Source: Bradyrhizobium acaciae
Lineage (GTDB): Bacteria > Pseudomonadota > Alphaproteobacteria > Rhizobiales > Xanthobacteraceae
Assembly: GCF_020889785.1 (NCBI RefSeq)
Contig: NZ_JACMYK010000001.1
Location: 186,001-250,000 of the forward strand
Direction of reading: 5' to 3'
DNA length: 64,000 nt
The notes under the pieces are model-generated. The model saw only the letters and a list, made by a program, of their open reading frames with translations. It was not told the DNA's origin and made no database searches. The first letter of the stretch is position 1, and every line of letters starts with the position of its first letter. The translations under genes were made by a program, and so were the position numbers. Positions 1 to 64,000 of this stretch are shown here, piece by piece.

Positions 1-1516
1 GGCCCGGCGCCACATTCAGCGACACATCAGTCAGGACCGGTGGTCCACCTGCCAGATAGCGGAACGTGACATGTTCGAGCCGGATCTCGCCCTTGATCGA
101 CGGCAGCGAGGCCGCCCCCAATTGCGCCGGCTCGCGTTGCGTATTCAGGATATCGCCCAAGCGAGCGATCGAGAGCCTGGCCTGCTGGAAATCCTGCCAC
201 AGCTGTGCGATGCGCAGCACCGGCTGGGCCACGCGTCCAGCCAACATATTGAAGGCGACCAATTCGCCGACAGTGAGCTCGCCCGCCATCACGCCCTTGG
301 CTCCCAGATAGAGCGTGACGACGATGGTGAATTTGTTGATGAACTGGACGATCTGCCCGCCGATGTTACCCAGCGTCTGCGTACGGAAGCTTGCCCGGAC
401 ATAGCCGGACAATTGTTCCTCCCATCGTCGCTGCATTTGCGGTTCGACCGCCATTGCCTTGATGGTTTCGGCGCCGCTGATCGACTCGACGAGGAAGGCC
501 TGATTGTCGGCACCGCGAGCGAACTTCTCATCCAGGCGGCGGCGCAGCACCGGGGTCAAGACCAGGCTGATGATCACGTAGAGCGGCAACGACGCAACAA
601 CGATCCACGTCAACATGGGGCTGTAGAGGTACATGACCCCGAGGAAGATGAAGGTAAAAAACAGATCGATCGTGAGCGTCAACGCCGAGCCGGTGATGAA
701 GTTGCGGATATTCTCCAGTTCGCGCACGCGCGCCACGGAATCACCGACACGGCGGTGGGCAAAATATGCCAGCGGCAAACCCAGGAGGTGATCGAACAGC
801 CGCGCGCCCAGTTCGACATCGATGCGGTTGGTGGTGTGGCTGAACACATAGGTCCGCAGCGCACCCAGTGCCACCTCGAACACCGACACCGTTGCGAGGC
901 CGATCATCAGCACATCGAGCGTGGACAAGCCCCGATGCACCAGCACCTTGTCGACGACGACCTGGAAGAACACCGGCGACACGAGGCCGAGCAGTTGGAG
1001 GAAGAAGGATGCGACCAGGACTTCGGAAAGCACATAGCGATAGCGATGCACGGCCGAAAGGAACCAGCGCACGTCAAAGCTATTGACCAGCGTCGTGGGC
1101 GAAAAACGTTTGCCGAGCAGAATCAGTTCGCCCGTCCATTCCTGCTCCAGCTCCGAGCGCTCCACGAGATGCGGGAGTGCAGCGCCCGCGACGTGCACGG
1201 CGGCCCGACCATCGACTAGACGGCTGACGATGCTGAATCGACCGTCCTTGTTGACGAGAATCGCCGGCAGTGGCGTTTTCTCGAGCCGATCCCAGCCTGT
1301 CTTTACCAACCGCGCCCGCAATCCAAGACGTCGCGCGATGCGAAGCAGGTCTTCATCGCTCGCGCTTTGCCCAGCCGCCAGGTGATGGCGGCCTATGGCG
1401 ACGGGGTTCGCCGGGACGCCCAAATGTCGCGCAATCTGGCAGAGCGCGATCAAACCCGTATCAGCCCCGGCGATGACTGATACGGGCCCCGATTGCTCTT
1501 GATCGACGTTTGCCAC
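1..1516 (-). CDS. Type I secretion ABC transporter, HlyB-type (3' end beyond window)
   Basis: Inner-membrane permease/ATPase of a type I secretion system, exporting an unfolded substrate in one step with a membrane-fusion protein and a TolC-like pore. About 505 codons are visible. Residues 1-125 form a C39-like domain that lacks the ECG cysteine motif of the true peptidase, as in HlyB, so it probably docks the substrate without cutting it. A six-helix exporter domain follows (about 150-420; VASFFLQLLGLVSPVFFQVV, SVARVRELENIRNFITGS). The window ends just inside the ATPase (VTFRYLAGGPPVL), before Walker A. A GTG start is chosen because the frame is open upstream of it but the neighbouring gene ends 28 bases before. 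The preceding gene is the probable substrate. The HlyD partner, if adjacent, lies outside the window. Confidence 0.9.
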   Translation of the reverse strand, partial: MANVDQEQSGPVSVIAGADTGLIALCQIARHLGVPANPVAIGRHHLAAGQSASDEDLLRIARRLGLRARLVKTGWDRLEKTPLPAILVNKDGRFSIVSRLVDGRAAVHVAGAALPHLVERSELEQEWTGELILLGKRFSPTTLVNSFDVRWFLSAVHRYRYVLSEVLVASFFLQLLGLVSPVFFQVVVDKVLVHRGLSTLDVLMIGLATVSVFEVALGALRTYVFSHTTNRIDVELGARLFDHLLGLPLAYFAHRRVGDSVARVRELENIRNFITGSALTLTIDLFFTFIFLGVMYLYSPMLTWIVVASLPLYVIISLVLTPVLRRRLDEKFARGADNQAFLVESISGAETIKAMAVEPQMQRRWEEQLSGYVRASFRTQTLGNIGGQIVQFINKFTIVVTLYLGAKGVMAGELTVGELVAFNMLAGRVAQPVLRIAQLWQDFQQARLSIARLGDILNTQREPAQLGAASLPSIKGEIRLEHVTFRYLAGGPPVLTDVSLNVAPG

Positions 1517-1544
1517 AGCCCGACTCGACCGACTACATCGACAC

Positions 1545-4500
1545 CTACACCGTCTGCGTTACGGTCTGCTGCCCGAAACCATTCAACGCGAACGTCTTGT
1601 TGTAGATCGGCGGGAATGTACCGAGTTGGACGGTCGTCCCGGCCTTGAATGCCGTGAAGGAGCCGATGTGGCTGACCGACAGCGCCAGCGCGGTGATCGA
1701 GGCATTCATTGTGGCGCCGAGCGACGTGTTGTTGGTCAACGTCGCGGCCGGCACCAAGCCGAGATTGAGGTCGATCTTGCCGTCGTGGTTCAAGTCGTGG
1801 GTCGACGCGTTCGGAATCGTCAGCGGCGTGCCGAACGACAGGGATTCGACCGTTCCGTCCTCCAGGACCAGCGCAGGTACCAGGCCGGACGAATTGAGAT
1901 CGAATTTCTGGACGACGTTCAGGCCGATGCCCAGGATCAGATCCAGCACATCGATCGACAACGGACCAACGTTGATGTCGGTCACGTCGGAGCCAAGCAG
2001 GATGTTGCTTGCGATCGCGACGAGATCGCCCGAGAGGTTCACGATATCGTTGCTCGTTCCCGTACCCGAGATCGTACCTGGGTTCGGGTTGCTGCCGTTG
2101 GTGTTCACGTTGGGGAATGCGAGGGTCAGCGATCCCCCCTTCAGGTCGATGGTCGTGCTCAGCTGGCTGCTCTTCAGGCTGAAGCCCAGCACCGGCTTGG
2201 TGAACGACCCGACGGTTACATTCACGCTGGGACCGGTACCAAAAACGGTGGCGTGTGCACCGGCAGAGAGACCGAGATCCAGCCCGAAGGTGAAGGATCC
2301 GCTTGGCCCATGGGCCGTGAAGTGCCCATTGCCCAGTTCCATGTCGGTCGCCATGATCTGCAGGGTGTCGGTCGTCTTGTTATAGGTCGAGTCCAATCCG
2401 ACCTGGAACGGCAGCGTTGCGCTGATGTCGCCGGCCGTAATCTTCAGGTCCGCCTGCACCCCGGCCCTGAAGTGCAGATTGGCGCCCGCGCTTGCGATCG
2501 TGGTCGAGATGCCCAGTGTGCCGATCACAGCCTTCTTCGAGGTGCTGTAACTCTTGTCGATGCCAAGGAACCCGGTGTTGAAGTCCTTGCTGAAGGCTGC
2601 TCCCGTATCCCAGATGCTCTGACCGGAAGTCTGGAAGTTCAGATCGTTCGATGTCTTGACGTTGTCGATCGCGATCGACTGGCTCGTGCTGTTCGAGGCG
2701 GTGACCGCGGTATTCTCCGTCTCGGCCGCCGTCGCCGTGATACCCAGCGAATCGACAACCGAGGTGTCCGTCGGCATCAGGACGTCGATCTCATCCTGAA
2801 AACTGCCCTGATTGGAGGAGTTGAGCGTGATCGTGTTGCCCGACAGCAATCCGAGCGTGTCGGTGATCGAACTGGCGCTCGTGGTTCCGGTCAGGTTCAG
2901 CGCGATGCTCTGGATGAAGTCGGACCCCTGGTTCACGGTACCAAAGTCGCCGGATCGAGAAGTGACTTGCAGGCGAACCTCGTTGATCGGGTCGCCGGGC
3001 TGCATCGGCAGAACTTTCACATCGACCGACGGCGTGTCCGCCACCGGCGTTTCCTTGACGGTGAGCAGCGTGACGGCGTTGTTGCCGGCACCGTCGGAGG
3101 AATAGACCTGGAAGACATCCTGATCTCCGGTCGGCATCCCGTTCACAATGTCGTCCAGGGTTGTCGGCGTATAGATGAGGCTCTGTCCATCGGGTGCGAT
3201 GCTGATCGTGCCGTATTTGGGCCCAAGCGGTCCTGGCGCTACCTGCGTAATCTTCATGTTCGCGCCGCTGACCAGATTGCCGATCGGGATCGTGATCGGC
3301 GTATCCTCGAGCGTCGTCTCGGTATCCGCTGTGATGGTCTGGCTGATCGTGGTGGACGCGGTGGGCGGAACGCCGGTGTTCTCGGTCTCGGCATTCGTTC
3401 CGGTCATCGACAGGGTGTCACTGAACGTCGATCCCGAAGGTAGTGAGACAACGAGTTCGTCCGTGAACTGTCCCGGATTGGCTGGGGCGTTGATCAGGTT
3501 GCCGGACAACAAGCCGGCGGTATCCGTGACGGTAATTCCGCTGGTATTGGTACCGGTCAATGAAAGAGCCAGACTCTTGATATAGTCCGACATCTGATCG
3601 ATCGTGGCGAAGTCCCCCGATGTCACGGTCACGTCGAACCTGACCGTTGTCGCGGCGTCTCCCGCATGCGGTGCGGCGATCTGATCGGTCACCTTCGGCG
3701 GATCGGCAACGGGCGTGGCGTTCACCGTAACGAAGCTCGTGACTTCGCCGCCAAAGCTGTCGGTCACACAGACCTGGAACGCGTCCTGGTTGCCGGTGAG
3801 AATCCCGTCGACCATGTAATCGAGTGTCGTCGGCGTGTAGATGATGCTCTGACCGTCCGGTGCGATGGTGACTGTGCCGTACTGCGGTCCTTCCGCCCCC
3901 GAACCGATCTCGCTGATCCTCAGGATCGCGCCGCCGTTCCTGTCGGTCGCCAGAGCGCTCACCGGAATCGTGATCGATGTATCTTCCAGAGTTGTGACCG
4001 TATCGGGCGTCGCCGTCGGCGCATATGGCGCCACAGCTTCAAGTTTCTGCCCAACGCTCAGCGTTCTAATCCCGACGATGCCGGTCTCACCTGCCGGATG
4101 CAGGTCATCAATTGACAGGTCATGAGCGCTATCGCTCAAGACGAAGCTCGCGGACTGGATATTCAGATGATCGCTGCCTATGCCGGCCAACCCGAACTCC
4201 ATGCCGACGTCAAACGCCGGCACCTTGGCGCCGTTCAGATTCACCCCATTCTTCAGGTTGATCACGCTGCCCGCGCCAGTCACGAACTGCGTGATCTGCG
4301 GATCGCCGCTGACCGTAAGGCCGGATAGCTTGTTGTTGGTAAGATCGAAGAAGAGCCCCGACAGGTCGGCCTTCGGCCCAAGCATGTTCACTGTGAAGTC
4401 GAGGTTGCCACCGTCCTCGACAACCGTGACAGTCGCGCCCGGCGAGCCCGGCACAGTGAACGTGATACTTCGGGGACATACCACCTCCGCTGCCGGCGGT

Positions 4501-4628
4501 GAGGTTGGATCAGTGGGAAGAAAAACTCCGTCTATTTTTCCGTGGAGGGCGGCCGGGAAACTGACGTCTAAGAGGTTTCCATCTGACCAATACCAGATGC
4601 CATCCTTGCTCTTGAGGACCAACGTCAT
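1545..4628 (-). CDS. Large repetitive exoprotein, probable type I secretion substrate
   Basis: A 1027-residue acidic protein, rich in Thr, Ser, Gly and Asp and almost free of Cys, without an N-terminal signal peptide. Two tandem modules occupy about 207-432 and 433-656. Each begins with a cadherin/VCBS-like unit (TTLEDTxITIP, APDGQSxIYTPTTLD, TGxQDxFQV, TPVAD) and continues with a second unit (SGDF, SGN, AETENT). A calcium-binding-type loop, DLNHDGKIDL, lies near 945-954. No RTX nonapeptide (GGxGxDxxx) array is visible. The start is fixed by a GGGAGG ribosome site. Export by the exporter gene immediately downstream is inferred from adjacency and the lack of a Sec signal. The likely role is a surface adhesin or matrix protein; binding partner unknown. 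Confidence 0.75.
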   Translation of the reverse strand: MTLVLKSKDGIWYWSDGNLLDVSFPAALHGKIDGVFLPTDPTSPPAAEVVCPRSITFTVPGSPGATVTVVEDGGNLDFTVNMLGPKADLSGLFFDLTNNKLSGLTVSGDPQITQFVTGAGSVINLKNGVNLNGAKVPAFDVGMEFGLAGIGSDHLNIQSASFVLSDSAHDLSIDDLHPAGETGIVGIRTLSVGQKLEAVAPYAPTATPDTVTTLEDTSITIPVSALATDRNGGAILRISEIGSGAEGPQYGTVTIAPDGQSIIYTPTTLDYMVDGILTGNQDAFQVCVTDSFGGEVTSFVTVNATPVADPPKVTDQIAAPHAGDAATTVRFDVTVTSGDFATIDQMSDYIKSLALSLTGTNTSGITVTDTAGLLSGNLINAPANPGQFTDELVVSLPSGSTFSDTLSMTGTNAETENTGVPPTASTTISQTITADTETTLEDTPITIPIGNLVSGANMKITQVAPGPLGPKYGTISIAPDGQSLIYTPTTLDDIVNGMPTGDQDVFQVYSSDGAGNNAVTLLTVKETPVADTPSVDVKVLPMQPGDPINEVRLQVTSRSGDFGTVNQGSDFIQSIALNLTGTTSASSITDTLGLLSGNTITLNSSNQGSFQDEIDVLMPTDTSVVDSLGITATAAETENTAVTASNSTSQSIAIDNVKTSNDLNFQTSGQSIWDTGAAFSKDFNTGFLGIDKSYSTSKKAVIGTLGISTTIASAGANLHFRAGVQADLKITAGDISATLPFQVGLDSTYNKTTDTLQIMATDMELGNGHFTAHGPSGSFTFGLDLGLSAGAHATVFGTGPSVNVTVGSFTKPVLGFSLKSSQLSTTIDLKGGSLTLAFPNVNTNGSNPNPGTISGTGTSNDIVNLSGDLVAIASNILLGSDVTDINVGPLSIDVLDLILGIGLNVVQKFDLNSSGLVPALVLEDGTVESLSFGTPLTIPNASTHDLNHDGKIDLNLGLVPAATLTNNTSLGATMNASITALALSVSHIGSFTAFKAGTTVQLGTFPPIYNKTFALNGFGQQTVTQTV

Positions 4629-5183
4629 CGTCGCCTCCCTCTATCACTGATGAAAAATGAACGACTACAACTGACTTCTCCTCGCGGAAGCTCCTGGAAA
4701 AGGAGCTCGCGACACTGCGCATTTCGGTCGATGGACCACAAATATTTCGGGTAAGCGTCGTCAGCATTGCACAGTTGCCACGACCCCACAACACCTATCG
4801 TTTCAAGTTGTAATAAAACACCCTTGGATCGAAATCGTTTCGAGCGAGATCTGCGCGAATGACAATCAAGATGACGCGCGCGCAGGCCTTACCTCATCAA
4901 GCGCACGCGTGATTGCTCAACGCTTCAACTTGAGTCGTCCGCGACCAACAATTGCCGGGAGTTCATGCGCAGCGCTTCGTGTGTTCCGGAATGCAATGGG
5001 AGTTCTGCTGCACTCTTGCTCTCGCACATTGCGTTTAGCATTGCTGATTTGACGCTGCCGCTAGTGGAGTTTACCGAAGAGCGCGCGAGCGCTCATCACA
5101 ACCGCAATCAGTGCGGAAACCCATTCTACCCGTCACGACGCTTCCGTCATTCGGGGTGATACGTCCGTCTTGGATTCGACGAT
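4629..5183. other. Intergenic stretch, no gene supported
   Basis: About 555 bases between the DUF35 gene and the exoprotein gene, with more A+T than its surroundings. It should hold the promoter of the minus-strand exoprotein/exporter operon. A short inverted repeat (TCGAAA, 3-base spacer, TTTCGA, 4829-4843) is the only structure I noticed. A 64-codon plus-strand open frame at 4965-5159 has no recognisable content. Confidence 0.5.
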
Positions 5184-5654
5184 CTAGGCGCCGGCCTCGT
5201 CAGGGCCTCGCTTCAGTCGCCATTGCAGCAACGAAAAGATTGGGTCGGCCTCCAGGTGATGCTCGAAGACCCCTTCAACCTCAGCTCTGATGGCCACAGT
5301 CTGGCGGGGATCGCCCAGCAGATTACCCACCATGCGTACGCCACCGGCGTGTGGTAACTCGACGAGCAGCGCGACGTATGGCCCGTGCTGCTTCAGTGCC
5401 GCATGCGATGGATGCCACACGCGCTCCCAACTATAGATGCGGCCGGTCGGCTCGACGTCGGTCCACGTGAGATCAAAGGAATGACAGTTGTGGCAAATCC
5501 ATTCGGGGCCGAACTGCCAGGAACGGCAGCGATCGCAGCGTTGCACCAGCAGACGGCTTTCGCGCAACCCCAACCAATAAGGTGTCGAGAGGCCGTCCGG
5601 CTCGCCGACCGGAATCGGCAATCCGGCAGGGAGATAGTGCGCGGGTCCGCTCAT
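5184..5654 (-). CDS. DUF35 / Zn-ribbon OB-fold protein, thiolase partner
   Basis: 156 residues. The N-terminal half has a rubredoxin-like zinc ribbon with two CxxC knuckles (QRCDRCRSWQ and WICHNCHS, about 38-58). The rest is an OB-fold (TGRIYSWERVWHP, PYVALLVELP, GVRMVGNLLGDP). Family members are small subunits that bind the acyl-CoA and pair with thiolases or HMG-CoA synthases; Ltp2-type aldolases and archaeal thiolases are examples. The gene follows the thiolase with a 4-base ATGA overlap, the usual arrangement for such a complex. It is the last gene of the Rieske-oxygenase operon. It probably assists a CoA-thioester C-C cleavage step. Confidence 0.88.
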   Translation of the reverse strand: MSGPAHYLPAGLPIPVGEPDGLSTPYWLGLRESRLLVQRCDRCRSWQFGPEWICHNCHSFDLTWTDVEPTGRIYSWERVWHPSHAALKQHGPYVALLVELPHAGGVRMVGNLLGDPRQTVAIRAEVEGVFEHHLEADPIFSLLQWRLKRGPDEAGA

Positions 5655-6848
5655 AACGTCGCCTCCGAACCCAGAATGAGGTTGCTGGCCGGCGTCACCA
5701 TCGGACCGCCGATCACCAACGCCACGTCGTTTCGTCGAACCTGGCTCGTCGACGTTCCACGTACCTGACGGACCGCTTCCAGCACCAGCTCAAGGCCGTG
5801 CATGTAGCATTCGGCAAGGTTGCCACCGCTGGTGTTGAGCGGGAGCCTCCCGGTCGGTGCGATCAGATTGTCGAAGGTGAGAAAGTCGTTGGCCTCGTCG
5901 GGCCTGAAGAAGCCGTGTTCCGCCAGTGCCATCACGACGCCGCCAGTGAAATTCTCATACGCCTGGACCACGCCCACATCCAAGGGCCCTGCTCCGGCCA
6001 TGCGATAGAGATCAGACGCCACGGTATCGAAGCTCGAAGTCGCATAGAGCGGCGCGTTGTGTGCCGTCGCCGCCGCGCGATGTCCCGATCCGAAGGCGGC
6101 ACCGAGCACATAGGCCGGCTTGCGCCTGAAGTCATGGGCGCGCTCGGCCGATACGAGCAGCAGCGCGGCCGCTCCATCGTTCTCCATGCAGCAGTCGTAG
6201 AGATGGAACGGCTCCACGATCCAGCGCGAGGCATCGTACTTCCCGGCGTCCAGCGGCTTGCCGTGCATCACGGCACGCGGGTTGGCCTGGGCATGATGAT
6301 AGGAAGCGAGTGCAATCGCGCGTAGCGCCTCCTGCCGTACGCCGTGCTCGTGCATGTAGCGCTGCACGCGCATGGCAAAGCGCTGCGGCGGCGCCAGCAC
6401 GCCGTAAGGCATCAGATATGACCGCTCGCCCGAAACGGTGTGGATACCGGCCGCCTGTCCAAAGCGGCCATATTGGCCCTGCGCCAATGAGCGGGAACAC
6501 CACGACGCAATCGGCGAGGCCGGCGACGATCGAGGCCGCCGCGTTGGCAACCGCCGCGCAGCAACCGCCGCCACCGCCGCCCCATTGCATGGTGGCGGAG
6601 CGCAATCGATGCGTACCCAGCGCCGCAGCCAACCTTGACGCCTCGCTGCGATCGTCGCTGTAGGAGGAGAAGCCATCGATCTCGCGCGGATCGAGCCCGG
6701 CATCCTCGCATGCCGCCAGAATGGCCTTCAGCGCGAGCTTGAATTCCGGATCGGGCGAAGCGCCGTGCCGATAATATTCCGTTTCACCGATCCCGATGAC
6801 GGCCACGCGGCCTCTCAACGTCCGTGCGCCTCGACCGCGTGCCGTCAC
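5651..6848 (-). pseudogene. SCP2-type thiolase, interrupted by one-base frameshift
   Basis: Thiolase-fold acyl-CoA lyase/acetyltransferase of the SCPx/nonspecific lipid-transfer group. The N-terminal part (RGRVAVIGIGETEYYRHG, a DDAGLDPREIDGF-like segment, WGGGGGGCCAAVANAA) is in one frame. The rest (RSLAQGQYGRFGQAAG, HLYDCCMENDGAAALL, NTSGGNLAECYMHG) is in the next. The switch falls at the GGG run 6493-6495 (plus-strand reading); removing one G restores VVVFRSLAQGQ and a 398-residue protein. The GTG start overlaps the CoA-transferase stop (GTGA). Catalytic Cys/His of the family appear present (SGGNLAECYMHG). Because everything else is intact, this is either a very recent mutation or a sequencing error. 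If it is real, the protein is truncated and the DUF35 partner is orphaned. Confidence 0.85.
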
Positions 6849-8128
6849 GGCTTGGCATTCTGTCGCGAGGGTTCGCTGCCGAAGGCCCCGCCTTCGGCAA
6901 GGTGCGCGATCTCCGCTTCGTCGTAGCCGAGCAGCTCGCGCAGCACGCTTTCGGTGTGCTGCCCAACCGCCGGTGCCGCAACGGGATCGACGATCGGCGT
7001 CAGCGAATAGCGGATCGGCAGATTCACATTCGGCACCCACCCGACCGTCTCATGTGGAATCCGGGTGACGATCCCGCGCTCCCTTGCCTCCGGAGAACGG
7101 ATCGCCTCGCCAACGGTGCGCACCTGGCCACAGGGCACCCCGGCGGCCCGCATCCGCGACTGCCAGTACGACCAAGGCTGGCGGCCGAAGGCATCGCCGA
7201 GAATTGCGAACAATTCGTCGCGCCTGCGGATTCGATCGGGGCCGGTTGCATAGATCTCGGCCGCCGCGAGATCCTCGCGATCGAGAACCTGTGCCATCAA
7301 GCGTTGGAAGATCTTGTCGTTGCCGCAGTTGATATAGAAAGTGCAATCACTCGCCGGGAACACGCCCGACGGACAGGTGTCCGGGCTGGTGTTGCCGCTT
7401 CGCTTCGGATCCGCATCATTGAAGAGCGACTGCATGGTCGCGTAGCCGGTCATCAGCACGGCATTCTCGAACAACGACACCTCGATGGCCTGGCCCTGCC
7501 CGCTGCGCTCGCGCGCGAACAATGCACCAAGGATCGCATTGCTGGCCATCATCGCGGTGCTGATATCCATCACCGGCGACAAGGCACGTACGCCCTCCCG
7601 GTCGGCATAGCCGTTCATCGACACGAAGCCGCTTTCGACCTGCGCGATCGGATCGAATCCCAATCGATCCGAAAACGCCCCGTCGCGGCCATAGGCCGAC
7701 ACCGAGCAATAGATGATCTCGGGTTTGATCTTGCGGCAGCTCTCGTAGTCGAGCCCCAGCCGTGCCATCACACTCGCCGAAAAGTTCTCGACAACGACGT
7801 CCGCCGTCGCGATCAGCTCACGCGCGAGCTTCAGCCCCTCAGTGGACTTGAGATCGAGGGCAACGCTGCATTTATTCCGGTTGGTCCAGAGGAACGGCGC
7901 GCCGTGCTTGAGATCGGGATGTACCGGGGGATAACGGCGCAAATCGTCCCCGCGGCCCGGGGCTTCGATCTTGATCACTTCGGCGCCCAAATCGGCGAGT
8001 ATCATGGTCGCAAACGGTCCCGCGATGAAATGCGAGAAATCGATCACGCGGATTCCCTCGAGAGCTTTCCGGGCTCCAGCGGGACGAGGCGTGTGCTCGG
8101 GGAAGTCGGCTTCAAGCTGTTCCAGCAT
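6845..8128 (-). CDS. CaiB/BaiF class III CoA-transferase
   Basis: 427 residues from an ATG that follows the end of the upstream binding-protein gene; the frame runs further upstream but would overlap that gene. Family III CoA-transferases move CoA between carboxylic acids through an aspartyl-CoA anhydride. Visible landmarks are the N-terminal RVIDFSHFIAGPFATMILADLGAEVIKIE, WTNRNKCSVALDL, VVENFSASVMARLGL, and the nucleophile region VMDISTAMMASNAILGAL. Asp188 aligns with Asp169 of formyl-CoA transferase. The gene overlaps the thiolase by GTGA and lies downstream of the Rieske oxygenase genes. It probably activates the ring-oxidation product or its parent acid to a CoA thioester. Substrate not determinable from sequence. 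Confidence 0.88.
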   Translation of the reverse strand: MLEQLEADFPEHTPRPAGARKALEGIRVIDFSHFIAGPFATMILADLGAEVIKIEAPGRGDDLRRYPPVHPDLKHGAPFLWTNRNKCSVALDLKSTEGLKLARELIATADVVVENFSASVMARLGLDYESCRKIKPEIIYCSVSAYGRDGAFSDRLGFDPIAQVESGFVSMNGYADREGVRALSPVMDISTAMMASNAILGALFARERSGQGQAIEVSLFENAVLMTGYATMQSLFNDADPKRSGNTSPDTCPSGVFPASDCTFYINCGNDKIFQRLMAQVLDREDLAAAEIYATGPDRIRRRDELFAILGDAFGRQPWSYWQSRMRAAGVPCGQVRTVGEAIRSPEARERGIVTRIPHETVGWVPNVNLPIRYSLTPIVDPVAAPAVGQHTESVLRELLGYDEAEIAHLAEGGAFGSEPSRQNAKP

Positions 8129-8180
8129 CGGGATATCCGCCCGTTTGAGTGTGTTGATCCGAGGGTTGCGGCCGTCGTCG

Positions 8181-9410
8181 TCAATTGCTCTTCGGCTCGA
8201 CGAGCGAGCACCCGCCCTGCTCGAGCGGCCGAAACGCCTCCGGTCCGGACAACACGCCGACCTGCTCCAGCAGGTCCCACTTGGCCTTCGAGGCACCCGG
8301 GCTCTTCACTTTGAAGATGTGCATGTTGTGAATGGCGCGGCCGTCGGCGCGCACCACGACCGGCCCGAACAAAGCGTCGTCGATCGGATCCTCCTTCAAT
8401 TTCCGGATCACGGCCGGCGCGTCGTTGGTGCCTGCCGCCAGCGCCGCGTTCAGATAGGCAAGCACCGAGGAATAGACACCGGCGTGGAACGCGGTCGGCG
8501 ACTGCCCGTGCTGCCGCTCGCTGAACCTGGCCGACCAGGCGCGGCTGGCCTCGTTGAGGTCCCAGTAGAACGGCTGGGTGATGATCAGCCCCTCCCCGAC
8601 CGCAAGCCCACTTGACTCGACATCGTTGGTGGTGGTCAGCAGCGCCGCGAAGGTGCGCCCGCTCTGCTTCAGCCCGAACTCGGCGGATTGCTTGATCAGG
8701 CTGACGGTGTCACCGCCTGCGGTCGCGAACGCGATCACGTCGGCGCCCGAGCTGTCGGCCTGCAGGATGAACGAGGCGTAATCAGCATTGTTGATCGGCA
8801 CATTGACCGATCCGAGAACGGTCCCGCCGCCGGTGCCGATCACGGCCGTCCCGTCGCGCACCATCGATTTGCCGAGCGCATTGTCGGTCGCAATGAAGTA
8901 CCATTTCTTGCCGCCGTGACGCACGAGATAGGCACCGATGGTGTGCGAGGCGGCCCAGGTGTCGAAGGTCCATTGGATCGTGTTCGGCGAGCAGTATTTC
9001 CCGGTCAGGTCCGAGGACGCCGCGCTCGATGCGATCAGCGCTGCCTTGGTGCCGCGGACGACCTCGTTGACGGCGAGCCCGACGGCCGAGTTCGGCACAT
9101 CGGCGACCGCATCGACCTTCTCCTGATCGATCCAGCGGCGCGCGATGGCGGCGCCGACGTCGGCCTTGTTCTGGTGGTCGGCCGACACGATCTCAACCTT
9201 GAAGTCCGGATGCAGCCGCATGAAGTCCTCGGCGGCCATTCTGGCCGCCGTCACTGATCCTTCGCCGGCATTGTCAGAATAAGGGCCGGACGCGTCATTG
9301 AGCACGCCGATCTTCAGGGACCGCGCAGCGTCCGCCGAAGCAGGCGAACTGGCCCAAATAGCCAGAAGGGTTATTCCGGCAATACGCGAAAGATACTTCA
9401 TCGTTTTCAC
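8181..9410 (-). CDS. LivK-type ABC transporter solute-binding protein (orphan)
   Basis: 409 residues with a Sec signal peptide (about 1-27, cleavage near ASADAA). The mature part is a type I periplasmic-binding (Peripla_BP_6) domain: SLKIGVLNDASGPYSDNAGEGS, VNNADYASFILQADSSGADVIAFATAGGD-like, and AFHAGVYSSVLAYLNAALAAG. Such proteins deliver branched-chain amino acids, amides or aromatic acids to LivHMGF permeases. No permease or ATPase gene is adjacent, so it must share a transporter coded elsewhere or act as a sensor. It sits inside the oxygenase operon, 18 bases after the reductase, which suggests the aromatic acid being degraded as ligand. Confidence 0.9.
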   Translation of the reverse strand: MKTMKYLSRIAGITLLAIWASSPASADAARSLKIGVLNDASGPYSDNAGEGSVTAARMAAEDFMRLHPDFKVEIVSADHQNKADVGAAIARRWIDQEKVDAVADVPNSAVGLAVNEVVRGTKAALIASSAASSDLTGKYCSPNTIQWTFDTWAASHTIGAYLVRHGGKKWYFIATDNALGKSMVRDGTAVIGTGGGTVLGSVNVPINNADYASFILQADSSGADVIAFATAGGDTVSLIKQSAEFGLKQSGRTFAALLTTTNDVESSGLAVGEGLIITQPFYWDLNEASRAWSARFSERQHGQSPTAFHAGVYSSVLAYLNAALAAGTNDAPAVIRKLKEDPIDDALFGPVVVRADGRAIHNMHIFKVKSPGASKAKWDLLEQVGVLSGPEAFRPLEQGGCSLVEPKSN

Positions 9411-9428
9411 CCTGGTTATGCCGCTGTT

Positions 9429-10388
9429 CTAGAGATCGAGCACGAGCGTGCGGGACTTTGCGCCCGAGCAGCAGATCATGATGCTCTTGTTCGCCGCCTG
9501 CTCTTCCTCGCTCAGAAACTGATCGCGATGATCGGGTATGCCTTCGACCACGCGCGTCTCGCAGGTGCCGCAGACCCCTTCGGTGCAGGCATAGTTCGCG
9601 GCGATCCCGGCATCCAGCAGCGCATCGAGGATGGTCTTGCCGGGCTCGACTGCAATCGTGCGGTTGCTTCGCGCGAGCCTGACATCGAAACCGCCCCCGG
9701 TAGCAGCCGCTTCCCGCGCCTGGAAGTATTCGACATGCACGCGATCGGCCGGCCGGTCGGCCGTCGCCGCCTCGAATGCCACGAGCATGGGCACCGGACC
9801 GCAGCAATACAGATGCGCGTGGGCCGGCGCGTTTCCGACAATTGCCGGAAGGTCGAAGAGCCGCCCCGATCGCTCGTCGTCGAAATCGACATGTATCCGC
9901 GAATGATCGGACCGGACTGTTCCGAGCTCGTCGAGGAATGCGGCGGCGGCGCGGGTCCTCGCGGCGTAGAACAGGTCCCAGCGGCGCCCCAGCGCCTCCA
10001 GACGTCGGATCATGGACAACAGCGGCGTAATGCCGATGCCCCCGGCGATCAGGACCGAATGCTCAGCCTGTTCCTGAAGCGCGAAATTGTTGCGTGGCCC
10101 GGAGATCGTGATGATGTCTCCGACCCTGATGGTGTCGTGGACGAAGCTGGAGCCGCCCCGGCTTTCGGCATCCCTGTTAACCGCGATCACATAGCGGTGC
10201 CGCTCGCGCGGATCGTTGACCAGCGAGTAGCAGCGGAGCATGCCGTTCGGCAGATGCAGGTCGATATGGCTGCCGGCCGTGAATGGCGTCAGCTCGCCGC
10301 CTCTCTGCGCGATCAGCTCGTAGGAATTGATCCGCTCGGCCTCGTAGCCGATGCGTTTGACCAGCACGTCCTGCGTCATCTCAGTCAT
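9429..10388 (-). CDS. Phthalate-dioxygenase-reductase/VanB-type oxidoreductase
   Basis: 319 residues. It carries electrons from NAD(P)H through a flavin and a plant-type [2Fe-2S] cluster to the Rieske oxygenase coded just upstream. Domain order is flavin-binding barrel (RCYSLVNDP, 52-60), NAD(P)-binding domain (AGGIGITPLLSMIRRLEALG, about 115-134; CCGPVPM) and C-terminal ferredoxin domain. Cluster ligands are Cys268, Cys273, Cys276 (CTEGVCGTC) and Cys306 (MICCSGA). FMN is expected from the PDR family. It lies 12 bases after the oxygenase gene, so the two form a two-component monooxygenase or demethylase such as vanillate demethylase or phthalate dioxygenase. Confidence 0.93.
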   Translation of the reverse strand: MTEMTQDVLVKRIGYEAERINSYELIAQRGGELTPFTAGSHIDLHLPNGMLRCYSLVNDPRERHRYVIAVNRDAESRGGSSFVHDTIRVGDIITISGPRNNFALQEQAEHSVLIAGGIGITPLLSMIRRLEALGRRWDLFYAARTRAAAAFLDELGTVRSDHSRIHVDFDDERSGRLFDLPAIVGNAPAHAHLYCCGPVPMLVAFEAATADRPADRVHVEYFQAREAAATGGGFDVRLARSNRTIAVEPGKTILDALLDAGIAANYACTEGVCGTCETRVVEGIPDHRDQFLSEEEQAANKSIMICCSGAKSRTLVLDL

Positions 10389-10400
10389 GGCGGGATGCGT

Positions 10401-11720
10401 TCACAGCTCGTAGCCGAAATCGGCACCAAGTTTCGCCCGCATGAACGGCGCGCCGACATCGACCCAGGAATCCTCCGGCGGCAGCCGCAGCGATACCGCT
10501 CGCACCATGAACACGTCGGGATCCAGAACACCCTTGGGCTTGATCGCGTGATCGCGATAGGCGCCGAGCGCCTCAAGAATGAAGCGCCGCGTCATCGCGA
10601 TGCCGGTGTCGCTCGAGCAGAGCGTCTCCCGGGTGCGATCGAAGATCGGCGAGACACCGCTCTGGCAGGCGCCGTCCTGCACCCAGAGCCCCGGCAAGCC
10701 CGAGAACCAGGTCGTCCGCTGCGCCTCATAGTCGAACTGAAAGCCATTCTGCGGATTGTATTTGGTCCAGTAGCCTGCATACGGGACCGTCGGCGGGTGC
10801 TGCACGAGCGCGTGGCGGCTGGCATGTCCGCTCTCGCGGCCCTTATGTCCTTCGGCGAACACCTGCCGCGTTTTCTCCAGCAGCGGCTCTGACGGATGAT
10901 AGGAGAACATGATGCAGAGCGTGTTCTCGTCGTCGATCGGCACCCAGGCGTGCCCGCTCAGATCCGGGAACGGCGACAGCGGAGGCACCAGCGTATAGAA
11001 CGGCAGCAGGAACTGGTTGACGCGCCAGTACAGCGTGTTGGCATCATAATTGCGTCGCGCGGCGATGCTCATGCCGAAGTCCTGCTTGATGCATTCGAAA
11101 GTCGGCCGGAGGTCGCGCTTCTGGATCCAGGCGCTGGTCGTGCCCTGCGCGTCCAGCCGCCCGTGAAGCAGCGGCGCGTGCGCCGAGTCGATTTCGCCCT
11201 CGACCGCCTGCAACCAGTTGCACTCCTGGACCCGGACCGAGATGTGCACCTGCTCCGCCGGCACCAGATTCCATTCCAGGTTCGGCAGTGGCGGAAGCTC
11301 GGCCTGGTCGGGCCCCATATAGGTCCAGATCATCCCGTTGCGTTCCTTGCAGGGATAGGCCTTGATCCGCACCCGCTCCTTGAGGCGGCTGCGCGCGGGT
11401 TCTGCCGGCATATCCGTCACCGCGCCGGTGACGTCGAATTTCCAGCCGTGATAGACGCAGCGCAGCCCGCAATCCTCGTTTCTCGCGAAGATCAACGGCG
11501 CTCCGCGATGCGGGCACGCCTGATCGACCAATCCGATCCGGCCCTCGCTGTCGCGAAAGGCGACCAGATCCTCGCCGAGCAGCCGGATGCGCTTCGGCTG
11601 TCCGTCCTTGGCGAGGTCCGCCGACGGCAGGAAGGGAATCCAGTAAAGCCGAAACATGTCGCCGAGCGGCGTGCCCTTGCCGACCCTCACCAGGCGTTCA
11701 TTGTCTTCGCGTGACAGCAT
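10401..11720 (-). CDS. Rieske non-heme iron oxygenase, VanA/phthalate dioxygenase type
   Basis: 439 residues. The start is chosen because AAGGAGG lies 9 bases before this ATG; the frame is open further upstream. Rieske cluster ligands are Cys69-Pro-His71 (CPHRG) and Cys88-x-x-His91 (CVYHGW). The mononuclear iron site is in EGEIDSAHAPLLH, with Asp178, His181 and His186. Length and the single-subunit layout match the phthalate 4,5-dioxygenase/VanA alpha-type oxygenases. It hydroxylates or O-demethylates an aromatic acid using electrons from the next gene's reductase. The C-terminal substrate domain gives no clear substrate. The upstream HicB-like gene ends 13 bases before it. Confidence 0.93.
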   Translation of the reverse strand: MLSREDNERLVRVGKGTPLGDMFRLYWIPFLPSADLAKDGQPKRIRLLGEDLVAFRDSEGRIGLVDQACPHRGAPLIFARNEDCGLRCVYHGWKFDVTGAVTDMPAEPARSRLKERVRIKAYPCKERNGMIWTYMGPDQAELPPLPNLEWNLVPAEQVHISVRVQECNWLQAVEGEIDSAHAPLLHGRLDAQGTTSAWIQKRDLRPTFECIKQDFGMSIAARRNYDANTLYWRVNQFLLPFYTLVPPLSPFPDLSGHAWVPIDDENTLCIMFSYHPSEPLLEKTRQVFAEGHKGRESGHASRHALVQHPPTVPYAGYWTKYNPQNGFQFDYEAQRTTWFSGLPGLWVQDGACQSGVSPIFDRTRETLCSSDTGIAMTRRFILEALGAYRDHAIKPKGVLDPDVFMVRAVSLRLPPEDSWVDVGAPFMRAKLGADFGYEL

Positions 11721-11733
11721 GGGTTTGCCTCCT

Positions 11734-12060
11734 TCAATTGCGGTTGGTCGGACCCGCCGCATCGCCGAGAAGCGCGGCGACACGGTCGGACAGTCCGAGG
11801 TCTTGTGCGGCCCAAAGCGGATCGGATGCGGCGAGCGGCTGGCGCGGAATGGGCGGTTGCTTGCCCTCCTCCACGAGGCCGACGATCAATTCGATGCGGC
11901 GTCGCTCGAGCTCCCGCAGAGCCTCCTCAACGACAGCGGCTTCCGCCGTGCACGCCGGAAGCTCCGGATAGGCAAGACGAACCCGCCACTGCCCCGGCTC
12001 GGTTTCGACCGCCTCGGCCTCAAGCAGATAGGGAATCGACAGCAGCTCACGCAGGTTCAA
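11734..12060 (-). CDS. HicB-like fold small protein, first gene of the oxygenase operon
   Basis: 108 residues from a TTG start placed 6 bases after GGGAGG; no ATG is usable. The segment QWRVRLAYPELPACTAEAAVVEEALRELERRR...PPIPRQ resembles the HicB antitoxin partial RNase-H fold (YPELPGC..EGDT.EEA....EAI...L....PIP). No HicA toxin gene is next to it, and no C-terminal DNA-binding domain is evident. Position as the first gene of the Rieske operon suggests a role tied to the oxygenase, such as assembly or regulation, rather than toxin neutralisation. That is inference. The coding frame is well supported by tight spacing to the next gene. Confidence 0.7.
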   Translation of the reverse strand: MNLRELLSIPYLLEAEAVETEPGQWRVRLAYPELPACTAEAAVVEEALRELERRRIELIVGLVEEGKQPPIPRQPLAASDPLWAAQDLGLSDRVAALLGDAAGPTNRN

Positions 12061-12098
12061 GTTCAACCTCCCTGCACGACGTCTTTCGCATCGCACTT

Positions 12099-12114
12099 GA
12101 TACGTATACGTACT
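12099..12114. promoter_or_regulatory. Palindromic operator candidate between oxygenase operon and marR
   Basis: A perfect 12-base palindrome, TACGTATACGTA (12101-12112), lies in the divergent promoter region, 40 bases upstream of the minus-strand operon start and about 150 before marR. MarR dimers bind palindromes of this size, so it is the best candidate site for the adjacent MarR regulator. Confidence 0.55.
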
Positions 12115-12260
12115 ATATTGATCGATGGCTGACAAGAGCCGGAGGCCCATTGCATCATCGTGGGAACAGACCCCGGGGGGCGGCTCACCCCAGGGTTGAG
12201 GACGTCAGGCCAAGCTGATAACGGCTAACGCGAATTCGCAAATCGGAGTCCAACGACGGC

Positions 12261-12755
12261 ATGGCAGCCGACAAGGGTATGAAGACGAGCTCGGCCACAG
12301 ATATTGCGCGCGACTGGCAACTCGAAGGCGGCGTCGGATTTTTGCTGCGGCTGCTCGAGGCGCGCTACGACGGGCTCTATCAGAGCATGACGCGCCAGAG
12401 CGACATCACGCCACGGCAGTTCGGCGTGCTGATGGCGCTGTACCAGCTGGGTCCTCTCACCCCCTCCGTATTAGCGGACCGGATCAGTTGTGATCGCAAT
12501 ACGCTCAGCGAAATGCTGAAGCGGATGGTCGCGCGCCGGCTGGTCTCCAAGAAGGACAATCCGGACGACCGCCGCTCGCTCCAGGTGCAGATCACGGCCA
12601 AAGGCGAGGAAGCGCTTCTTGCCGTCATCCCGGCGGCCGCAGAGTTGCAGAACATCATGCTGGCTCCCCTGCGCAAGGAAGACCGCGCGCATTTCCTGAA
12701 ATGCCTGCTCGCGATCGCGAAGGCTCCGCCGCCCGACGCTCCGTCCGATATTTGA
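12261..12755 (+). CDS. MarR-family transcriptional regulator
   Basis: 164 residues with a winged helix-turn-helix: QSDITPRQFGVLMALYQLGPLTPSVLADRISCDRNTLSEMLKRMVARRLVSKKDNPDDRRSLQVQITAKGEE. The DxRRS wing is characteristic of MarR. It is divergent from the Rieske-oxygenase operon, and MarR proteins next to aromatic catabolic genes usually repress them until an aromatic acid or its CoA thioester binds. A palindrome at 12101-12112 may be its operator. It ends 20 bases from the convergent CoA-transferase gene. Confidence 0.9.
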   Translation: MAADKGMKTSSATDIARDWQLEGGVGFLLRLLEARYDGLYQSMTRQSDITPRQFGVLMALYQLGPLTPSVLADRISCDRNTLSEMLKRMVARRLVSKKDNPDDRRSLQVQITAKGEEALLAVIPAAAELQNIMLAPLRKEDRAHFLKCLLAIAKAPPPDAPSDI

Positions 12756-12775
12756 GATCGTCGGCGCGCGGCCGC

Positions 12776-13969
12776 CTAAGCCTGCGGCTTCCCAAACGTA
12801 CCCGCCGCGGCAAGCGCCGCGATTGCGTCTCGCGACAATCCCAGGATCCCGGACAGTACATCGTCCCGCTGCGCGCCGATCTCGGGGACCTGACTTCCCA
12901 TCGGCGTATCTGCCCCGGACATCTGCCATGGCGCATTGACACCGACGAATTCGCCGGCACCATCCGAGACCGTCTCAAACACACCACGCTGACGCAGATG
13001 GGCATCGGTCAGCGCCGCGCCCGGCGTCCGGTACTCGGCGCAGGGAACGCCGGCGCGGTCCAGCGTGGCGATACATTCGGCGACGGTGTGGCGCTCCGTC
13101 CATTGCTCGATCACCTGCATCATGGCGGTCCAATTGGCGCCGCGCGCCGGAATGGTCGCAAAGCGCGGATCGTTCGCCAGCTCGGCCTGCCCCGTGACCT
13201 CACACAGCGCCGCAAAATTGCGCGGCGTGACCGGAGCGATCAGGATATCGCCGTCGCGTGTGCGGACCGGCCCATAGGTTGGACGCGACGAGCGAATCGG
13301 GAATTGCGCTTCCTGAAGCTCGTAGACCAAAAGGTTCAGCATGCAATCCATCAAGGCGACATCGACGCGCTGTCCCTTTCCGGTGCGCGTACGCTGCACC
13401 ATCGCGGTCTGGATCGCCGAATAGCCGAAGATGCCGCCGAGGATATCGGCGACAAAAATGGCACCCGGCGCGGGACGCTCCCGGTCACCGGCATAACGCA
13501 TCAGGGAGTGATCGAAGCCACTCTCGGCATGCACGATCATGGCATAGGCCGCGCGCTCGGCGGCCGGCCCTGACTGGCCATAACCCGAGATCGAGCAATA
13601 GATCAGGCGCGGGTTGATCTCGCGGAGCGTCTCGTAGCCAAGGCCGAGCCGATCCATCACGCCGGGGCGGAAATTCTCGACGAGAATGTCCGCCTCCGCG
13701 ACCATGCGATGCACCAGCTTGATGGCGTCTGCATTCTTCAGGTCCAGCGCGAGGCTGCGTTTGCCGGCATTGAGCTGGCCGAAATAGGTGCTGTGGCCTT
13801 CGCGCAGCGGCGTCCGCAGCCGCATGTCATCACCTTCCGGCGGCTCGATCTTTATGACCTCGGCACCGACGTCGGCGAGCAGCCGCGCGCAATATGGCCC
13901 CGCGACCATGATGGAGAAATCGAGCACGCGCACACCGGCGAGCGGCACCCTGTCGCCATCCTTCTGCAT
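12776..13969 (-). CDS. CaiB/BaiF class III CoA-transferase (second copy)
   Basis: 397 residues; ATG chosen with AGGAG just upstream and an 10-base gap from the dehydrogenase stop. It has the family N-terminus (VRVLDFSIMVAGPYCARLLADVGAEVIKIEPPEGDD), ILVENFRPGVMDRLGL, and the nucleophile motif FVADILGGIFGYSAI with Asp175 at the position of formyl-CoA transferase Asp169. It follows the fused acyl-CoA dehydrogenase and an enoyl-CoA hydratase, so it probably loads CoA onto the acid that these enzymes then oxidise. It differs clearly from the copy at 6845-8128, so the two are not a recent duplication. Confidence 0.87.
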   Translation of the reverse strand: MQKDGDRVPLAGVRVLDFSIMVAGPYCARLLADVGAEVIKIEPPEGDDMRLRTPLREGHSTYFGQLNAGKRSLALDLKNADAIKLVHRMVAEADILVENFRPGVMDRLGLGYETLREINPRLIYCSISGYGQSGPAAERAAYAMIVHAESGFDHSLMRYAGDRERPAPGAIFVADILGGIFGYSAIQTAMVQRTRTGKGQRVDVALMDCMLNLLVYELQEAQFPIRSSRPTYGPVRTRDGDILIAPVTPRNFAALCEVTGQAELANDPRFATIPARGANWTAMMQVIEQWTERHTVAECIATLDRAGVPCAEYRTPGAALTDAHLRQRGVFETVSDGAGEFVGVNAPWQMSGADTPMGSQVPEIGAQRDDVLSGILGLSRDAIAALAAAGTFGKPQA

Positions 13970-13979
13970 CCGATCTCTC

Positions 13980-16217
13980 CTATTTCGGCAACCCAAGCGC
14001 GCGTTGCGCGATCAGGCTACGCTGGATCTCGTTGGTCCCGATGCTGATGACCCACATCAGCGAATGCCGCAGATTTTGCTCGAAGCGGCCGTTGTCGATC
14101 GCACCCGACATCTGCTCGGACAGCGTTGCGCGCATCCCGAGAATGTCGAGCGCAGCCTCGCCGAACCGTTCCATCAGCTCCCCGGAGAACACCTTGCTGA
14201 TCGCGCCATATTCCGGCGGCGTCACGCCATCGGCAGCAAGCTCGGCACAATGCATCATCAAGAGACGGCCGATCTCGATCTCGGATGCCAGGGTCGCGAT
14301 CTTGTCGCGGACGATCGGATTTTCGGCGAGGCACCGACCACCCTGCTTTGCCATCACATGCGAACGCAGCTGCTCGAAAGCGTGCGCGACCTTCAGGACG
14401 ATCCCGCCACCGACCAGCCCCCGCTCGAAGGCGAGCGCGCCGGTCAGCACTTTCCAGCCGCCATTGACCTCGCCGACCAGGTTCTCGGCCGGAATGCGGA
14501 CGTTGTCGTAGAAGATATTGGCAAACGTGCCGTCATACATCGTGCTGGATGGACGGGTCGTGATGCCCGGCGCATCCATCGGCACGATGAACATGCTGAT
14601 GCCGGCGTGCGGCGGCTTCGCGTCCTTGTCGGTCCGCGCGGCGAGGAACATGTATTTGCCCCACCAGGTGGTGGTCCAGATCTTCTGGCCGTTGATTACC
14701 CAGTGGTCGCCGTCCCTGACGGCGCTTGTGCGCAACGCAACGAGGTCGGAGCCCGCCTGCGGCTCGCTGTAGCCCATGCCGTGCATGGCTTCGCCGCGCA
14801 GGATTTCCGGAAGATACCTTTGTTGTTGCTCGGAGGTGCCGAACATCATCAGCGCATTGGCCTGGATCGCCGCGCCGATCCGCGGCGCTTCGCCCCGCTC
14901 CATCGTCTCCATGAAGGCGATCTGCTCCAGCGGAGAGCGCGCCTGGCCGCCGAACTGCTCCGGCCATCCAAGGCCGATCCATCCGGTGTCGCCGATGTTA
15001 CGGGCAAAGGAGGCATCGAACTCGCGCTTGGCGAACGGTCGTTCGTCGAACGCCTGCTTCGCACCTCCGGTCCAGTTTTGCTCAAGCCAGAGCCGGACCT
15101 GGTCACGAAACGTATTTCCCGCAGGCCCGAGATCATATTGCGGCAGCCCGGCGCCGCCCGCATCCAGTAGCCGTGCGGCCAGCCTCCGCCTGGCATCCGA
15201 GGCGCCGCCGAGCGCGATTGTGTCGAGATGCACGCGCTTGAAATGGATCGGCGCCTCGTGCTCCTCGGCATAACCGATCGCACCGAACGTATGCTGGGTT
15301 TCCAGCGACACCTGCCGCAGTGCATGACCAGAGAAGACCGAAGCGCAATCGGCAAAGTAGCGCCAGTCCTCATCTCCGCGATCGTGGAGTCCGGCGACAT
15401 GATCCAGGATCAGCCTGACGCCCTCGAGCGTGATCAGGCAATTGGCCAGCTTGTGCTGGAGCGCCTGGAACTTGCCGATCGGCTGTCCGAACTGCTGCCT
15501 TTCCCTGGCGTAGTCGACGACGAGCTCAAATGAACGCCGCGCCGCGCCATAGGCGCGCGCTGTCAACGCGACCTTGCCCTTGAGACGGAGATCGTCCAGA
15601 CTGACAGCGCCGACGGGAATGAGCGTGGCCGGCGCCGCGCTCAACCTGACCTCGCACAATCCCCAGGCCCCCATCGCGCGGGTCGCGACGCATTCAACGC
15701 CGACCCCGCCGAGATCGATCAGCGCAAGGTGAGACTGATCGCGAGCGACCAGAAGATGCGTGGCACTTGCCGCTGCCTCGACGAAGCGAAGCACGCCCGT
15801 TGCTTTGAGGTCGGTGATCCCGATCGAGCCCGTCGCGCGATCGGGATCCAGCGCACCGAATGAGAAGGCGAGGATCGCCTTCCCGGAATGCAGCCGCTCC
15901 AGAAGATCGACTACGACGTCAATCTGCGATCCCGCGACCACGAGATTGGCCAACGCCGCAGGCCACATCGGCGCCGGACATCCGGCGCGGCCAAGCTCCG
16001 CCATGACGACGAAAATCTCGGCGAGCCCGCCCTCGCCGCCCTCCGTCCCGAGAGCGGCCACGCCCTGCCCGACCAATTTGCGCCAGATCGCCGAGATCTC
16101 GTCCGGCGAGGACGACGCTGTCGCGCCATGCGGACGCCAATGCTCATCGAGGAAGCCGCGCAAGGAATCGCGCAACATCGCCGTGACATCGTCAGCTGCC
16201 GCTTCGATTGCCGCCAT
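13980..16217 (-). CDS. Fused tandem acyl-CoA dehydrogenase
   Basis: 745 residues containing two acyl-CoA dehydrogenase halves in one chain. The first (about 1-360) is divergent: LRGFLDEHWRPHG, KGKVALTARAYGAARRSFELVVDYARERQQFGQPIGKFQALQHKLAN, FGAIGYAEEHEAPIHFKR. The second (about 365-745) is canonical: [33 protein letters not shown] for FAD/substrate binding, [29 protein letters not shown], and the C-terminal SIGTNEIQRSLIAQRALGLPK. Many actinobacterial and proteobacterial catabolic dehydrogenases are alpha-beta pairs of such halves; here the pair is one polypeptide. It performs alpha,beta-desaturation of an acyl-CoA, electrons going to ETF. It precedes the CoA-transferase and follows the enoyl-CoA hydratase in the same transcript. 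Confidence 0.9.
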   Translation of the reverse strand: MAAIEAAADDVTAMLRDSLRGFLDEHWRPHGATASSSPDEISAIWRKLVGQGVAALGTEGGEGGLAEIFVVMAELGRAGCPAPMWPAALANLVVAGSQIDVVVDLLERLHSGKAILAFSFGALDPDRATGSIGITDLKATGVLRFVEAAASATHLLVARDQSHLALIDLGGVGVECVATRAMGAWGLCEVRLSAAPATLIPVGAVSLDDLRLKGKVALTARAYGAARRSFELVVDYARERQQFGQPIGKFQALQHKLANCLITLEGVRLILDHVAGLHDRGDEDWRYFADCASVFSGHALRQVSLETQHTFGAIGYAEEHEAPIHFKRVHLDTIALGGASDARRRLAARLLDAGGAGLPQYDLGPAGNTFRDQVRLWLEQNWTGGAKQAFDERPFAKREFDASFARNIGDTGWIGLGWPEQFGGQARSPLEQIAFMETMERGEAPRIGAAIQANALMMFGTSEQQQRYLPEILRGEAMHGMGYSEPQAGSDLVALRTSAVRDGDHWVINGQKIWTTTWWGKYMFLAARTDKDAKPPHAGISMFIVPMDAPGITTRPSSTMYDGTFANIFYDNVRIPAENLVGEVNGGWKVLTGALAFERGLVGGGIVLKVAHAFEQLRSHVMAKQGGRCLAENPIVRDKIATLASEIEIGRLLMMHCAELAADGVTPPEYGAISKVFSGELMERFGEAALDILGMRATLSEQMSGAIDNGRFEQNLRHSLMWVISIGTNEIQRSLIAQRALGLPK

Positions 16218-16242
16218 GGCCCGGCCTCGACCTATGCTCCAA

Positions 16243-17051
16243 CTATGCCTGGCCGAACCTGGGCTTGCGCTTCTCCTTGAACGACATGGTCGCTTCCTTG
16301 TGGTCGGCGGTCTCGAACGTCACCTGCTCGAGCGCCATCGAGGCCTCCAGCAGCATGTTCACGCGCTCCTTGACGATCTGGTTGATCGACAGCTTGGTCC
16401 AGCGAATGGCCCAGGTCGGACCGTTGGCGAGCTCGACCGCGATCGCGCGGGCCTTCGCCAACACCTCTGCACGCGGCGCGACATGATTGACCAGCCCGAT
16501 GCGCTCTGCCTCATTCCCCTTCAGGAGCGTGCCGCGGATCAGGAACTCCTTGGCCTTGTTGATCCCGATCAGCAGCGGCCAGATCACGGTGCCGCCGTCG
16601 CCCGCGACCAGGCCGACGCGCGAGACGTGGGTGTCGCCGATCCGCGCGTCCTCGGCCATCACCGTGATGTCGCAAAGCAGCGCATGGGTTGCGGCAAGGC
16701 CGATGGCGTCGCCGTTGATCGCCGCGATGATCGGCTTGTCGAGCTCGAGCTGGCGGGTGACGCCGCGGCGGCTGATCATGGGATCGTGCACCTCGCCCTC
16801 TTCGAGCACGTCGCCGCCGGGTCGCTCGGACATCGCCTTGACGTCGCCGCCGACGCTGAAGAAATCCCCGGCGCCGGTGAGCACACGGCGTTGACGGCGT
16901 GATCGTCGGCAAGATCGTCCCAGATGGTGCGCAGTTCACGGATCAGCTTCTGATTGATGGCATTGCGCGCCTGCGGGCGGTTCAGGGTCACGGTTGCGAC
17001 CTTGTCGGCGACTTCGACTGTCAGGCATTCATACTTGGCGTAACTGGACAC
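16243..17051 (-). pseudogene. Enoyl-CoA hydratase/isomerase, interrupted by one-base frameshift
   Basis: Crotonase-family protein. The N-terminus (YECLTVEVADKVATVTLNRPQARNAINQ) reads in one frame up to HAVNAV. The rest (LTGAGDFFSVGGDVKAMSERPGG, KPIIAAINGDAIGLAATHALLCDITVMAEDARIGDTHVSRVGLVAGDGG, SFKEKRKPRFGQA) is in another. Adding one base near 16883-16886 restores AVVLTGAGD and a 269-residue protein, normal for the family. A GTG start follows GGAGG. It would hydrate the enoyl-CoA made by the dehydrogenase downstream. As with the thiolase, the rest of the sequence is undamaged, so this is either fresh inactivation or a sequencing error in a short G run. Confidence 0.87.
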
Positions 17052-17108
17052 GTTTACCTCCGTTATTGTTGCTGTTTCTTTGTTGACTAGCTCGCCGGCC
17101 CGGCGCGC

Positions 17109-17966
17109 CTACCGGCGCATTCCGGGCTGCACGTCCGCCAGTGCGACATGCAGCGACATCGCTCCCGGATCCTGCTCCAGCATGCGCTGCACGGACTCCA
17201 GGTGCGACCGCAGCAACCGGCTCGCCGCCGCCACGTCTCTTTCGCTCAACGCCACCAGGAACTGCCGCCGCTTCTCGACCAGCCGCGCCATCGCGACCCC
17301 GCTGGAGGCGACCTTCGCGTAGACGAAGCGCATGTGGATCTCGGTGACGGAATCCACGATCATCGCTATCACCTTGTTGCCCGTTGAGGCCGCCAGCAGC
17401 TTGTAGAACTCGCGCGAGCACTCGACCCGATCGAGCAGCCGGCCCTCCTTGGTGGCGAGTTCGGTGCGCGCGACGTTCGCTTCCAGCGCATCGAGATCGG
17501 ACCTTCGCGCATGCGCGCACGCCAGCTGCACCACGAGATCAAGCACGTGGACCCGCGCCTCCGACAGCTCCCGCACGGAAATCGTGCCGAGGCTCAGCAT
17601 GTCGCGCATGACCTCGTTCATGCGGCGGGTGTCGCCCTGCTGGATGAAGGCGCCGCCCTTGACACCTTTCTGCAGCCGCAGCACGCCGGCCATTTCGAGG
17701 CTGCGCAGCGCTTCGCGCAATACGTTGCGGCTGACGCCGAGCTGCTGTGCCAATTCGCGCTCGGCTGGCAGCTTGTCGCCGGGCTTCAGCACGCCGAGCG
17801 CCAATTGCTCGCGAATCCGCTCGCAGATCTCCTCGAACGTCCGCCTTGTGTGGATCGGCTTGAATGTCGGCGCAGCCGCGGCACGGTGATCAACGGCTCG
17901 CTCCCGCCGGTTTGGCGAGGCGGTACGGGAGCGCTGCGGCGCGCGAGGGCTTGACTTGGTGTTCAT
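17109..17966 (-). CDS. GntR/FadR-family transcriptional regulator
   Basis: 285 residues from the internal ATG; the longer frame would cover the divergent promoter. Winged HTH of GntR at about 45-105: FEEICERIREQLALGVLKPGDKLPAERELAQQLGVSRNVLREALRSLEMAGVLRLQKGVKGG. An all-helical FCD ligand domain follows. Divergent from the acyl-CoA dehydrogenase at 18049 and 58 bases after the start of the enoyl-CoA hydratase gene. FCD-type regulators commonly sense carboxylates or acyl-CoA. The inverted repeat at 17981-17995 is a plausible operator serving both directions. Confidence 0.92.
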   Translation of the reverse strand: MNTKSSPRAPQRSRTASPNRRERAVDHRAAAAPTFKPIHTRRTFEEICERIREQLALGVLKPGDKLPAERELAQQLGVSRNVLREALRSLEMAGVLRLQKGVKGGAFIQQGDTRRMNEVMRDMLSLGTISVRELSEARVHVLDLVVQLACAHARRSDLDALEANVARTELATKEGRLLDRVECSREFYKLLAASTGNKVIAMIVDSVTEIHMRFVYAKVASSGVAMARLVEKRRQFLVALSERDVAAASRLLRSHLESVQRMLEQDPGAMSLHVALADVQPGMRR

Positions 17967-17980
17967 GCGGTGAATTATTA

Positions 17981-17995
17981 AATGGATCACCCATT
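17981..17995. promoter_or_regulatory. Inverted repeat, probable GntR operator
   Basis: AATGG-ATCAC-CCATT lies between the divergent gntR (start 17966) and acyl-CoA dehydrogenase (start 18049) genes. The arm and spacer size fit FadR/FCD-type operators, so autoregulation plus control of the dehydrogenase is likely. Confidence 0.55.
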
Positions 17996-18048
17996 CAATG
18001 GAAGCCCCTTTTTTGGCTTCCGGCAAAGAAAACGAAACGGGAGTCCGC

Positions 18049-19188
18049 ATGAGTTTTTCCGAGGAGCAGGTCGCGTTCCGCGACAATGTGCGCAGGATGG
18101 TCGCCAGGCACGTGACGCCGATCGCCGCCGAGATCGACGAAACCGACCGCTTCCCGCTCGAGCTGGTCAAGCTGTTCGGCGAGATGGGACTGATGCAGCT
18201 CTGGGTGCCGGAGCGTTATGGCGGCCCGAACGGCAATCTGACCATGGCCTGCATCGCGCGCGAGGAGATCTCGAAGGTCTCGCCGGCCTGCGCATCGATC
18301 GCGGCGCTCAACACCATGTTCATCATGCCGCTGCTGCACTTCGGCTCGGAGGAGCAGCGCAAGAAATACCTGCCGATCATCGCCCAGGGCGGCGTGGTCA
18401 CCGCGATCGCGATCTCGGAACCGCAGGCCGGATCCGATGTCGCCGCGCTGAATACCCGCGCCCGGAAGGATGGCGACAGCTATGTTCTCAACGGCCGCAA
18501 GCAATGGTGCAGCTACGGTGTCGCCGCCGACTACATCGTGGTGATGGCGCGGACAAGTGACGGCGCCGGCGCTGACGGCATCAGCGCCTTCATTGTCGAG
18601 CCGAAGACGATGCCGGGCATCACGTTCGGCCGCCACGAGCGCAAGATGGGATTTCGCGGCGCCCCCAACACGCCGATCTTCTTCGACAACGTCCGGGTCC
18701 CGGCGGAAAATCTGGTCGGCGAGGAAGGCAAGGGTTTTCGCGCATCGATGCGCGCGCTCGACCTCAACCGTCCGACCATCGGCGCGCAGTCCGTCGGCCT
18801 TGCGCAGGGCGCGCTCGATGCCTGCGTCGCCTATGCCAAGGAGCGCAAGCAGTTCAAGCAACCGATCGCCGAGTTCCAGGGCGTCCAGTTCATGCTCGCC
18901 GACATGGCGATGCAGATCGAGGCGGCCCGCGCGCTGGTCTACGAATGCGCTCGCGCGGGCGACGCAGGCGACTGGAAGCGCCTCAACGTGCTCGCCAGCA
19001 TGGCGAAATGCGTCGGCAGCGACATGGCCATGAAGGTGACGACCGACGCCGTACAGATCTTCGGCGGCTATGGCTACACCATGGACTACCCGGTCGAACG
19101 CATGATGCGTGACGCCAAGCTGACCCAGATTTTTGAGGGCACGAACCAGATCCAACGCGTGGTGATCGCCCGCGAGCTGCTGCGCTAG
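18049..19188 (+). CDS. Acyl-CoA dehydrogenase
   Basis: 379 residues, the standard single-domain length. The start is the ATG six bases after GGGAG; the frame extends 17 codons upstream. Motifs: [22 protein letters not shown] (FAD/substrate), [31 protein letters not shown], and the C-terminal [20 protein letters not shown] whose Glu is the usual catalytic base. It desaturates a short or branched acyl-CoA and reduces ETF. It is divergent from the GntR regulator and is followed by a solute-binding protein gene whose start is close behind its stop. Confidence 0.92.
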
Positions 19189-19229
19189 TGCCGACCGATT
19201 TCAAGAAACGATTACGGGGAGAAACGACC

Positions 19230-20441
19230 TTGAACAACATCATCAACCGGGCATTGATAGCCGGCGCGCTGTCGGCCCTGCTGGCGGCACCTTCCTACGC
19301 TCAGAAAGCCTATGATCCCGGCGCCAGCGACACCGAGATCAAGCTCGGCCAATCGACGCCGCTGAGCGGCCCAGCATCCGCGTTCGGCGCGGGCGCTGGA
19401 CGGGCGGTGGTCGGCTACTTCGAGATGCTGAACGCCAAAGGCGGCATCAACGGCCGCAAGATCAACTTCACGCAGCTCGACAATGCCTACAGCGCGCCGA
19501 AAGCGGTCGAACAGTCACGCAAGCTGATCGAGGATGTCGGCGTATTGGCAGAAGTCGGCACGATCGGCACCGCGCCCAACGTCGCCATCCAGAAGTACCT
19601 GAACGCCAAGCAGGTACCGCAGCTGTTCATCACCGCCGGCGGACGCCGCTTCAACGATCCCAAGGCATTTCCCTGGACCATCCCGCTCTATCCCGACTTC
19701 GAAACCGAAGGCCGCGTCGTCGCCAAGTACATCCTGAGCACAAAGCCCGACGCCAGGATCGGCGTGCTCTACCAGAACGACGACTATGGCAAGGACTACC
19801 TCAAGGGCCTCCGCGCCGGGCTCGGCCCGAAAGCCGAGCTGATCGTCGCCCAGGCCTCCTACGAGCTCGCCGATCCAACGATCGACTCGCAGATCGTTCA
19901 GCTGAAGGCCGCCGGTGTCGACACCCTGATCGAGCAGTCGTCGTCGAAGGCAGCAGCGCAATCGATCCGCAAGGTTCACGAGCTCGGCTGGAAGCCGCTG
20001 CACGTGATCGGCGGCTCGACCGCATCGGTCGAAACCATCCTTAAGCCCGCAGGCCTCGAAGCATCCAAGGGACTTGTCACGACGCAATTCCTCAAGCAAC
20101 CGGGCGACCCGGCCTGGGCCAATGATGAAGAGGTCAAGGACTACAAGGAGTTCTTGAAAGCGTACGCGCCTTCAGCCAATCCTGACGACTATTCCGTGCT
20201 CGTCGCATATATGAACGTGCACGCCGTGGAGCTGGCCCTGCGCAAATGCGGCGACGACCTGACCCGCCAGAACCTCATGAAGCAGGCGACCTCGCTGAAT
20301 GGCGAACGATTGCCGATGATGCTCCCGGGCGTCGCGATCAGCACCCGGCCAGTAGACTACACACCCTTCAGGACTCTGCGGATTGCGACATTCGACGGAG
20401 AAAGCTGGTCCTTGACCGGCGCGCCTCTATCGGCCGACTAG
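19230..20441 (+). CDS. LivK-type ABC transporter solute-binding protein (orphan)
   Basis: 403 residues from TTG, seven bases after GGGGAGA; a GTG at 19188, overlapping the dehydrogenase stop, is the alternative. Signal peptide about 1-24 (ALIAGALSALLAAPSYAQ). Mature domain is Peripla_BP_6: TEIKLGQSTPLSGPASAFGAGAGRAV, KGGINGRKINF, GVLYQNDDYGKDYLKGLRAGLG. No permease genes adjoin, the second such orphan in this window. Location behind an acyl-CoA dehydrogenase suggests a carboxylic acid ligand. It ends at a strong hairpin. Confidence 0.9.
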   Translation: MNNIINRALIAGALSALLAAPSYAQKAYDPGASDTEIKLGQSTPLSGPASAFGAGAGRAVVGYFEMLNAKGGINGRKINFTQLDNAYSAPKAVEQSRKLIEDVGVLAEVGTIGTAPNVAIQKYLNAKQVPQLFITAGGRRFNDPKAFPWTIPLYPDFETEGRVVAKYILSTKPDARIGVLYQNDDYGKDYLKGLRAGLGPKAELIVAQASYELADPTIDSQIVQLKAAGVDTLIEQSSSKAAAQSIRKVHELGWKPLHVIGGSTASVETILKPAGLEASKGLVTTQFLKQPGDPAWANDEEVKDYKEFLKAYAPSANPDDYSVLVAYMNVHAVELALRKCGDDLTRQNLMKQATSLNGERLPMMLPGVAISTRPVDYTPFRTLRIATFDGESWSLTGAPLSAD

Positions 20442-20458
20442 AACGGATGAGACCGCGG

Positions 20459-20481
20459 GCGAGAGCCAGCGCGGCTCTCGC
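20459..20481 (+). terminator. Hairpin terminator after solute-binding protein
   Basis: Nine-base perfect stem, GCGAGAGCC / GGCTCTCGC, with loop AGCGC, 18 bases after the stop. There is no T-run, so termination may be Rho-assisted. The rest of the convergent gap to 20679 holds no gene. Confidence 0.6.
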
Positions 20482-20678
20482 TGCTTCAGGACAATAGGCG
20501 GCCCGCCCGACTCAACTCAAAAATCGAAAACAACCCCACGCAAAGTAGCGCCCGGGAGCACCCCGGTTCGGACCGTCGCCTGCCCGCGAAAGCAAAGTCA
20601 TAGCCTCGCTTCCGTCGAACTCATGAAGCCTCAGACTCAGACCCCGAGTCACTCCAAGCCGGACGCCTGCGCGATCTC

Positions 20679-21578
20679 CTATGCGGGATGTCGCCCCTGA
20701 AGCAATTCATTCCGAGCCCGATGCTCGCTCTCCGGATCGAAAGCCTGTCCAACCCGCTGTTGGACATGTCCCTGAATTGCATCGATGACGTTTGATGAAT
20801 GCGTCACGAAGCCGAAGCATTTCTTGACGTTGAACAGCGTTGCTTCAACACAGAAGCCCGGCGAGGTCGTTGCGCAGCAGTCTTCGACCAGGAGGCAACC
20901 GTAACCCAGGAAATTCGCGTCGGTGAGCGAATGCAGCACGCATTGATCGGTGTTGACGCCGGCGAACAGGATCGTCTTGGTTCCGAGATTGCGCAGGATG
21001 CTGTCCAGCGGCGTGTCCCAGAAGCCGCTGATCCGGTATTTGTCGACGTGAATGTCCTCGGGTTCCTGCTGCAATTCATCGACGACCGCCGCGGCCCAGC
21101 TGTCCTTCTGCAATACGCGCGCGCCGCTGCCCGGCAAAGCCTCGCCAAGACCGATGCCGACCCCCTTCGGCTTGTACAAATGGAGCTGGTTGGGCGCCAT
21201 GTTCTTGAGATCGGGCCGATTGCCCCAGTTCAGCCAGATCACGTGCACGCCGGCATTCCGCAACACAGGGAGAAGCTTCTGCAGCGGCTCGATCGGCGCC
21301 CGATCCGGCGTGTGATCGAGGCCGAGATGGTCGACCCATCCCCCCTTCGCGCAAAAGTCGTTCTGCATGTCGACGACGATCAGAGCGGTGCGGTGCAGGT
21401 CGACCGTCACCGTTTGAGGTTGCGCGTCGATCGTGACGGCCTTGGGTGGCGGTGCCGCCATCGCCATGTTGACGTTGTTGTCGTCGACCAGCCATTTGTA
21501 GCCGGGAGCAGACCCGAGGGGATTGGCGGTGCCGGGCGCTGCGGATTCGGCGGCCTTTGCTAAAGTGGAACTCGTCAT
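20679..21578 (-). CDS. Isochorismatase-family cysteine hydrolase (ureide/amide type)
   Basis: 299 residues from an ATG with GGGAGGAAAG upstream; the frame continues far upstream but inside the permease gene. Catalytic triad Asp70 (LIVVDMQNDF), Lys180 (HVDKYRISGFWDT) and Cys213 (AGVNTDQCVLHSLTD). Members hydrolyse amides or carbamoyl compounds such as biuret, ureidoacrylate, N-carbamoylsarcosine and nicotinamide. The N-terminal 60 residues are an extension over the minimal fold. As the last gene of the FdrA-B/DUF1116-B/BmpA-transporter transcript it probably cleaves the imported ureide or a product of it. The exact substrate cannot be read from the sequence. Confidence 0.88.
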   Translation of the reverse strand: MTSSTLAKAAESAAPGTANPLGSAPGYKWLVDDNNVNMAMAAPPPKAVTIDAQPQTVTVDLHRTALIVVDMQNDFCAKGGWVDHLGLDHTPDRAPIEPLQKLLPVLRNAGVHVIWLNWGNRPDLKNMAPNQLHLYKPKGVGIGLGEALPGSGARVLQKDSWAAAVVDELQQEPEDIHVDKYRISGFWDTPLDSILRNLGTKTILFAGVNTDQCVLHSLTDANFLGYGCLLVEDCCATTSPGFCVEATLFNVKKCFGFVTHSSNVIDAIQGHVQQRVGQAFDPESEHRARNELLQGRHPA

Positions 21579-21622
21579 CGGACTTTCCTCCCTTGCATAT
21601 GTTTTCTTGAAGTCGGTTGCGA

Positions 21623-22546
21623 TCAGCCGCCGCGTTCGAACGGAATGGTCAGCGCCGAGGGCTGCCGGCTTTTTCCGACGAAGCCCGCGATGGCGACCAG
21701 CGCCAGCAGGTATGGCAGCAGCAACAGAAGCGCGACCGGCACATCGAGCTGCAACGCCGGCACCAGGAATTGCAGCGCGGTCGCGAAGCCGAACAGCAGG
21801 CACGCCGCCAGCGTGTACCAGGGATTCCAGCCGCCGAAGATCACGGCCGTGATTGCGAGATAGCCTGCGCCCTTGGTCATGTTCTCGGTGAACGTATTGC
21901 TGTCCGCAACCGACATGAAGGCGCCGCCGAGCCCGGCCAGGATGCCGGCGTAGAGCACGCCGAGATAGCGCGTCCTGGCGACGCTGATGCCCGCCTTGTC
22001 CGCAGCGCGGGGATCCTCGCCGACCGCCCGCACCGCCAGCCCGAAGGACGTATATTTCAGGATCAGCCAGGTCACGACGACCATCAGGATGCTGACATAG
22101 GCAAGGCCGGTCTGGTTCGCCAACGCCGGCCCGATTACCGGGATATGAGCGAGCCACGGCAGATTGAGCTGCGCGAAGCCGGGAATCGGATCGCGCGACA
22201 GCGGCCCGAAGATCTCACGGTAGAGAAACGTTGTTGATCCCAGCGCCAGGATGTTGAACCCGATCCCCACCACCAATTGATTGGCACGCAATGTCACGCT
22301 CAACACGGCCTGCGCCGCAGCAACCGCCGTCGCGACCAATACGCCGGCCGCGACGCCAATGAGCGGCGAGCCGGTCGCCCACGATGCCAGCGCCGCCGTG
22401 AAGGCCGACATCAACATCATGCCGTCGAGGCTGAGATTGAGCACGCCGGCGCGCTCGCTCAGCATCTCGCCCGTTGCGGCGAAAATGATCGGGACCGCGA
22501 GGCGAAGTCCGGAACCGATGAACACAGCCATTTGTTCGTCAATCAT
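21623..22546 (-). CDS. ABC transporter permease, BmpA-associated nucleoside type (YufQ-like)
   Basis: 307 residues, about 8-10 hydrophobic segments, BPD_transp_2 family: IIFAATGEMLSERAGVLNLSLDGMMLMSAF, RANQLVVGIGFNILALGSTTFLYR, FGLAVRAVGEDPRAADKAGISV, ARTRYLGVLYAGILAGLGGAFMS. In characterised systems (Bacillus NupNOPQ, streptococcal RnsABCD) this permease pairs with a second permease, a double-ATPase and a BmpA lipoprotein and imports nucleosides. Overlaps the second permease by ATGA. Here it lies in a ureide/carbamoyl context, so a nucleobase breakdown product is the more likely cargo. Confidence 0.9.
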   Translation of the reverse strand: MIDEQMAVFIGSGLRLAVPIIFAATGEMLSERAGVLNLSLDGMMLMSAFTAALASWATGSPLIGVAAGVLVATAVAAAQAVLSVTLRANQLVVGIGFNILALGSTTFLYREIFGPLSRDPIPGFAQLNLPWLAHIPVIGPALANQTGLAYVSILMVVVTWLILKYTSFGLAVRAVGEDPRAADKAGISVARTRYLGVLYAGILAGLGGAFMSVADSNTFTENMTKGAGYLAITAVIFGGWNPWYTLAACLLFGFATALQFLVPALQLDVPVALLLLLPYLLALVAIAGFVGKSRQPSALTIPFERGG

Positions 22547-23643
22547 CGGGTCACCTTTCGGTTGGTGAGGATCGCGGAGCCAGCAATGACGATGACGATC
22601 AGGCCCTGGCAGATCAGGACGACGGCGGACGGGACGTGCGCCGAGATCTCCATGTTGATCGATCCCGAGCGCAGGAATCCGAACAGCAACGCCCCGATCA
22701 CGACGCCGACGGCCGAGCCGCGCGACAGCAGGCCGACGACCAGGCCGTCAAATCCGTAACCGGACGAGAAATCGCTCGTCAGATAGAGTTGCTGGCCGAG
22801 GATCATGATCGCGCCGCCGAGACCGCCCAGGCCGCCGGACACCGTCATGGCCAGGATCACGTAGAAGCTCGTCCGCATGCCGGCGCGGCGGGATGCCGTC
22901 GCATTCAGGCCGACGGCGCGCAGCCGCAGGCCGAGCGTAGAGTGCTTGAGCACCAGCCACACCACGACGACCGCGATCGCCGCGATCAGCAATCCGATAT
23001 GGAGCGGAGATCCATTGTCCGGGAACAGCAGCGGCAGTTTGGTCGAATCCGGAATCTCTGCCGATTCCGGCAGCGACGACACGTCGCTGATCGGCTTGCG
23101 CAGCAGGTGAAAGGACTCGACCGACCAGTACACCAGCGGCAGCGCAATGAAGCTCAACAGCAAGGTGCTGATGACCTCGTTGGTGCCGCGTGCCGCCTTG
23201 AGGAAGCCCGCCAGGCCGCCCCAGACGGCACCGGCGACGGTTCCCACGGCAAGCGGCACGATGAACGCCAGCCCCAACGGCAGGCCCCCGGCGCCGTGCA
23301 GAGCCGCCGCGGTCGCGAACATGCCGCCCATCGCGATCTGCCCCTCGCCTCCCACATTGGTCAGGTTGGCACGGCTGGCGAAGATGAAGCCGAGACCGAC
23401 GAGCGCGAGGCTGATGGCGCGATTGATCGAAGCACCGATGTTGAAATCGCTTCCCGCCATGCCGTCCCAGAAGGCTTCGATCGCCTCGACGACGGACGCA
23501 CCGGTGGCAGCGATAATGAGCAGGCCGATCCCGAGCGCGATGACGGTCGACACTATCGGAACCAGAACCTGCAGCGGCACGAGCTTGCGCCGCGTGCCCT
23601 GCGCAAGCTTCGGATTTTTCATGACCATGGCCAACCTAGACAT
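22543..23643 (-). CDS. ABC transporter permease, BmpA-associated nucleoside type (YufP-like)
   Basis: 366 residues. Landmarks of the partner permease: GSDFNIGASINRAISLALVGLGFIFASRANLTNVGGEGQIAMGGMFA, ARGTNEVISTLLLSFIALPLVYW, LGLRLRAVGLNATASRRAGM, GYGFDGLVVGLLSRGSAVGVV. A long periplasmic or membrane-edge loop lies around residues 180-220. It overlaps the ATPase gene by 8 bases and the other permease by 4. It forms the heterodimeric membrane channel of the importer. Confidence 0.9.
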   Translation of the reverse strand: MSRLAMVMKNPKLAQGTRRKLVPLQVLVPIVSTVIALGIGLLIIAATGASVVEAIEAFWDGMAGSDFNIGASINRAISLALVGLGFIFASRANLTNVGGEGQIAMGGMFATAAALHGAGGLPLGLAFIVPLAVGTVAGAVWGGLAGFLKAARGTNEVISTLLLSFIALPLVYWSVESFHLLRKPISDVSSLPESAEIPDSTKLPLLFPDNGSPLHIGLLIAAIAVVVVWLVLKHSTLGLRLRAVGLNATASRRAGMRTSFYVILAMTVSGGLGGLGGAIMILGQQLYLTSDFSSGYGFDGLVVGLLSRGSAVGVVIGALLFGFLRSGSINMEISAHVPSAVVLICQGLIVIVIAGSAILTNRKVTR

Positions 23644-25189
23644 GCGCGTGCCCCGACATCATCGCCCCGATCGCCTCGCGGCTGAACGACCCTGCCGCGA
23701 GCTCGCCAACCAGCTTTCCGCGGTAGATCACCGCGATCCGATCCGACACCGCCATCAGCTCCTCGAGCTCGCTGGAGATCAAAAGCACCCCGAGGCCATC
23801 ATCGCGGGCCGCACGGATGCGATTGTAGACGGCCTCGATCGCACCGACGTCGAGCCCGCGCGTCGGCTGCGCCGCGAGCAGGAACACCAGCGGATCGAGC
23901 GAGAGCTCGCGTGCGAGCACGGCCTTCTGCTGATTGCCGCCGGAGAGGCTCGCCATCGAAACATCAGGGCTGCTCGCCCGCACGTCGAAGTCGCGCATCA
24001 TCGTCTCCGCCGCCTTGCGGCGCGCCGATTTGTCGAGCAGACCGAAGCGGCTGAATTTTCCGATCGCGCCGAGATAGAGGTTCTCGGCAACCGACAATTC
24101 CTTGATGCAGGCCACCGCATGGCGATCCTCGGGAACGATGCCGACACCGGCATCCGTGATCTCTTGCGGCGTACAGCCGGTGACCTGGGTCCCGCCGACG
24201 ACGATCGCACCTGCGCTTGGCGCGGCGAGACCGGCCAGGATCAACCCGAGCTCAGTCTGACCGTTGCCCTCGACGCCCGCGATCCCGACGATCTCGCCGG
24301 TGCCGACCGTGAGGCTCAACCCATCGAGCCTCGGCACGCCATGCGGGTCGCGATACACGAGGTCCGAGATCTGCAGCACCGCCTCGCCCGGCGACGTCGG
24401 ACCAACATCCGAGCTGGATTTCGCCGGCGTCTTGCCCTCGATATCGACCGCTGCCGCGAGCACCGAACCTGCCGACTGGACATCGCGGCCGACCATGGAG
24501 CGCACCAGCGACCGGATGTCGGCGCCCTCCATCGCAACGGTCGCGATGATCCGGCCCTGCCGCAGAACGGTCGTGCGATCGGCCACGCGGCTGATTTCGC
24601 CGAGCTTGTGCGTCACCAGGATCACGGATTTTCCGCGCAGCGCCACCTGACGGCAGATCGCCAGCAGCGCGTCGATCTCGTCCGGCTGCAGCACGGCCGT
24701 CGGTTCGTCGAGCACGAGCAGTTGCGGATCGCCGAGCAGGCATTTGATGATCTCGACCCGCTGCCGCTCACCGACCGAAAGCTCGTCGATCCGCGCCTCG
24801 GGGTCGATCTCAAGCCCGTACTCCGCGGCGAGCTGCTCCATCCGCACGATGATATCTTGCGGCTTTAGCACCGCGCTGGCGCGGCCGAGCATCAGGTTCT
24901 CGGCCACGGTCATGTTGGGCACCAGGCTGAAATGCTGATGCACCATCACGACGCCGCGTTGCAGCGCTTCCGCCGGGCCACGCGGATCAAACGGCTCTCC
25001 GCCCAGCGTCATCGTGCCGGCATCCGGCCGGTGCACCCCGAACACCAGATTGCACAATGTCGATTTACCGGCGCCGTTCTCGCCAAGCAGGCAGTGCACC
25101 TCGCCGCGCTCGATCAGCAGCGTTATGTCGTCGAGCGCGGTAAAAGCCCCGAAGCGCTTGGTCAGACCAGACAGTTCGAGCAGCGCCAC
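23636..25189 (-). CDS. ABC transporter double ATPase, nucleoside type (YufO-like)
   Basis: 517 residues from a GTG two bases after the binding-protein gene; the frame is open further upstream inside that gene. Two ATPase domains. The first has Walker A GENGAGKST, VMVHQHFSLVPNMTVAENLMLG, signature LSVGERQR and Walker B LLVLDEPTAVL. The second has a degenerate Walker A (GVEGNGQTEL), signature LSGGNQQK and AAQPTRGLD, as in RbsA/YufO proteins, so probably only the first half hydrolyses ATP efficiently. It energises the importer formed with the two permeases and the BmpA protein. Confidence 0.92.
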   Translation of the reverse strand: MALLELSGLTKRFGAFTALDDITLLIERGEVHCLLGENGAGKSTLCNLVFGVHRPDAGTMTLGGEPFDPRGPAEALQRGVVMVHQHFSLVPNMTVAENLMLGRASAVLKPQDIIVRMEQLAAEYGLEIDPEARIDELSVGERQRVEIIKCLLGDPQLLVLDEPTAVLQPDEIDALLAICRQVALRGKSVILVTHKLGEISRVADRTTVLRQGRIIATVAMEGADIRSLVRSMVGRDVQSAGSVLAAAVDIEGKTPAKSSSDVGPTSPGEAVLQISDLVYRDPHGVPRLDGLSLTVGTGEIVGIAGVEGNGQTELGLILAGLAAPSAGAIVVGGTQVTGCTPQEITDAGVGIVPEDRHAVACIKELSVAENLYLGAIGKFSRFGLLDKSARRKAAETMMRDFDVRASSPDVSMASLSGGNQQKAVLARELSLDPLVFLLAAQPTRGLDVGAIEAVYNRIRAARDDGLGVLLISSELEELMAVSDRIAVIYRGKLVGELAAGSFSREAIGAMMSGHAHV

Positions 25190-25191
25190 GG

Positions 25192-26178
25192 TCAGCCCAC
25201 CTTGACTTTGATCTTGTTCGACAGCAGGTCGTCCTTGAGCTCCTTGATCTTCGCCTGGATCTCGGGCGTTGCCCCAGCGCAGATCTCGATGTCGGCCGAG
25301 CGTGGCCCCATGGCGAGGCCGAACTGCTTGTATTCCGGGTGCCACGTTCCGGCGACGGCCTGGTCGATGGCGTATTCGACCATGAACCCGATGCCGCTGA
25401 CCGTGTAGGCGATGTAGAGCGGGTTGTTGTCGGAGCAGTAATTGGTATAGCTCCCGATCATCCTGGTGCCCTTCTCGCGCGCCGCCTGCTCCATTCCGCG
25501 GACACCGAGATTGAGGATGTTGTAGTGGACGTCAGCCCCTTGCGCGATCGAGGCAAGCGTTGCTTCCTTCGCCTTGGCGACGTCGTCAAAGTCGCCGGTG
25601 TAAGTCACGAAGCATTTGGTATCCGGCTTGACGTGCTTGGCGCCGTTCGCGAATTCCGTTCCGGTGTTGACGATGGCTGGAATTTCAAGCCCACCGACGT
25701 AGCTCACCGCGCCGTTCTTCGACATCATCGCGGCGACCGCGCCGGCAATGAAGCCGATCTGGGCCTGCAGCACGTCGTATTGCGCGACGTTGTCGGTCGG
25801 CTGTCCGGTCGGGCCGACGATCGAGAACTTCACCTTCGGGAACCGCTTGGCGACCTTGAGCACCGAGGCCTGGGTCTGCCCCGCGGCGCCGATCACCATG
25901 TCGTTCTTGGTCGCGAGCGTGACGAGCGCCTGCTCCATGTCGGCAAACTTCACGTTCTCGATCGACGTGATCACGACTTTCTTGCCGTGGCGTTGCTCGG
26001 CCGCCTTCATGCCGTTATAGGCCGACTCCATCCAGCCATGGTCGGCCCGCGACCCCGGAATCAGAATGCCGATGCGGAGCGGCTTCGCGTCGTCAGCGAA
26101 TGCGAGCCGGCCTGATGAACCGATAAAGGCCGCCGAGAGCAGGCCTGTTTGCAGAAATGCACGACGGGTACCGTTCAT
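25192..26178 (-). CDS. BmpA/Med-family solute-binding protein with Tat-like signal
   Basis: 328 residues. The N-terminus TRRAFLQTGLLSAAFIG has a twin-arginine motif, so export may be folded through Tat. The mature domain is BmpA: LRIGILIPGSRADHGWMESAYNGMKAAEQ, NDMVIGAAGQTQASVLKVAKRFPKVKFSIVGPTG, QAQIGFIAGAVAAMMSKNGAVSYVGG, RMIGSYTNYCSDNNP. The family binds purine nucleosides or, in proteobacteria, related heterocycles. AGGAGG precedes the ATG. It lies 109 bases after the DUF1116-B gene with a hairpin between them, so it may also be transcribed separately at higher level. Confidence 0.9.
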   Translation of the reverse strand: MNGTRRAFLQTGLLSAAFIGSSGRLAFADDAKPLRIGILIPGSRADHGWMESAYNGMKAAEQRHGKKVVITSIENVKFADMEQALVTLATKNDMVIGAAGQTQASVLKVAKRFPKVKFSIVGPTGQPTDNVAQYDVLQAQIGFIAGAVAAMMSKNGAVSYVGGLEIPAIVNTGTEFANGAKHVKPDTKCFVTYTGDFDDVAKAKEATLASIAQGADVHYNILNLGVRGMEQAAREKGTRMIGSYTNYCSDNNPLYIAYTVSGIGFMVEYAIDQAVAGTWHPEYKQFGLAMGPRSADIEICAGATPEIQAKIKELKDDLLSNKIKVKVG

Positions 26179-26243
26179 GTGTTTCCTCCTGTTCGTTCCC
26201 GCTGTTGCCGCATTCTTTTGTCACGGCATTTTTGTTATCTACG

Positions 26244-26262
26244 GCGCGGCCATCGGCCGTGC
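26244..26262 (-). terminator. Hairpin between DUF1116-B and bmpA-type gene
   Basis: GCGCGGCC-ATC-GGCCGTGC forms an eight-pair stem with one G-T pair, in the 109-base gap. No T-run follows on either strand. It may attenuate or stabilise the polycistronic message; a full stop is not expected because the downstream genes follow closely. Confidence 0.4.
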
Positions 26263-26287
26263 TGCCGCCTTCAGAATCGAAGCAACC

Positions 26288-27736
26288 TCATCTCGCGGCA
26301 ATCGTCGCCAACGCTCCCACGGCGTCGACGAAGCACTTCATCGGGGCCTGCACGACGCCGGCGCCGATGATCCCCTTGCCCGGCTCCTTGTGCGCCGTTG
26401 CGGTGTTGATGACCGGCCGCATGCTCTCGTCGACGACCTTGCGGATGTCGATGCCGACCGGAGCTCCGATGAAGTCGAGCATCGGCAGAGTGAAGCCGGG
26501 ATTGCGGCCGACGGTGACGTGCGCCATCTCGCGCGAATAGCGCAGCGCGTCCTGCGGCGTGCCGCCGACGAACTGGACCATCGCGGGAGCCGCCGCCATC
26601 GCAAACGCGCCGAGCCCAGCGGTCTCGGTGATCGCGCTGTCGCCGATATCGGGATTGGCATCCGCCTCGCTGAAGCCGGGCAGGAACAGGCCGATGGGGA
26701 TGTCGGCCGGGCCGACGAACCATTGCCCGTCCAGTCCGCTGACCCTGATGCCGACATTCACGCCGTTGCGCGCCATCGCCGTAACGATGCTGCTGAACGG
26801 CACGCCGTGCGCGGCATCCATGGTCGCCTTGCACGCCGCCATCGACAGGCTCAGGAAGAACATGTCGTCCGCCCCGATCGTCCGCAGCGTCTCGTGAACG
26901 ACATCGCGCGAGATCGAGGACTTGAGCAGCGCTTCCGTGACGGCGCGATACAGCAGCAGGGTCGCGGCCGTGTTGCGATTGTGGACGTCGTCGCCCATAT
27001 GCAACGACTGCGACATCAGCGGCTTCAACGGCAACCCGCCATCGATGCCGGCGACGGCGGCCTTCAGGCACGGCGCCAGCACATTCTCGATCAGCTTGAG
27101 GCCTTCGATCACTTCAGCGGCGAAAGCGCCGAAGCGCAGCGTCTTGGCGCCACCGGATTCCATCATCGGCGCATAGGCGCGATTGCCCGTGGTCTTGTTC
27201 TCCACCACGAACAGCGGCATCGAGGGCGACACGATCCCGGTCATCGGCCCGACCGCGCCGAATTCATGGCACGGCGCGAAGCGGATGCCGCCTGACGCGG
27301 CGAGTTGCTCGGCCTCGTCGGGGGTCGCCGCCCAATTCTCGTAGAGGATTGCGCCGACCACCGCCCCCTTCATCGGACCGCACATATCGTTCCAGGCGAT
27401 CGGCGGGCCGGCATGGAGCAGCGTCCGGCCCATGTCCGGCCAGATCTCGGATGCGTGCGCCGCGACGTCGACCCATACCGGCTGTGCGGTCAGGATGCGC
27501 TCGAGCACTTCCGCATTGGCGCGGTCGATCCGCGATCCCAGGCAATCGGCATTACCGGCATCGCCAACCAGTTGCGCGAGGCTCCAGGCGACCTCGGGAC
27601 TTCCATCGCCGACCGGCCGCCACTGCAGCCGCACCAGCGGCGCACCGCTGCTTTCGACACCGCGATCGAGGTCGGCGGCGCCGAGGCTGATGACCGATGT
27701 CTTGGCCTGGAGAGCGAAGGGCGCTCCGTTCATCAT
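26288..27736 (-). CDS. DUF1116 / YlbE-like protein, copy B with fused N-terminal domain
   Basis: 482 residues. Family motifs: LLHAGPPIAWNDMCGPMKGAVVGAILYE, RFAPCHEFGAVGPMTGIVSPSMPLFVVENKTTGNRAYAPMMESGGAKTLRFG, QSLHMGDDVHNRN, NGVNVGIRVSGLDGQWFVGPADIPIGLFLPGFSEADANPDIGDSAI. E. coli YlbE (AllG) is reported to be a subunit of oxamate carbamoyltransferase together with FdrA and YlbF. Residues about 14-56 (VISLGAADLDRG...VRLQWRPVGDGSPEVAWSLAQLVG) match a separate 62-residue protein coded before copy A. ATGA overlap with FdrA-B. Likely cytoplasmic, forming a complex with FdrA-B. Confidence 0.85.
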   Translation of the reverse strand: MMNGAPFALQAKTSVISLGAADLDRGVESSGAPLVRLQWRPVGDGSPEVAWSLAQLVGDAGNADCLGSRIDRANAEVLERILTAQPVWVDVAAHASEIWPDMGRTLLHAGPPIAWNDMCGPMKGAVVGAILYENWAATPDEAEQLAASGGIRFAPCHEFGAVGPMTGIVSPSMPLFVVENKTTGNRAYAPMMESGGAKTLRFGAFAAEVIEGLKLIENVLAPCLKAAVAGIDGGLPLKPLMSQSLHMGDDVHNRNTAATLLLYRAVTEALLKSSISRDVVHETLRTIGADDMFFLSLSMAACKATMDAAHGVPFSSIVTAMARNGVNVGIRVSGLDGQWFVGPADIPIGLFLPGFSEADANPDIGDSAITETAGLGAFAMAAAPAMVQFVGGTPQDALRYSREMAHVTVGRNPGFTLPMLDFIGAPVGIDIRKVVDESMRPVINTATAHKEPGKGIIGAGVVQAPMKCFVDAVGALATIAAR

Positions 27737-29331
27737 CGTTCTCCTCCTTGCATCGCACGACGCCCTGTGCCGCTGTCATCGGCCGCCATGCGGCTCGCGA
27801 TGGCTTGGGCGGCAAGGGCCGCGCCGGTGCTGCTGCCGACAATCTCCGCGCCGGCTTCCACCAGCATGGCTTTCTGGGTTCCGACCGGCTGCGGATCTGA
27901 ATCCGTGCCGCAGACGAAGCAGATCACGGGAACCTCCCGCCCTTGCGCCCGCGCGGCGGCCTTCGCCCGGCGGACGGCCGGAGCCAGAATTTCTGCCGGA
28001 TTCGGGTGACTGCCGTGGCCCAGCACGACGTCCAGAACGATGCAGGCAACGGTCGGATCGTCCGCCTCCTTCAGCAGCCGCTCGATCCGCACGCCATAGT
28101 CGATCATCGGATGCGGACGCCCCACCGTGAATTCGTCACTGCCCAGATCGATCGCCGTGTGTCCGTGGCTCTCCTCCACGTCGGCGAGACGGTCTGCGGC
28201 GGCAAGCGGCGCGTTCGACCGGGCACGAATGCCCGCGGCCTGCCAAATGGTTTGGGCTTCCGAGCAGAACGTGCCGCCGGAATAGAGACCGCGCAGGTAG
28301 CGCTGCGACGGCGCCAGCGCCGCACAAATCCGCGTCGCCAATTGTTCAATGGCCTGATCGTCGCTGCCGGGCTGGCGCGCGCCCGCAAGCGCAACGGCCT
28401 GCCGCGCCGTCTCTTCGAGCGACGAGGTACGGTGGATATTGCCGGCGGATGCCGCAGGCTCGCCGCCGAGAAAGCAGATCACGACCGGCTTGCCGATCGC
28501 GATCGCGCGCTCGATCACGTGCTTCTGCACGTCGCGTGCAGGAGGCTTGGAGACGATAGCGACAACCTTTGTCTGCGGGTCGGCCGCCAGCAACTCGAGG
28601 CCCTGCAGCATGGTGATGCCGCCGACCTCGCTGGAAACGTCGTGGCTGCCGGTGCCGATGGCCTGCGATATGCCCTGGCCATGACGGTGGACCTGGCACA
28701 TGACCTCCTGCAGGCCTGTGCCCGACGCGCCGACGAGCCCGATGACGCCCCGCCGAACGACGTTGGCAAATCCGAGCGGCACGCCGTTGATGATCGCCGT
28801 GCCGCAGTCCGGTCCCATCACCAGCAAGCCCTTCTGGGCCGCAACGCGCTTGATGGCCTGCTCCTGCTCGATCGGCACGTTGTCGCTGAACAGCAGCACG
28901 TTCAGGCCCTGGCGCAGCGCCTTCAAGGCTTCCGCCGCGGCATAGGGGCCCGGCACCGAGATCAATGCGAGGTCGGCATGATCGGCAATCGCGACGCCGC
29001 CGGAGATCGATCGCGGCGGCGCTTCCGCCGCAGGTTCGCCCGCCCCACCCTTCGGTTCTTCGCCGACGATCAGGGAGTGAATCTCCCGCTCTGCGGCGGC
29101 GAGCTTTTCAGGTGCGTCGTCCGCCACGACGATCATGATATCGCCCGGTTTGGCGCCTTCGAGCGCGGGGTTCATCAGCCCGGCCTGCTGCAGGAATTCC
29201 TTGTTGCTGCGCGTTCCCATCAGCAGCGTGACCCGCTGCACGCCGGTCCGCGCGACCGTGACCTGCGAGATCCGCATCAACGACACGGAATCCTTGTACA
29301 GGTTCGCCCTTATGCTGGATTGGATGGCCAT
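27733..29331 (-). CDS. fdrA: FdrA-like protein, copy B
   Basis: 532 residues, related to succinyl-CoA synthetase alpha/beta chains by fold. Visible: VLLFSDNVPIEQE, LLVMGPDCGTAIINGVPLGFANVVRRGVIGLVGASGTGLQEV (nucleotide/CoA-binding-type loop), GLYSGGTFCSEAQTIW at the position of the ligase phospho-histidine loop but with a Cys, and GRPHPMIDYGVR. FdrA (AllF) of E. coli is reported as a subunit of oxamate carbamoyltransferase, which phosphorolyses oxalurate to oxamate and carbamoyl phosphate. First gene of a transcript that continues into DUF1116-B, the BmpA importer and the isochorismatase-type hydrolase. It is clearly diverged from copy A, so the pairs may act on different substrates. Confidence 0.87.
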   Translation of the reverse strand: MAIQSSIRANLYKDSVSLMRISQVTVARTGVQRVTLLMGTRSNKEFLQQAGLMNPALEGAKPGDIMIVVADDAPEKLAAAEREIHSLIVGEEPKGGAGEPAAEAPPRSISGGVAIADHADLALISVPGPYAAAEALKALRQGLNVLLFSDNVPIEQEQAIKRVAAQKGLLVMGPDCGTAIINGVPLGFANVVRRGVIGLVGASGTGLQEVMCQVHRHGQGISQAIGTGSHDVSSEVGGITMLQGLELLAADPQTKVVAIVSKPPARDVQKHVIERAIAIGKPVVICFLGGEPAASAGNIHRTSSLEETARQAVALAGARQPGSDDQAIEQLATRICAALAPSQRYLRGLYSGGTFCSEAQTIWQAAGIRARSNAPLAAADRLADVEESHGHTAIDLGSDEFTVGRPHPMIDYGVRIERLLKEADDPTVACIVLDVVLGHGSHPNPAEILAPAVRRAKAAARAQGREVPVICFVCGTDSDPQPVGTQKAMLVEAGAEIVGSSTGAALAAQAIASRMAADDSGTGRRAMQGGER

Positions 29332-29415
29332 TGCCTTGTCGTTCCCTTGAATCCCGCAGGCTGTTTGCTTGTCTTGTGCTTGAGCTTCAACCAGCGGCCA
29401 GCTCGATCGCCTGAT

Positions 29416-29443
29416 CAGATGAGGCGCCGAGGCGTCTCATCTG
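29416..29443 (-). terminator. Long hairpin after carbamate kinase
   Basis: Thirteen-pair stem, CAGATGAGGCGCC / GGCGTCTCATCTG (one G-T pair), with a two-base tip, in the 230-base gap between carbamate kinase (ends 29562) and fdrA-B (starts 29331). No T-run. It probably ends or attenuates the upstream transcript, leaving fdrA-B its own promoter in the same gap. Confidence 0.55.
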
Positions 29444-29561
29444 CTTCAACTCGGAGAGCGCCTGCGCCATTGCGGCCATGAGGTGCGGACCGCCATCTTG
29501 CTCGACACTCGAATCAACATTGGCGCGGGCTACTCGTCCGCCGATGCGCCAATCCCGGTAG

Positions 29562-30521
29562 CTATTGAATGACGTGCGTGCCGGTCTCGCCGCGCAGCGC
29601 CGCCATCGCGCAATCGAGGTGACTGATGATCGCGCGCTTTCCACCGCCCTCGAGAAACCGGATGGCCGCATCGACCTTGGGGCCCATGCTTCCCGGAGGA
29701 AAATGGCCTTCGCGATGGTAGGCCTTGATCTCCTCGAGGCTGACCTGATCGAGTTCCCTCTTGTTCGGCTTGCCGAAGTTCACGGCGACGCGCGGCACTG
29801 CCGTCAGGATCAGCAACTCTTCGATACCCAGCACATTCGCGATATGAGCTGATGTCAGGTCCTTGTCGATCACTGCCGGCACACCGGTGCGAACGCCCTT
29901 TGCGTCACGAACCACGGGAACGCCGCCACCCCCTCCCGCGATGACGATCGTCCCCCGCTTGACCAATGCATCGACCAGCGAGATGTCGCAGACATGCTTG
30001 GGCTTCGGCGACGGCACGACATGACGCCAGCCGCGCCCCGAGTCCTCGCGCATTGCCCAATTGAGCTCGTCGCCGATCTTCCTGGCCTCGTCCTCGGAAA
30101 AGAACGGCCCGACGAACTTCGTCGGATTTTTGAACGCGGGATCGTCCTTGTCGACCTCGACCTGGGTCAGCAGGCTTGCCACATGCCGCTGATTGCCCTG
30201 TTCGCGCAGGGCGTTCTCGATCGCCTGCATCAGGAGATAGCCGATGCCGCCCTGGCTGTGCGCGACGCAGATGTCCATGTCCATCGGCGGAATTCGGTTC
30301 ATCGTCAGCATCTGGCGCATCATGATCTTGCCGACGACCGGGCCGTTGCCGTGCGTGATGACCAGCTCATTGTCGAGCTGCGCAAGCGGCAGCAGCGCCT
30401 CCGCGGTGATCTGCGCAACGGACTTCTGCTCCTGGGAAGTGCCCCTGATGTCTTCGGGGTGAACCGCATTGCCGCCGATCGCAACCACCAGGCGACGCGG
30501 CACGTCATTGAGCGTACGCAT
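29562..30521 (-). CDS. arcC: Carbamate kinase
   Basis: 319 residues from an ATG after GGGAGGTAAGGAA. Amino-acid kinase fold: RRLVVAIGGNAVHP, LVITHGNGPVVG, MDICVAHSQGGIGYLLMQAIEN, AGGGGGVPVV, AVIDKDLTSAHIANVLGIEELLILTAV, HFPPGSMGPKVDAAIRFLEGGGKRAIIS. It transfers phosphate from carbamoyl phosphate to ADP, giving ATP, ammonia and CO2. It follows FdrA-A by four bases, so carbamoyl phosphate released by the FdrA/DUF1116 enzyme would be used directly. E. coli pairs its catabolic carbamate kinase (YbcF/AllK) with the same enzyme. Confidence 0.95.
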   Translation of the reverse strand: MRTLNDVPRRLVVAIGGNAVHPEDIRGTSQEQKSVAQITAEALLPLAQLDNELVITHGNGPVVGKIMMRQMLTMNRIPPMDMDICVAHSQGGIGYLLMQAIENALREQGNQRHVASLLTQVEVDKDDPAFKNPTKFVGPFFSEDEARKIGDELNWAMREDSGRGWRHVVPSPKPKHVCDISLVDALVKRGTIVIAGGGGGVPVVRDAKGVRTGVPAVIDKDLTSAHIANVLGIEELLILTAVPRVAVNFGKPNKRELDQVSLEEIKAYHREGHFPPGSMGPKVDAAIRFLEGGGKRAIISHLDCAMAALRGETGTHVIQ

Positions 30522-30525
30522 TTCC

Positions 30526-32034
30526 TTACCTCCCGGCATTCTGGACGATGGCGACCGCAAGCTCGCAGGCCTGCGCGTTCGACGGCGCAACGAGGATTCC
30601 GGCTTGCTCCAGTTTCCTGACCTGCGCGGAGCGTCCTTGCGGATCCTGCTCCGTGCCAACGACGGACGCGATCAATACCGGTGCATCTCGCCCACGATCC
30701 GCGACGATCCTGGTCAGGTGCTCGGCGGGATCGGCGTGCGCGCCGTAGCCGAGCACAAGATCAAGCAGGATCACCGAAAGGTCGCCGTTCCTGAGTGCAG
30801 CACGCAACGCTTCGTCGCGCACTGACGGGTCGATCATCGGGTGCGGCCGGCCACGGGTATATTCGTCGTCGCCGAGGTCGATCAGCCGATCGCGTCCGTC
30901 GTTCGGCTCGACCCCAAGCTTGAGCACGCCGGGGATGGCCGCATTCGACGCCACCTTCCGGCCTGCGGCAGCGAGGATCACCTGCGCTTCGGCGCACAGC
31001 GTGCCGCCGGCGAACAAGCCCTCGATCCCGCCACGACCGTTCCGCGGAATCCTTGACGCAACCGCGTTGGTGTCGAAGTCTGCTCCGATCTTCTGGTGTC
31101 CCAATGCGAGCTCCGCGGCGCCTTTCAGCGTCGGCGAGAAGCGGGCGTTCGGCGGCAGCTCGACCTCCGAAGCGCCGATGAAGCAGACGGTGAAGAACTT
31201 CTTGCTTTTGCCGATCCGCTGAAGGACGGATTTGGCGACATCAGGATGCGGCGGCTTCGAGATCAGCACCACGTGGTCGGTTTCCGGATCGGAATCGAAC
31301 GCATCGATCGCCATCAGCGTGGTGATGCCGCCGATGTCCTTCTTCAGATCGCGCCCGCCGACGCCGATGGCATGGGAGATTCCCGCGCCGGCCTCCGAGA
31401 TCAGGCAGGAGACCTCCTGCGTTCCGGTACCCGACGCGCCGACGATGCCGATCCTGCCGCGCGTCAGCTTGTTGGCGAACGCCAGCGGCGCGCCGCCGAG
31501 CACGGCGGTTCCGCAATCCGGTCCCATCATCAGGAGGCCGGCCGCCCGCGCCTGCTGCTTGAGCGACAATTCGTCCTCGAGCGACACGTTGTCGCTGAAC
31601 ATCAGGACATGCAGGCCGCGATTGAGCGCCTTGCGGGCTTCGGCGGCTGCGAACTCGCCGGGCACGGAGATCAGCGCGAGATTGATCTCCGGCCTGTTCT
31701 TCACGGCCGCGGCGATCGAGTGCGGTCGCCAGGCCGACTGTGCCTCGCCCTGGCTCTTCGGCTTGTCGAGCGACTTGATCGCATTGTCGAGGGCTTCGCG
31801 GGCAGCGGTCTCGGACTCGGCCTTGACGGCGATCACGAGGTCATTGCCCTTCACGGCAGTGCCCTCCTCGAGCAGCCCCGCATTGCGCATGATCGCAGCG
31901 TTCGACGGAGTGCCCATCATCAACGCCGCCTCGATCACGCCGGGCGCCCCGGCGACCTCGCGCGACAGCCGCATCAGCGCGACCGAATCGAGGTAGAATC
32001 CCTTGCGGACCTCATTCAGGACAACGACGTTCAT
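30526..32034 (-). CDS. fdrA: FdrA-like protein, copy A
   Basis: 502 residues; the ATG overlaps the DUF1116-A stop (ATGA). Landmarks with approximate positions: MFSDNVSLEDE (145-155), MGPDCGTAVLGG (170-181), GIVGASGTGTQEV (196-208), GLFAGGTLCAEAQ (339-351), RGRPHPMID (394-402), DLVLGYGAHADPAEHL (425-440). The layout is that of the CoA-ligase-like FdrA family, one subunit of the reported oxamate carbamoyltransferase. The transcript order is small N-domain protein > DUF1116-A > FdrA-A > carbamate kinase. Copy B at 27733 shares these motifs but differs widely elsewhere. Confidence 0.88.
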   Translation of the reverse strand: MNVVVLNEVRKGFYLDSVALMRLSREVAGAPGVIEAALMMGTPSNAAIMRNAGLLEEGTAVKGNDLVIAVKAESETAAREALDNAIKSLDKPKSQGEAQSAWRPHSIAAAVKNRPEINLALISVPGEFAAAEARKALNRGLHVLMFSDNVSLEDELSLKQQARAAGLLMMGPDCGTAVLGGAPLAFANKLTRGRIGIVGASGTGTQEVSCLISEAGAGISHAIGVGGRDLKKDIGGITTLMAIDAFDSDPETDHVVLISKPPHPDVAKSVLQRIGKSKKFFTVCFIGASEVELPPNARFSPTLKGAAELALGHQKIGADFDTNAVASRIPRNGRGGIEGLFAGGTLCAEAQVILAAAGRKVASNAAIPGVLKLGVEPNDGRDRLIDLGDDEYTRGRPHPMIDPSVRDEALRAALRNGDLSVILLDLVLGYGAHADPAEHLTRIVADRGRDAPVLIASVVGTEQDPQGRSAQVRKLEQAGILVAPSNAQACELAVAIVQNAGR

Positions 32035-33281
32035 GACACCCCCAAATCCTTGGCGATGGCCACGATCGCCTGCTGGAAGCACGCCAACGGCGCCTTGACC
32101 ACGCCGGCACCGACCTGGCCGATGCCGGGCTCGCGATGCGCGATGCCGGTGTTAATGACGGGCACCACGCCGGAATCGACGACCAGGCGGATATCAATGC
32201 CGGTCGGCACGCCCGCGAAATCCATGGCGGCGATGGTCCATTCTGGATTCTGCGCAACCGTGATCTCGCCCATCGCGCGGGTGAAATTGCCGGCCTCGGA
32301 CGGCGCGCCGGCCCCCACGAAGCCCGCGACTGCGGGCGCGGCCGCCATCGCAAATCCGCCCAGACCGATCGTCTCGACGATAGCGGAATCGCCCATGTCC
32401 GGATTGGCGTCCTTCTCGGAATAGCCCGCAAAATACAGCCCCTCTGGCATTTCGACCGGCGCGGTGAACCATTGCTCGCCGAGCCCGCTGACCCGGATCC
32501 CGAAATCGGTGCCGTTGCGGCACATGGCGGTGACGATGGTCGAACCGCGAATGCCGTTCGCGGGATCGGTGATCGCCTTGCCCATCGCCATCGCGATATT
32601 GAGGAAGAACTGATCGTTTTGCCCGATGAATGCGAGGCATTCGGCGAGAACGGCGTTGTCGGTCGAGGTCCGCGCCATCCAGGGCGCGATCTCACGAAGG
32701 AAAACGCTCGAGCAGGCGAGATTGCGCTGATGCAGCTCGTCGCCCATCGACAGGCCGCGCGCGACGATCGATTTCAGGTCGATGCCGCCGGCGGCACGGA
32801 TCGCCTTGCCCAGAGTCGGCCCGAACACGTCGCGCAACCAGGCGAGCCGCTTCAGCACGCTCGCGTCGTTGCCGCCGAAGCGCATCACCTTGCCGAGCCC
32901 CTCGTTGATCGCGCAATAGGCGCGATTTCCGAAGCGCGCGTTCTCGACCACGAACAACGGCATCGATATCGTCGTCATGCCGGTCATCGGGCCAACCGCC
33001 CCGAAGTGATGGTTCGGGTGAAATTCGATCTCGCCGCTGGCCGCGAGCTTGGTCGCAGTCGGCAGATCCTGCGCCCATCCCTCGAACACGATGGCGCCCG
33101 CGACCGCACCGCGCATCGGCCCGCACATCCTGTCCCAGGAGATCGGCGGTCCGGCGTGCAGGATCATCCGTTCGCGCAGGCCCGGGATCAATTCGCGGGC
33201 GGGAACGATGTCGATCAGCCTGGGCTCTCCTTCGAGGATCCGCTCGAGTGCCTGCTGGTTTGCGTCTTCGATCAGTTTCAT
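32031..33281 (-). CDS. DUF1116 / YlbE-like protein, copy A (core only)
   Basis: 416 residues. Begins at KLIEDANQQALERILEGEPRLIDIVPARELIPG and has all core motifs: ILHAGPPISWDRMCGPMRGAVAGAIVFE, EFHPNHHFGAVGPMTGMTTISMPLFVVEN, NRAYCAINEGLGKVMRFGG, GLSMGDELHQRN, GTDFGIRVSGLGEQWFTAPVEMPEGLYFAGYSEKDANPDMGDSAIVE. The N-terminal ~50 residues found in copy B are absent and are supplied by the separate gene 10 bases upstream. Together with FdrA-A, and probably DUF2877, it should form the carbamoyltransferase complex. Confidence 0.87.
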   Translation of the reverse strand: MKLIEDANQQALERILEGEPRLIDIVPARELIPGLRERMILHAGPPISWDRMCGPMRGAVAGAIVFEGWAQDLPTATKLAASGEIEFHPNHHFGAVGPMTGMTTISMPLFVVENARFGNRAYCAINEGLGKVMRFGGNDASVLKRLAWLRDVFGPTLGKAIRAAGGIDLKSIVARGLSMGDELHQRNLACSSVFLREIAPWMARTSTDNAVLAECLAFIGQNDQFFLNIAMAMGKAITDPANGIRGSTIVTAMCRNGTDFGIRVSGLGEQWFTAPVEMPEGLYFAGYSEKDANPDMGDSAIVETIGLGGFAMAAAPAVAGFVGAGAPSEAGNFTRAMGEITVAQNPEWTIAAMDFAGVPTGIDIRLVVDSGVVPVINTGIAHREPGIGQVGAGVVKAPLACFQQAIVAIAKDLGVS

Positions 33282-33291
33282 CGGCGTGCCC

Positions 33292-33480
33292 TCACACGCC
33301 GAGCTTCGCGAGCAGGGCCGCCATCTGCGGATCGCCGCCCGCCGATGGCTTCCAGTCGACGTGAACGACGTCGATGCCGCAATCGCGGAGGTCCTTCACG
33401 AACCCCTCAAGCCCGACATTCACGACTTCGACCTTGCGCGCCAGCAACTGCTGATACTGCGGCCCATCCTGATCCGTCAT
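33292..33480 (-). CDS. Small protein equal to the DUF1116 N-terminal domain
   Basis: 62 residues. The stretch VEVVNVGLEGFVKDLRDCGIDVVHVDWKPSAGGDPQMAALLAKLG lines up with residues 14-56 of DUF1116 copy B (VISLGAADLDRG...LVRLQWRPVGDGSPEVAWSLAQLVG). It is therefore a free-standing form of the domain that is fused in copy B. It ends 10 bases before DUF1116-A in a different frame, with its own start, and is the first gene of that transcript. The conserved V(N/S)xG...xWxP pattern suggests a small alpha/beta subunit. Function unknown. Confidence 0.8.
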   Translation of the reverse strand: MTDQDGPQYQQLLARKVEVVNVGLEGFVKDLRDCGIDVVHVDWKPSAGGDPQMAALLAKLGV

Positions 33481-33509
33481 CGTCTCCGCCCTAACAAGTT
33501 CGTTTTCGT

Positions 33510-33548
33510 TACGATGAATTAATAAGAAAATACTTACTTCGTCAAGAC
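33510..33548 (-). promoter_or_regulatory. Promoter/operator region of the DUF1116-A/FdrA-A/carbamate kinase operon
   Basis: On the coding strand CTTGACGAAGTAAGTA (complement of 33531-33546) gives a TTGACG -35-like box, followed by the A+T-rich TTTTCTTATTAAT. A closely similar element, TTGAC-N3/4-GTAA, occurs before the gamma-glutamyltransferase-like gene (43369-43385) and, inverted, before the Liv solute-binding gene (39343-39361). A shared regulator is suspected. Confidence 0.5.
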
Positions 33549-33616
33549 CGGATTCTCGTGAAATGCAAAACTCTGTGCCCGGTCGCGGAGCGGATCGGTC
33601 GAAAGCGATCCCGCCT

Positions 33617-33647
33617 TAAAAAAAGTGCTCCGAACTTGGTTCGGAGC
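33617..33647 (-). terminator. Rho-independent terminator after the DUF2877 gene
   Basis: On the minus strand a nine-base perfect stem (GCTCCGAAC, loop, GTTCGGAGC; 33627-33647) is followed by seven T (A-run at 33618-33624). It lies 28 bases after the DUF2877 stop. It ends the Liv-importer transcript and separates it from the DUF1116-A operon. Confidence 0.88.
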
Positions 33648-33674
33648 AGTTTGGGAGAACTTGAAATTCGATCG

Positions 33675-34616
33675 TCATCGCTCGCGAAGGGCGTGGCGCA
33701 GGACGATCAGACTGCCTGCAAATGCGTCCCGGCCGGATGTGTGGCCGATCGCGGCGAGCGCCGCGAAGGCGCGGCGAACTCCGGCGACCTCCCCGCTCAT
33801 CGTCGCATGGATGGCGGCGTGCAGTGCTGCCGCGCCGTAGCCCAGCGCCGCCGCGCGCAGATGAATTCGGCTGATGTCGTTGGTACCGTCGAGCAGCGTG
33901 CGGCAACGGTCCCACAACGCATCGCGCCGTTCGGTGCGCCCCAGCGCAGCCAGCGCGATCAGCGCACCGCCGATCAGATCGTCGCCGGACGGTGTAAGCC
34001 CCGGCCCGAGACCGATCAAGCTGCCAAGGCCGGAGTCTTGAACCGCATGGTCATCCCCTCCTGCCAGGACACGTTCCAGCGCAGCGAGACCGGGCATGGC
34101 GGCCCGAACCAGCGCAGAGGCATCGCTCGGAACAGGTCCGGCCCCGACAGCGGCCAGGCCTTCGGAAGTCAGATCATCGCCCCACATCTCGTCGACGGCA
34201 TCAAGGCCGCGTCGGAGGCTGCCGATCGACCAATGCGGCGCAGCGCGCGGCGCCCAGACGGACCGCGCGGCGAGATTTGCGAGCGGCGTCCCTGCGATCC
34301 ACAGAACGCAGTCCGCGACCCGCACGGGATCGCCGACCACAAGACCCGGCCAACGGAAGTCGCCGAGCACCTGCAACGGCCCCGATCCGATACCGGTCTG
34401 TCCAATGCAGATCCAGATCCCGTCGATGACGGCGTAGAACGAACGCTCGAACACGGCGACGACCTGGCCCGCGGCGCGGTCGCGAAGCGCCCTGTCGGCA
34501 AGGAGGCCTACTTCCACACAGTCACAGATCGTCGTTGCGGGCATACGACGCCGCTCGCCGGGCGCGCCCGCGCAAACCTGCGTCCTCCCCTCAGCTTCGC
34601 GGTCTCCGACAAGCAT
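33675..34616 (-). CDS. DUF2877 protein (YlbF/AllH-like)
   Basis: 313 residues; the ATG at 34616 has AAGGAGG nine bases before it, though MPATTICDCVEVG at 34544 would be closer to the usual N-terminus. The family signature SLIGLGPGLTPSGDDLIGGALIALAAL lies near 200-225. E. coli YlbF (AllH) is reported as the third component required for oxamate carbamoyltransferase. Here it is the last gene of the Liv-type importer operon, 15 bases after the triple-fusion transporter gene, and is separated from DUF1116-A and FdrA-A by a terminator. Only one DUF2877 gene serves the two FdrA/DUF1116 pairs. Confidence 0.82.
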   Translation of the reverse strand: MLVGDREAEGRTQVCAGAPGERRRMPATTICDCVEVGLLADRALRDRAAGQVVAVFERSFYAVIDGIWICIGQTGIGSGPLQVLGDFRWPGLVVGDPVRVADCVLWIAGTPLANLAARSVWAPRAAPHWSIGSLRRGLDAVDEMWGDDLTSEGLAAVGAGPVPSDASALVRAAMPGLAALERVLAGGDDHAVQDSGLGSLIGLGPGLTPSGDDLIGGALIALAALGRTERRDALWDRCRTLLDGTNDISRIHLRAAALGYGAAALHAAIHATMSGEVAGVRRAFAALAAIGHTSGRDAFAGSLIVLRHALRER

Positions 34617-34631
34617 CCGCCCTCGCCTCCT

Positions 34632-37166
34632 TCAGCGCGCCTGGGCCGCGAACCGCTGCGGCGCACCGGCCTGGGCCTCGCCGCCCAGATAAGCCGCCTC
34701 CAGCAGCGGGTCCTCGGCGATGATATCGGCGGCGCCGCTCTTCAGGATCGCACCGGTCTCCAGGAGATAGGCCCGGTCCGCGAGAGCGAGCGCATGGCCC
34801 GCCATCTGATCGACCACGATGATGGTCATGCCCTCGATCCGCAGCCGCTCGAAGGACGCAAACAGTTCGTCGACGACGAGCGGCGCCAACCCGAGCGACG
34901 GCTCGTCCAGCATGAAGATCTTCGGTCCGGTCAGAAGCCCGCGCGCCACCGCGAGCATCTGCTGCTCGCCTCCAGACAGGAGGCCGGCGCGCTGATCGAT
35001 GCGCTCCTTCAGCCGCGGGAAGCGCACGAACATCGCCTCGATCTCGGTATCGAGGTCGATACCCTTGCGCGCATAGGCGCCGAGCTGGAGGTTCTGCTTC
35101 ACCGTCAGTTCCGGAAACACCTGCCGACCTTCCGGCACCAGCACGACACCCGAACGGGCGCGAATATGTGCGGGCATCCTGTCGATGCGCGTCTCGGCGA
35201 GCCGGACTTCGCCCGTGGATCGCGGCGGTTCGAGACCGGCGATCGACCGCATCAGGGTGGTCTTGCCGGCGCCGTTGGCACCGAGCACGGCAACCGCCTC
35301 GCCGGGAGCGACCACGAGATCAATACCGTTCAGGGCGCACGACAGGCCATAGAACGAATCGAGCGCCTTGACCTCGAGTGCGGTGCCCTGCCGCGCCGGC
35401 CGCGGCGCGCGGCTCTTCTCACCCGGCGCGGCGTCGCCAAGATAGGCCTTGCGAACCAGCGGATCGTTGCGGATCGCCGCTGCATCGCCGATCGCGATGC
35501 GCTTGCCGCCGTCGAGCACGACGATGAGATCGCTGAGCGACATGATCATCGGCATGTCGTGCTCGACGATGATGACGGCAATCCCGAGATCGGCGATCCG
35601 GCGCAACAGCGCGGTCAGGCGCTGCTTGTCGCCCTTCGAGAGGCCCGCCGCCGGCTCGTCGAGCAACAGGATGCGGGGCCGCAGCGCGAGCGCGCGCGCG
35701 ATCTCGACCAACCGCTTCTCGCCATGGGACAACGAATCCGCAAGCCGATCGACATCGCCGTCGACGCCGGCAAAGCGCAGCAGGACCCGGGCAAAACCCT
35801 CGGTCTCCGCATTGCGCAGCGCGGAGACAAGGCCGCCGAGACGGCCGGCCCGCTCGGCCAGCAGGATGTTTTCGAGGATCGTGAGCGAGCCGAACAATTG
35901 CGTGGTCTGGAACGTGCGCGCCACGCCGACCCGCGCCAGCAGGTGCGACGTCATGCCCGTGACGTCGCGATCGCCAAGCTTCACCGACCCCGCCTGCGGC
36001 CGGTAGAAGCCGCAGAGCAGATTGAGCGCGCTGGTCTTGCCGGCGCCGTTGGGACCAATGATGCTGGTGACGGCGCCGGGCGCCGCCTGGAACGATACGC
36101 CCTGGACGGCGCGCACGCCGCCGAACGAAATCGAGAGATCCGTCACGTCGAGCCCGGCCGCATTGTGCGTCTCGAGCAGCGCCGCGTCGACATTCGCCGC
36201 CGCGACCGCGGGCTCGGCCACCGGCTTGCGCGCCGGCAGGAATTTTGCGGCGAGCTGCTCCGCGAGGCCGACGATGCCGGAGGGCGCGGCGCGCAGCACG
36301 ACGAACAGCAACGCGCCGAAGGCCAGCAGGCGATACTCGGCGAGATCCGACAGCACTTCCGGCAGCAGCACCACCAGCGCGGCGCCGATCACCGGGCCGA
36401 GCGCCGAACCGGCGCCGCCGACCATCACGGCGAACAGGAGCAGTACCGATTGCAGGAACGGAAACGAGCTCGGGCTGATATAGCCCTGCAGCGGCGCGAA
36501 CAGCGCGCCGGCGAGTGCCATCGCGGCCGCCGAGATCACGAAGGCGACGGCGCGGACATGCACCAGATCGATGCCGAGCGAGCGCGTCGCGACCTCGGTA
36601 TCGCGCGCCGCACGCATGGCATACCCCCACCCGCTGCGCTTCAGCCGCTCGAACAGGATGAGGCCGGCAAACACCAGCACGATGCCCGCGATCGCCAGCG
36701 AACGCTCGGACAGCGCATAGCCGAACACGCTCGGCGGCGCGCTCAGCATCAGGCCGTTGCCGCCGCCGGTGAGATCACGCCACTCGATGGTGACATGCTC
36801 GACGATGAAGCCGAAGGCAATCGTCACCATGGCCAGATACGGCCCGCGCACGCGCAGCGCCGGCATCGCGAGCAGGCCGCCGACGATGCTGACCAGCACA
36901 ATGGCCCCTGCCGTCGCGGCGAGGTAGGGCCAGCCGGCCTTCTCCATCAGCAGCACGGTGGTGTACGCGCCGATCGCCATGAAGCCGATATGCCCGAGCG
37001 AGATCTGGCCCGCGAGGCCGAGCAGGACGTTGAGGCCGATGCAGCCGATCGCCGTCAGCGCGATCGTCGCGATCAGGAACACCGAATAGCTGTCCGCGAC
37101 CGCGGCGTAGCCGACGGCAATCGCGAACGCCGCGACCGCGGCGAGAAGGGAAGCGCGAGAGGTCAT
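34632..37166 (-). CDS. LivM-LivG-LivF triple fusion ABC transporter protein
   Basis: 844 residues joining three normally separate subunits. Residues 1-315 are a LivM permease (GLNVLLGLAGQISLGHIGFMAIGAYTT; VRGPYLAMVTIAFGFIVEH). A ~25-residue Ala/Pro linker follows. Residues 340-578 are LivG (Walker A GPNGAGKT 371-378, signature LSHGEKR, LLLDEPAAGL). A second linker (GEKSRAPRPARQG) precedes LivF at 598-835 (Walker A GANGAGKT 629-636, LLSGGEQQ, FMLDEPSLGLAP). All active motifs are intact. LivM-LivG fusions are common in Bradyrhizobium-type genomes; adding LivF is unusual. ATGA overlap with LivH upstream. Supplies the ATPase and half the channel of an amide/ureide importer. Confidence 0.93.
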   Translation of the reverse strand: MTSRASLLAAVAAFAIAVGYAAVADSYSVFLIATIALTAIGCIGLNVLLGLAGQISLGHIGFMAIGAYTTVLLMEKAGWPYLAATAGAIVLVSIVGGLLAMPALRVRGPYLAMVTIAFGFIVEHVTIEWRDLTGGGNGLMLSAPPSVFGYALSERSLAIAGIVLVFAGLILFERLKRSGWGYAMRAARDTEVATRSLGIDLVHVRAVAFVISAAAMALAGALFAPLQGYISPSSFPFLQSVLLLFAVMVGGAGSALGPVIGAALVVLLPEVLSDLAEYRLLAFGALLFVVLRAAPSGIVGLAEQLAAKFLPARKPVAEPAVAAANVDAALLETHNAAGLDVTDLSISFGGVRAVQGVSFQAAPGAVTSIIGPNGAGKTSALNLLCGFYRPQAGSVKLGDRDVTGMTSHLLARVGVARTFQTTQLFGSLTILENILLAERAGRLGGLVSALRNAETEGFARVLLRFAGVDGDVDRLADSLSHGEKRLVEIARALALRPRILLLDEPAAGLSKGDKQRLTALLRRIADLGIAVIIVEHDMPMIMSLSDLIVVLDGGKRIAIGDAAAIRNDPLVRKAYLGDAAPGEKSRAPRPARQGTALEVKALDSFYGLSCALNGIDLVVAPGEAVAVLGANGAGKTTLMRSIAGLEPPRSTGEVRLAETRIDRMPAHIRARSGVVLVPEGRQVFPELTVKQNLQLGAYARKGIDLDTEIEAMFVRFPRLKERIDQRAGLLSGGEQQMLAVARGLLTGPKIFMLDEPSLGLAPLVVDELFASFERLRIEGMTIIVVDQMAGHALALADRAYLLETGAILKSGAADIIAEDPLLEAAYLGGEAQAGAPQRFAAQAR

Positions 37167-38038
37167 ACCTTCTTAACTCCGGCTCGGCCGAGCAGCCCGT
37201 GCGGCATGACGACGAGGATGACAATGACGGATGCAAACGTGATGATCTGGGTGTAGACCGATCCGAGATAGTTGGTCGCGAACACCTCGATCAGGCCGAG
37301 ACACAGCCCGGCCAGCATGACGCCCCAGGCGCTGCCAAGACCGCCGATGATGGCGGCGGCGAACGCCTTGATGCCGAACAGCGTGCCCATCTCGGACGAG
37401 ACGTTGAACAGCGGCGCAATCAGCAGCGCCGCGACGCCCGCCAGCATGGCCGACACCGCGTAGCTCGCGGCAATGGCGCCGCTGACATTGATCCCCATCA
37501 GCCGTGCGGCATTGGGATTCTGCACCACCGCAAGCATCGCGACGCCATGCCGCGTGCGGCGGGTGATCAGATGCAGCGCCAGCGCAAGCAGGAGGCCGAC
37601 CACGGGAATCAGGAGCTGCAGGGGATAAACCCCTGCCCCCTCGACGATCTGGATCGGCTTGGCCGCGAGCATCGACGGGAAGCTGCGCGGCTCCTTGCCG
37701 AACACGAACAGCATCAGGTTGTCGACCATGATGCCGACCGCCACGGTCGCCATCAGCCAGCTGTCCGACCCGCGCAGCACGAACGGACGAACCGCGAAGC
37801 GTTCGATCAGAACGCCGTAAACAGCGCAGACCAGCAACACCGCGGGGATGCCGATCGCGGCCGGCCAGCCCCACACCACGAGGAAGAAGTATCCGGCAAC
37901 GGCTCCCAGGGTCATCGAGCTGCCCTGCGAGAAGTTGACCGTGCCGGACACGGCATAAGTGACGTGAAAGCCCAGCGCGAGCAGACCGTACATGCTCCCC
38001 AGCGCCATTCCGGTTATTATCGCCGAAAGAAACGACAT
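37163..38038 (-). CDS. livH: LivH-type ABC transporter permease
   Basis: 291 residues with about eight membrane spans: GSMYGLLALGFHVTYAVSGTVNFSQGSSMTLGAVAGYF, VLIERFAVRPF, ALHLITRRTRHGVAMLAVVQNPNAARLMGINV, FGIKAFAAAIIGGLGSAWGVMLAGLCLGLIEV (EAA-like loop). Pairs with the LivM part of the following fusion protein. Overlaps it by ATGA and follows the solute-binding gene by 40 bases. Confidence 0.93.
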   Translation of the reverse strand: MSFLSAIITGMALGSMYGLLALGFHVTYAVSGTVNFSQGSSMTLGAVAGYFFLVVWGWPAAIGIPAVLLVCAVYGVLIERFAVRPFVLRGSDSWLMATVAVGIMVDNLMLFVFGKEPRSFPSMLAAKPIQIVEGAGVYPLQLLIPVVGLLLALALHLITRRTRHGVAMLAVVQNPNAARLMGINVSGAIAASYAVSAMLAGVAALLIAPLFNVSSEMGTLFGIKAFAAAIIGGLGSAWGVMLAGLCLGLIEVFATNYLGSVYTQIITFASVIVILVVMPHGLLGRAGVKKV

Positions 38039-38078
38039 CGATGATCACCCCGATCTGCTTGCTGGACCACCGTTGCCG

Positions 38079-39275
38079 TCAGTTCTTGAACGGCAGGATG
38101 TGGTTGTCTTCGAAGTGGGCCCAGATGTAGTCCTGGGCCGTCAGCGCATCGTGCTTGTTCTGGGCGAACGGCTTTTCATAGGTCTTGATCAGGCCTTCCA
38201 GCCGGTCGATTCCGTAGAAGCCGTCGCGAATGGCGGTTGGATCGGTGCTGCCGGCCTTCTGGATCGCGCCGGCAATCACCATGACGCTGTCATAGGCGTT
38301 GGCGAAGCCGACCGCAGGGGTCACGTCCGCAGGCCCCTTGATATCCGGATACTTCGCCTGCAGCTCGGCGAGCACGCGCCTGCCGACCGGCGAGAGGTTG
38401 CCGAAGAAGCTGTAGGTCTGGACGAAGACGACGCTCTCGGCGCTCGGCCCGGCGAGCTCGGTGAAGCGGCCACCGGCCGGCCCCCAATGCGACACGATCG
38501 GCGGCGACCAGCCCATCCGGTCGAGCGATTTCACGACCTGCGAAGACGGACCGACATTGCCGACCAGGAACAGCGAATCGGCGCCGGCCTGCTTGAGCCG
38601 CGACAATTGCGCGACGACGTCGACATCGTTCGCCTCGAACTTCTCGACACCCGCCGGCTCGATACCGGCCGCCTTCAGCGCGGCGCGCAGGCCGTGCTCG
38701 TTCGATTCGCCCCAGGGATTGTTGACGAGGATGAGACCCGGCTTCTTGGCTGCAAAGGTCTTGCCGGCGAACGCAACGATCGCCTTGTCGACCTCGTCGT
38801 CCATCGCCGATACTCGGAACACATAGTTGGACGCGGCGCCGTTCTGCGTGATGTTGGTTCCGGCGGCCCACGGCACCACGAACGGCATCTTGACGTTGTT
38901 GACGAACGGCACGATCGCAAGCTGGACCGGCGTATCGAGACCACCGAGCAGCACTGCGACCTTCTCGCGCTGGATCAGCTCGCGCGCGGCGGTCAGCCCC
39001 TTCGCGGGATTGCTTTCATCGTCACGGCGCACCAGCTCGAGCGGACGGCCGAGCACGCCCCCTTTCGCGTTGATGTCCTCGATCGCGATCGTGGCGCCGC
39101 GGGTCAGCGCTTCGCCGCGCGCGCCGCTCGACAGCGCCGTGACCAAGCCGATCTTGATCGGTTCGGCGGCCAGCGCGCGCTCCGCAAACGGCAGAGAGCC
39201 GATGAGAATGGCGAGCGCGCCCTGCAAGACAACGCGGCGGCGCAACCCGGTAATGGGGGTACAAGCGTAGATCAT
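38079..39275 (-). CDS. LivK-type solute-binding protein of the Liv importer
   Basis: 398 residues; GGAGGA precedes the ATG. N-terminal signal (LRRRVVLQGALAILIGSLPFAERALAAE) with arginines near the start, Sec or Tat. Mature Peripla_BP_6 domain: IKIGLVTALSSGARGEALTRGATIAIEDINAKGGVLGRPLELVRRDDESNP, AVLLGGLDTPVQLAIVPFVN, GLILVNNPWGESNEHGLRAALKAAG. First gene of the operon that ends with DUF2877, so its ligand is probably the substrate of the carbamoyltransferase system, for example a ureide, amide or oxamate-like acid (inference). Confidence 0.92.
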   Translation of the reverse strand: MIYACTPITGLRRRVVLQGALAILIGSLPFAERALAAEPIKIGLVTALSSGARGEALTRGATIAIEDINAKGGVLGRPLELVRRDDESNPAKGLTAARELIQREKVAVLLGGLDTPVQLAIVPFVNNVKMPFVVPWAAGTNITQNGAASNYVFRVSAMDDEVDKAIVAFAGKTFAAKKPGLILVNNPWGESNEHGLRAALKAAGIEPAGVEKFEANDVDVVAQLSRLKQAGADSLFLVGNVGPSSQVVKSLDRMGWSPPIVSHWGPAGGRFTELAGPSAESVVFVQTYSFFGNLSPVGRRVLAELQAKYPDIKGPADVTPAVGFANAYDSVMVIAGAIQKAGSTDPTAIRDGFYGIDRLEGLIKTYEKPFAQNKHDALTAQDYIWAHFEDNHILPFKN

Positions 39276-39586
39276 TTCTGCAATTCCTCCCGCTCCGACG
39301 GCTCCCCAGCCGTCTCTGGTCCGCTTGCCGCTGTCTCCGCGGCCTTGACGGAAGTAAAAACTTTCTTCACAAATTGACGAATGTCAAGCGGCCGATCGCG
39401 CGCCGCACGGAGATTGCGATGCAGCGGGAGATTGGAGCGGAACCGGAACGAGCCGATCCGCGTGGCGTTCTCGGCGATGCAACATGCGCACAAGTGCCTA
39501 TTTCAGCGCGTGGCCTCCGCTGCCATGACCGCTATCGCTACAGCGCGATCACGCGCCGTCCCGACGTAAGAACCTGGAGATCTTGA
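39276..39586. promoter_or_regulatory. Divergent promoter region, Liv importer / amidohydrolase
   Basis: 311 bases with no gene. On the plus strand CCTTGACGGAAGTAAAAAC (39343-39361) resembles the element found at 33531 and 43369 in inverse orientation. A nearby inverted repeat, TTGAC-GAAT-GTCAA (39374-39387), could be the operator of the TetR regulator coded downstream. The rest shows nothing recognisable. Confidence 0.5.
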
Positions 39587-40807
39587 TTGACCGCCATCGA
39601 CACCCTCTTTCAAAACGCGCGGCTGGCCGACGGCCAGCTTGTCGACATCGCCGTCGGCGGCGGCAAGATCGTGGAGATCGCGTCGTCCCCGCAAAGTTAC
39701 GGCGCAGTCGGCACGACCCGCGACCTTGGCCGACGCCTGGTGCTCCCGGGCATGGTCGAAGGTCATATCCATCTAGACAAATGCTTCATCGGCGATGACT
39801 GGAAGCCGCACCGGCCCTGCACCGCCGGCTTCAGCGTGCGCGAGCGCGTCAAGTTCGAGAAGGAAGCCCTCGCCGGCGCCAGGCCGATCGCAATTCGCGC
39901 GGCGGCCCTGATCGACCTTTGCGTCTCGCAAGGCACGTCTCACATGCGCAGCCATGTCGATGTCGACGCCGAGGTCGGCCTGCGGCATTTCGAACCGATC
40001 GCCGCCGCGCGGGAGGCGCACCGGGAGAAGGTTTCAATCCAGATCGTGGCGTTTCCGCAGAGCGGCATCCTGACATCGCCCGGAACCGCCGGCTTGCTTG
40101 AGGAAGCCGTTCGCGCCGGCGCCGATCTGGTCGGCGGACTCGACCCCGCAGGCCATGACGGTGACGTCGCCGGCCATCTTGACGTCATCTTTGGCATCGC
40201 CGAGCGGCATGGTGTCGGCATCGACATTCACCTGCACGACGCTGGCCTGCAGGGCATCGCAGAGATCGAGGAGATCGCGCGACGGACCAAAGCGTCGGGC
40301 CTTGGCGGCAAGGTCACGATCAGTCATGCCTACGCGCTCGGCGAAGTGGCTGTTGACGTGGTTCGACGTACCGCGCAGCAGCTTGCCGAGGCCGGCGTCG
40401 CCATTCTCACCAATGCCCCGGGCGCGCGCCTGTTTCCGCCGGTGTTGCTGCTGCGCGATGCCGGTGTCACCGTGTTCTCCGGCAATGACAACATCCGCGA
40501 TTCCTGGTGGCCCTACGGCGACGGCGACCTGCTCGAACGTGCAATGATGGTCGGATACCGCTCCGGGTTCAACACGGACGATCAACTGGCCGCGGCCTTT
40601 GACATGGTGACGACCAACGCGGCGCGCGCGCTCGGCCTCAGGGATTACGGCCTCACCGTCGGAAGTGCGGCGGATTTCGTCGTGCTGGATGCCCGGCACG
40701 TCCAGGAAGCTGTGGTTGCCCGTCCCAAGCCCCGCGATGTCTACAAGGCCGGCCGACTCGTCGCACAGGGCGGCGTGATGGTGGGGGCCAGCGCCCGGAA
40801 GCAGTGA
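39587..40807 (+). CDS. CodA-like metal-dependent amidohydrolase
   Basis: 406 residues from TTG with GGAG eight bases upstream. Beta/alpha-barrel amidohydrolase of the cytosine deaminase group: metal ligands His60 and His62 (VEGHIHLDKCF), SHMRSHVDVD, VSIQIVAFPQSGILTSPG, His215 (GIDIHLHDAG), His247 (ISHAYALG) and Asp301 (SGNDNIRDSWWPYG). The residue matching catalytic Glu217 of E. coli CodA (HCDE) is Asp218 here, so it is unlikely to be a plain cytosine deaminase. AtzC-type isopropylaminohydrolases and other deaminases in the family also vary here. No signal peptide. Divergent from the Liv importer and followed by a TetR gene. Confidence 0.85.
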   Translation: MTAIDTLFQNARLADGQLVDIAVGGGKIVEIASSPQSYGAVGTTRDLGRRLVLPGMVEGHIHLDKCFIGDDWKPHRPCTAGFSVRERVKFEKEALAGARPIAIRAAALIDLCVSQGTSHMRSHVDVDAEVGLRHFEPIAAAREAHREKVSIQIVAFPQSGILTSPGTAGLLEEAVRAGADLVGGLDPAGHDGDVAGHLDVIFGIAERHGVGIDIHLHDAGLQGIAEIEEIARRTKASGLGGKVTISHAYALGEVAVDVVRRTAQQLAEAGVAILTNAPGARLFPPVLLLRDAGVTVFSGNDNIRDSWWPYGDGDLLERAMMVGYRSGFNTDDQLAAAFDMVTTNAARALGLRDYGLTVGSAADFVVLDARHVQEAVVARPKPRDVYKAGRLVAQGGVMVGASARKQ

Positions 40808-40949
40808 ACATGGAGGAATCGCCCTTGACGAGCAGTCGCAATGCCGATCTCAATCCCAGCTGCTTGCGCCGGGAACCGGTCCGCTGCGCCATGTGGCCTG
40901 ATGCGGATATGCCTTGCGTGAATGCCCGAGCCCACGCAAGGTTGACGCC

Positions 40950-41687
40950 GTGACAGAGACGACAGCACAGACCAATTCTACCCGCAGCGCCGCACGCAGA
41001 AAGCGGCCTCGCGACTCCGCGCTCACCAAGGAGGCGATCCTGCGCGCGGCGACCTTCGAGTTCTGCCATAATGGCCTCGGCGGCGCGCGCGTGGAGGCCA
41101 TCGCGCAGCGCGCCAAGGCCAACATGCGCCTGCTATACGCCTATTTCGGCGACAAAAACGGGCTCTACATCGCGGTCCTCGAGGACGTCTACACCGAGAT
41201 TCGCGCGGCCGAACAGCAGCTGAAGCTGGACGATCTCGAGCCGATCGCCGCGATGAGCGAGCTGATCGATTTCACCTTCACGTTCTTCGGCCAGCACCAG
41301 AACTACATCGCCCTGATCAACACCGAGAACCTTCAACGCGGGCGCAACATGCGCAAGTCGCGCAAGATCGCCGATCTCACCTTGCCGCTGGTTGCAAGCA
41401 TCGAAAGCATTCTGCGGCGCGGCGTGGCAGCGGGCCTGTTTCGCACTGATGTCGATCCGATCCAGCTCTATGTCTCGATCACTGCGATGAGCTATTTTCA
41501 CGTCTCCAATCGCTACACGCTGTCGGCGATGTTCGACAAGGACCTCGGCGCTTCGGACTGGCTTTCGCTACGCCGCGAGCATGCGCAGGACATGATCCTG
41601 ACCTGGCTGACGGCGACCGTCGGGGAAGGCAAGCACAAGCCTGCGGGATCGAAGACGACCGCGCGCCTCGGCAAGCCATCCCGCTAG
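40950..41687 (+). CDS. TetR-family regulator
   Basis: 245 residues from GTG, with AAGG seven bases upstream; an ATG at 40914 is the alternative. N-terminal HTH: RDSALTKEAILRAATFEFCHNGLGGARVEAIAQRAKANMRLLYAYFGDKNGLYIAVLEDVYTEIRAAE. Length and C-terminal style are like RutR, the E. coli pyrimidine-utilisation regulator, but identity cannot be claimed. It sits between the amidohydrolase and the gamma-glutamyltransferase-like gene, so it is the natural candidate to control the carbamoyl/ureide transcripts. Confidence 0.88.
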   Translation: MTETTAQTNSTRSAARRKRPRDSALTKEAILRAATFEFCHNGLGGARVEAIAQRAKANMRLLYAYFGDKNGLYIAVLEDVYTEIRAAEQQLKLDDLEPIAAMSELIDFTFTFFGQHQNYIALINTENLQRGRNMRKSRKIADLTLPLVASIESILRRGVAAGLFRTDVDPIQLYVSITAMSYFHVSNRYTLSAMFDKDLGASDWLSLRREHAQDMILTWLTATVGEGKHKPAGSKTTARLGKPSR

Positions 41688-41694
41688 CGGGCGT

Positions 41695-41719
41695 GCCGCA
41701 CGAAACGGTTTCGTGCGGC
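41695..41719. terminator. Bidirectional hairpin terminator
   Basis: Eleven-base perfect stem, GCCGCACGAAA / TTTCGTGCGGC, loop CGG, in the 52-base gap between convergent tetR (ends 41687) and the gamma-glutamyltransferase-like gene (ends 41740). It can serve both transcripts. Confidence 0.8.
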
Positions 41720-41739
41720 TCATGCGCCGGCAGTGCCCC

Positions 41740-43332
41740 TCAGCGGGTCGCAACGACGCCGTCGCTGCGAGGATCGCTGGCCCCTTCCATCAGGCCGTCC
41801 GGATGCCAGACGATCGCGCCGGCGTGTCCCATGAACTCCTCAAACGGGCCGGCCACCTGAATGTCGTGGCCGAGTGCGCGTAGCCGATCGATGATCGCGG
41901 GATCGAAACGGGATTCGATCTTCAGGTTGTTGTTTTCCTCGCCCCAGGTGCGACCGAGCAGCCAGCGGGGCGCCGTAATCGCGGACTGCAGCTCCTGGCC
42001 GTGCATTGCGTAACGGCTGAAGATGGCGGCCTGGGTCTGCGGCTGCCCCTCTCCGCCCATTGTGCCATAGGAGATCAGCCGCCCGTCGGCGAGCTCGGCC
42101 ATCGCCGGCTGGATCGTGTGGAACGGCAGGCGTCCCGGATCCAACCTGTTGGTATCGGTCTCGCCGAGGCTGAAGCTGGTCCCGCGATTTTGCCAGGTGA
42201 CGCCGCTCTCGGGGAGGATGACGCCCGAGCCGAACTCCCAATAGACGCTTTGAATGAAGCTGACGCTGAGCCCGCTGCGATCGGTCGCAGCGAGCCATAC
42301 CGTGTCGCCCTGCTTGGACGGATCGGGCCACGGCGCGGCTCGGCTGTTTGATACTCTCTCGTGAAGCGCGGCCAGCGACTCCTCGGACAGGAACTCGGCG
42401 GCCGGACGCTTCATGTAGTCCGGATCGGTGACGTAGCCGTTACGAATGCGGAACGCAGCTTTCGTGCACTCGACGAGCCTGTGCAGATGATCGACACCAT
42501 CGGCCGCATCAGCCATGCGCCGGGCATAGAGTGCGAGGATCAAGAGCGAGGCCAGCCCCTGTGTCGGCGGCGGCATGTTGAAGATCTTGTGTCCGGACAC
42601 CTCGACCGAGAGCGGCGTCACCAGCGATGCCTGATGCCGCTCCAGATCAGCCAGCCGCAGCGGGCTCCCGACCCGCTCGAGGTCGGCCGCCATCGAGCGC
42701 GCCAGTTCGCCGCGATAGAAGTCAGCCAGGCCGGCCCTGGCCAGTCGCAGCAACGTCTCGGCGACACGCGGCTGCCGGAACCGCGCACCGACCGCGAGCG
42801 GGCTGCCTTGCGGCAGATAGACCTCGGCATAGCCCGGCACATTCTCGAGCTCATGCCGCTTCTTGCCGATGTTCTCATGCAACGTGCCGGTGACGGCGAC
42901 GCCTTCCTCGGCGTGCCCGATTGCAGGCTCCAGCAGCCGCGCCAGCGGCAACCGACCGCCGTGACGATCGCGGCTGAGTTCATACGCCTTCTGCCAACCG
43001 TCGACGGTGCCGGCGACGGTGAGCGCCGCCAGCGGGCCGCGGCCTGGAATGCTGCTGCAGCCACGTTCGCGATACCAGGCGCGGTCGGCGGCCATCGCTG
43101 AGCGCCCGCAAGCCTGAATCCCGACCGGCATCGAACCGGCGCGGCCGACGAGCCAGAAGCTGTCGCCACCGAGGCCGTTCATATGGGGATAGACCACGGC
43201 GATCGTCGCGGCCGCGGCGATCATGGCCTCAATGGCATTGCCACCTTCCGACAACACGCCGAGTCCAGCCTGCGCCGCGAGGTGGTGCGGCGCGGTCACC
43301 ATGCCGCCATAGCTTCGTTTTGTCTGCAACAT
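41740..43332 (-). CDS. Gamma-glutamyltransferase-fold Ntn hydrolase, HpxW-like
   Basis: 530 residues, no signal peptide, so cytoplasmic, unlike classic periplasmic GGT. Self-processing Ntn fold: GGMVTAPHHLAAQAGLGVLSEGGNAIEAMIAAAATIAVVYPHMNGLGGDSFWLV, large-subunit end, and the nucleophile Thr344 in SKQGDTVWLAATDRSGLSVSFIQSVYWEFGSGV. Klebsiella HpxW, an oxamate amidohydrolase of the purine/allantoin pathway, belongs to this fold group. Given FdrA/DUF1116/DUF2877 and glyoxylate genes nearby, oxamate hydrolysis to oxalate and ammonia is an attractive role (inference). A glutathione- or cephalosporin-acylase-like activity cannot be excluded. Has its own promoter element at 43369-43385. Confidence 0.82.
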   Translation of the reverse strand: MLQTKRSYGGMVTAPHHLAAQAGLGVLSEGGNAIEAMIAAAATIAVVYPHMNGLGGDSFWLVGRAGSMPVGIQACGRSAMAADRAWYRERGCSSIPGRGPLAALTVAGTVDGWQKAYELSRDRHGGRLPLARLLEPAIGHAEEGVAVTGTLHENIGKKRHELENVPGYAEVYLPQGSPLAVGARFRQPRVAETLLRLARAGLADFYRGELARSMAADLERVGSPLRLADLERHQASLVTPLSVEVSGHKIFNMPPPTQGLASLLILALYARRMADAADGVDHLHRLVECTKAAFRIRNGYVTDPDYMKRPAAEFLSEESLAALHERVSNSRAAPWPDPSKQGDTVWLAATDRSGLSVSFIQSVYWEFGSGVILPESGVTWQNRGTSFSLGETDTNRLDPGRLPFHTIQPAMAELADGRLISYGTMGGEGQPQTQAAIFSRYAMHGQELQSAITAPRWLLGRTWGEENNNLKIESRFDPAIIDRLRALGHDIQVAGPFEEFMGHAGAIVWHPDGLMEGASDPRSDGVVATR

Positions 43333-43351
43333 CAGCCCTTCTCCAAGTACG

Positions 43352-43386
43352 GCATGTAATAATATTTTTACTTACCGTGTCAAGGA
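43352..43386 (-). promoter_or_regulatory. Promoter/operator before the gamma-glutamyltransferase-like gene
   Basis: Coding strand shows CCTTGACACGGTAAGTA (complement of 43369-43385) and then AAAATATTATTAC: a good TTGACA -35 and an A+T-rich -10 region about 16 bases on. GTAA...TTAC ends form a loose inverted repeat. The same TTGAC-N3-GTAAGTA core stands before the DUF1116-A operon. Confidence 0.55.
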
Positions 43387-43477
43387 GCCAGCGATCCCGC
43401 TTGGGGATGCGGGCGCCGGGCCTCGATATCGCCGACAAGGCCGGCCGAAGTCCGGCACCACGAATGTTGCATGAATC

Positions 43478-44365
43478 TCAGGCAGAAGCGACCTCGTGGC
43501 CCGCCATCACTTCCAGCGCTCTCAGAATTGCCGAATGGTCCCAGGCTTTGCCGCCGAGGGCGGTACAGGAATTGAACAGCTGCTGGGCTGCGGCGGTGCC
43601 AGGCAGCGACAGCCCGAGTGCCCGCGCGCCCTCCAGCGCCAGGTTGAGGTCCTTCTGATGCAGCTCGATGCGAAAGCCCGGATCGAAATTGCGCTTCAGC
43701 ATGCGATCGCCGTGCACTTCGAGGATCCGGGACGACGCAAAGCCGCCCATCAACGCCTGCCGCACCAGCGCCGGATTGGCGCCCGCCTTCGAGGCGAACA
43801 GCAAGGCCTCGCTCACCGCCTCGATGGTCAGCGCCACGATGATCTGGTTCGCAACCTTGGTGGTCTGGCCGTCGCCGTTGCCGCCGACATGCGTGACATT
43901 CTTGCCCATCGTTTCAAACAGCGGCTTCATCGCGTTGAACGCCCGCTCCCGTCCGCCGACCATGATGGTCAGGCTAGCCGCCTTTGCGCCAACCTCGCCG
44001 CCGGAAACCGGCGCATCGAGATAGTCGGCCCCGAGGGCGTCGATCTTCCGTGCAAACTCCTTCGTCGCCAGCGGCGAGATCGAGCTCATATCCGCCACGA
44101 TCATGCCTTTGGAGACCCCCTCCGCGACGCCGTTCTTACCGAACAGCACGGCTTCCACATGCGGCGTATCCGGCACCATGATGATGACCGCGTCCGCTTC
44201 CTGCGCGACCTGCCGGCCGGACTCGCAAGCGATGGCACCGGCTGCAATCAGCTCCGGCGGAAGTGGTGCGACGTCGTGCAGGAACAGGCGATAGCCGGCA
44301 GCCAGGAGATGGCCGGCCATCGGACGTCCCATGGTGCCGAGCCCGATGAATCCGATGTCTTTCAT
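43478..44365 (-). CDS. glxR: Tartronate semialdehyde reductase (2-hydroxy-3-oxopropionate reductase)
   Basis: 295 residues from the ATG at MKDIGFIGLG. Beta-hydroxyacid dehydrogenase family: Rossmann motif GFIGLGTMGRPMAGHLLAAGY, DAPVSGGEVGAKAASLTIMVGG, catalytic Lys in GQTTKVANQIIVALTIEAVSEAL. It reduces tartronate semialdehyde to glycerate with NAD(P)H. Last gene of the gcl-hyi-glxR transcript, 20 bases after hyi. The set is the glycerate pathway that consumes glyoxylate from purine, allantoin or glycolate breakdown. Confidence 0.95.
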   Translation of the reverse strand: MKDIGFIGLGTMGRPMAGHLLAAGYRLFLHDVAPLPPELIAAGAIACESGRQVAQEADAVIIMVPDTPHVEAVLFGKNGVAEGVSKGMIVADMSSISPLATKEFARKIDALGADYLDAPVSGGEVGAKAASLTIMVGGRERAFNAMKPLFETMGKNVTHVGGNGDGQTTKVANQIIVALTIEAVSEALLFASKAGANPALVRQALMGGFASSRILEVHGDRMLKRNFDPGFRIELHQKDLNLALEGARALGLSLPGTAAAQQLFNSCTALGGKAWDHSAILRALEVMAGHEVASA

Positions 44366-44385
44366 GTGATGATGCTCCAGCTTGA

Positions 44386-45171
<786 letters not shown>

Positions 45172-45209
45172 GGTCGTATCTCCGCTTGGGGCAGCACTGG
45201 GTGATGTCG

Positions 45210-46997
45210 TCAGGCCGGCAGCAGCGTGCCGGATCGTTGCGCGCTCGGTACGTCATCGAGCGGAAGATCGAGCACCTCCTCGAATTCGACGATGTTGTCG
45301 ATCTCCGTTCCCATCGCGATGTTGGTGACCCGTTCGAGAATGAACTCCACCACCACGGGCACGCGATGCTTGGCCATCAGCTCGCGCGCGGTCGCGAACG
45401 CGGCCTGTGCGTCGTTCGGATCCGTCACACGGATCGCCTTGCATCCGAGCCCCTCTGCGACGGTCACGTGGTCGACGCCGTAACCACCGATCTCGGGTGC
45501 GTTGACGTTCTCGAACGAGAGCTGGACGTGATAATCCATATCGAAACCGCGCTGCGCCTGCCGGATCAGCCCGAGATATGAGTTGTTCACGACGACGTGG
45601 ATGTAGGGCAGATTGAACTGCGCCCCGACCGCAAGTTCCTCGATCAGGAACTGGAAGTCGTAGTCACCCGACAGCGCGACGATCTCGCGGTCGGGATCGG
45701 CCGCGCGCACGCCGAGCGCAGCCGGCAGGGTCCAGCCCAGCGGACCGGCCTGCCCGGCGTTGATCCAGTTGCGCGGGCGATAGACATTGAGGAACTGAGC
45801 ACCCGCGATCTGCGACAAACCAATCACCGTCACGTAGCAGGTGTCGCGGCCGAACGCCTTGTTCATTTCCTCGTAGACGCGCTGCGGCTTGATCGGGATG
45901 TTGTCGAAGTGGCTCTTGCGCAGCATCGAACGCTTGCGGTCGCGACAGGCGGCAGGCCACGCCTGCCGATCACGCAGCTTCCCCGATTTCCGCCACTCCT
46001 TTGCCACGCTCACGAACAGTTCCAGCGCGGCTTTCGCGTCCGACACGATACCGAGATCCGGATTGAAAACCCGCCCGATCTGCGTAGGCTCGATGTCGAC
46101 ATGGACGAATTTGCGACCCTTCGTGTAGGTCTCGATCGAACCGGTGTGGCGGTTGGCCCAGCGGTTGCCAATGCCGAGCACGAAATCGGATTCAAGCATC
46201 GTGGCGTTGGCGTAGCGATGGCTGGTCTGCAGGCCGACCATGCCGGCCATCAGCGCGTGATCATCGGGAATGGCGCCCCAAGCCATCAGCGTCGGGACGA
46301 CCGGAACGTTGACCGCTTCGGCGAAGGCGACCAGGAGCTCGGATGCATCGGCGTTGATCACGCCGCCGCCGGCCACGATCAGCGGCCGCTCGGCGGCATT
46401 GAGCATCTCAAGCGCCTTCTCGACCTGCTTGCGGGTCGCCGTCGGCTTGTAGACGGACAGCGGCGAATAGGTCTCGTCGTCGAACTCGATCTCGGCCAGT
46501 TGCACGTCGAGCGGAAGATCGATCAGCACCGGTCCCGGCCGCCCCGACCGCATGACGTGGAAAGCCTGGCTGAACACGCGCGGCACCAGCGCCGGCTCGC
46601 GCACGGTGACCGCCCATTTCGTTACCGGCTTCGCGATCGCCTCGATGTCGACCGCCTGGAAATCTTCCTTGTAGAGCCGCGCCCGCGGCGCCTGACCGGT
46701 GATGCAGAGGATCGGAATCGAATCCGCGATTGCCGAGTAGAGGCCGGTGATCATATCGGTTCCAGCGGGGCCCGATGTGCCGATGCAAACGCCGATATTG
46801 CCGGCTTTCGCCCTGGTATAGCCTTCCGCCATGTGCGAGGCACCTTCGACGTGCCGCGCCAGAACATGCCGGATCGAGCCGTGGCGTTTCAGTGCGGAGT
46901 AAAGCGGATTGATCGCGGCGCCGGGAACGCCAAAAGCGCAAGTGATCCCCTCGCGTTCCAGTATGCGCACTGCCGCATCTATCGCTCGCATCTTCAT
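45210..46997 (-). CDS. gcl: Glyoxylate carboligase
   Basis: 595 residues, close to E. coli Gcl along the whole length. Thiamine-diphosphate enzyme: [67 protein letters not shown] (ThDP motif GDYDF...NN). Val50 in [13 protein letters not shown] takes the place of the catalytic Glu of other ThDP enzymes, the hallmark of Gcl (Val51 in E. coli). Condenses two glyoxylates to tartronate semialdehyde and CO2; FAD is structural. First gene of the glycerate-pathway transcript and next to an IclR regulator of the AllR kind. Confidence 0.97.
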
Positions 46998-47169
46998 CTG
47001 ACGATCCCGCTTCGCTATGAGTTGGCCTGACTGGGATCATCAGGCCCGCGATCATCGATCTCAACGCAATCGATCAGATTTTCCGCGCTGTGGCAGCGCT
47101 GGCGATTTCTTGCATGTCTCCAAGTGATTAGTGCCCACGAAAGCGTGGAAACCGGCAACGACGAGAACA

Positions 47170-47192
47170 GTAGCAGGCGCTGCGCCTGCTAC
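47170..47192 (-). terminator. Hairpin at the end of the iclR gene
   Basis: Ten-base perfect stem, GTAGCAGGCG / CGCCTGCTAC, loop CTG, overlapping the TAG stop of the minus-strand iclR gene. A second, shorter hairpin (GCGCTG-TGG-CAGCGC, 47085-47099) lies downstream, before gcl. Together they should stop read-through from iclR into gcl. No strong T-run. Confidence 0.6.
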
Positions 47193-48031
47193 GGTTGCGT
47201 GCGGCTGCTGCCGCGAAGCTCTGCCGAAAGCTCGGCTGCGATCTGGTGCACGATGGCGCCGATCTCCGGCAAGCGACCATCCGTCAGACGATCCGCCATC
47301 CCCGATACCGACACGGCGGCGAACGGCTCGCTGCAATCGTTGAAGACGACCGCGGCCACGCAGCGCAGGCCGAGCCGCGCCTCTTCATCGTCCACCGCAT
47401 AGCCCTGGCGTCGTACGGTCTCCAATTCCCTGAACAACTCGCCCGGCCGAATGATCGACTTCTCCGTCAGGCGCGGCATGCCGCGACGGCGGATAATCGC
47501 ATTGATGTCGGCATCGGAATACGCGGCCAGCACCGCCTTCCCCACGCCCGAAGCGATCAACGCGACGCGTCCGCCGACCTTGGTCAGCGAACGCATGATC
47601 TCCCGGCTTTCGATGCGGGATACCACGATGATGGAATCGTCATCGACCACCGCCAGATTGGCCGTTTCCCTGGTCTGGTCACGCAGCTTGCGCAGATACG
47701 GCAATGCCCGCGCGGAAAAATTGCGCCGGCGCATGAAGGTCGAACCGACCACGAAGCTTTGCGCGCCGATGTGCCATTTGGACTCCTCGCGGTCGAACTG
47801 CACGAACCTGCGGTTCTCCAGCGTCGTCAGCAGCCGATGAGCCGTCGACGGCGGCAGGCCGATGCGGATCGCGAGATCTGTCAGTCGATAGCCTTCGTCA
47901 TCCTCGGCAAGCGCTTCCAGGATTTGCAGCGCGCGATCGACAGATTGAACGCCGCCGTCTCGCGAGTCCTGATCCGGCTGCGCGCGAGAATCGGGATCGG
48001 ACGGCTTGCGCCGGATCGGCTCTCTTTTCAT
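47189..48031 (-). CDS. IclR-family regulator (AllR-like)
   Basis: 280 residues from the internal ATG (MKREPIRRK); upstream codons would cross the operator. Winged HTH: GVQSVDRALQILEALAEDDEGYRLTDLAIRIGLPPSTAHRLLTTLENRRFVQFD. Effector domain: SGVGKAVLAAYSD, ELETVRRQGYAVDDEEARLGLRCVAAVVFND, FAAVSVSGMADRLTD. E. coli AllR, an IclR protein, represses gcl and is released by glyoxylate; location beside gcl supports the same role. Divergent from the CBS/PanE-like/FAH operon, with a strong palindrome in between. Confidence 0.92.
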   Translation of the reverse strand: MKREPIRRKPSDPDSRAQPDQDSRDGGVQSVDRALQILEALAEDDEGYRLTDLAIRIGLPPSTAHRLLTTLENRRFVQFDREESKWHIGAQSFVVGSTFMRRRNFSARALPYLRKLRDQTRETANLAVVDDDSIIVVSRIESREIMRSLTKVGGRVALIASGVGKAVLAAYSDADINAIIRRRGMPRLTEKSIIRPGELFRELETVRRQGYAVDDEEARLGLRCVAAVVFNDCSEPFAAVSVSGMADRLTDGRLPEIGAIVHQIAAELSAELRGSSRTQP

Positions 48032-48092
48032 CACGACCTGACCTAACCGGTTGTGGTTCGGAACGAAATCGCCCGCCTGCGGCGGGCGCCAG

Positions 48093-48113
48093 TTTGGCAT
48101 ATGGCATGCCAAA
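48093..48113. promoter_or_regulatory. IclR operator candidate
   Basis: Perfect inverted repeat TTTGGCAT - ATGGC - ATGCCAAA in the iclR/CBS divergent region, 62 bases before iclR. Size and TGGxxA/TxxCCA ends fit IclR-family sites. A GC-rich hairpin (GCCCGCC-TGC-GGCGGGC, 48071-48087) lies between it and the iclR start. Confidence 0.65.
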
Positions 48114-48190
48114 GGCATCGAGAGTCAAGGCGGCAACGCTCGTGAATGGGTCAGCATTTTTGCCATTTCTCTTGCAAAATGTTTCGATTC

Positions 48191-48257
48191 TTTGTTTGAC
48201 TTCTGGGATAATGTATACCACGATTGGTATTTAGCAACCCAACCGAGAGGACATGCC
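48191..48257 (+). promoter_or_regulatory. Promoter and second operator of the CBS-domain operon
   Basis: Contains TTTGAC and GGGATAAT elements and an inverted repeat ATACCA-CGAT-TGGTAT (48215-48230) overlapping the probable start of transcription. GAGAGG precedes the ATG at 48258. Placement on the promoter suggests repression by IclR or an unlinked regulator. Confidence 0.5.
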
Positions 48258-48671
48258 ATGTATGTCGGGGACATCCTTCGCACCAACAGTGCGCACGTCG
48301 TGACGATCGGCTCGAGCGAAACCGTGAGCATTGCAGCGAACCTGATGTACGCGAGCAATGTCGGCGCACTCGTGGTCAGGAACGTCTCGCGCAGCGTCGA
48401 CGCCGCCGTGGTCGGAATGTTCAGCGAGCGCGATGTCGTCGCTGTCATCGCCGAGCGCGGCACCGGTGGTCTTGCTGCGAAGGTCGCGCAGTTCATTTCG
48501 CCGCGGCCGCTGCTGTCCTGCAATTCGCAGGACGCGCTCACCGATGTCGAGCATCTGATGGTTCGTCACGACATCCGGCACATCCCCGTCATCGACAACG
48601 GCCGGCTCGTCGGCGTCGTGAGCATGCGGGACATCGGCTTTGCCCTGGAGGAAGCCGCCTGCGCGGCCTGA
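48258..48671 (+). CDS. CBS-domain protein
   Basis: 137 residues made only of two CBS domains (about 9-65 and 76-132): VSIAANLMYASNVGALVVRN, VGMFSERDVVAVIAERG, DALTDVEHLMVRHDIRHIPVIDNGRLVGVVSMRDIG. CBS pairs bind adenine nucleotides and act as energy sensors. The frame extends upstream across the promoter, so the ATG at MYVGDILRT is preferred. First gene of a plus-strand transcript with a ketopantoate-reductase-like and a FAH-family gene. Its role in that pathway is not clear. Confidence 0.85.
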   Translation: MYVGDILRTNSAHVVTIGSSETVSIAANLMYASNVGALVVRNVSRSVDAAVVGMFSERDVVAVIAERGTGGLAAKVAQFISPRPLLSCNSQDALTDVEHLMVRHDIRHIPVIDNGRLVGVVSMRDIGFALEEAACAA

Positions 48672-48756
48672 CGGATTTCCCCAAGGCCATTGCCACGCAA
48701 CCCGGTTCGAGCCGCTGCGGCTCATGCTGAGTCCCTACTCTGCTCGAGAGGATTTC

Positions 48757-49776
48757 ATGAAGATCTGCATCTACGGCGCCGGTGCTATCGGCGGCTATCT
48801 CGGTGTCGAATTGATGCGCGCAGGCGCCGATGTCAGCCTGGTCGCACGAGGTGCGCACCTTGCCGCGATGCGGCAGAACGGGCTGAAGCTCCTGATCGGC
48901 GAAGATGAGCGCGTGGTGCATCCGCGCTGCACGGATAACCCCGCCGAACTCGGCGAGCAGGATTTCGTCATCATCTGTCTCAAGGCGCATTCGATCACCG
49001 GCGTCATCGAACCGATGCGGCCGCTGCTGGGTGAGCGGACCCGCATCGTCACCGCCGTCAACGGCATTCCCTACTGGTATTTCTACAAGCATGGCGGGCG
49101 GCACGAAGGATCGGCGCTCGAGAGCATCGATCCCGGCGGGCGGCAGTGGAGCGAGCTCGATCCTGCGCGCGCCATCGGCTGCGTGGTCTATCCCGCCACC
49201 GAAATCGAGGCGCCCGGCGTCATCCGCCACGTCTACGGTAACAGCTTTCCGCTCGGCGAGCCCTCCGGCGAGATCACACCTGATGTCGAGCGGCTATCCG
49301 CCCTGTTCGCAGCGGCGGGCATGAAGGCGCCGGTCCACGAGCGCATCCGCGACGAGATCTGGCTCAAGCTGTGGGGCAATGTCTGCTTCAACCCGATCAG
49401 CGCCCTCACCCACGCGACCCTCGACGTGATCTGCAGCAATCCCGGCACGCGCGCGCTGTCCAGGGCGATCATGCTGGAGGCCCAGGCGATCGCGGAAAGC
49501 TTTGGCGTCAAGTTCCGGGTCGACGTCGAACGCCGCATCGAGGGCGCACGCAAGGTCGGCGCGCACAAGACCTCGATGCTGCAGGATCTCGAGCGTGGAC
49601 GCCCCGTCGAGATCGATCCGCTGATCACCGTGGTGCAGGAGATGGGTCGGATGACCGGAATTGCGACGCCCGCCCTCGACGCGGTGCTGGCGCTGGTCGC
49701 GCAGCGCACCAGGCTGGCAGGCCTCTATGACGGGTCGGCCGGTGCCGCCGAAGCACAATCGCTTGCGGTGGCGTGA
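48757..49776 (+). CDS. Ketopantoate reductase family (PanE/ApbA) oxidoreductase
   Basis: 339 residues from the ATG at MKICIYGAGAIGG with GAGAGG upstream. N-terminal Rossmann domain with IYGAGAIGGYLGVELMRAGADVSLVARG; C-terminal helical domain with the conserved Lys in IRDEIWLKLWGNVCFNPISALTHATLD and HKTSMLQDLERGRPVEIDPL. Family members reduce 2-keto acids such as ketopantoate with NADPH. Because it sits with a FAH-family hydrolase beside glyoxylate genes, it is more likely a catabolic hydroxyacid dehydrogenase than pantothenate biosynthesis. Substrate unknown. Confidence 0.87.
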   Translation: MKICIYGAGAIGGYLGVELMRAGADVSLVARGAHLAAMRQNGLKLLIGEDERVVHPRCTDNPAELGEQDFVIICLKAHSITGVIEPMRPLLGERTRIVTAVNGIPYWYFYKHGGRHEGSALESIDPGGRQWSELDPARAIGCVVYPATEIEAPGVIRHVYGNSFPLGEPSGEITPDVERLSALFAAAGMKAPVHERIRDEIWLKLWGNVCFNPISALTHATLDVICSNPGTRALSRAIMLEAQAIAESFGVKFRVDVERRIEGARKVGAHKTSMLQDLERGRPVEIDPLITVVQEMGRMTGIATPALDAVLALVAQRTRLAGLYDGSAGAAEAQSLAVA

Positions 49777-50564
49777 TCGCGATGGGCAACGTTACGCGCT
49801 GGGTCCGCTTCCGCCACCGTGCCGAAATCGGCTTCGGACAACTCACCCCATTCGGCATCTCCGTGCACGCAGGAGAGATGTTCGGCGACGCACGACCGAC
49901 CGGACGAACGCTGGCGCTTGACGATGTCGAGCTGCTGGCTCCGACCCAGCCGAGCAAGATCATTGCGCTCTGGAACAATTTTCACGCACTTGCGGCCAAG
50001 CTGAAATCGCCTGAGCCGGCCGAACCGTTGTACCTCTTGAAAGCGCCGACCAGCGTGACCGCGCCCGGCGCCGTCATCAAGCGCCCCCAAGGCTACGACG
50101 GCAAGACGACCTACGAAGGCGAGCTCGGCATCGTCATCGGCAAGAGCTGCACCGCCGTCGCGCCCGAACAGGCCGACGCCTTCATCTTCGGTTATACCTG
50201 CACCAACGACGTCACCGCCGCGGACATTCTCAATCGCGATCCGACCTTCCCGCAATGGGCACGGGCCAAGGGCTGCGACGGATATGGCCCTTTCGGTCCC
50301 GTCATCGCCTCGGGCCTCGATCCCGCAAGTCTCGTGGTGCGCACTATCCTCAACGGTGAGGAACGTCAGAACTACCCGATTGCCGACATGATCTTCAGTG
50401 CCCAGGTGCTGGTCAGCAAGATCTCACACGACATGACGCTGTTGCCGGGCGACCTCATCTGCTGCGGGACATCGATCGGCGTCGGGGTGATGAAACAGCC
50501 CGTCAATACGGTCACCGTCGCGATCGATGGAATCGGCGAGCTGACCAACGAATTTCGTCAGTAG
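49773..50564 (+). CDS. Fumarylacetoacetate hydrolase (FAH) family protein
   Basis: 263 residues from a GTG overlapping the previous stop (GTGA); an ATG at 49782 is nearly equivalent. FAH barrel: IIALWNNFHALAAKL, GAVIKRPQGYDGKTTYEGELGIVIGK (metal-binding Glu residues), GYTCTNDVTAADILN (Asp ligand), GCDGYGPFGPVIA, LLPGDLICCGTSIGVGVMKQPVNTV. Members hydrolyse or isomerise C-C bonds of oxo-acids, including ureidoglycolate-lyase-like and acylpyruvate enzymes. Cytoplasmic. Last gene of the CBS operon. Confidence 0.9.
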   Translation: MIAMGNVTRWVRFRHRAEIGFGQLTPFGISVHAGEMFGDARPTGRTLALDDVELLAPTQPSKIIALWNNFHALAAKLKSPEPAEPLYLLKAPTSVTAPGAVIKRPQGYDGKTTYEGELGIVIGKSCTAVAPEQADAFIFGYTCTNDVTAADILNRDPTFPQWARAKGCDGYGPFGPVIASGLDPASLVVRTILNGEERQNYPIADMIFSAQVLVSKISHDMTLLPGDLICCGTSIGVGVMKQPVNTVTVAIDGIGELTNEFRQ

Positions 50565-50844
50565 ACGGAGCTTCCGCACAGTTCGGCCAACGATCGGAAT
50601 CGTCAGTATGGCGGAGACATGGCCCGCGCCGGCCGCCCGCAAATAGTCTTGCGAATTCAACGACTCAACCGACATTCCCGATCGGATTGAGCATCAACGC
50701 GTACCGCTGAGTTAGCCGAAACGCACGCGATTGCCCGTTCTGCCCCCGGCGCACAGGGAATAGTGCGTGTATCGCGCACCGCAACGCGGCCCATTGAGCA
50801 TTTCGAGACGTCGTGTAGATTGCTCGCGATTGGTGCCGGCAAGG
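50565..50844. other. Gap between FAH and VanZ-like genes
   Basis: About 280 bases with mixed composition. I see no gene, repeat or clear terminator here; it should carry the promoter of the small membrane protein gene at 50845. Confidence 0.4.
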
Positions 50845-51213
50845 ATGACACAAACCATATTCCGTTATTTGGCTTGGACTTTGATCCTCGGCCTTTTCAT
50901 CGTCACCGATACATCGCTGGCATTCCGTCCCCACACGTTGATATCGCCGAACATCGATCGTTTTGCGGCGCTGTTCGTTGTCGGTGCCGTATTTTCGTTC
51001 GCATATCCGAAGCACGTTCTGCCGATCCTGCTTACACTTCTAGCCGTGGTCGTCGGCTTCGAACTCCTTCAAAGGCTGCTCGCCGGCAGGCATGGATACG
51101 TGAAGGACATGTTCGTCAAAGGCATCGGCGCTAGTGCAGGCGTTTTTGCCGCAGTTGCCTTGCGGCGTGCGTTTTCGGCGGTGTCCGGGCGTACCGATCA
51201 AGGTAACTCGTGA
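50845..51213 (+). CDS. VanZ-like small membrane protein
   Basis: 122 residues from the ATG at MTQTIFRYLAWTLILG. Three or four hydrophobic segments: WTLILGLFIVTDTSLAF, RFAALFVVGAVFSFAYP, VLPILLTLLAVVVGFELLQ, FVKGIGASAGVFAAVALRR. The pattern and the KDMFVKGIGASAG segment match short VanZ-family proteins common in Bradyrhizobium-type genomes. Function in these organisms is not known. Convergent with dhaK, 37 bases apart. Confidence 0.65.
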   Translation: MTQTIFRYLAWTLILGLFIVTDTSLAFRPHTLISPNIDRFAALFVVGAVFSFAYPKHVLPILLTLLAVVVGFELLQRLLAGRHGYVKDMFVKGIGASAGVFAAVALRRAFSAVSGRTDQGNS

Positions 51214-51250
51214 CGACCTGCGCCGCCTTACCTCGCGCTCGCGGCAGAGA

Positions 51251-52234
51251 TCACCATTTCAACGCCGCCGTGCGTACCGGGGCATCCCACAATGCGGCCG
51301 TCTCGGCATCGAGCAGAGTCACCGTGAGCGAGCACCCCGCCATGTCGAGCGAGGTGACGTAGCTGCCCACCAACGAGCGGGCAATGCGGAGACCGCGCTG
51401 CTCGAGCATGCGGCGCGCGGCATTGTACATCAGATAGAGCTCGATCGTCGGCGTGCCGCCGAAGCCGTTGACCAGCAACAGGGCCTCGGAGCCCGTGGGC
51501 GCAGCGAGGTCCTCTGCGATGGCGGTCGTCATTTCCGATGCGATGGCGTCGGCGGCTTCGAGCTTGACGCGGCGGCGGCCTGGTTCGCCGTGGATGCCGA
51601 CGCCCATCTCCATTTCGTCCTCGCCGAGCGCGAAGGTCGGCGTGCCCGCGGCAGGCACCGTGCAGCTGGTCAGCGCCACGCCCATCGAACGCGTCCGCGC
51701 GTTGACGAGTTCGCCGAGTGCGACGCAGGTTTTGAGATCGGCGCCCTTCTCGGCGGCCGCACCGACGATCTTCTCGACGATCAAAGTGCCGGCAACGCCG
51801 CGGCGCCCGATGCTGTAGGTGGATTTCTCGACCGCGGCGTCGTCATCGGTCACGATGGTGGCGGTGCGGCCCTCGGCGATCTCGGCCGCCATCTCGAAGT
51901 TCATGCGGTCGCCGGCATAGTTCTTGACGATGAACAGCACGCCGGCATCGCCCGCGACCGCTTGGGCGGCCTCGACGATCTGGTCCGGCGTCGGCGAGGT
52001 GAACACCTGTCCCGGACAGGCGGCGTCCAGCATGCCGTAGCCGACGAAGCCCGCATGCAGCGGCTCATGCCCGCTGCCGCCGCCCGAGACCAGCGCGACC
52101 TTGTTGCGGTTCAGCTCGCGGCGACGAACGAATTTACGCTCGGCGCCCAGCGCGACCAGATCGGCATGCGCGGCCGCGAAGCCGTCGAGGCTCTCGTTGA
52201 GCACGTTGTCGACCGCATTGATAAACTTCTTCAT
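51251..52234 (-). CDS. dhaK: Dihydroxyacetone kinase subunit DhaK
   Basis: 327 residues. Substrate-binding subunit: NKVALVSGGGSGHEPLHAGFVGYGMLDAACPG (47-74), NYAGDRMNFEMAAE, SCTVPAAGTPTFALGEDEMEMGVGIHGEPG. His215 matches the His that binds dihydroxyacetone covalently as a hemiaminal. Last gene of the operon, unlike most dha operons where dhaK is first. Works with DhaL-ADP, which is recharged by phospho-DhaM. Related DhaK-like kinases act on other ketoses, so the substrate is not certain. Confidence 0.95.
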   Translation of the reverse strand: MKKFINAVDNVLNESLDGFAAAHADLVALGAERKFVRRRELNRNKVALVSGGGSGHEPLHAGFVGYGMLDAACPGQVFTSPTPDQIVEAAQAVAGDAGVLFIVKNYAGDRMNFEMAAEIAEGRTATIVTDDDAAVEKSTYSIGRRGVAGTLIVEKIVGAAAEKGADLKTCVALGELVNARTRSMGVALTSCTVPAAGTPTFALGEDEMEMGVGIHGEPGRRRVKLEAADAIASEMTTAIAEDLAAPTGSEALLLVNGFGGTPTIELYLMYNAARRMLEQRGLRIARSLVGSYVTSLDMAGCSLTVTLLDAETAALWDAPVRTAALKW

Positions 52235-52270
52235 GATGTCCTCCCCGCTTCGTCCGTGCGGCGTTTTCGC

Positions 52271-52696
52271 CTATTTTTCCCGCATGATGCCAATCAGGCG
52301 CCGTGTGAACTCCTGGAGCAGCGTGTCGAGCTCGGCATTGCGCTTGGCGCTGCCGAGATCCGGCAGATGCAGTGTCAACGTCCGCTCGTGCGATCCCTCG
52401 CTCAGCCGGCCGACCCGACGCGGATGCGCGCGGGCATAGGCGCGCAGGAAAGCGGTCTTCGCTTGCGGCGGGAAGTGGCAGACATCGAAGATCGTGTTGA
52501 GGTGCTGCACCGGGATCGGCACCGGATAGGCCGGATTGCTGATCTGGCTGACGAAGCTGCGGTTCTTGCCCATGGCATGGGCGAGGCGCAGCCGCATGCC
52601 GGACGGGCGGCTCTCCAGTACTTCCTTGAAGATGCGCTTGTAGACCGCAACCGCGCCGGCTTCGGGCGCTTCATCGGCCGCCGTGTCAGCCAACAC
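52271..52696 (-). CDS. HTH-like protein inside the dha operon
   Basis: 141 residues, no family recognised with certainty. A helix-turn-helix-like segment is visible: MRLRLAHAMGKNRSFVSQISNPAYPVPIPVQHLNTIFDVCHFPPQAKTAFLRAYARAHPRR (about 34-94), reminiscent of XRE-type DNA-binding domains. The C-terminus (NAELDTLLQEFTRRLIGIMREK) is amphipathic. It overlaps the enzyme I gene by 11 bases and precedes dhaK by 36, so it is part of the transcript. Possible regulator of the operon or a PTS-linked regulator. Confidence 0.7.
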   Translation of the reverse strand: MLADTAADEAPEAGAVAVYKRIFKEVLESRPSGMRLRLAHAMGKNRSFVSQISNPAYPVPIPVQHLNTIFDVCHFPPQAKTAFLRAYARAHPRRVGRLSEGSHERTLTLHLPDLGSAKRNAELDTLLQEFTRRLIGIMREK

Positions 52697-54305
52697 TGCC
52701 TCCGCTGCTCAGACGGTCGATGGTCTGCTTGATCTGCGCCAGCGCCGAGGCGTTCACCGACAATTCGCGCAGACCGCAGTTCAGCAGTGCCGGAAGACAG
52801 CGCGGATCGCCGGCCATGTCGCCGCACAGGCTGACGCTGATGCCGGCGCGGCGGCCGTGCTCCGCGGTCCGTGCAATCAGTTCGAGCACTGCGGGATGCA
52901 GGGGATCCATCAGGGGGGCGAGAGCTCCGTTGGAACGATCGCAGGCCAGGACATACTGCGCGAGATCGTTCGAGCCGATCGAGAAGAATGAGGCCTTGAA
53001 GCTCGCAATCGCGAGGGCCGCTGCCGGGACTTCGACCATGATTCCCAGTTCGGGAAGCTTTGCGGCAATGCCGTCCGCCTGCAAGCGCTGCACGATGTCA
53101 GCGAACAGCTTGCGCCCCGCCTCGAGCTCGTCCGCCGACGTCACCATCGGAAACATGACCTTGAGATTGCCGCGCACCGCGGCACGAGCCAGCGCGCGAA
53201 GCTGGACGGTAAAAATCTCCGGCCGCGCCAGGCAGAGCCGCAGGCCGCGCACGCCGAGGAACGGATTGGCTTCGCCGTCGAACGTAAAGCCGGGCACCGG
53301 CTTGTCGCCGCCGGCGTCGAAGGTGCGGATCGTCACCGGCCGCTGGCCGGCCCAGCGCAACACCGAATCATAGGCCTGGAATTGGGTCTCTTCGTCCGGC
53401 AGCTCGCTCCGCCTGCTGAGCAAAAATTCCGTCCGCATCAGACCGATGCCGTCGGCATATTGCGCATCCGCATGATCGAGGTCGTCGACGCGCTGGATAT
53501 TGATCAGGAGCTTGATGTGCTCGCCGCGCCATGAGGCGGTCGGCCGCCGCAGGATCGCCCGCGCGGATGCCCTGCTCTTGCGATGGCTTTCGCGCCGCTT
53601 CTCGAAAATGCGCACCTGCTCGGCGCTCGGATCGAGCTCCAGCGTCGCGCCTTCGCCGTCGAGCAGCGCAGTGGCGCCGGCATCCGGAATGGCGCCGAGC
53701 TGCACGACCATCGGGATGCCGCGCGCACGCGCCAGCATCGCGACATGGCTGGTCGGACTGCCGTGCAGCAGTGCCAGCCCGCCACCGCCGGACCAGTCGA
53801 TCTCCAGGAAGCGCGACGGCGGCAGATCGTCGGCACAGACGACGCCGCCACTTGGGATCTTCAGCGGCTCGCCCGCGTCGCCGCGCAGGATGTGGACCAC
53901 GCGGTCGCGCAAATCCGCAAGGTCCGACGAGCGGGCCTGCAGATACTCATCCTCCGCCGAGTTGTACGCCGCGATCTGCTCGTCGAGCGTCGCGCGCCAT
54001 GCGACGTCGGCCGGACGCCCCTCGCCGATCGACGCGAAGATCGCCTCGATCAGATCCTCATCCTCCAGCAACGCGACCTGGAATTCGAGGATCTGCGCGG
54101 CTTCACCGCCGGCGCTGGCGGCAAGATCGGCGATCTGCCCGCTTGCGAGATCGATCGCCTTCCGGAGCGCGAGCGCCTCCTCGACCAGCGTGCCGGCGAC
54201 CCGCTCGCCACCCGCGCCTGCATCGACGCGGACCAGCGGACCATGGGCAAAGCCGATCGAGGCGGTCCTGCCGCGGTAAGCCAGTCCTGCAGCGCTGCCC
54301 TGCAT
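52686..54305 (-). CDS. PEP-protein phosphotransferase (enzyme I), Dha-dedicated
   Basis: 539 residues from the ATG just after the HPr stop; an ATG at 54320 overlapping HPr is possible. Landmarks: GIASIGFAHGP-like N-terminus (RTASIGFAHGPL), phospho-acceptor His187 in GSPTSHVAMLARARGIPMVV, GLMRTEFLLSRRSELPDEETQFQAY, TIRTFDAGGDKPVPGF, NPFLGVRGLRLCL, MVEVPAAALAIASF, FSIGSNDLAQYVLACDR. All catalytic elements of enzyme I are present. It takes phosphate from PEP to the HPr coded upstream. In E. coli this function is partly fused in DhaM; here it is a separate, operon-specific enzyme. Confidence 0.93.
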   Translation of the reverse strand: MQGSAAGLAYRGRTASIGFAHGPLVRVDAGAGGERVAGTLVEEALALRKAIDLASGQIADLAASAGGEAAQILEFQVALLEDEDLIEAIFASIGEGRPADVAWRATLDEQIAAYNSAEDEYLQARSSDLADLRDRVVHILRGDAGEPLKIPSGGVVCADDLPPSRFLEIDWSGGGGLALLHGSPTSHVAMLARARGIPMVVQLGAIPDAGATALLDGEGATLELDPSAEQVRIFEKRRESHRKSRASARAILRRPTASWRGEHIKLLINIQRVDDLDHADAQYADGIGLMRTEFLLSRRSELPDEETQFQAYDSVLRWAGQRPVTIRTFDAGGDKPVPGFTFDGEANPFLGVRGLRLCLARPEIFTVQLRALARAAVRGNLKVMFPMVTSADELEAGRKLFADIVQRLQADGIAAKLPELGIMVEVPAAALAIASFKASFFSIGSNDLAQYVLACDRSNGALAPLMDPLHPAVLELIARTAEHGRRAGISVSLCGDMAGDPRCLPALLNCGLRELSVNASALAQIKQTIDRLSSGGSVG

Positions 54306-54306
54306 G

Positions 54307-54618
54307 CTAGCCTGCTCCATCCGGAAAATCGCTGGCGACCAGATCGACCAGCGCAGCAATGGCCGCCTCGGCATCGCTGCCCGACGCCTTGATCTCGATC
54401 GTGCTGCCGTGCGCGGCGCGCATCGCCATGATCTTGGCCACGCTCTTGGCATTGATCCACTCGGGCGCACCGGCGACCCGCACCGAGATCTGAGCCTGGA
54501 ATTTCTTGGCGAGCTTGGTCAGCTTGACCGCCGGGCGCGCGTGCATGCCTACCGCGTGCACCAGTCGTACGCTGCCGGTGAATATCTGTCCGTCCGCTTT
54601 ATCAAGCATGCTCATCAT
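54307..54618 (-). CDS. HPr-family phosphocarrier, Dha-dedicated
   Basis: 103 residues, about a dozen more at the N-terminus than standard HPr. Phospho-acceptor His26 in VHAVGMHARPAVKLTKLAKKF and a Ser59 (INAKSVAKIMAMRAAHGSTIEI) at the regulatory-serine position. Carries phosphate from the operon's enzyme I to DhaM. Located between dhaM and the enzyme I gene, one base before the latter's start codon. Confidence 0.93.
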   Translation of the reverse strand: MMSMLDKADGQIFTGSVRLVHAVGMHARPAVKLTKLAKKFQAQISVRVAGAPEWINAKSVAKIMAMRAAHGSTIEIKASGSDAEAAIAALVDLVASDFPDGAG

Positions 54619-54640
54619 CCATCATCACTTCGCCGACATC

Positions 54641-55033
54641 TCAGTCGGCAGAGAGTTCCTCGGCTACGGCCTTGACCTGCGCCAGCGTGCTGCCGCCGGC
54701 CGCCTCGGTTGCTGCCATCACGGCGCCCTCGACGATCGGTGCGTTGCAGACGACAACGAGATCGCGCCGCGCAGGCTCCAGCATCTCGACCGCCATTTCG
54801 CTGTTGGTCTCGGCGCCGCCGAGATCGACCAGCACCGCGACCCCCTTGGGAGACCAGGCGGCATTGATGGCGTCGATGATCAGCGGCACGCTGGTGCCCA
54901 ATCCTCCGTCGGGATTACCGCCGCAGAAGGCCACCTTGACCTCGGTGCCGACCATCTGCCGCACCATGTCGGCGGTTCCCTTGGCGATGTCGCTGGAATG
55001 CGAGACGATCACGATCCCCACGGTCTCGATCAT
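54641..55033 (-). CDS. dhaM: DhaM, single-domain phosphocarrier (EIIA-Man type)
   Basis: 130 residues consisting of only the EIIA-mannose-like domain: TVGIVIVSHSSDIAKGTADMVRQMVG with phospho-His12, FCGGNPDGGLGTSVPLIIDAINAA, GVAVLVDLGGAETNSEMAVEML. E. coli DhaM carries fused HPr and enzyme I-like parts; here those are separate genes downstream. Rephosphorylates ADP bound in DhaL. ATGA overlap with dhaL. Confidence 0.94.
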   Translation of the reverse strand: MIETVGIVIVSHSSDIAKGTADMVRQMVGTEVKVAFCGGNPDGGLGTSVPLIIDAINAAWSPKGVAVLVDLGGAETNSEMAVEMLEPARRDLVVVCNAPIVEGAVMAATEAAGGSTLAQVKAVAEELSAD

Positions 55034-55653
55034 GCGCGTGCCTCCAGGCCCGCGCACACCGCATGCACCAGCACGCAGCTCGACCGCGCGCCGGGATCGA
55101 CATGGCCGACGCTGCGCGCGCCGAGGAACGAAGCGCGCCCCTTGGTGGCCTGCATCGGTGCCGTCCGTTCGGCCGCTTCGGTCGCCGTGCTGCGCACCCG
55201 CGCGATCAGATCCGGCTGGCCGGCCGCCGTCTTCAACGTCTCCAGCACGGGAACTAGCACATCCAGCATCGTCTTCTCGCCAACCTGCGAGCGGCCGCGC
55301 GCGCTCACCGCGTTCACGGCGCTGCCGAAGACGTCGGCAAGATCATCGGGCAGGTCCTTGTCGTGCGAGAGCGCCTCGCCCGCGGCAAGGAAGAAGCTGC
55401 CATAGAGCGGCCCGGAGGCGCCGCCGACCGTCATCACCAGGGTCTTGCCGATCATCTTGAATGCTTCGTCGAGCGGCTGTGCCGAGATCGCATCGAGCTT
55501 GCCGAGCACGGCTTCGCAACCGCGCTTCATGTTGGTCCCGTGGTCACCGTCGCCGATCGCCTGGTCGAGGCTCGTCAGCTCCGGCGCGCTGGCGATGACC
55601 TGCTCTGCGGCCGCCTTGACCAACGACTTGAATGTCTCTGATGGCACCGACAT
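55030..55653 (-). CDS. dhaL: Dihydroxyacetone kinase subunit DhaL
   Basis: 207 residues, all-helical ADP-binding subunit. LDQAIGDGDHGTNMKRGCEAVL supplies the Asp cluster for Mg-ADP; MTVGGASGPLYGSFFLAAGEAL and FLGARSVGHVDPGARSSCVLVHAVCAGLE follow. ADP stays bound as a coenzyme and receives phosphate from DhaM. It lies 21 bases after the second ATPase gene of the importer, so transport and kinase are one transcript. Confidence 0.95.
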   Translation of the reverse strand: MSVPSETFKSLVKAAAEQVIASAPELTSLDQAIGDGDHGTNMKRGCEAVLGKLDAISAQPLDEAFKMIGKTLVMTVGGASGPLYGSFFLAAGEALSHDKDLPDDLADVFGSAVNAVSARGRSQVGEKTMLDVLVPVLETLKTAAGQPDLIARVRSTATEAAERTAPMQATKGRASFLGARSVGHVDPGARSSCVLVHAVCAGLEARA

Positions 55654-55674
55654 CTCTTCGATCCTCTCGCCCCT

Positions 55675-56700
55675 CTAATGAACCGCCGTGGCAATGCGCT
55701 GCCCCGCACGGTCGAAACACAACGGATGCACCAGATGCAAGTCGACCTCCTGGCCTGCTTGCAGCGGCTGATGCGGATCGGCCAGCGTCACCAGCGTCTC
55801 GCCCTTATAGTCCAGATGAATATGATTCTGCTCGCCGAGGTGCTCGACCCGGTGCACACGACCGACCATCTGCCCGCCATTGCGCGCGGCGAGCTGAACG
55901 TGCTCGGTGCGGATGCCGACCGTCTCGGTTCCCGACGGTATTGCTACATCCGAGAGCAGGTGTGCCGGCAGGAAATTGATCTGCGGCGTCCCGAGCCGCG
56001 AGGCCACGTAGCTGCTGGACGGACTTTCGTAGATCTCCCGCGGCGTGCCGAGCTGAAGCAACTGGCCATCCTTGATCACGCCGATGCGCGAGGCCATCGT
56101 CATCGCCTCGACCTGGTCGTGGGTGACATAGAGGATGGTCGCGCCGAGCTCGATCTGGATCCGCTTGAGCTCCAGCCGAAGCTCCGCGCGAAGCTTTGCA
56201 TCGAGCGAGGAGAGCGGCTCGTCCATCAGATAGATTGAGGGATCGCGGACCAGGGCACGGCCGATCGCCACGCGCTGCATCTCACCACCGGACAGCCGGG
56301 TGGCGCGGTTGTTCAGCTTGCTTCCGATATGCAGCAGCTCCGCCGTCTGTTCGACGCGCTTGCGGATGATCGGCTCCGCCACCCGCCGCGCCGGCGAGCG
56401 CAGCGGAAATGCCAGATTGTCGTAGACCGTCAGATGCGGATACAGCGAGTACTGCTGGAACACGAAGGCGATATCGCGCGATCCGGGCGCATCGTGCGTC
56501 ACGTCGCGCCCGTCGATCATGACAGAGCCCACATCAGGGGTCTCCAGTCCGGTGATCAGCCGCAGTGTCGTGGTCTTGCCGGCGCCGCTCGGTCCGAGCA
56601 GCACCAGGAACTCGCCGTCGCTCACCGTCAGCGAGAGGTCGCGGACCGCGTCCACCGCGCCGAAGCGCTTGGTGACGTTGCGCAGGGTGACGTCAGCCAT
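55675..56700 (-). CDS. ABC transporter ATPase, UgpC/MalK type (second)
   Basis: 341 residues. Walker A GPSGAGKT, FVFQQYSLYPHLTVYDNLAFPL, signature LSGGEMQR, LMDEPLSSLDAKLRAELRLELKRIQ, YVTHDQVEAMTMASRIGVI, and a C-terminal TOBE/OB regulatory domain (GIRTEHVQLAARNGGQMVG). Start overlaps the first ATPase gene by 8 bases. Two different ATPase genes in one importer operon recall the rhizobial glycerol transporter GlpSTPQUV. Confidence 0.92.
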   Translation of the reverse strand: MADVTLRNVTKRFGAVDAVRDLSLTVSDGEFLVLLGPSGAGKTTTLRLITGLETPDVGSVMIDGRDVTHDAPGSRDIAFVFQQYSLYPHLTVYDNLAFPLRSPARRVAEPIIRKRVEQTAELLHIGSKLNNRATRLSGGEMQRVAIGRALVRDPSIYLMDEPLSSLDAKLRAELRLELKRIQIELGATILYVTHDQVEAMTMASRIGVIKDGQLLQLGTPREIYESPSSSYVASRLGTPQINFLPAHLLSDVAIPSGTETVGIRTEHVQLAARNGGQMVGRVHRVEHLGEQNHIHLDYKGETLVTLADPHQPLQAGQEVDLHLVHPLCFDRAGQRIATAVH

Positions 56701-57790
56701 GGCGCGGGCCCTCCCCATTGGCGGTCCGGATCGCAAGCCCGCTGCCGATGTCGAACAGCGCCAACCGCTCGGCGTTGAATTCGAGACCGATGTTTTCACC
56801 GATCCGCACCGATGCGCTTGAAGACAACCGCGCCGCGACCCGTCCATAGGCGGTGTCGATGGTGACGATCTGGGTAGTGCCGAGATATTCCGCGCCGAAC
56901 ACCTCGCCGCGAACGGCGCCGGCGTCAGCGAAGCGGATATGCTCCGGACGGACGCCGAGCGCCAGCGGCGCGTTGGCACGATCCTCGCGGATCTCCGGCA
57001 CCGCAAGCCGGGTATCGTGGAAGCTGACCGCGCGATCGCCGGATCGCAGGCCGCCTTCGAAGCGCAGGAAGTTCATCGGCGGCGAGCCGATGAAGTCGGC
57101 AACGAACATGCTCGCGGGCCGGTCATAGACCTCCTGCGGCGTGCCGATCTGCTCGACGCGCCCCTTGTTCATGACGGCGATCTGATCGGCCATCGACATC
57201 GCCTCGAGCTGATCATGCGTCACATAGACCGTGGTCGCCTTGATGCGATCGTGCAGGTCGCGCAATTCGCCGCACATCAGATGGCGGAATTCGGCGTCGA
57301 GCGCGCCGAGCGGCTCGTCCATCAGGAACGCCTTCGGCCGCCGCACCATGGCGCGCCCGAGCGCGACGCGCTGGCGGTCGCCGCCTGAGAGTTTCGAGGT
57401 CTTGCTCGACAGCAGATGCTCGATCCGCAACATCCGCGCGGTCTCCTGCACCCGCTCGCGGATCTCGCGCCTCGCCATGCCCTGACACTTCAGGGGAAAG
57501 CCAATGTTCTCCCCGACATTCATATGCGGATAGAGCGCGAACAGCTGGAACACGAAGGCGATGTCACGGGCCGCGGCGCGGTGGAACGTGACGTCCTCGC
57601 CATCGAGCAGGATCTTGCCTTCGGTCGGCAGTTCGAGGCCGGCAATCATGCGCAAGGTGGTGGTCTTGCCGCAGCCGGAGGGCCCGAGCATTGCAAAGAA
57701 CGTCCCGTCGTCGATCGTGAAGGTCGAACCTTCCACCGCGGTGAACTGATCGAACGACTTGCGCAGGTTTTCGATACGAATCTGTGCCAT
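56693..57790 (-). CDS. ABC transporter ATPase, UgpC/MalK type (first)
   Basis: 365 residues from MAQIRIENLRKSF. Walker A GPSGCGKT, FVFQLFALYPHMNVGENIGFPLKCQG, signature LSGGDRQR, FLMDEPLGALDAEFRHLMCGELRDLHDRI, YVTHDQLEAMSMADQIAVM, and a TOBE domain (GVRPEHIRFADAGAVRGEVFGAEYLG). Diverged from the next gene, so the active ATPase is probably a heterodimer. Four bases after the small membrane protein. Confidence 0.92.
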   Translation of the reverse strand: MAQIRIENLRKSFDQFTAVEGSTFTIDDGTFFAMLGPSGCGKTTTLRMIAGLELPTEGKILLDGEDVTFHRAAARDIAFVFQLFALYPHMNVGENIGFPLKCQGMARREIRERVQETARMLRIEHLLSSKTSKLSGGDRQRVALGRAMVRRPKAFLMDEPLGALDAEFRHLMCGELRDLHDRIKATTVYVTHDQLEAMSMADQIAVMNKGRVEQIGTPQEVYDRPASMFVADFIGSPPMNFLRFEGGLRSGDRAVSFHDTRLAVPEIREDRANAPLALGVRPEHIRFADAGAVRGEVFGAEYLGTTQIVTIDTAYGRVAARLSSSASVRIGENIGLEFNAERLALFDIGSGLAIRTANGEGPRHG

Positions 57791-57794
57791 GGCC

Positions 57795-57995
57795 CTATTC
57801 CGGAAAATGGCTGACGATGACGAAGCCGACCGTGCCGGCAAGGATCGTCACGAACGAGTAGCTGTAGAGATCGATCGACCAGGGCTGCACCAGCATGACG
57901 ATGCCGCCTCCGATCAGGGTCATCGCAACGGCCTCCCACGGCCCGCGACGGAACCAGCGCGCTACACTACCTTTGGCAACCACAGAGCCGCTCAT
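57795..57995 (-). CDS. Small two-span membrane protein of the importer operon
   Basis: 66 residues with two hydrophobic segments (AVAMTLIGGGIVMLVQPW and SFVTILAGTVGFVIVSHF). ATGA overlap with the upstream permease and four bases from the ATPase show it is translated with the transporter. Rhizobial glycerol importers include a small hydrophobic protein, GlpU, at a comparable place; similarity here is positional only. Possibly an accessory subunit. Confidence 0.75.
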   Translation of the reverse strand: MSGSVVAKGSVARWFRRGPWEAVAMTLIGGGIVMLVQPWSIDLYSYSFVTILAGTVGFVIVSHFPE

Positions 57996-58954
57996 TTGCG
58001 CACCGCTCCGAAGGTGATGCCGCGCAGCAAGTGCTTGCGCAACAGCACGGTGAACATGACGATCGGGACCACGAACAGCGTGGTCGCGGCGGCAACCGCC
58101 GGCCAGTCCTGTCCGCCCTCGCCGATAATGAAGGGGATGAAGGGCGGCATGGTCTGCGCCTCGCCGCTGGTCAGCAGCACCGCGAAGGCATATTCGTTCC
58201 AGGAGAAGATCAGGCAGAAGATCGCGGTCGCCGCGATACCCGTGACCGCCTGCGGCAACACCACCTTGCGCAGCGCCTGCAGCCGCGTGTAGCCGTCGAC
58301 CAGCGCGGCTTCTTCATACTCGCGCGGGATCTCGTCGATGAAGCCCTTGAGCAGCCAGACCGCGAGCGAGACGTTGACAGCAGTATAGAGCAGGATCATG
58401 CCGAGCCGCGTGTCGGTCAGGTTGAGCTGCCGGTACATCAAATAGATCGGGATCGCCACCGCAACCGGCGGCATCATGCGCGTGGAGAGGATGAAGAACA
58501 GCAGATCGTCCGCCAGGGGTATGCGGAAGCGCGAGAACGCGTAGGCCGCAAGCGTGCCGAGGAAGACCGCGAGGAAGGTCGAGCCGAAGCCGATGATCAG
58601 CGAGTTGACGAAGCGCGGCACGACCTTGGACGGCCCGGCGATGACCATGTCGCGCTGCCGGACCAGCTTGTCGTACCAGGTCTGCGGCGGCGGCAGCTTG
58701 GCGATGAAGTCCGGCGTCTGGCGCGTGCGCACCGTGAACAGGTTCACGTAGCCTTCGAGGGTCGGCTCGAAGATCACCTTGGGCGGATAGGCGATGGCAT
58801 CGCTCTGCGACTTGAAGGCGGTGGCGACGATCCACAGCAGCGGCAGGATCGTGATCACGGCATAGAGGATGACGAGGCCGCTGGCGAACGCCTTGGCGCG
58901 CGGCGAGGCTTCGACGATGGAATGCGCGGTGGATTTGGTGGCGGCAGCGGTCAT
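57992..58954 (-). CDS. Sugar-type ABC permease (MalG/UgpE-like)
   Basis: 320 residues from MTAAATKSTAHS, with ATGA overlaps at both ends. Six membrane spans; binding-protein-dependent permease with the EAA loop EYEEAALVDGYTRLQALRKVVLPQA. An unusual inserted segment (RTRQTPDFIAKLPPPQTWYDKLVRQRDM) lies in the first periplasmic loop. Pairs with the MalF-like permease coded just upstream. Confidence 0.93.
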   Translation of the reverse strand: MTAAATKSTAHSIVEASPRAKAFASGLVILYAVITILPLLWIVATAFKSQSDAIAYPPKVIFEPTLEGYVNLFTVRTRQTPDFIAKLPPPQTWYDKLVRQRDMVIAGPSKVVPRFVNSLIIGFGSTFLAVFLGTLAAYAFSRFRIPLADDLLFFILSTRMMPPVAVAIPIYLMYRQLNLTDTRLGMILLYTAVNVSLAVWLLKGFIDEIPREYEEAALVDGYTRLQALRKVVLPQAVTGIAATAIFCLIFSWNEYAFAVLLTSGEAQTMPPFIPFIIGEGGQDWPAVAAATTLFVVPIVMFTVLLRKHLLRGITFGAVRK

Positions 58955-59925
58955 CGTTGCTTCACCTTGTTGAGCGTCTTGACGTAGATGTTGGCGGCAC
59001 CGAACACGGTCACGAACAGGATGATGGCGAGCGCCGAGGAATAGCCGGTGCGCCACTTCTCGAACGCGGCGCGCTTCAGCGAGATCGAGACCAGCTCGGT
59101 GGTCGAGCCCGGCCCGCCCGAGGTCAGCAGGTTGACCATGTCGAACATCTTGAAATTCTCGATGGCGCGGAACAGCACCGCGAGCATCAGGAACGGCACC
59201 GTCATCGGCAGCGTGATCGACCAGAACTGCCGCCATGCCGAGGCACGATCGACTTCCGCGGCCTCATAGATGTAATCCGGGATCGAGCGCAGCCCGGCGA
59301 GGCAGATCAGCATGACATAAGGCGCCCACATCCAGGTATCGACCAGCACGATGGTCCACGGCGCAAGCGACACCTGCCCGGTCATGCTGAACGAGCTCGG
59401 CGGCACGCCGGTGAACAGGCTGATCAGGTAGTTGAACGGACCGATCTGGGGCTGCAGCAGCAGCGTCCAGAAATTGCCGACCACTGCCGGCGACAGCATC
59501 ATCGGCAGCAGGATGATCGTGGTCCAGAAGCTGTGGCCGCGAAACTGGCGGTTGATCAAAAGCGCCAGGCCGAAGCCTACGACCACCTGCAACGCCACCG
59601 ACGAGATCACGAACTGCGCCGTGGTCTGCAGCCGGAACCAGACGTCCTCATCGTTGAGGATGTCGCTGAAATTGTCGAGGCCAACGAACCGCAGCGGCAG
59701 ATAGGACATGCTGAGGTTGAGGTTGGTGAAGGACAGCCGGATCATCCAGATCAACGGAAAGATGTTGATCGCAAGCAGCAGCGCGATCGTCGGCGCGACG
59801 AACAGCCAGGCAATGGTCCGGTCGGACAGGCCGTGGACCCGCCGGGCGGCGCGGGATTTGGCAGGCGTGCTCACGCCTGGGATCGTAGCATGATCGGGTT
59901 GCAGGATCGTCGTCATCGTGTCCAT
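58951..59925 (-). CDS. Sugar-type ABC permease (MalF/UgpA-like)
   Basis: 324 residues, six spans, cytoplasmic N-terminus of about 35 residues. EAA loop DYIYEAAEVDRASAWRQFWSITLPM. Forms the channel with the MalG-like permease. About 70 bases after the solute-binding gene. Imports the substrate used by the Dha kinase genes of the same transcript (inference). Confidence 0.93.
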   Translation of the reverse strand: MDTMTTILQPDHATIPGVSTPAKSRAARRVHGLSDRTIAWLFVAPTIALLLAINIFPLIWMIRLSFTNLNLSMSYLPLRFVGLDNFSDILNDEDVWFRLQTTAQFVISSVALQVVVGFGLALLINRQFRGHSFWTTIILLPMMLSPAVVGNFWTLLLQPQIGPFNYLISLFTGVPPSSFSMTGQVSLAPWTIVLVDTWMWAPYVMLICLAGLRSIPDYIYEAAEVDRASAWRQFWSITLPMTVPFLMLAVLFRAIENFKMFDMVNLLTSGGPGSTTELVSISLKRAAFEKWRTGYSSALAIILFVTVFGAANIYVKTLNKVKQR

Positions 59926-59995
59926 CGGCTGGGCTGGTTCGGCCTCCCCGAGGCAGCCCTCGGGGAAGCCAGTTCAGGCGGAGTACAGGCGCCGT

Positions 59996-61354
59996 CTATT
60001 GCGAGGCGACTTCCTTGCCCTGCTCCTTGAACACCTTGGTCCAATCCTTGACCAGGAGATCGAGCGCCTGCTGTGCCGTGCCCTTGTCGGCGACGACGTA
60101 GTCATGCACCCGCTTCTGCATGTCGAGCAGCAGCTGGGCGTAGGACGGCTCGGCCCAGAAGTCCTTGACGATGCCCATCGACTCCAGGAATTGCGGCGCG
60201 AACGCCGCGCTCTTGGGGAAGTCGGGCGCGTCGACCACGGCCTTGAGGGCGGAGTAGCCGCCGATCTGCCACCATTTCTGCTGCACGGCAGGCTGCGCGA
60301 ACCACTTGATGTAGGCGAGCGCGTCGTCCTTGTGGTCGGAGGTTGCCACCACCGAGATGCCCTGGCCGCCGAGCTGCGTGAAATGCCCCTTCGGACCGGC
60401 CGGATTGACGAAGAAGCCGATCTTGTCGCCGCCGACATTCGGGTCCTTGTAGAGGCCGGGGAAGAAGGCGAACCAGTTCATCTGCATCGCGACCTGGCCG
60501 GACTTGAAGGCATCAAGTCCTTCCTGCATGTAGGCGTTGGTCATGCCCGGCGCGGTGCAGCACTTGTAGAGCTCCTTGTAGAACTCGAGCCCCTTGGCCG
60601 CGTCGGCCGAGTTGACGATGCCCTGCATCTGGTACGGCTTCTTCGGATTGTCGTAGGCGAAGCCGTAATTGTAGAGCACATTGGTCACGCCCATCGTGAT
60701 CCCCTCCGAGCCGCGCTCGGTGAAGATGTAGGCGCCATAGACCTTCTTGCCGTCGATCTCGCGGCCCTGGAAGAACTCGCCGATCTGCTTCAGCTCGTCA
60801 TAGGTCTTCGGCGGCGCCAGGTCGCGGCCGTACTTGGCCTTGAACGCGGATTGGATCTCGGGCCGCGCGAACCAGTCCTTGCGATAGGTCCAGCCCACCG
60901 CATCAGCCATGGCCGGCAGCGCCCAATAGTTCGGCGTGTTCTTCGGCCACTGCGAGTAGCCGACGACGGTCGCCGGGACGAAGTCGTCCATCGAGATGTG
61001 TTCTTTGTCGAAGAAGTCGTTGAGCTTGACGTACCACTTGTTCTCGGCGGCGCCGCCGATCCACTGGCTGTCACCGATGATCAGGTCGCAGAGCTTGCCG
61101 TGAGAGTTCAGCTCGTTGAGGAAGCGATCGGCGTAGCTCGTCCAGGGGACGAACTCGTATTTCATCTCGATGCCGGATTGCTTGGTGAAGTCCTTGCCCA
61201 ACTCGACCAGCGCGTTGGCAGGATCCCAAGCCGCCCAGCAAAGTGTCAGCTGCTTGCCTTGCGCTGCGGCTTGCCCGCCGCCGAGCCCCCCGAGGGCTGC
61301 GGCCGCAACAACCACGGACGCCGCCGTACTGCGTAACCATCCCAATCTTCGCAT
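59996..61354 (-). CDS. Extracellular solute-binding protein (family 1), polyol/sugar importer
   Basis: 452 residues from the third of three close ATGs, the one 8 bases after GGAGG. Signal peptide about 1-33 (STAASVVVAAAALGGLGGGQAAAQG). Mature family-1 binding protein: LTLCWAAWDPANALVELGKDFTKQSGIEMKYEFVPWTSYADRFLNELNS, SQWIGGAAENKWYVKLNDFF, YWALPAMADAVGWTYRKDWF, GGQGISVVATSDHKDDALAYIKWFA. First gene of the 12-gene importer-Dha operon. Resembles glycerol/polyol-type binding proteins by operon context; ligand not proven. Confidence 0.92.
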   Translation of the reverse strand: MRRLGWLRSTAASVVVAAAALGGLGGGQAAAQGKQLTLCWAAWDPANALVELGKDFTKQSGIEMKYEFVPWTSYADRFLNELNSHGKLCDLIIGDSQWIGGAAENKWYVKLNDFFDKEHISMDDFVPATVVGYSQWPKNTPNYWALPAMADAVGWTYRKDWFARPEIQSAFKAKYGRDLAPPKTYDELKQIGEFFQGREIDGKKVYGAYIFTERGSEGITMGVTNVLYNYGFAYDNPKKPYQMQGIVNSADAAKGLEFYKELYKCCTAPGMTNAYMQEGLDAFKSGQVAMQMNWFAFFPGLYKDPNVGGDKIGFFVNPAGPKGHFTQLGGQGISVVATSDHKDDALAYIKWFAQPAVQQKWWQIGGYSALKAVVDAPDFPKSAAFAPQFLESMGIVKDFWAEPSYAQLLLDMQKRVHDYVVADKGTAQQALDLLVKDWTKVFKEQGKEVASQ

Positions 61355-61542
61355 ATCCATTTCCTCCATATCGTTGAAGCACCTAACCCGCTCGACGCAT
61401 CCCTGCCGGATTGACGCCGAGGATTTCGAAAACGAGTTGATGAGCGATGATGGAGGGCGAAACGAAGCGCTCCCGGACATTGCAGTCCGGATGGCTGGGC
61501 TCCTCCCACACATCTGCTCGATGCGCGATGTTTATCGTTTTT

Positions 61543-61561
61543 GTAATACTAAACGTATTAC
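61543..61561. promoter_or_regulatory. Inverted repeat, operator candidate for the importer-Dha operon
   Basis: GTAATAC-TAAAC-GTATTAC, perfect seven-base arms, in an A+T-rich patch 189 bases before the solute-binding gene. Looks like a GntR- or LacI-size operator. No regulator gene is adjacent apart from the HTH-like protein within the operon. Confidence 0.6.
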
Positions 61562-61924
61562 TAAATTCGGGAGGCCGTCAAGGCGGTTTCTCGCATGCCC
61601 CAAAGAAAGGCTCGCCGCGTTCGTTGCTACGAACGCATCCACCGCAGTGCAGCGATGGGGACTCGCGGACTTCCAGCGGGCGACGATCGCCGCGCGGATC
61701 ATCGCAGAGCGCAAGGAGGCCGAATTTTGCTGTATTGCAGCAGAATCTCATCGCAGCCGCACGATGACATGAAAGGCTGCGACGACTGACCTCCAATTAC
61801 GACGAATCAGATCGCAGCTCACGCTCAGTCTTGACGGATGTGCCTGGCAACGCGACCCGGCGCTACGCCGGTCGCGAAAAACACCAAGCCTGGCCCGGCA
61901 TCCGTGTTTAATAAATCATTTTAC

Positions 61925-61934
61925 TGAACGTTCA
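61925..61934. promoter_or_regulatory. Palindrome TGAACGTTCA, possible TetR-type site
   Basis: Ten-base perfect palindrome flanked by A/T (TAC...TTC) in the gene-poor stretch. TGAAC half-sites are typical of TetR/AcrR operators. There is no TetR gene nearby, so it may be a remnant. Confidence 0.35.
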
Positions 61935-62294
61935 TTCCCCTCGAACACCGGTCGGCGGCTCGATATCCTTGTCGAACGCATCGGCGGTGTTGGCAGAGCC
62001 GCGTTGCGCATCCGCCGCAGCGCGGCGATCGGCAGCATTGCCGTCGAGCGCCTGGCAACCCCCGCCATCGCGACGTGAAACAAGATGCACGATGCAGTCG
62101 ATGCCGCTTCACAGCGGGAGAACCGGACACGCGTGCCCGAAGCGAGTGCCTACGGACAATCCGACGCCGCATCGAATCCTGGGCCGTTAAGCGATGCTAT
62201 GAGAAGGCGTCACGCTGCATTTCAGCGAAACTTAGACACGTCCATCTGTCGTGCGACAAAGATTGCCTTGGCCACCCCGATGGGGGCGCCGCCA

Positions 62295-63359
62295 TCAATC
62301 AGGTATCCATCTGATGGAAGCCGGATCGGCGGGCCGAGTGGTCGTGTACGTGATCAAATCGTATCCGCGCTCGACGACGAGATCGGCTGCCTCGATGAAA
62401 CCATCGTTATTCCCGTCGCTCGAGCTATGCATGGTAACATCGCTCATGCGGACATCCTGGTTCGTCAGCGATAGCCTGACGACGCCCTGATGGTCTCGAA
62501 TTGGCTTGCAAATCGGAATGAGCCTCGCCTCAAAGTTTGTCGGGTGATAGGGCTTGAGGCGCAGGTTCTTGTAGAAGGCTCTGTCTCCCTCGATCGACAG
62601 CACGCTTTTGCAGGCTGCTGAATTGACCATGAGGCCACGGACCGATGCATCCGACCCGACGTAGATCGAATAGGTCTCTCCGCGTTCAAGCCTGGCACCG
62701 GAGAACGTTATCAGCCTCGAGGTGTATTCGACCGGCGCGCTCTGTATCTGATCCTTGAGGGGGACGCGTTCGTAAGCCGCGAACGCAAACGTGCGTTTGC
62801 ACGTTGCAGTCTCCGCACTTCTTATCTTAGTCAAGAAATTGCCAAGGTGCGCCGCTATCTCTCCCGACAGGAATTCGGCCGGATGACTGCCGTCCGCGTA
62901 TAATTCCTTCGCATCCACGTTCCTGGATTTGGCGACGGCTGCAATGATGTCCCTCACATCAAGGTAGTACCAATCCTGCTTCTGGCAGACCGAGATGCAG
63001 GCAGAGATGATCGTTCTTGATGCATTGACGTCGCTCACCGGTATGCAGACGAAAACCGGTTCGCAATTGGCGCGTTTGGCAGAATGCCCAATCCACTCAA
63101 CCCATCTCACGACATCGTAATAGTCGATCGCATTGGCCGAAAGGAGCGAAAAATCGATGACGCACGTATCGACAATGCAGAACTCCGAGCCTTGAAAGAA
63201 GTCGCCCTGGGCGAAGTAAGGACCGAGCAAGGACGGCGACGCGCCGATCCTCCCAGATGATTTCACAGCAATCGCGTCGTCAGCATCAAGGAACTTTTGG
63301 AAGAAACCCGCCTTCAGGATGCTGTTTGACTGCCCCAGGATCGAAATGTTCAGCGACAT
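62295..63359 (-). CDS. SGNH/GDSL-fold hydrolase-like protein
   Basis: 354 residues from MSLNISILGQSN; the frame extends 15 codons upstream into the divergent promoter. Block I is GQSNS (Ser11) instead of GDS. The C-terminal block is ELYADGSHPAEFLSGEIAAHLGNFL, with Asp156 and His159 as the Asp-x-x-His pair. A 150-residue C-terminal beta-rich domain follows (SAPVEYTSRLITFSGARLERGETYSIYVGSD...), including DGNNDGFIEAADL, an EF-hand-like calcium loop. Such proteins often act on acyl or methyl groups of surface polysaccharides. No signal peptide is apparent. Codon use and lower G+C suggest a laterally acquired gene. Confidence 0.68.
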   Translation of the reverse strand: MSLNISILGQSNSILKAGFFQKFLDADDAIAVKSSGRIGASPSLLGPYFAQGDFFQGSEFCIVDTCVIDFSLLSANAIDYYDVVRWVEWIGHSAKRANCEPVFVCIPVSDVNASRTIISACISVCQKQDWYYLDVRDIIAAVAKSRNVDAKELYADGSHPAEFLSGEIAAHLGNFLTKIRSAETATCKRTFAFAAYERVPLKDQIQSAPVEYTSRLITFSGARLERGETYSIYVGSDASVRGLMVNSAACKSVLSIEGDRAFYKNLRLKPYHPTNFEARLIPICKPIRDHQGVVRLSLTNQDVRMSDVTMHSSSDGNNDGFIEAADLVVERGYDLITYTTTRPADPASIRWIPD

Positions 63360-63390
63360 CGGATTGACCGCCCTCAGATGGAACCGCTCA

Positions 63391-64000
63391 ATGACATCGA
63401 ACACACCCGATGGAGACCGCCGTCACACCGCGTCAACGACATCGATTTTCTATGCTGCAGTGACGTTAACAATTGTCGCGGCGCTCTGTCTACCATCCGA
63501 GGGCCGAGCGCAGCAGAGCCCGAGATCCGCATGCGACAAGATCGATACGCAATTCGCCGTATCACCGACCGTGCCAGACAATGCGGATGCGCTCCGCAAA
63601 TATGAAAGAAATGTGTCCGGTCTATCCAGCGACGTCTCAACAGTCATGCTTGGCGACTCGCTCGTCGAGGCGTGGCCGAAGGATTTATCGGCGACGCTTG
63701 GCGCCGGCGTTGTGGCCAATCTCGGCGTCGGACGCGACAGGATTCAGAACACGCTCTGGTTCATCGAACACGACCGCGAGCGATTGCGGCAAATCAAGCC
63801 GAAGACCATTGTCGTGCTGGTCGGAACCAACAACATCTATCTCGATAAGCCATGCGGCGTGATGGAATCATATCGCAAGCTGTTTGGTGAGATCAGATCG
63901 CTGTGGCCGGGCGGCACGATCTACAGCATCCATATCCTGCCGCGCGGCGAGCAAATGAAGGGCGCGGCCGATAACATTGCATATGTCAATTCCGAGCTCA
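63391..64000 (+). CDS. Exported SGNH/GDSL hydrolase (3' end beyond window)
   Basis: First 203 codons, from an ATG at 63391. Signal peptide with hydrophobic core SIFYAAVTLTIVAALCL and probable cleavage after GRAQQ. Block I TVMLGDSLVEAWP (Ser nucleophile), block II NLGVGRDRIQNT (Gly), block III VLVGTNNIYL (Asn); block V lies outside. This is a canonical periplasmic GDSL esterase of the polysaccharide- or lipid-deacetylating kind. Divergent from the other SGNH gene, sharing a 31-base gap. Confidence 0.85.
   Translation, partial: MTSNTPDGDRRHTASTTSIFYAAVTLTIVAALCLPSEGRAQQSPRSACDKIDTQFAVSPTVPDNADALRKYERNVSGLSSDVSTVMLGDSLVEAWPKDLSATLGAGVVANLGVGRDRIQNTLWFIEHDRERLRQIKPKTIVVLVGTNNIYLDKPCGVMESYRKLFGEIRSLWPGGTIYSIHILPRGEQMKGAADNIAYVNSEL

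What the first reader, a model, noticed from the sequence alone, without database searches (positions are those of the whole stretch)
20679..39275. Doubled FdrA/DUF1116 carbamoyltransferase system wired to two ABC importers
The stretch holds two FdrA-like and two DUF1116 genes, one DUF2877, one carbamate kinase, an isochorismatase-type hydrolase and two complete importers (BmpA/nucleoside type and Liv type). In E. coli single fdrA, ylbE and ylbF genes are reported to make oxamate carbamoyltransferase, paired with a carbamate kinase. Doubling with strong divergence, and linkage of each half to its own importer, suggests two carbamoyltransferases for different imported ureides or carbamoyl compounds feeding one ATP-yielding kinase. 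I know of no described aerobic system of this layout.
Basis: partly seen in the sequence, partly recalled or inferred. Interest (0 to 1): 0.88.

Follow-up and report, generated by a model that had tools for sequence, protein, structure and literature searches.

The report
Twin carbamoyl-stripping enzymes sharing one kinase
A bacterium, likely a Bradyrhizobium, carries side by side two different gene sets related to E. coli's oxamate carbamoyltransferase, each next to its own importer genes, with only one gene for a third enzyme part and one for a likely ATP-making kinase; together they are predicted to draw nitrogen and energy from urea-like compounds such as oxalurate.

Summary
One strand of 20679-39275 encodes two complete AllF/AllG pairs (FdrA + DUF1116), one AllH (DUF2877), one carbamate kinase, an isochorismatase-type hydrolase and two full ABC importers. 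The pairs, 41% (F) and 51% (G) identical, come from different old lineages: pair 2 groups with E. coli AllFG, the proven oxamic transcarbamylase; pair 1 with Pandoraea and Paraburkholderia genes. Twelve other Bradyrhizobium genomes hold both pairs; one holds only the Liv half. Of 14 two-AllG genomes counted beside E. coli, 13 have a single AllH. The likely route is oxalurate to oxamate plus carbamoyl phosphate, then oxalate, ammonia and ATP. What pair 1 acts on is open. E. coli K-12 has two sets (allFGHK, yahEFGI), and nitrifiers have a published allFGHK/importer/isochorismatase cluster, so this is a new variant of a known kind. No activity was tested.

The parts
38079..39275 (-). LivK-type substrate-binding protein, module A importer
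   Evidence: Pfam Peripla_BP_6 187 bits
37163..38038 (-). LivH-type permease, module A importer
   Evidence: Pfam BPD_transp_2 128 bits
34632..37166 (-). LivM-LivG-LivF in one 844-aa protein (permease + two ATPase domains)
   Evidence: Pfam BPD_transp_2 at 30-291 and two ABC_tran stretches; NCBIfam LivG/LivF-like stretches
33675..34616 (-). AllH (DUF2877), the only match in the genome
   Evidence: PF11392 73.5 bits against cut-off 25; one match in G000
33292..33480 (-). 62-aa gene 'X', unlisted: stand-alone form of a domain found at the AllF C-terminus in E. coli and at the AllG N-terminus in YahG and AllG1
   Evidence: tblastn of the E. coli AllF C-terminus E 3.2e-10, 40% over 53 aa; domain found with 125 of 125 close AllG genes; no Pfam hit
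32031..33281 (-). AllG2 (DUF1116), pair 2
   Evidence: PF06545 310 bits; 53% to E. coli AllG
30526..32034 (-). AllF2 (FdrA), pair 2; ATG 32034 overlaps the AllG2 stop by 4 nt
   Evidence: NCBIfam PRK06091 FdrA 482 bits against 433; start inferred from the translation
29562..30521 (-). carbamate kinase, the only one over cut-off in the genome
   Evidence: TIGR00746 364 bits against 358 (two further matches in the genome score 24 and 23 bits); start codon read
27733..29331 (-). AllF1 (FdrA), pair 1
   Evidence: NCBIfam PRK06091 FdrA 496 bits against 433
26288..27736 (-). AllG1 (DUF1116) with N-terminal X domain, pair 1
   Evidence: PF06545 281 bits; X domain
25192..26178 (-). BmpA-type substrate-binding protein, module B importer
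   Evidence: PF02608 127 bits
23636..25345 (-). NupA-type ATPase (two ABC domains); true start probably near 25192
   Evidence: ABC_tran 173 bits, two stretches; NCBIfam matches begin near residue 54
22543..23643 (-). NupB-type permease
   Evidence: BPD_transp_2 121 bits
21623..22546 (-). NupC-type permease
   Evidence: BPD_transp_2 146 bits
20679..21578 (-). isochorismatase-type cysteine hydrolase with Asp-Lys-Cys positions kept
   Evidence: PF00857 131 bits; aligned to 6azo family and RutB
39587..40807 (+). amidohydrolase, AtzC / cytosine-deaminase type, divergent from module A; inferred cyclic-imide hydrolase
   Evidence: NCBIfam PRK05985 550 bits against 408; best PDB match 6nbo; 35% to YahJ
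40914..41687 (+). TetR-family regulator
   Evidence: TetR_C_29 137 bits; beside the amidohydrolase in G004, G010, G042, G044, G049, G054
41740..43332 (-). HpxW-type Ntn hydrolase (GGT superfamily), predicted oxamate amidohydrolase
   Evidence: best sequence match 5hft, titled 'Crystal structure of HpxW', 46-49% in the large chain; below the GGT equivalog cut-off, 303 against 358

Best explanation
The locus holds two AllF/AllG gene pairs of different old lineages, each beside its own ABC importer, predicted to be carbamoyltransferases that would share one AllH and one carbamate kinase to turn imported N-acyl ureas into carbamoyl phosphate, ammonia and ATP. Shown here: the genes, their lineages, the single AllH and single kinase, the X domain, and the gene order in relatives. 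Inferred for module A (Liv importer, AllH, X, G2, F2, kinase, amidohydrolase, HpxW type): the importer brings in a cyclic or open ureide; the amidohydrolase opens the ring (parabanate to oxalurate is my first guess); AllF2-AllG2-X-AllH with phosphate splits oxalurate into oxamate and carbamoyl phosphate; the kinase makes ATP, ammonia and CO2; the HpxW-type enzyme turns oxamate into oxalate and ammonia. Inferred for module B (F1, G1 with fused X, BmpA-NupABC, isochorismatase type): pair 1 does the same phosphorolysis on a related N-acyl urea, borrowing AllH and the kinase from module A, while the cysteine hydrolase removes an amide or carbamoyl group before or after that step.
For: Pair 2 is in a clade with E. 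coli AllF/AllG (13 of 69 rows, SH-aLRT 98; 24 of 66 rows, 98), whose product is a proven oxamic transcarbamylase (PMC11326118: abstract, discussion and passages read). The HpxW-type gene: a close copy (55% or more) is in 16 of 18 genomes searched, namely 12 of 12 other Bradyrhizobium genomes (84% or more; at the module A end, about 8 kb from AllH where coordinates can be compared), both Afipia-type genomes (between AllH and a kinase start), Paraburkholderia oxyphila and a groundwater MAG; Pandoraea and a Rokubacterium lack one (best 39% and 44%). In 385 alphaproteobacterial genomes, 11 of 16 with AllH have an HpxW-type gene (48% identity or more) against 23 of 369 without; 5 of the 16 have it within 11 kb of AllH or AllG. 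AllH is single in 13 of 14 two-AllG genomes counted beside E. coli: G000, G004, G042, G044, G049, G054, G100, G101 (a third, distant AllG there not counted), G102-G104, G149, G289. One carbamate kinase over cut-off in the genome. Both pairs keep all strongly conserved columns. AllD, E. coli's ureidoglycolate dehydrogenase, is not over its cut-off here (206 against 496), so oxalurate would have to come from outside or from a cyclic imide; [quoted passage not shown] the paper itself was not seen).
Against: No activity, import or expression was tested. Sharing of AllH is inferred from counts; pair 1 may not need it. The 14th genome, G091, has two close AllG with AllF and X but no AllH match (90% complete, 770 contigs), and G132 has one close AllG and no AllH. 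E. coli K-12 has two of each. E. coli AllFG joins the pair-2 clade by a long branch (0.9-1.0 changes per column). HpxW-type genes also accompany lineage 1b (G149, Paraburkholderia, groundwater MAG), so lineage 1 may use oxalurate too. Five of 16 AllH genomes in the class sample have no HpxW-type gene, six of the 11 that have it do not show it close by, and 23 genomes have one without AllH. The isochorismatase type sits with a pair-2-type FG in G289 (L134), so accessories are not tied to one lineage. The amidohydrolase is 28-35% to neighbours of other FG clusters, which could be any member of a large family.
Confidence: 0.55

Rival explanations
1. Both pairs make the same oxamic transcarbamylase activity on oxalurate and differ only in regulation or in the importer that feeds them.
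For: HpxW-type genes accompany both lineages in other genomes (L034, L035, L128 for lineage 1, there next to or near a 1b AllG; Bradyrhizobium, L141, L143 for lineage 2). All strongly conserved columns are kept in both pairs.
Against: The pairs are only 41% and 51% identical, from separate clades, kept side by side in 12 other Bradyrhizobium genomes; module B has no HpxW-type gene of its own where it stands alone (L031, L032) and brings a different importer and hydrolase.
Confidence: 0.22
2. The four F and G proteins form one mixed enzyme around a single AllH, with the two G proteins as unlike halves.
For: One AllH per two G genes in 13 of 14 genomes; in Pandoraea, Paraburkholderia and a groundwater MAG two G genes go with a single F in the locus.
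Against: G010 has only F2-G2, so pair 2 exists without pair 1; in Afipia-type genomes the pairs lie on different contigs.
Confidence: 0.12
3. The FdrA-like proteins are acyl-CoA synthetases, as annotated, and the pairs belong to a CoA-ligase pathway.
For: Pfam CoA_binding and Ligase_CoA domains; PDB matches to succinyl-CoA synthetase alpha chains.
Against: No ATP-grasp domain was found in them; regular companions are AllG, AllH and carbamate kinase (AllH in 73 and kinase in 56 of 109 loci with a close AllG, many of them short or cut); the E. coli member makes carbamoyl phosphate (PMC11326118).
Confidence: 0.03

Closest known systems
E. coli AllFGHK, oxamic transcarbamylase plus carbamate kinase (PMC11326118)
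   Same: F, G, H and kinase; pair 2 in the same clade
   Different: X is fused to the AllF C-terminus; no ABC importer or HpxW type is annotated beside the operon; E. coli has AllD for oxalurate, missing over cut-off here
E. coli yahE-F-G-I-J, second set, function unknown to me
   Same: H, F, G with N-terminal X, kinase, amidohydrolase; best BLAST match among the E. coli proteins of F1, kinase and amidohydrolase
   Different: Has its own AllH; the trees do not place pair 1 with it; no ABC importer annotated beside it
biuH - bmpA-nupABC - allFGHK clusters of comammox Nitrospira and ammonia-oxidising archaea (PMC12625717)
   Same: Isochorismatase type, Bmp importer, F, G, H, kinase, aerobic hosts
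   Different: In the section read no second FG set, HpxW type or Liv importer is told of in the cluster; atzF or a gatA-like gene is
Klebsiella HpxW, oxamate amidohydrolase (PDB 5hft)
   Same: Best sequence match of 41740-43332, 46-49% in the large chain, catalytic Thr position kept
Ureidoglycine carbamoyltransferase of Rubrobacter xylanophilus (PMC4016543, passages read)
   Same: Catabolic release of carbamoyl phosphate from a ureide, beside a carbamate kinase
   Different: It belongs to the ATCase-like carbamoyltransferase superfamily; AllFGH shows no similarity to that family (PMC11326118 abstract)

Membership tests
Oxamic transcarbamylase (AllFGH) | AllF, AllG and AllH subunits encoded together | tested here: met
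   Pair 2 with AllH and X adjacent; family cut-offs passed. Pair 1: F and G met, no AllH of its own.
Oxamic transcarbamylase (AllFGH) | Grouping with the characterised E. coli enzyme | tested here: met
   Pair 2 yes, SH-aLRT 98, by a long branch; pair 1 no, it lies in another clade
Oxamic transcarbamylase (AllFGH) | Oxalurate + phosphate to oxamate + carbamoyl phosphate | not testable with these tools
   Needs purified proteins
Oxamate amidohydrolase HpxW | Closer to HpxW than to gamma-glutamyltranspeptidase, with the autoprocessing Thr | tested here: met
   5hft first by sequence (292.5 bits large chain, 262 small chain; E. coli GGT 2e0w 164); Thr344 invariant in 26 sequences and aligned to residue 391, the start of the E. 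coli GGT small chain; GGT equivalog cut-off missed
Oxamate amidohydrolase HpxW | Hydrolysis of oxamate | not testable with these tools
   Needs an assay
Biuret hydrolase BiuH / ureidoacrylate hydrolase RutB | Curated family score | tested here: not met
   20679-21578: RutB 154 against 378, BiuH 141 against 370; catalytic Asp, Lys, Cys aligned, so it looks like a working member of the superfamily but is neither by score
Succinyl-CoA synthetase / acyl-CoA synthetase | ATP-grasp domain in the protein | tested here: not met
   Pfam finds only CoA_binding, Ligase_CoA and, in AllF1, a weak Succ_CoA_lig; a separate subunit could carry it, none was found among the scanned genes of the cluster

The most novel reading that the evidence does not exclude
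The two carbamoyltransferases work in series on a dicarbamoyl compound: pair 1 strips the first carbamoyl group, the cysteine hydrolase frees the acid, pair 2 strips the second from oxalurate, and the HpxW type finishes the oxamate, giving two ATP per molecule through one AllH and one kinase. Bacteria seem to have built this pairing twice, with G2 in Bradyrhizobium and Afipia and with lineage 1b in Burkholderiales. The enzyme also has a fourth, movable part, X, overlooked so far.
Probability: 0.15. Interest if true: 0.75.

Novelty: new variant of a known kind. Interest (0 to 1): 0.52.

Why it matters
AllFGH is a transcarbamylase class whose genes were identified only in 2024, with one characterised member in what I read and no worked-out mechanism there. 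This locus gives separable versions of it, in a genus I know as aerobic, with probable upstream and downstream enzymes attached, so the substrate of each version can be tested directly. The X domain, found with 125 of 125 close AllG genes in three positions, suggests that the enzyme has four parts, not three, and gives a clean deletion test. The link to HpxW joins two purine-waste routes, E. coli ALL and Klebsiella HPX, that were described apart.
Full report
OBSERVATION. The minus-strand array 39275-20679 was read as ORFs and scanned with Pfam and NCBIfam. In the order of transcription: LivK, LivH, a fused LivM-LivG-LivF, AllH, [62-aa X], AllG2, AllF2, carbamate kinase, then 230 bp, AllF1, AllG1, Bmp, NupA, NupB, NupC, isochorismatase-type hydrolase. 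I call the first part module A and the second module B. Divergent on the plus strand lie an amidohydrolase and a TetR regulator, then on the minus strand an HpxW-type gene, and beyond it glxR, hyi and gcl (the names hyi and gcl rest on Pfam domains, protein length and likeness of order to E. coli).

HOW DIFFERENT ARE THE PAIRS. AllF1 and AllF2 are 41% identical, AllG1 and AllG2 51%. A concatenated F+G tree of 69 rows (SH-aLRT only) puts pair 2 with E. coli AllF/AllG (98, E. coli and its two kin on a long branch) and pair 1 in a 10-row clade with Afipia, Pandoraea, Paraburkholderia and a groundwater MAG (100), apart from E. coli YahF/YahG. A second tree of 66 rows with alphaproteobacterial additions repeats this and splits the pair-1 lineage in two: 1a (module B and kin) and 1b (a second G in Pandoraea, Paraburkholderia and the MAG, and the F-H-G-HpxW set of G149). 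Both pairs keep all 69 and 79 strongly conserved columns.

MODULES. The window genome is an unnamed one whose closest named matches are Bradyrhizobium (AllG1 98% in B. oropedii). Of 59 other genomes of the genus, 6 have a close AllG, 5 of them two copies about 5.75 kb apart; a seventh, G020, has only a distant DUF1116. In the two Afipia-type draft genomes, module B is on its own contig, X-G2-F2-kinase on another, and amidohydrolase-AllH-HpxW-kinase start on a third.

ONE AllH, ONE KINASE. Of 14 genomes with two close AllG genes counted beside E. coli, 13 have one AllH: the six two-module Bradyrhizobium genomes searched (own included), G100 to G104 (G101 with a third, distant AllG without X or F), and G149 and G289 in the class sample. 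The 14th, G091 (90% complete, 770 contigs), has none. E. coli K-12 has two and two. In 385 alphaproteobacterial genomes, 15 of 16 AllH genomes have a close AllG; 2 of 17 genomes over the AllG threshold lack AllH, G132 and G360, and the G360 gene proved to be of the distant kind (L144). The own genome has one carbamate kinase over the curated cut-off. Sharing is an inference from these counts.

A FOURTH PART, X. Between AllH and AllG2 is an unlisted 62-aa gene, 33480-33292. The C-terminal 75 residues of E. coli AllF match it (E 3.2e-10), as do the N-terminal extensions of YahG (3.6e-7) and AllG1 (6.6e-6) (E for this window). A profile of this domain finds it with 125 of 125 close AllG genes (HMM score over 500) in the fetched loci: 83 at the AllG N-terminus, 37 as a separate small ORF nearby, 5 at the AllF C-terminus; and with 0 of 6 distant DUF1116 genes, none of which has an AllF within 4.5 kb (loci include close relatives). 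In loci fetched after the profile was built it was found with 17 of 17 and 8 of 8 close AllG genes. It has no Pfam family. It lies inside the solved E. coli FdrA, 3dmy residues 427-474 (the profile contains that same E. coli sequence). A domain that sits on F, on G or alone, and was never missing here, is best read as a working part of the complex. I did not see it described in the passages read of PMC11326118, PMC3364942 or PMC12625717; I made no dedicated literature search for it.

THE HpxW-TYPE GENE. 41740-43332 is mostly named gamma-glutamyltransferase or -transpeptidase elsewhere, but it falls short of the NCBIfam GGT cut-off, and its best PDB sequence match is 5hft, titled 'Crystal structure of HpxW'. 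By whole-chain fold, 2nlz, a Bacillus acylase, ranks first, the 5hft chains being scored apart. Seven of the 120 homologues listed carry the name oxamate amidohydrolase from a source. That HpxW turns oxamate into oxalate and ammonia I take from a passage of PMC5270733; the primary paper, Hicks and Ealick 2016, was not held. A close copy (55% or more) is present in 16 of 18 genomes searched, not in Pandoraea or a Rokubacterium, and where the loci were read it lies in or near the F/G/H cluster. In other lineages it is next to or near AllH or AllG: G149, G289, G315, G405. Over 385 genomes the association with AllH is 11 of 16 against 23 of 369. The known substrate of HpxW is the very product of AllFGH, which is the best argument that module A handles oxalurate.

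THE AMIDOHYDROLASE AND THE HYDROLASE. 39587-40807 is of the AtzC/cytosine deaminase type and resembles YahJ of the E. coli yah set (35%). Similar proteins (28-34%) lie near AllG in 11 of 96 non-Bradyrhizobium loci, YahJ's own included. With no AllD over cut-off, a ring-opening step such as parabanate to oxalurate is an attractive source; this is inference, helped by the 1965 title on induction by parabanic acid. The isochorismatase type keeps the Asp, Lys and Cys positions of BiuH and RutB (which residues are catalytic is recalled) but meets neither family's cut-off; related hydrolases lie near AllG in 17 of 96 non-Bradyrhizobium loci, module B of L031-L034 included.

VERDICT. A real, conserved, modular system: a known enzyme class doubled from two lineages, with shared AllH and kinase likely. 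Different substrates for the two pairs are possible but unproven, and some evidence (HpxW with lineage 1b as well) speaks against it. The layout is not wholly unprecedented: E. coli K-12 has two sets, and nitrifiers have allFGHK with a Bmp importer and an isochorismatase type (PMC12625717). New to me are the doubled, one-AllH arrangement, the link to HpxW, and X; eight paper searches brought no paper that I saw to describe them.

Noticed in passing
window 33292-33480 (-): 62-aa unlisted gene, stand-alone form of a domain fused to AllF or AllG elsewhere; found with every close AllG checked.
   Followed up: yes
L013, L017, L018, L019, L121, L144: A distant DUF1116 family with no AllF within 4.5 kb and no X domain (6 of 6), some near Liv-type or Nup-type transporters or a Rieske-oxygenase-like gene; probably another enzyme.
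   Followed up: partly
L033, L034, L035: One AllF with two AllG genes and one AllH in a row (F-G-kinase-H-G', then an HpxW type in L034 and L035).
   Followed up: partly
L014, L015 (G091): A draft genome with two close F/G sets and no AllH match; either AllH is missing from the assembly or it can be done without.
   Followed up: no
window 34632-37166 (-): LivM, LivG and LivF fused into one 844-aa protein, kept in the Bradyrhizobium relatives read.
   Followed up: no
L117, L118: Afipia-type genomes: amidohydrolase, AllH, HpxW type and the start of a kinase in one row, while X-G2-F2 on another contig also runs into a kinase start; perhaps two kinase copies.
   Followed up: no
L025, L028: In two draft Bradyrhizobium genomes some genes of the array fall into two reading frames (hydrolase in L025; LivMGF, AllF2 and NupB in L028), perhaps sequencing errors.
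   Followed up: no
window 43478-46997 (-): glxR-hyi-gcl type glyoxylate genes beside the HpxW type, as gcl-hyi-glxR lie near allFGHK in E. coli, but not seen near it in G010 and G054.
   Followed up: partly
window 5651-20441: Rieske oxygenase, CoA-transferases, acyl-CoA dehydrogenases and further Liv-type binding proteins next to the array: looks like a separate aromatic or acid degradation cluster.
   Followed up: no
L149, L150 (G639): Another genome with a pair-2-type and a lineage-1-type FG set, on different contigs (by BLAST likeness only).
   Followed up: no
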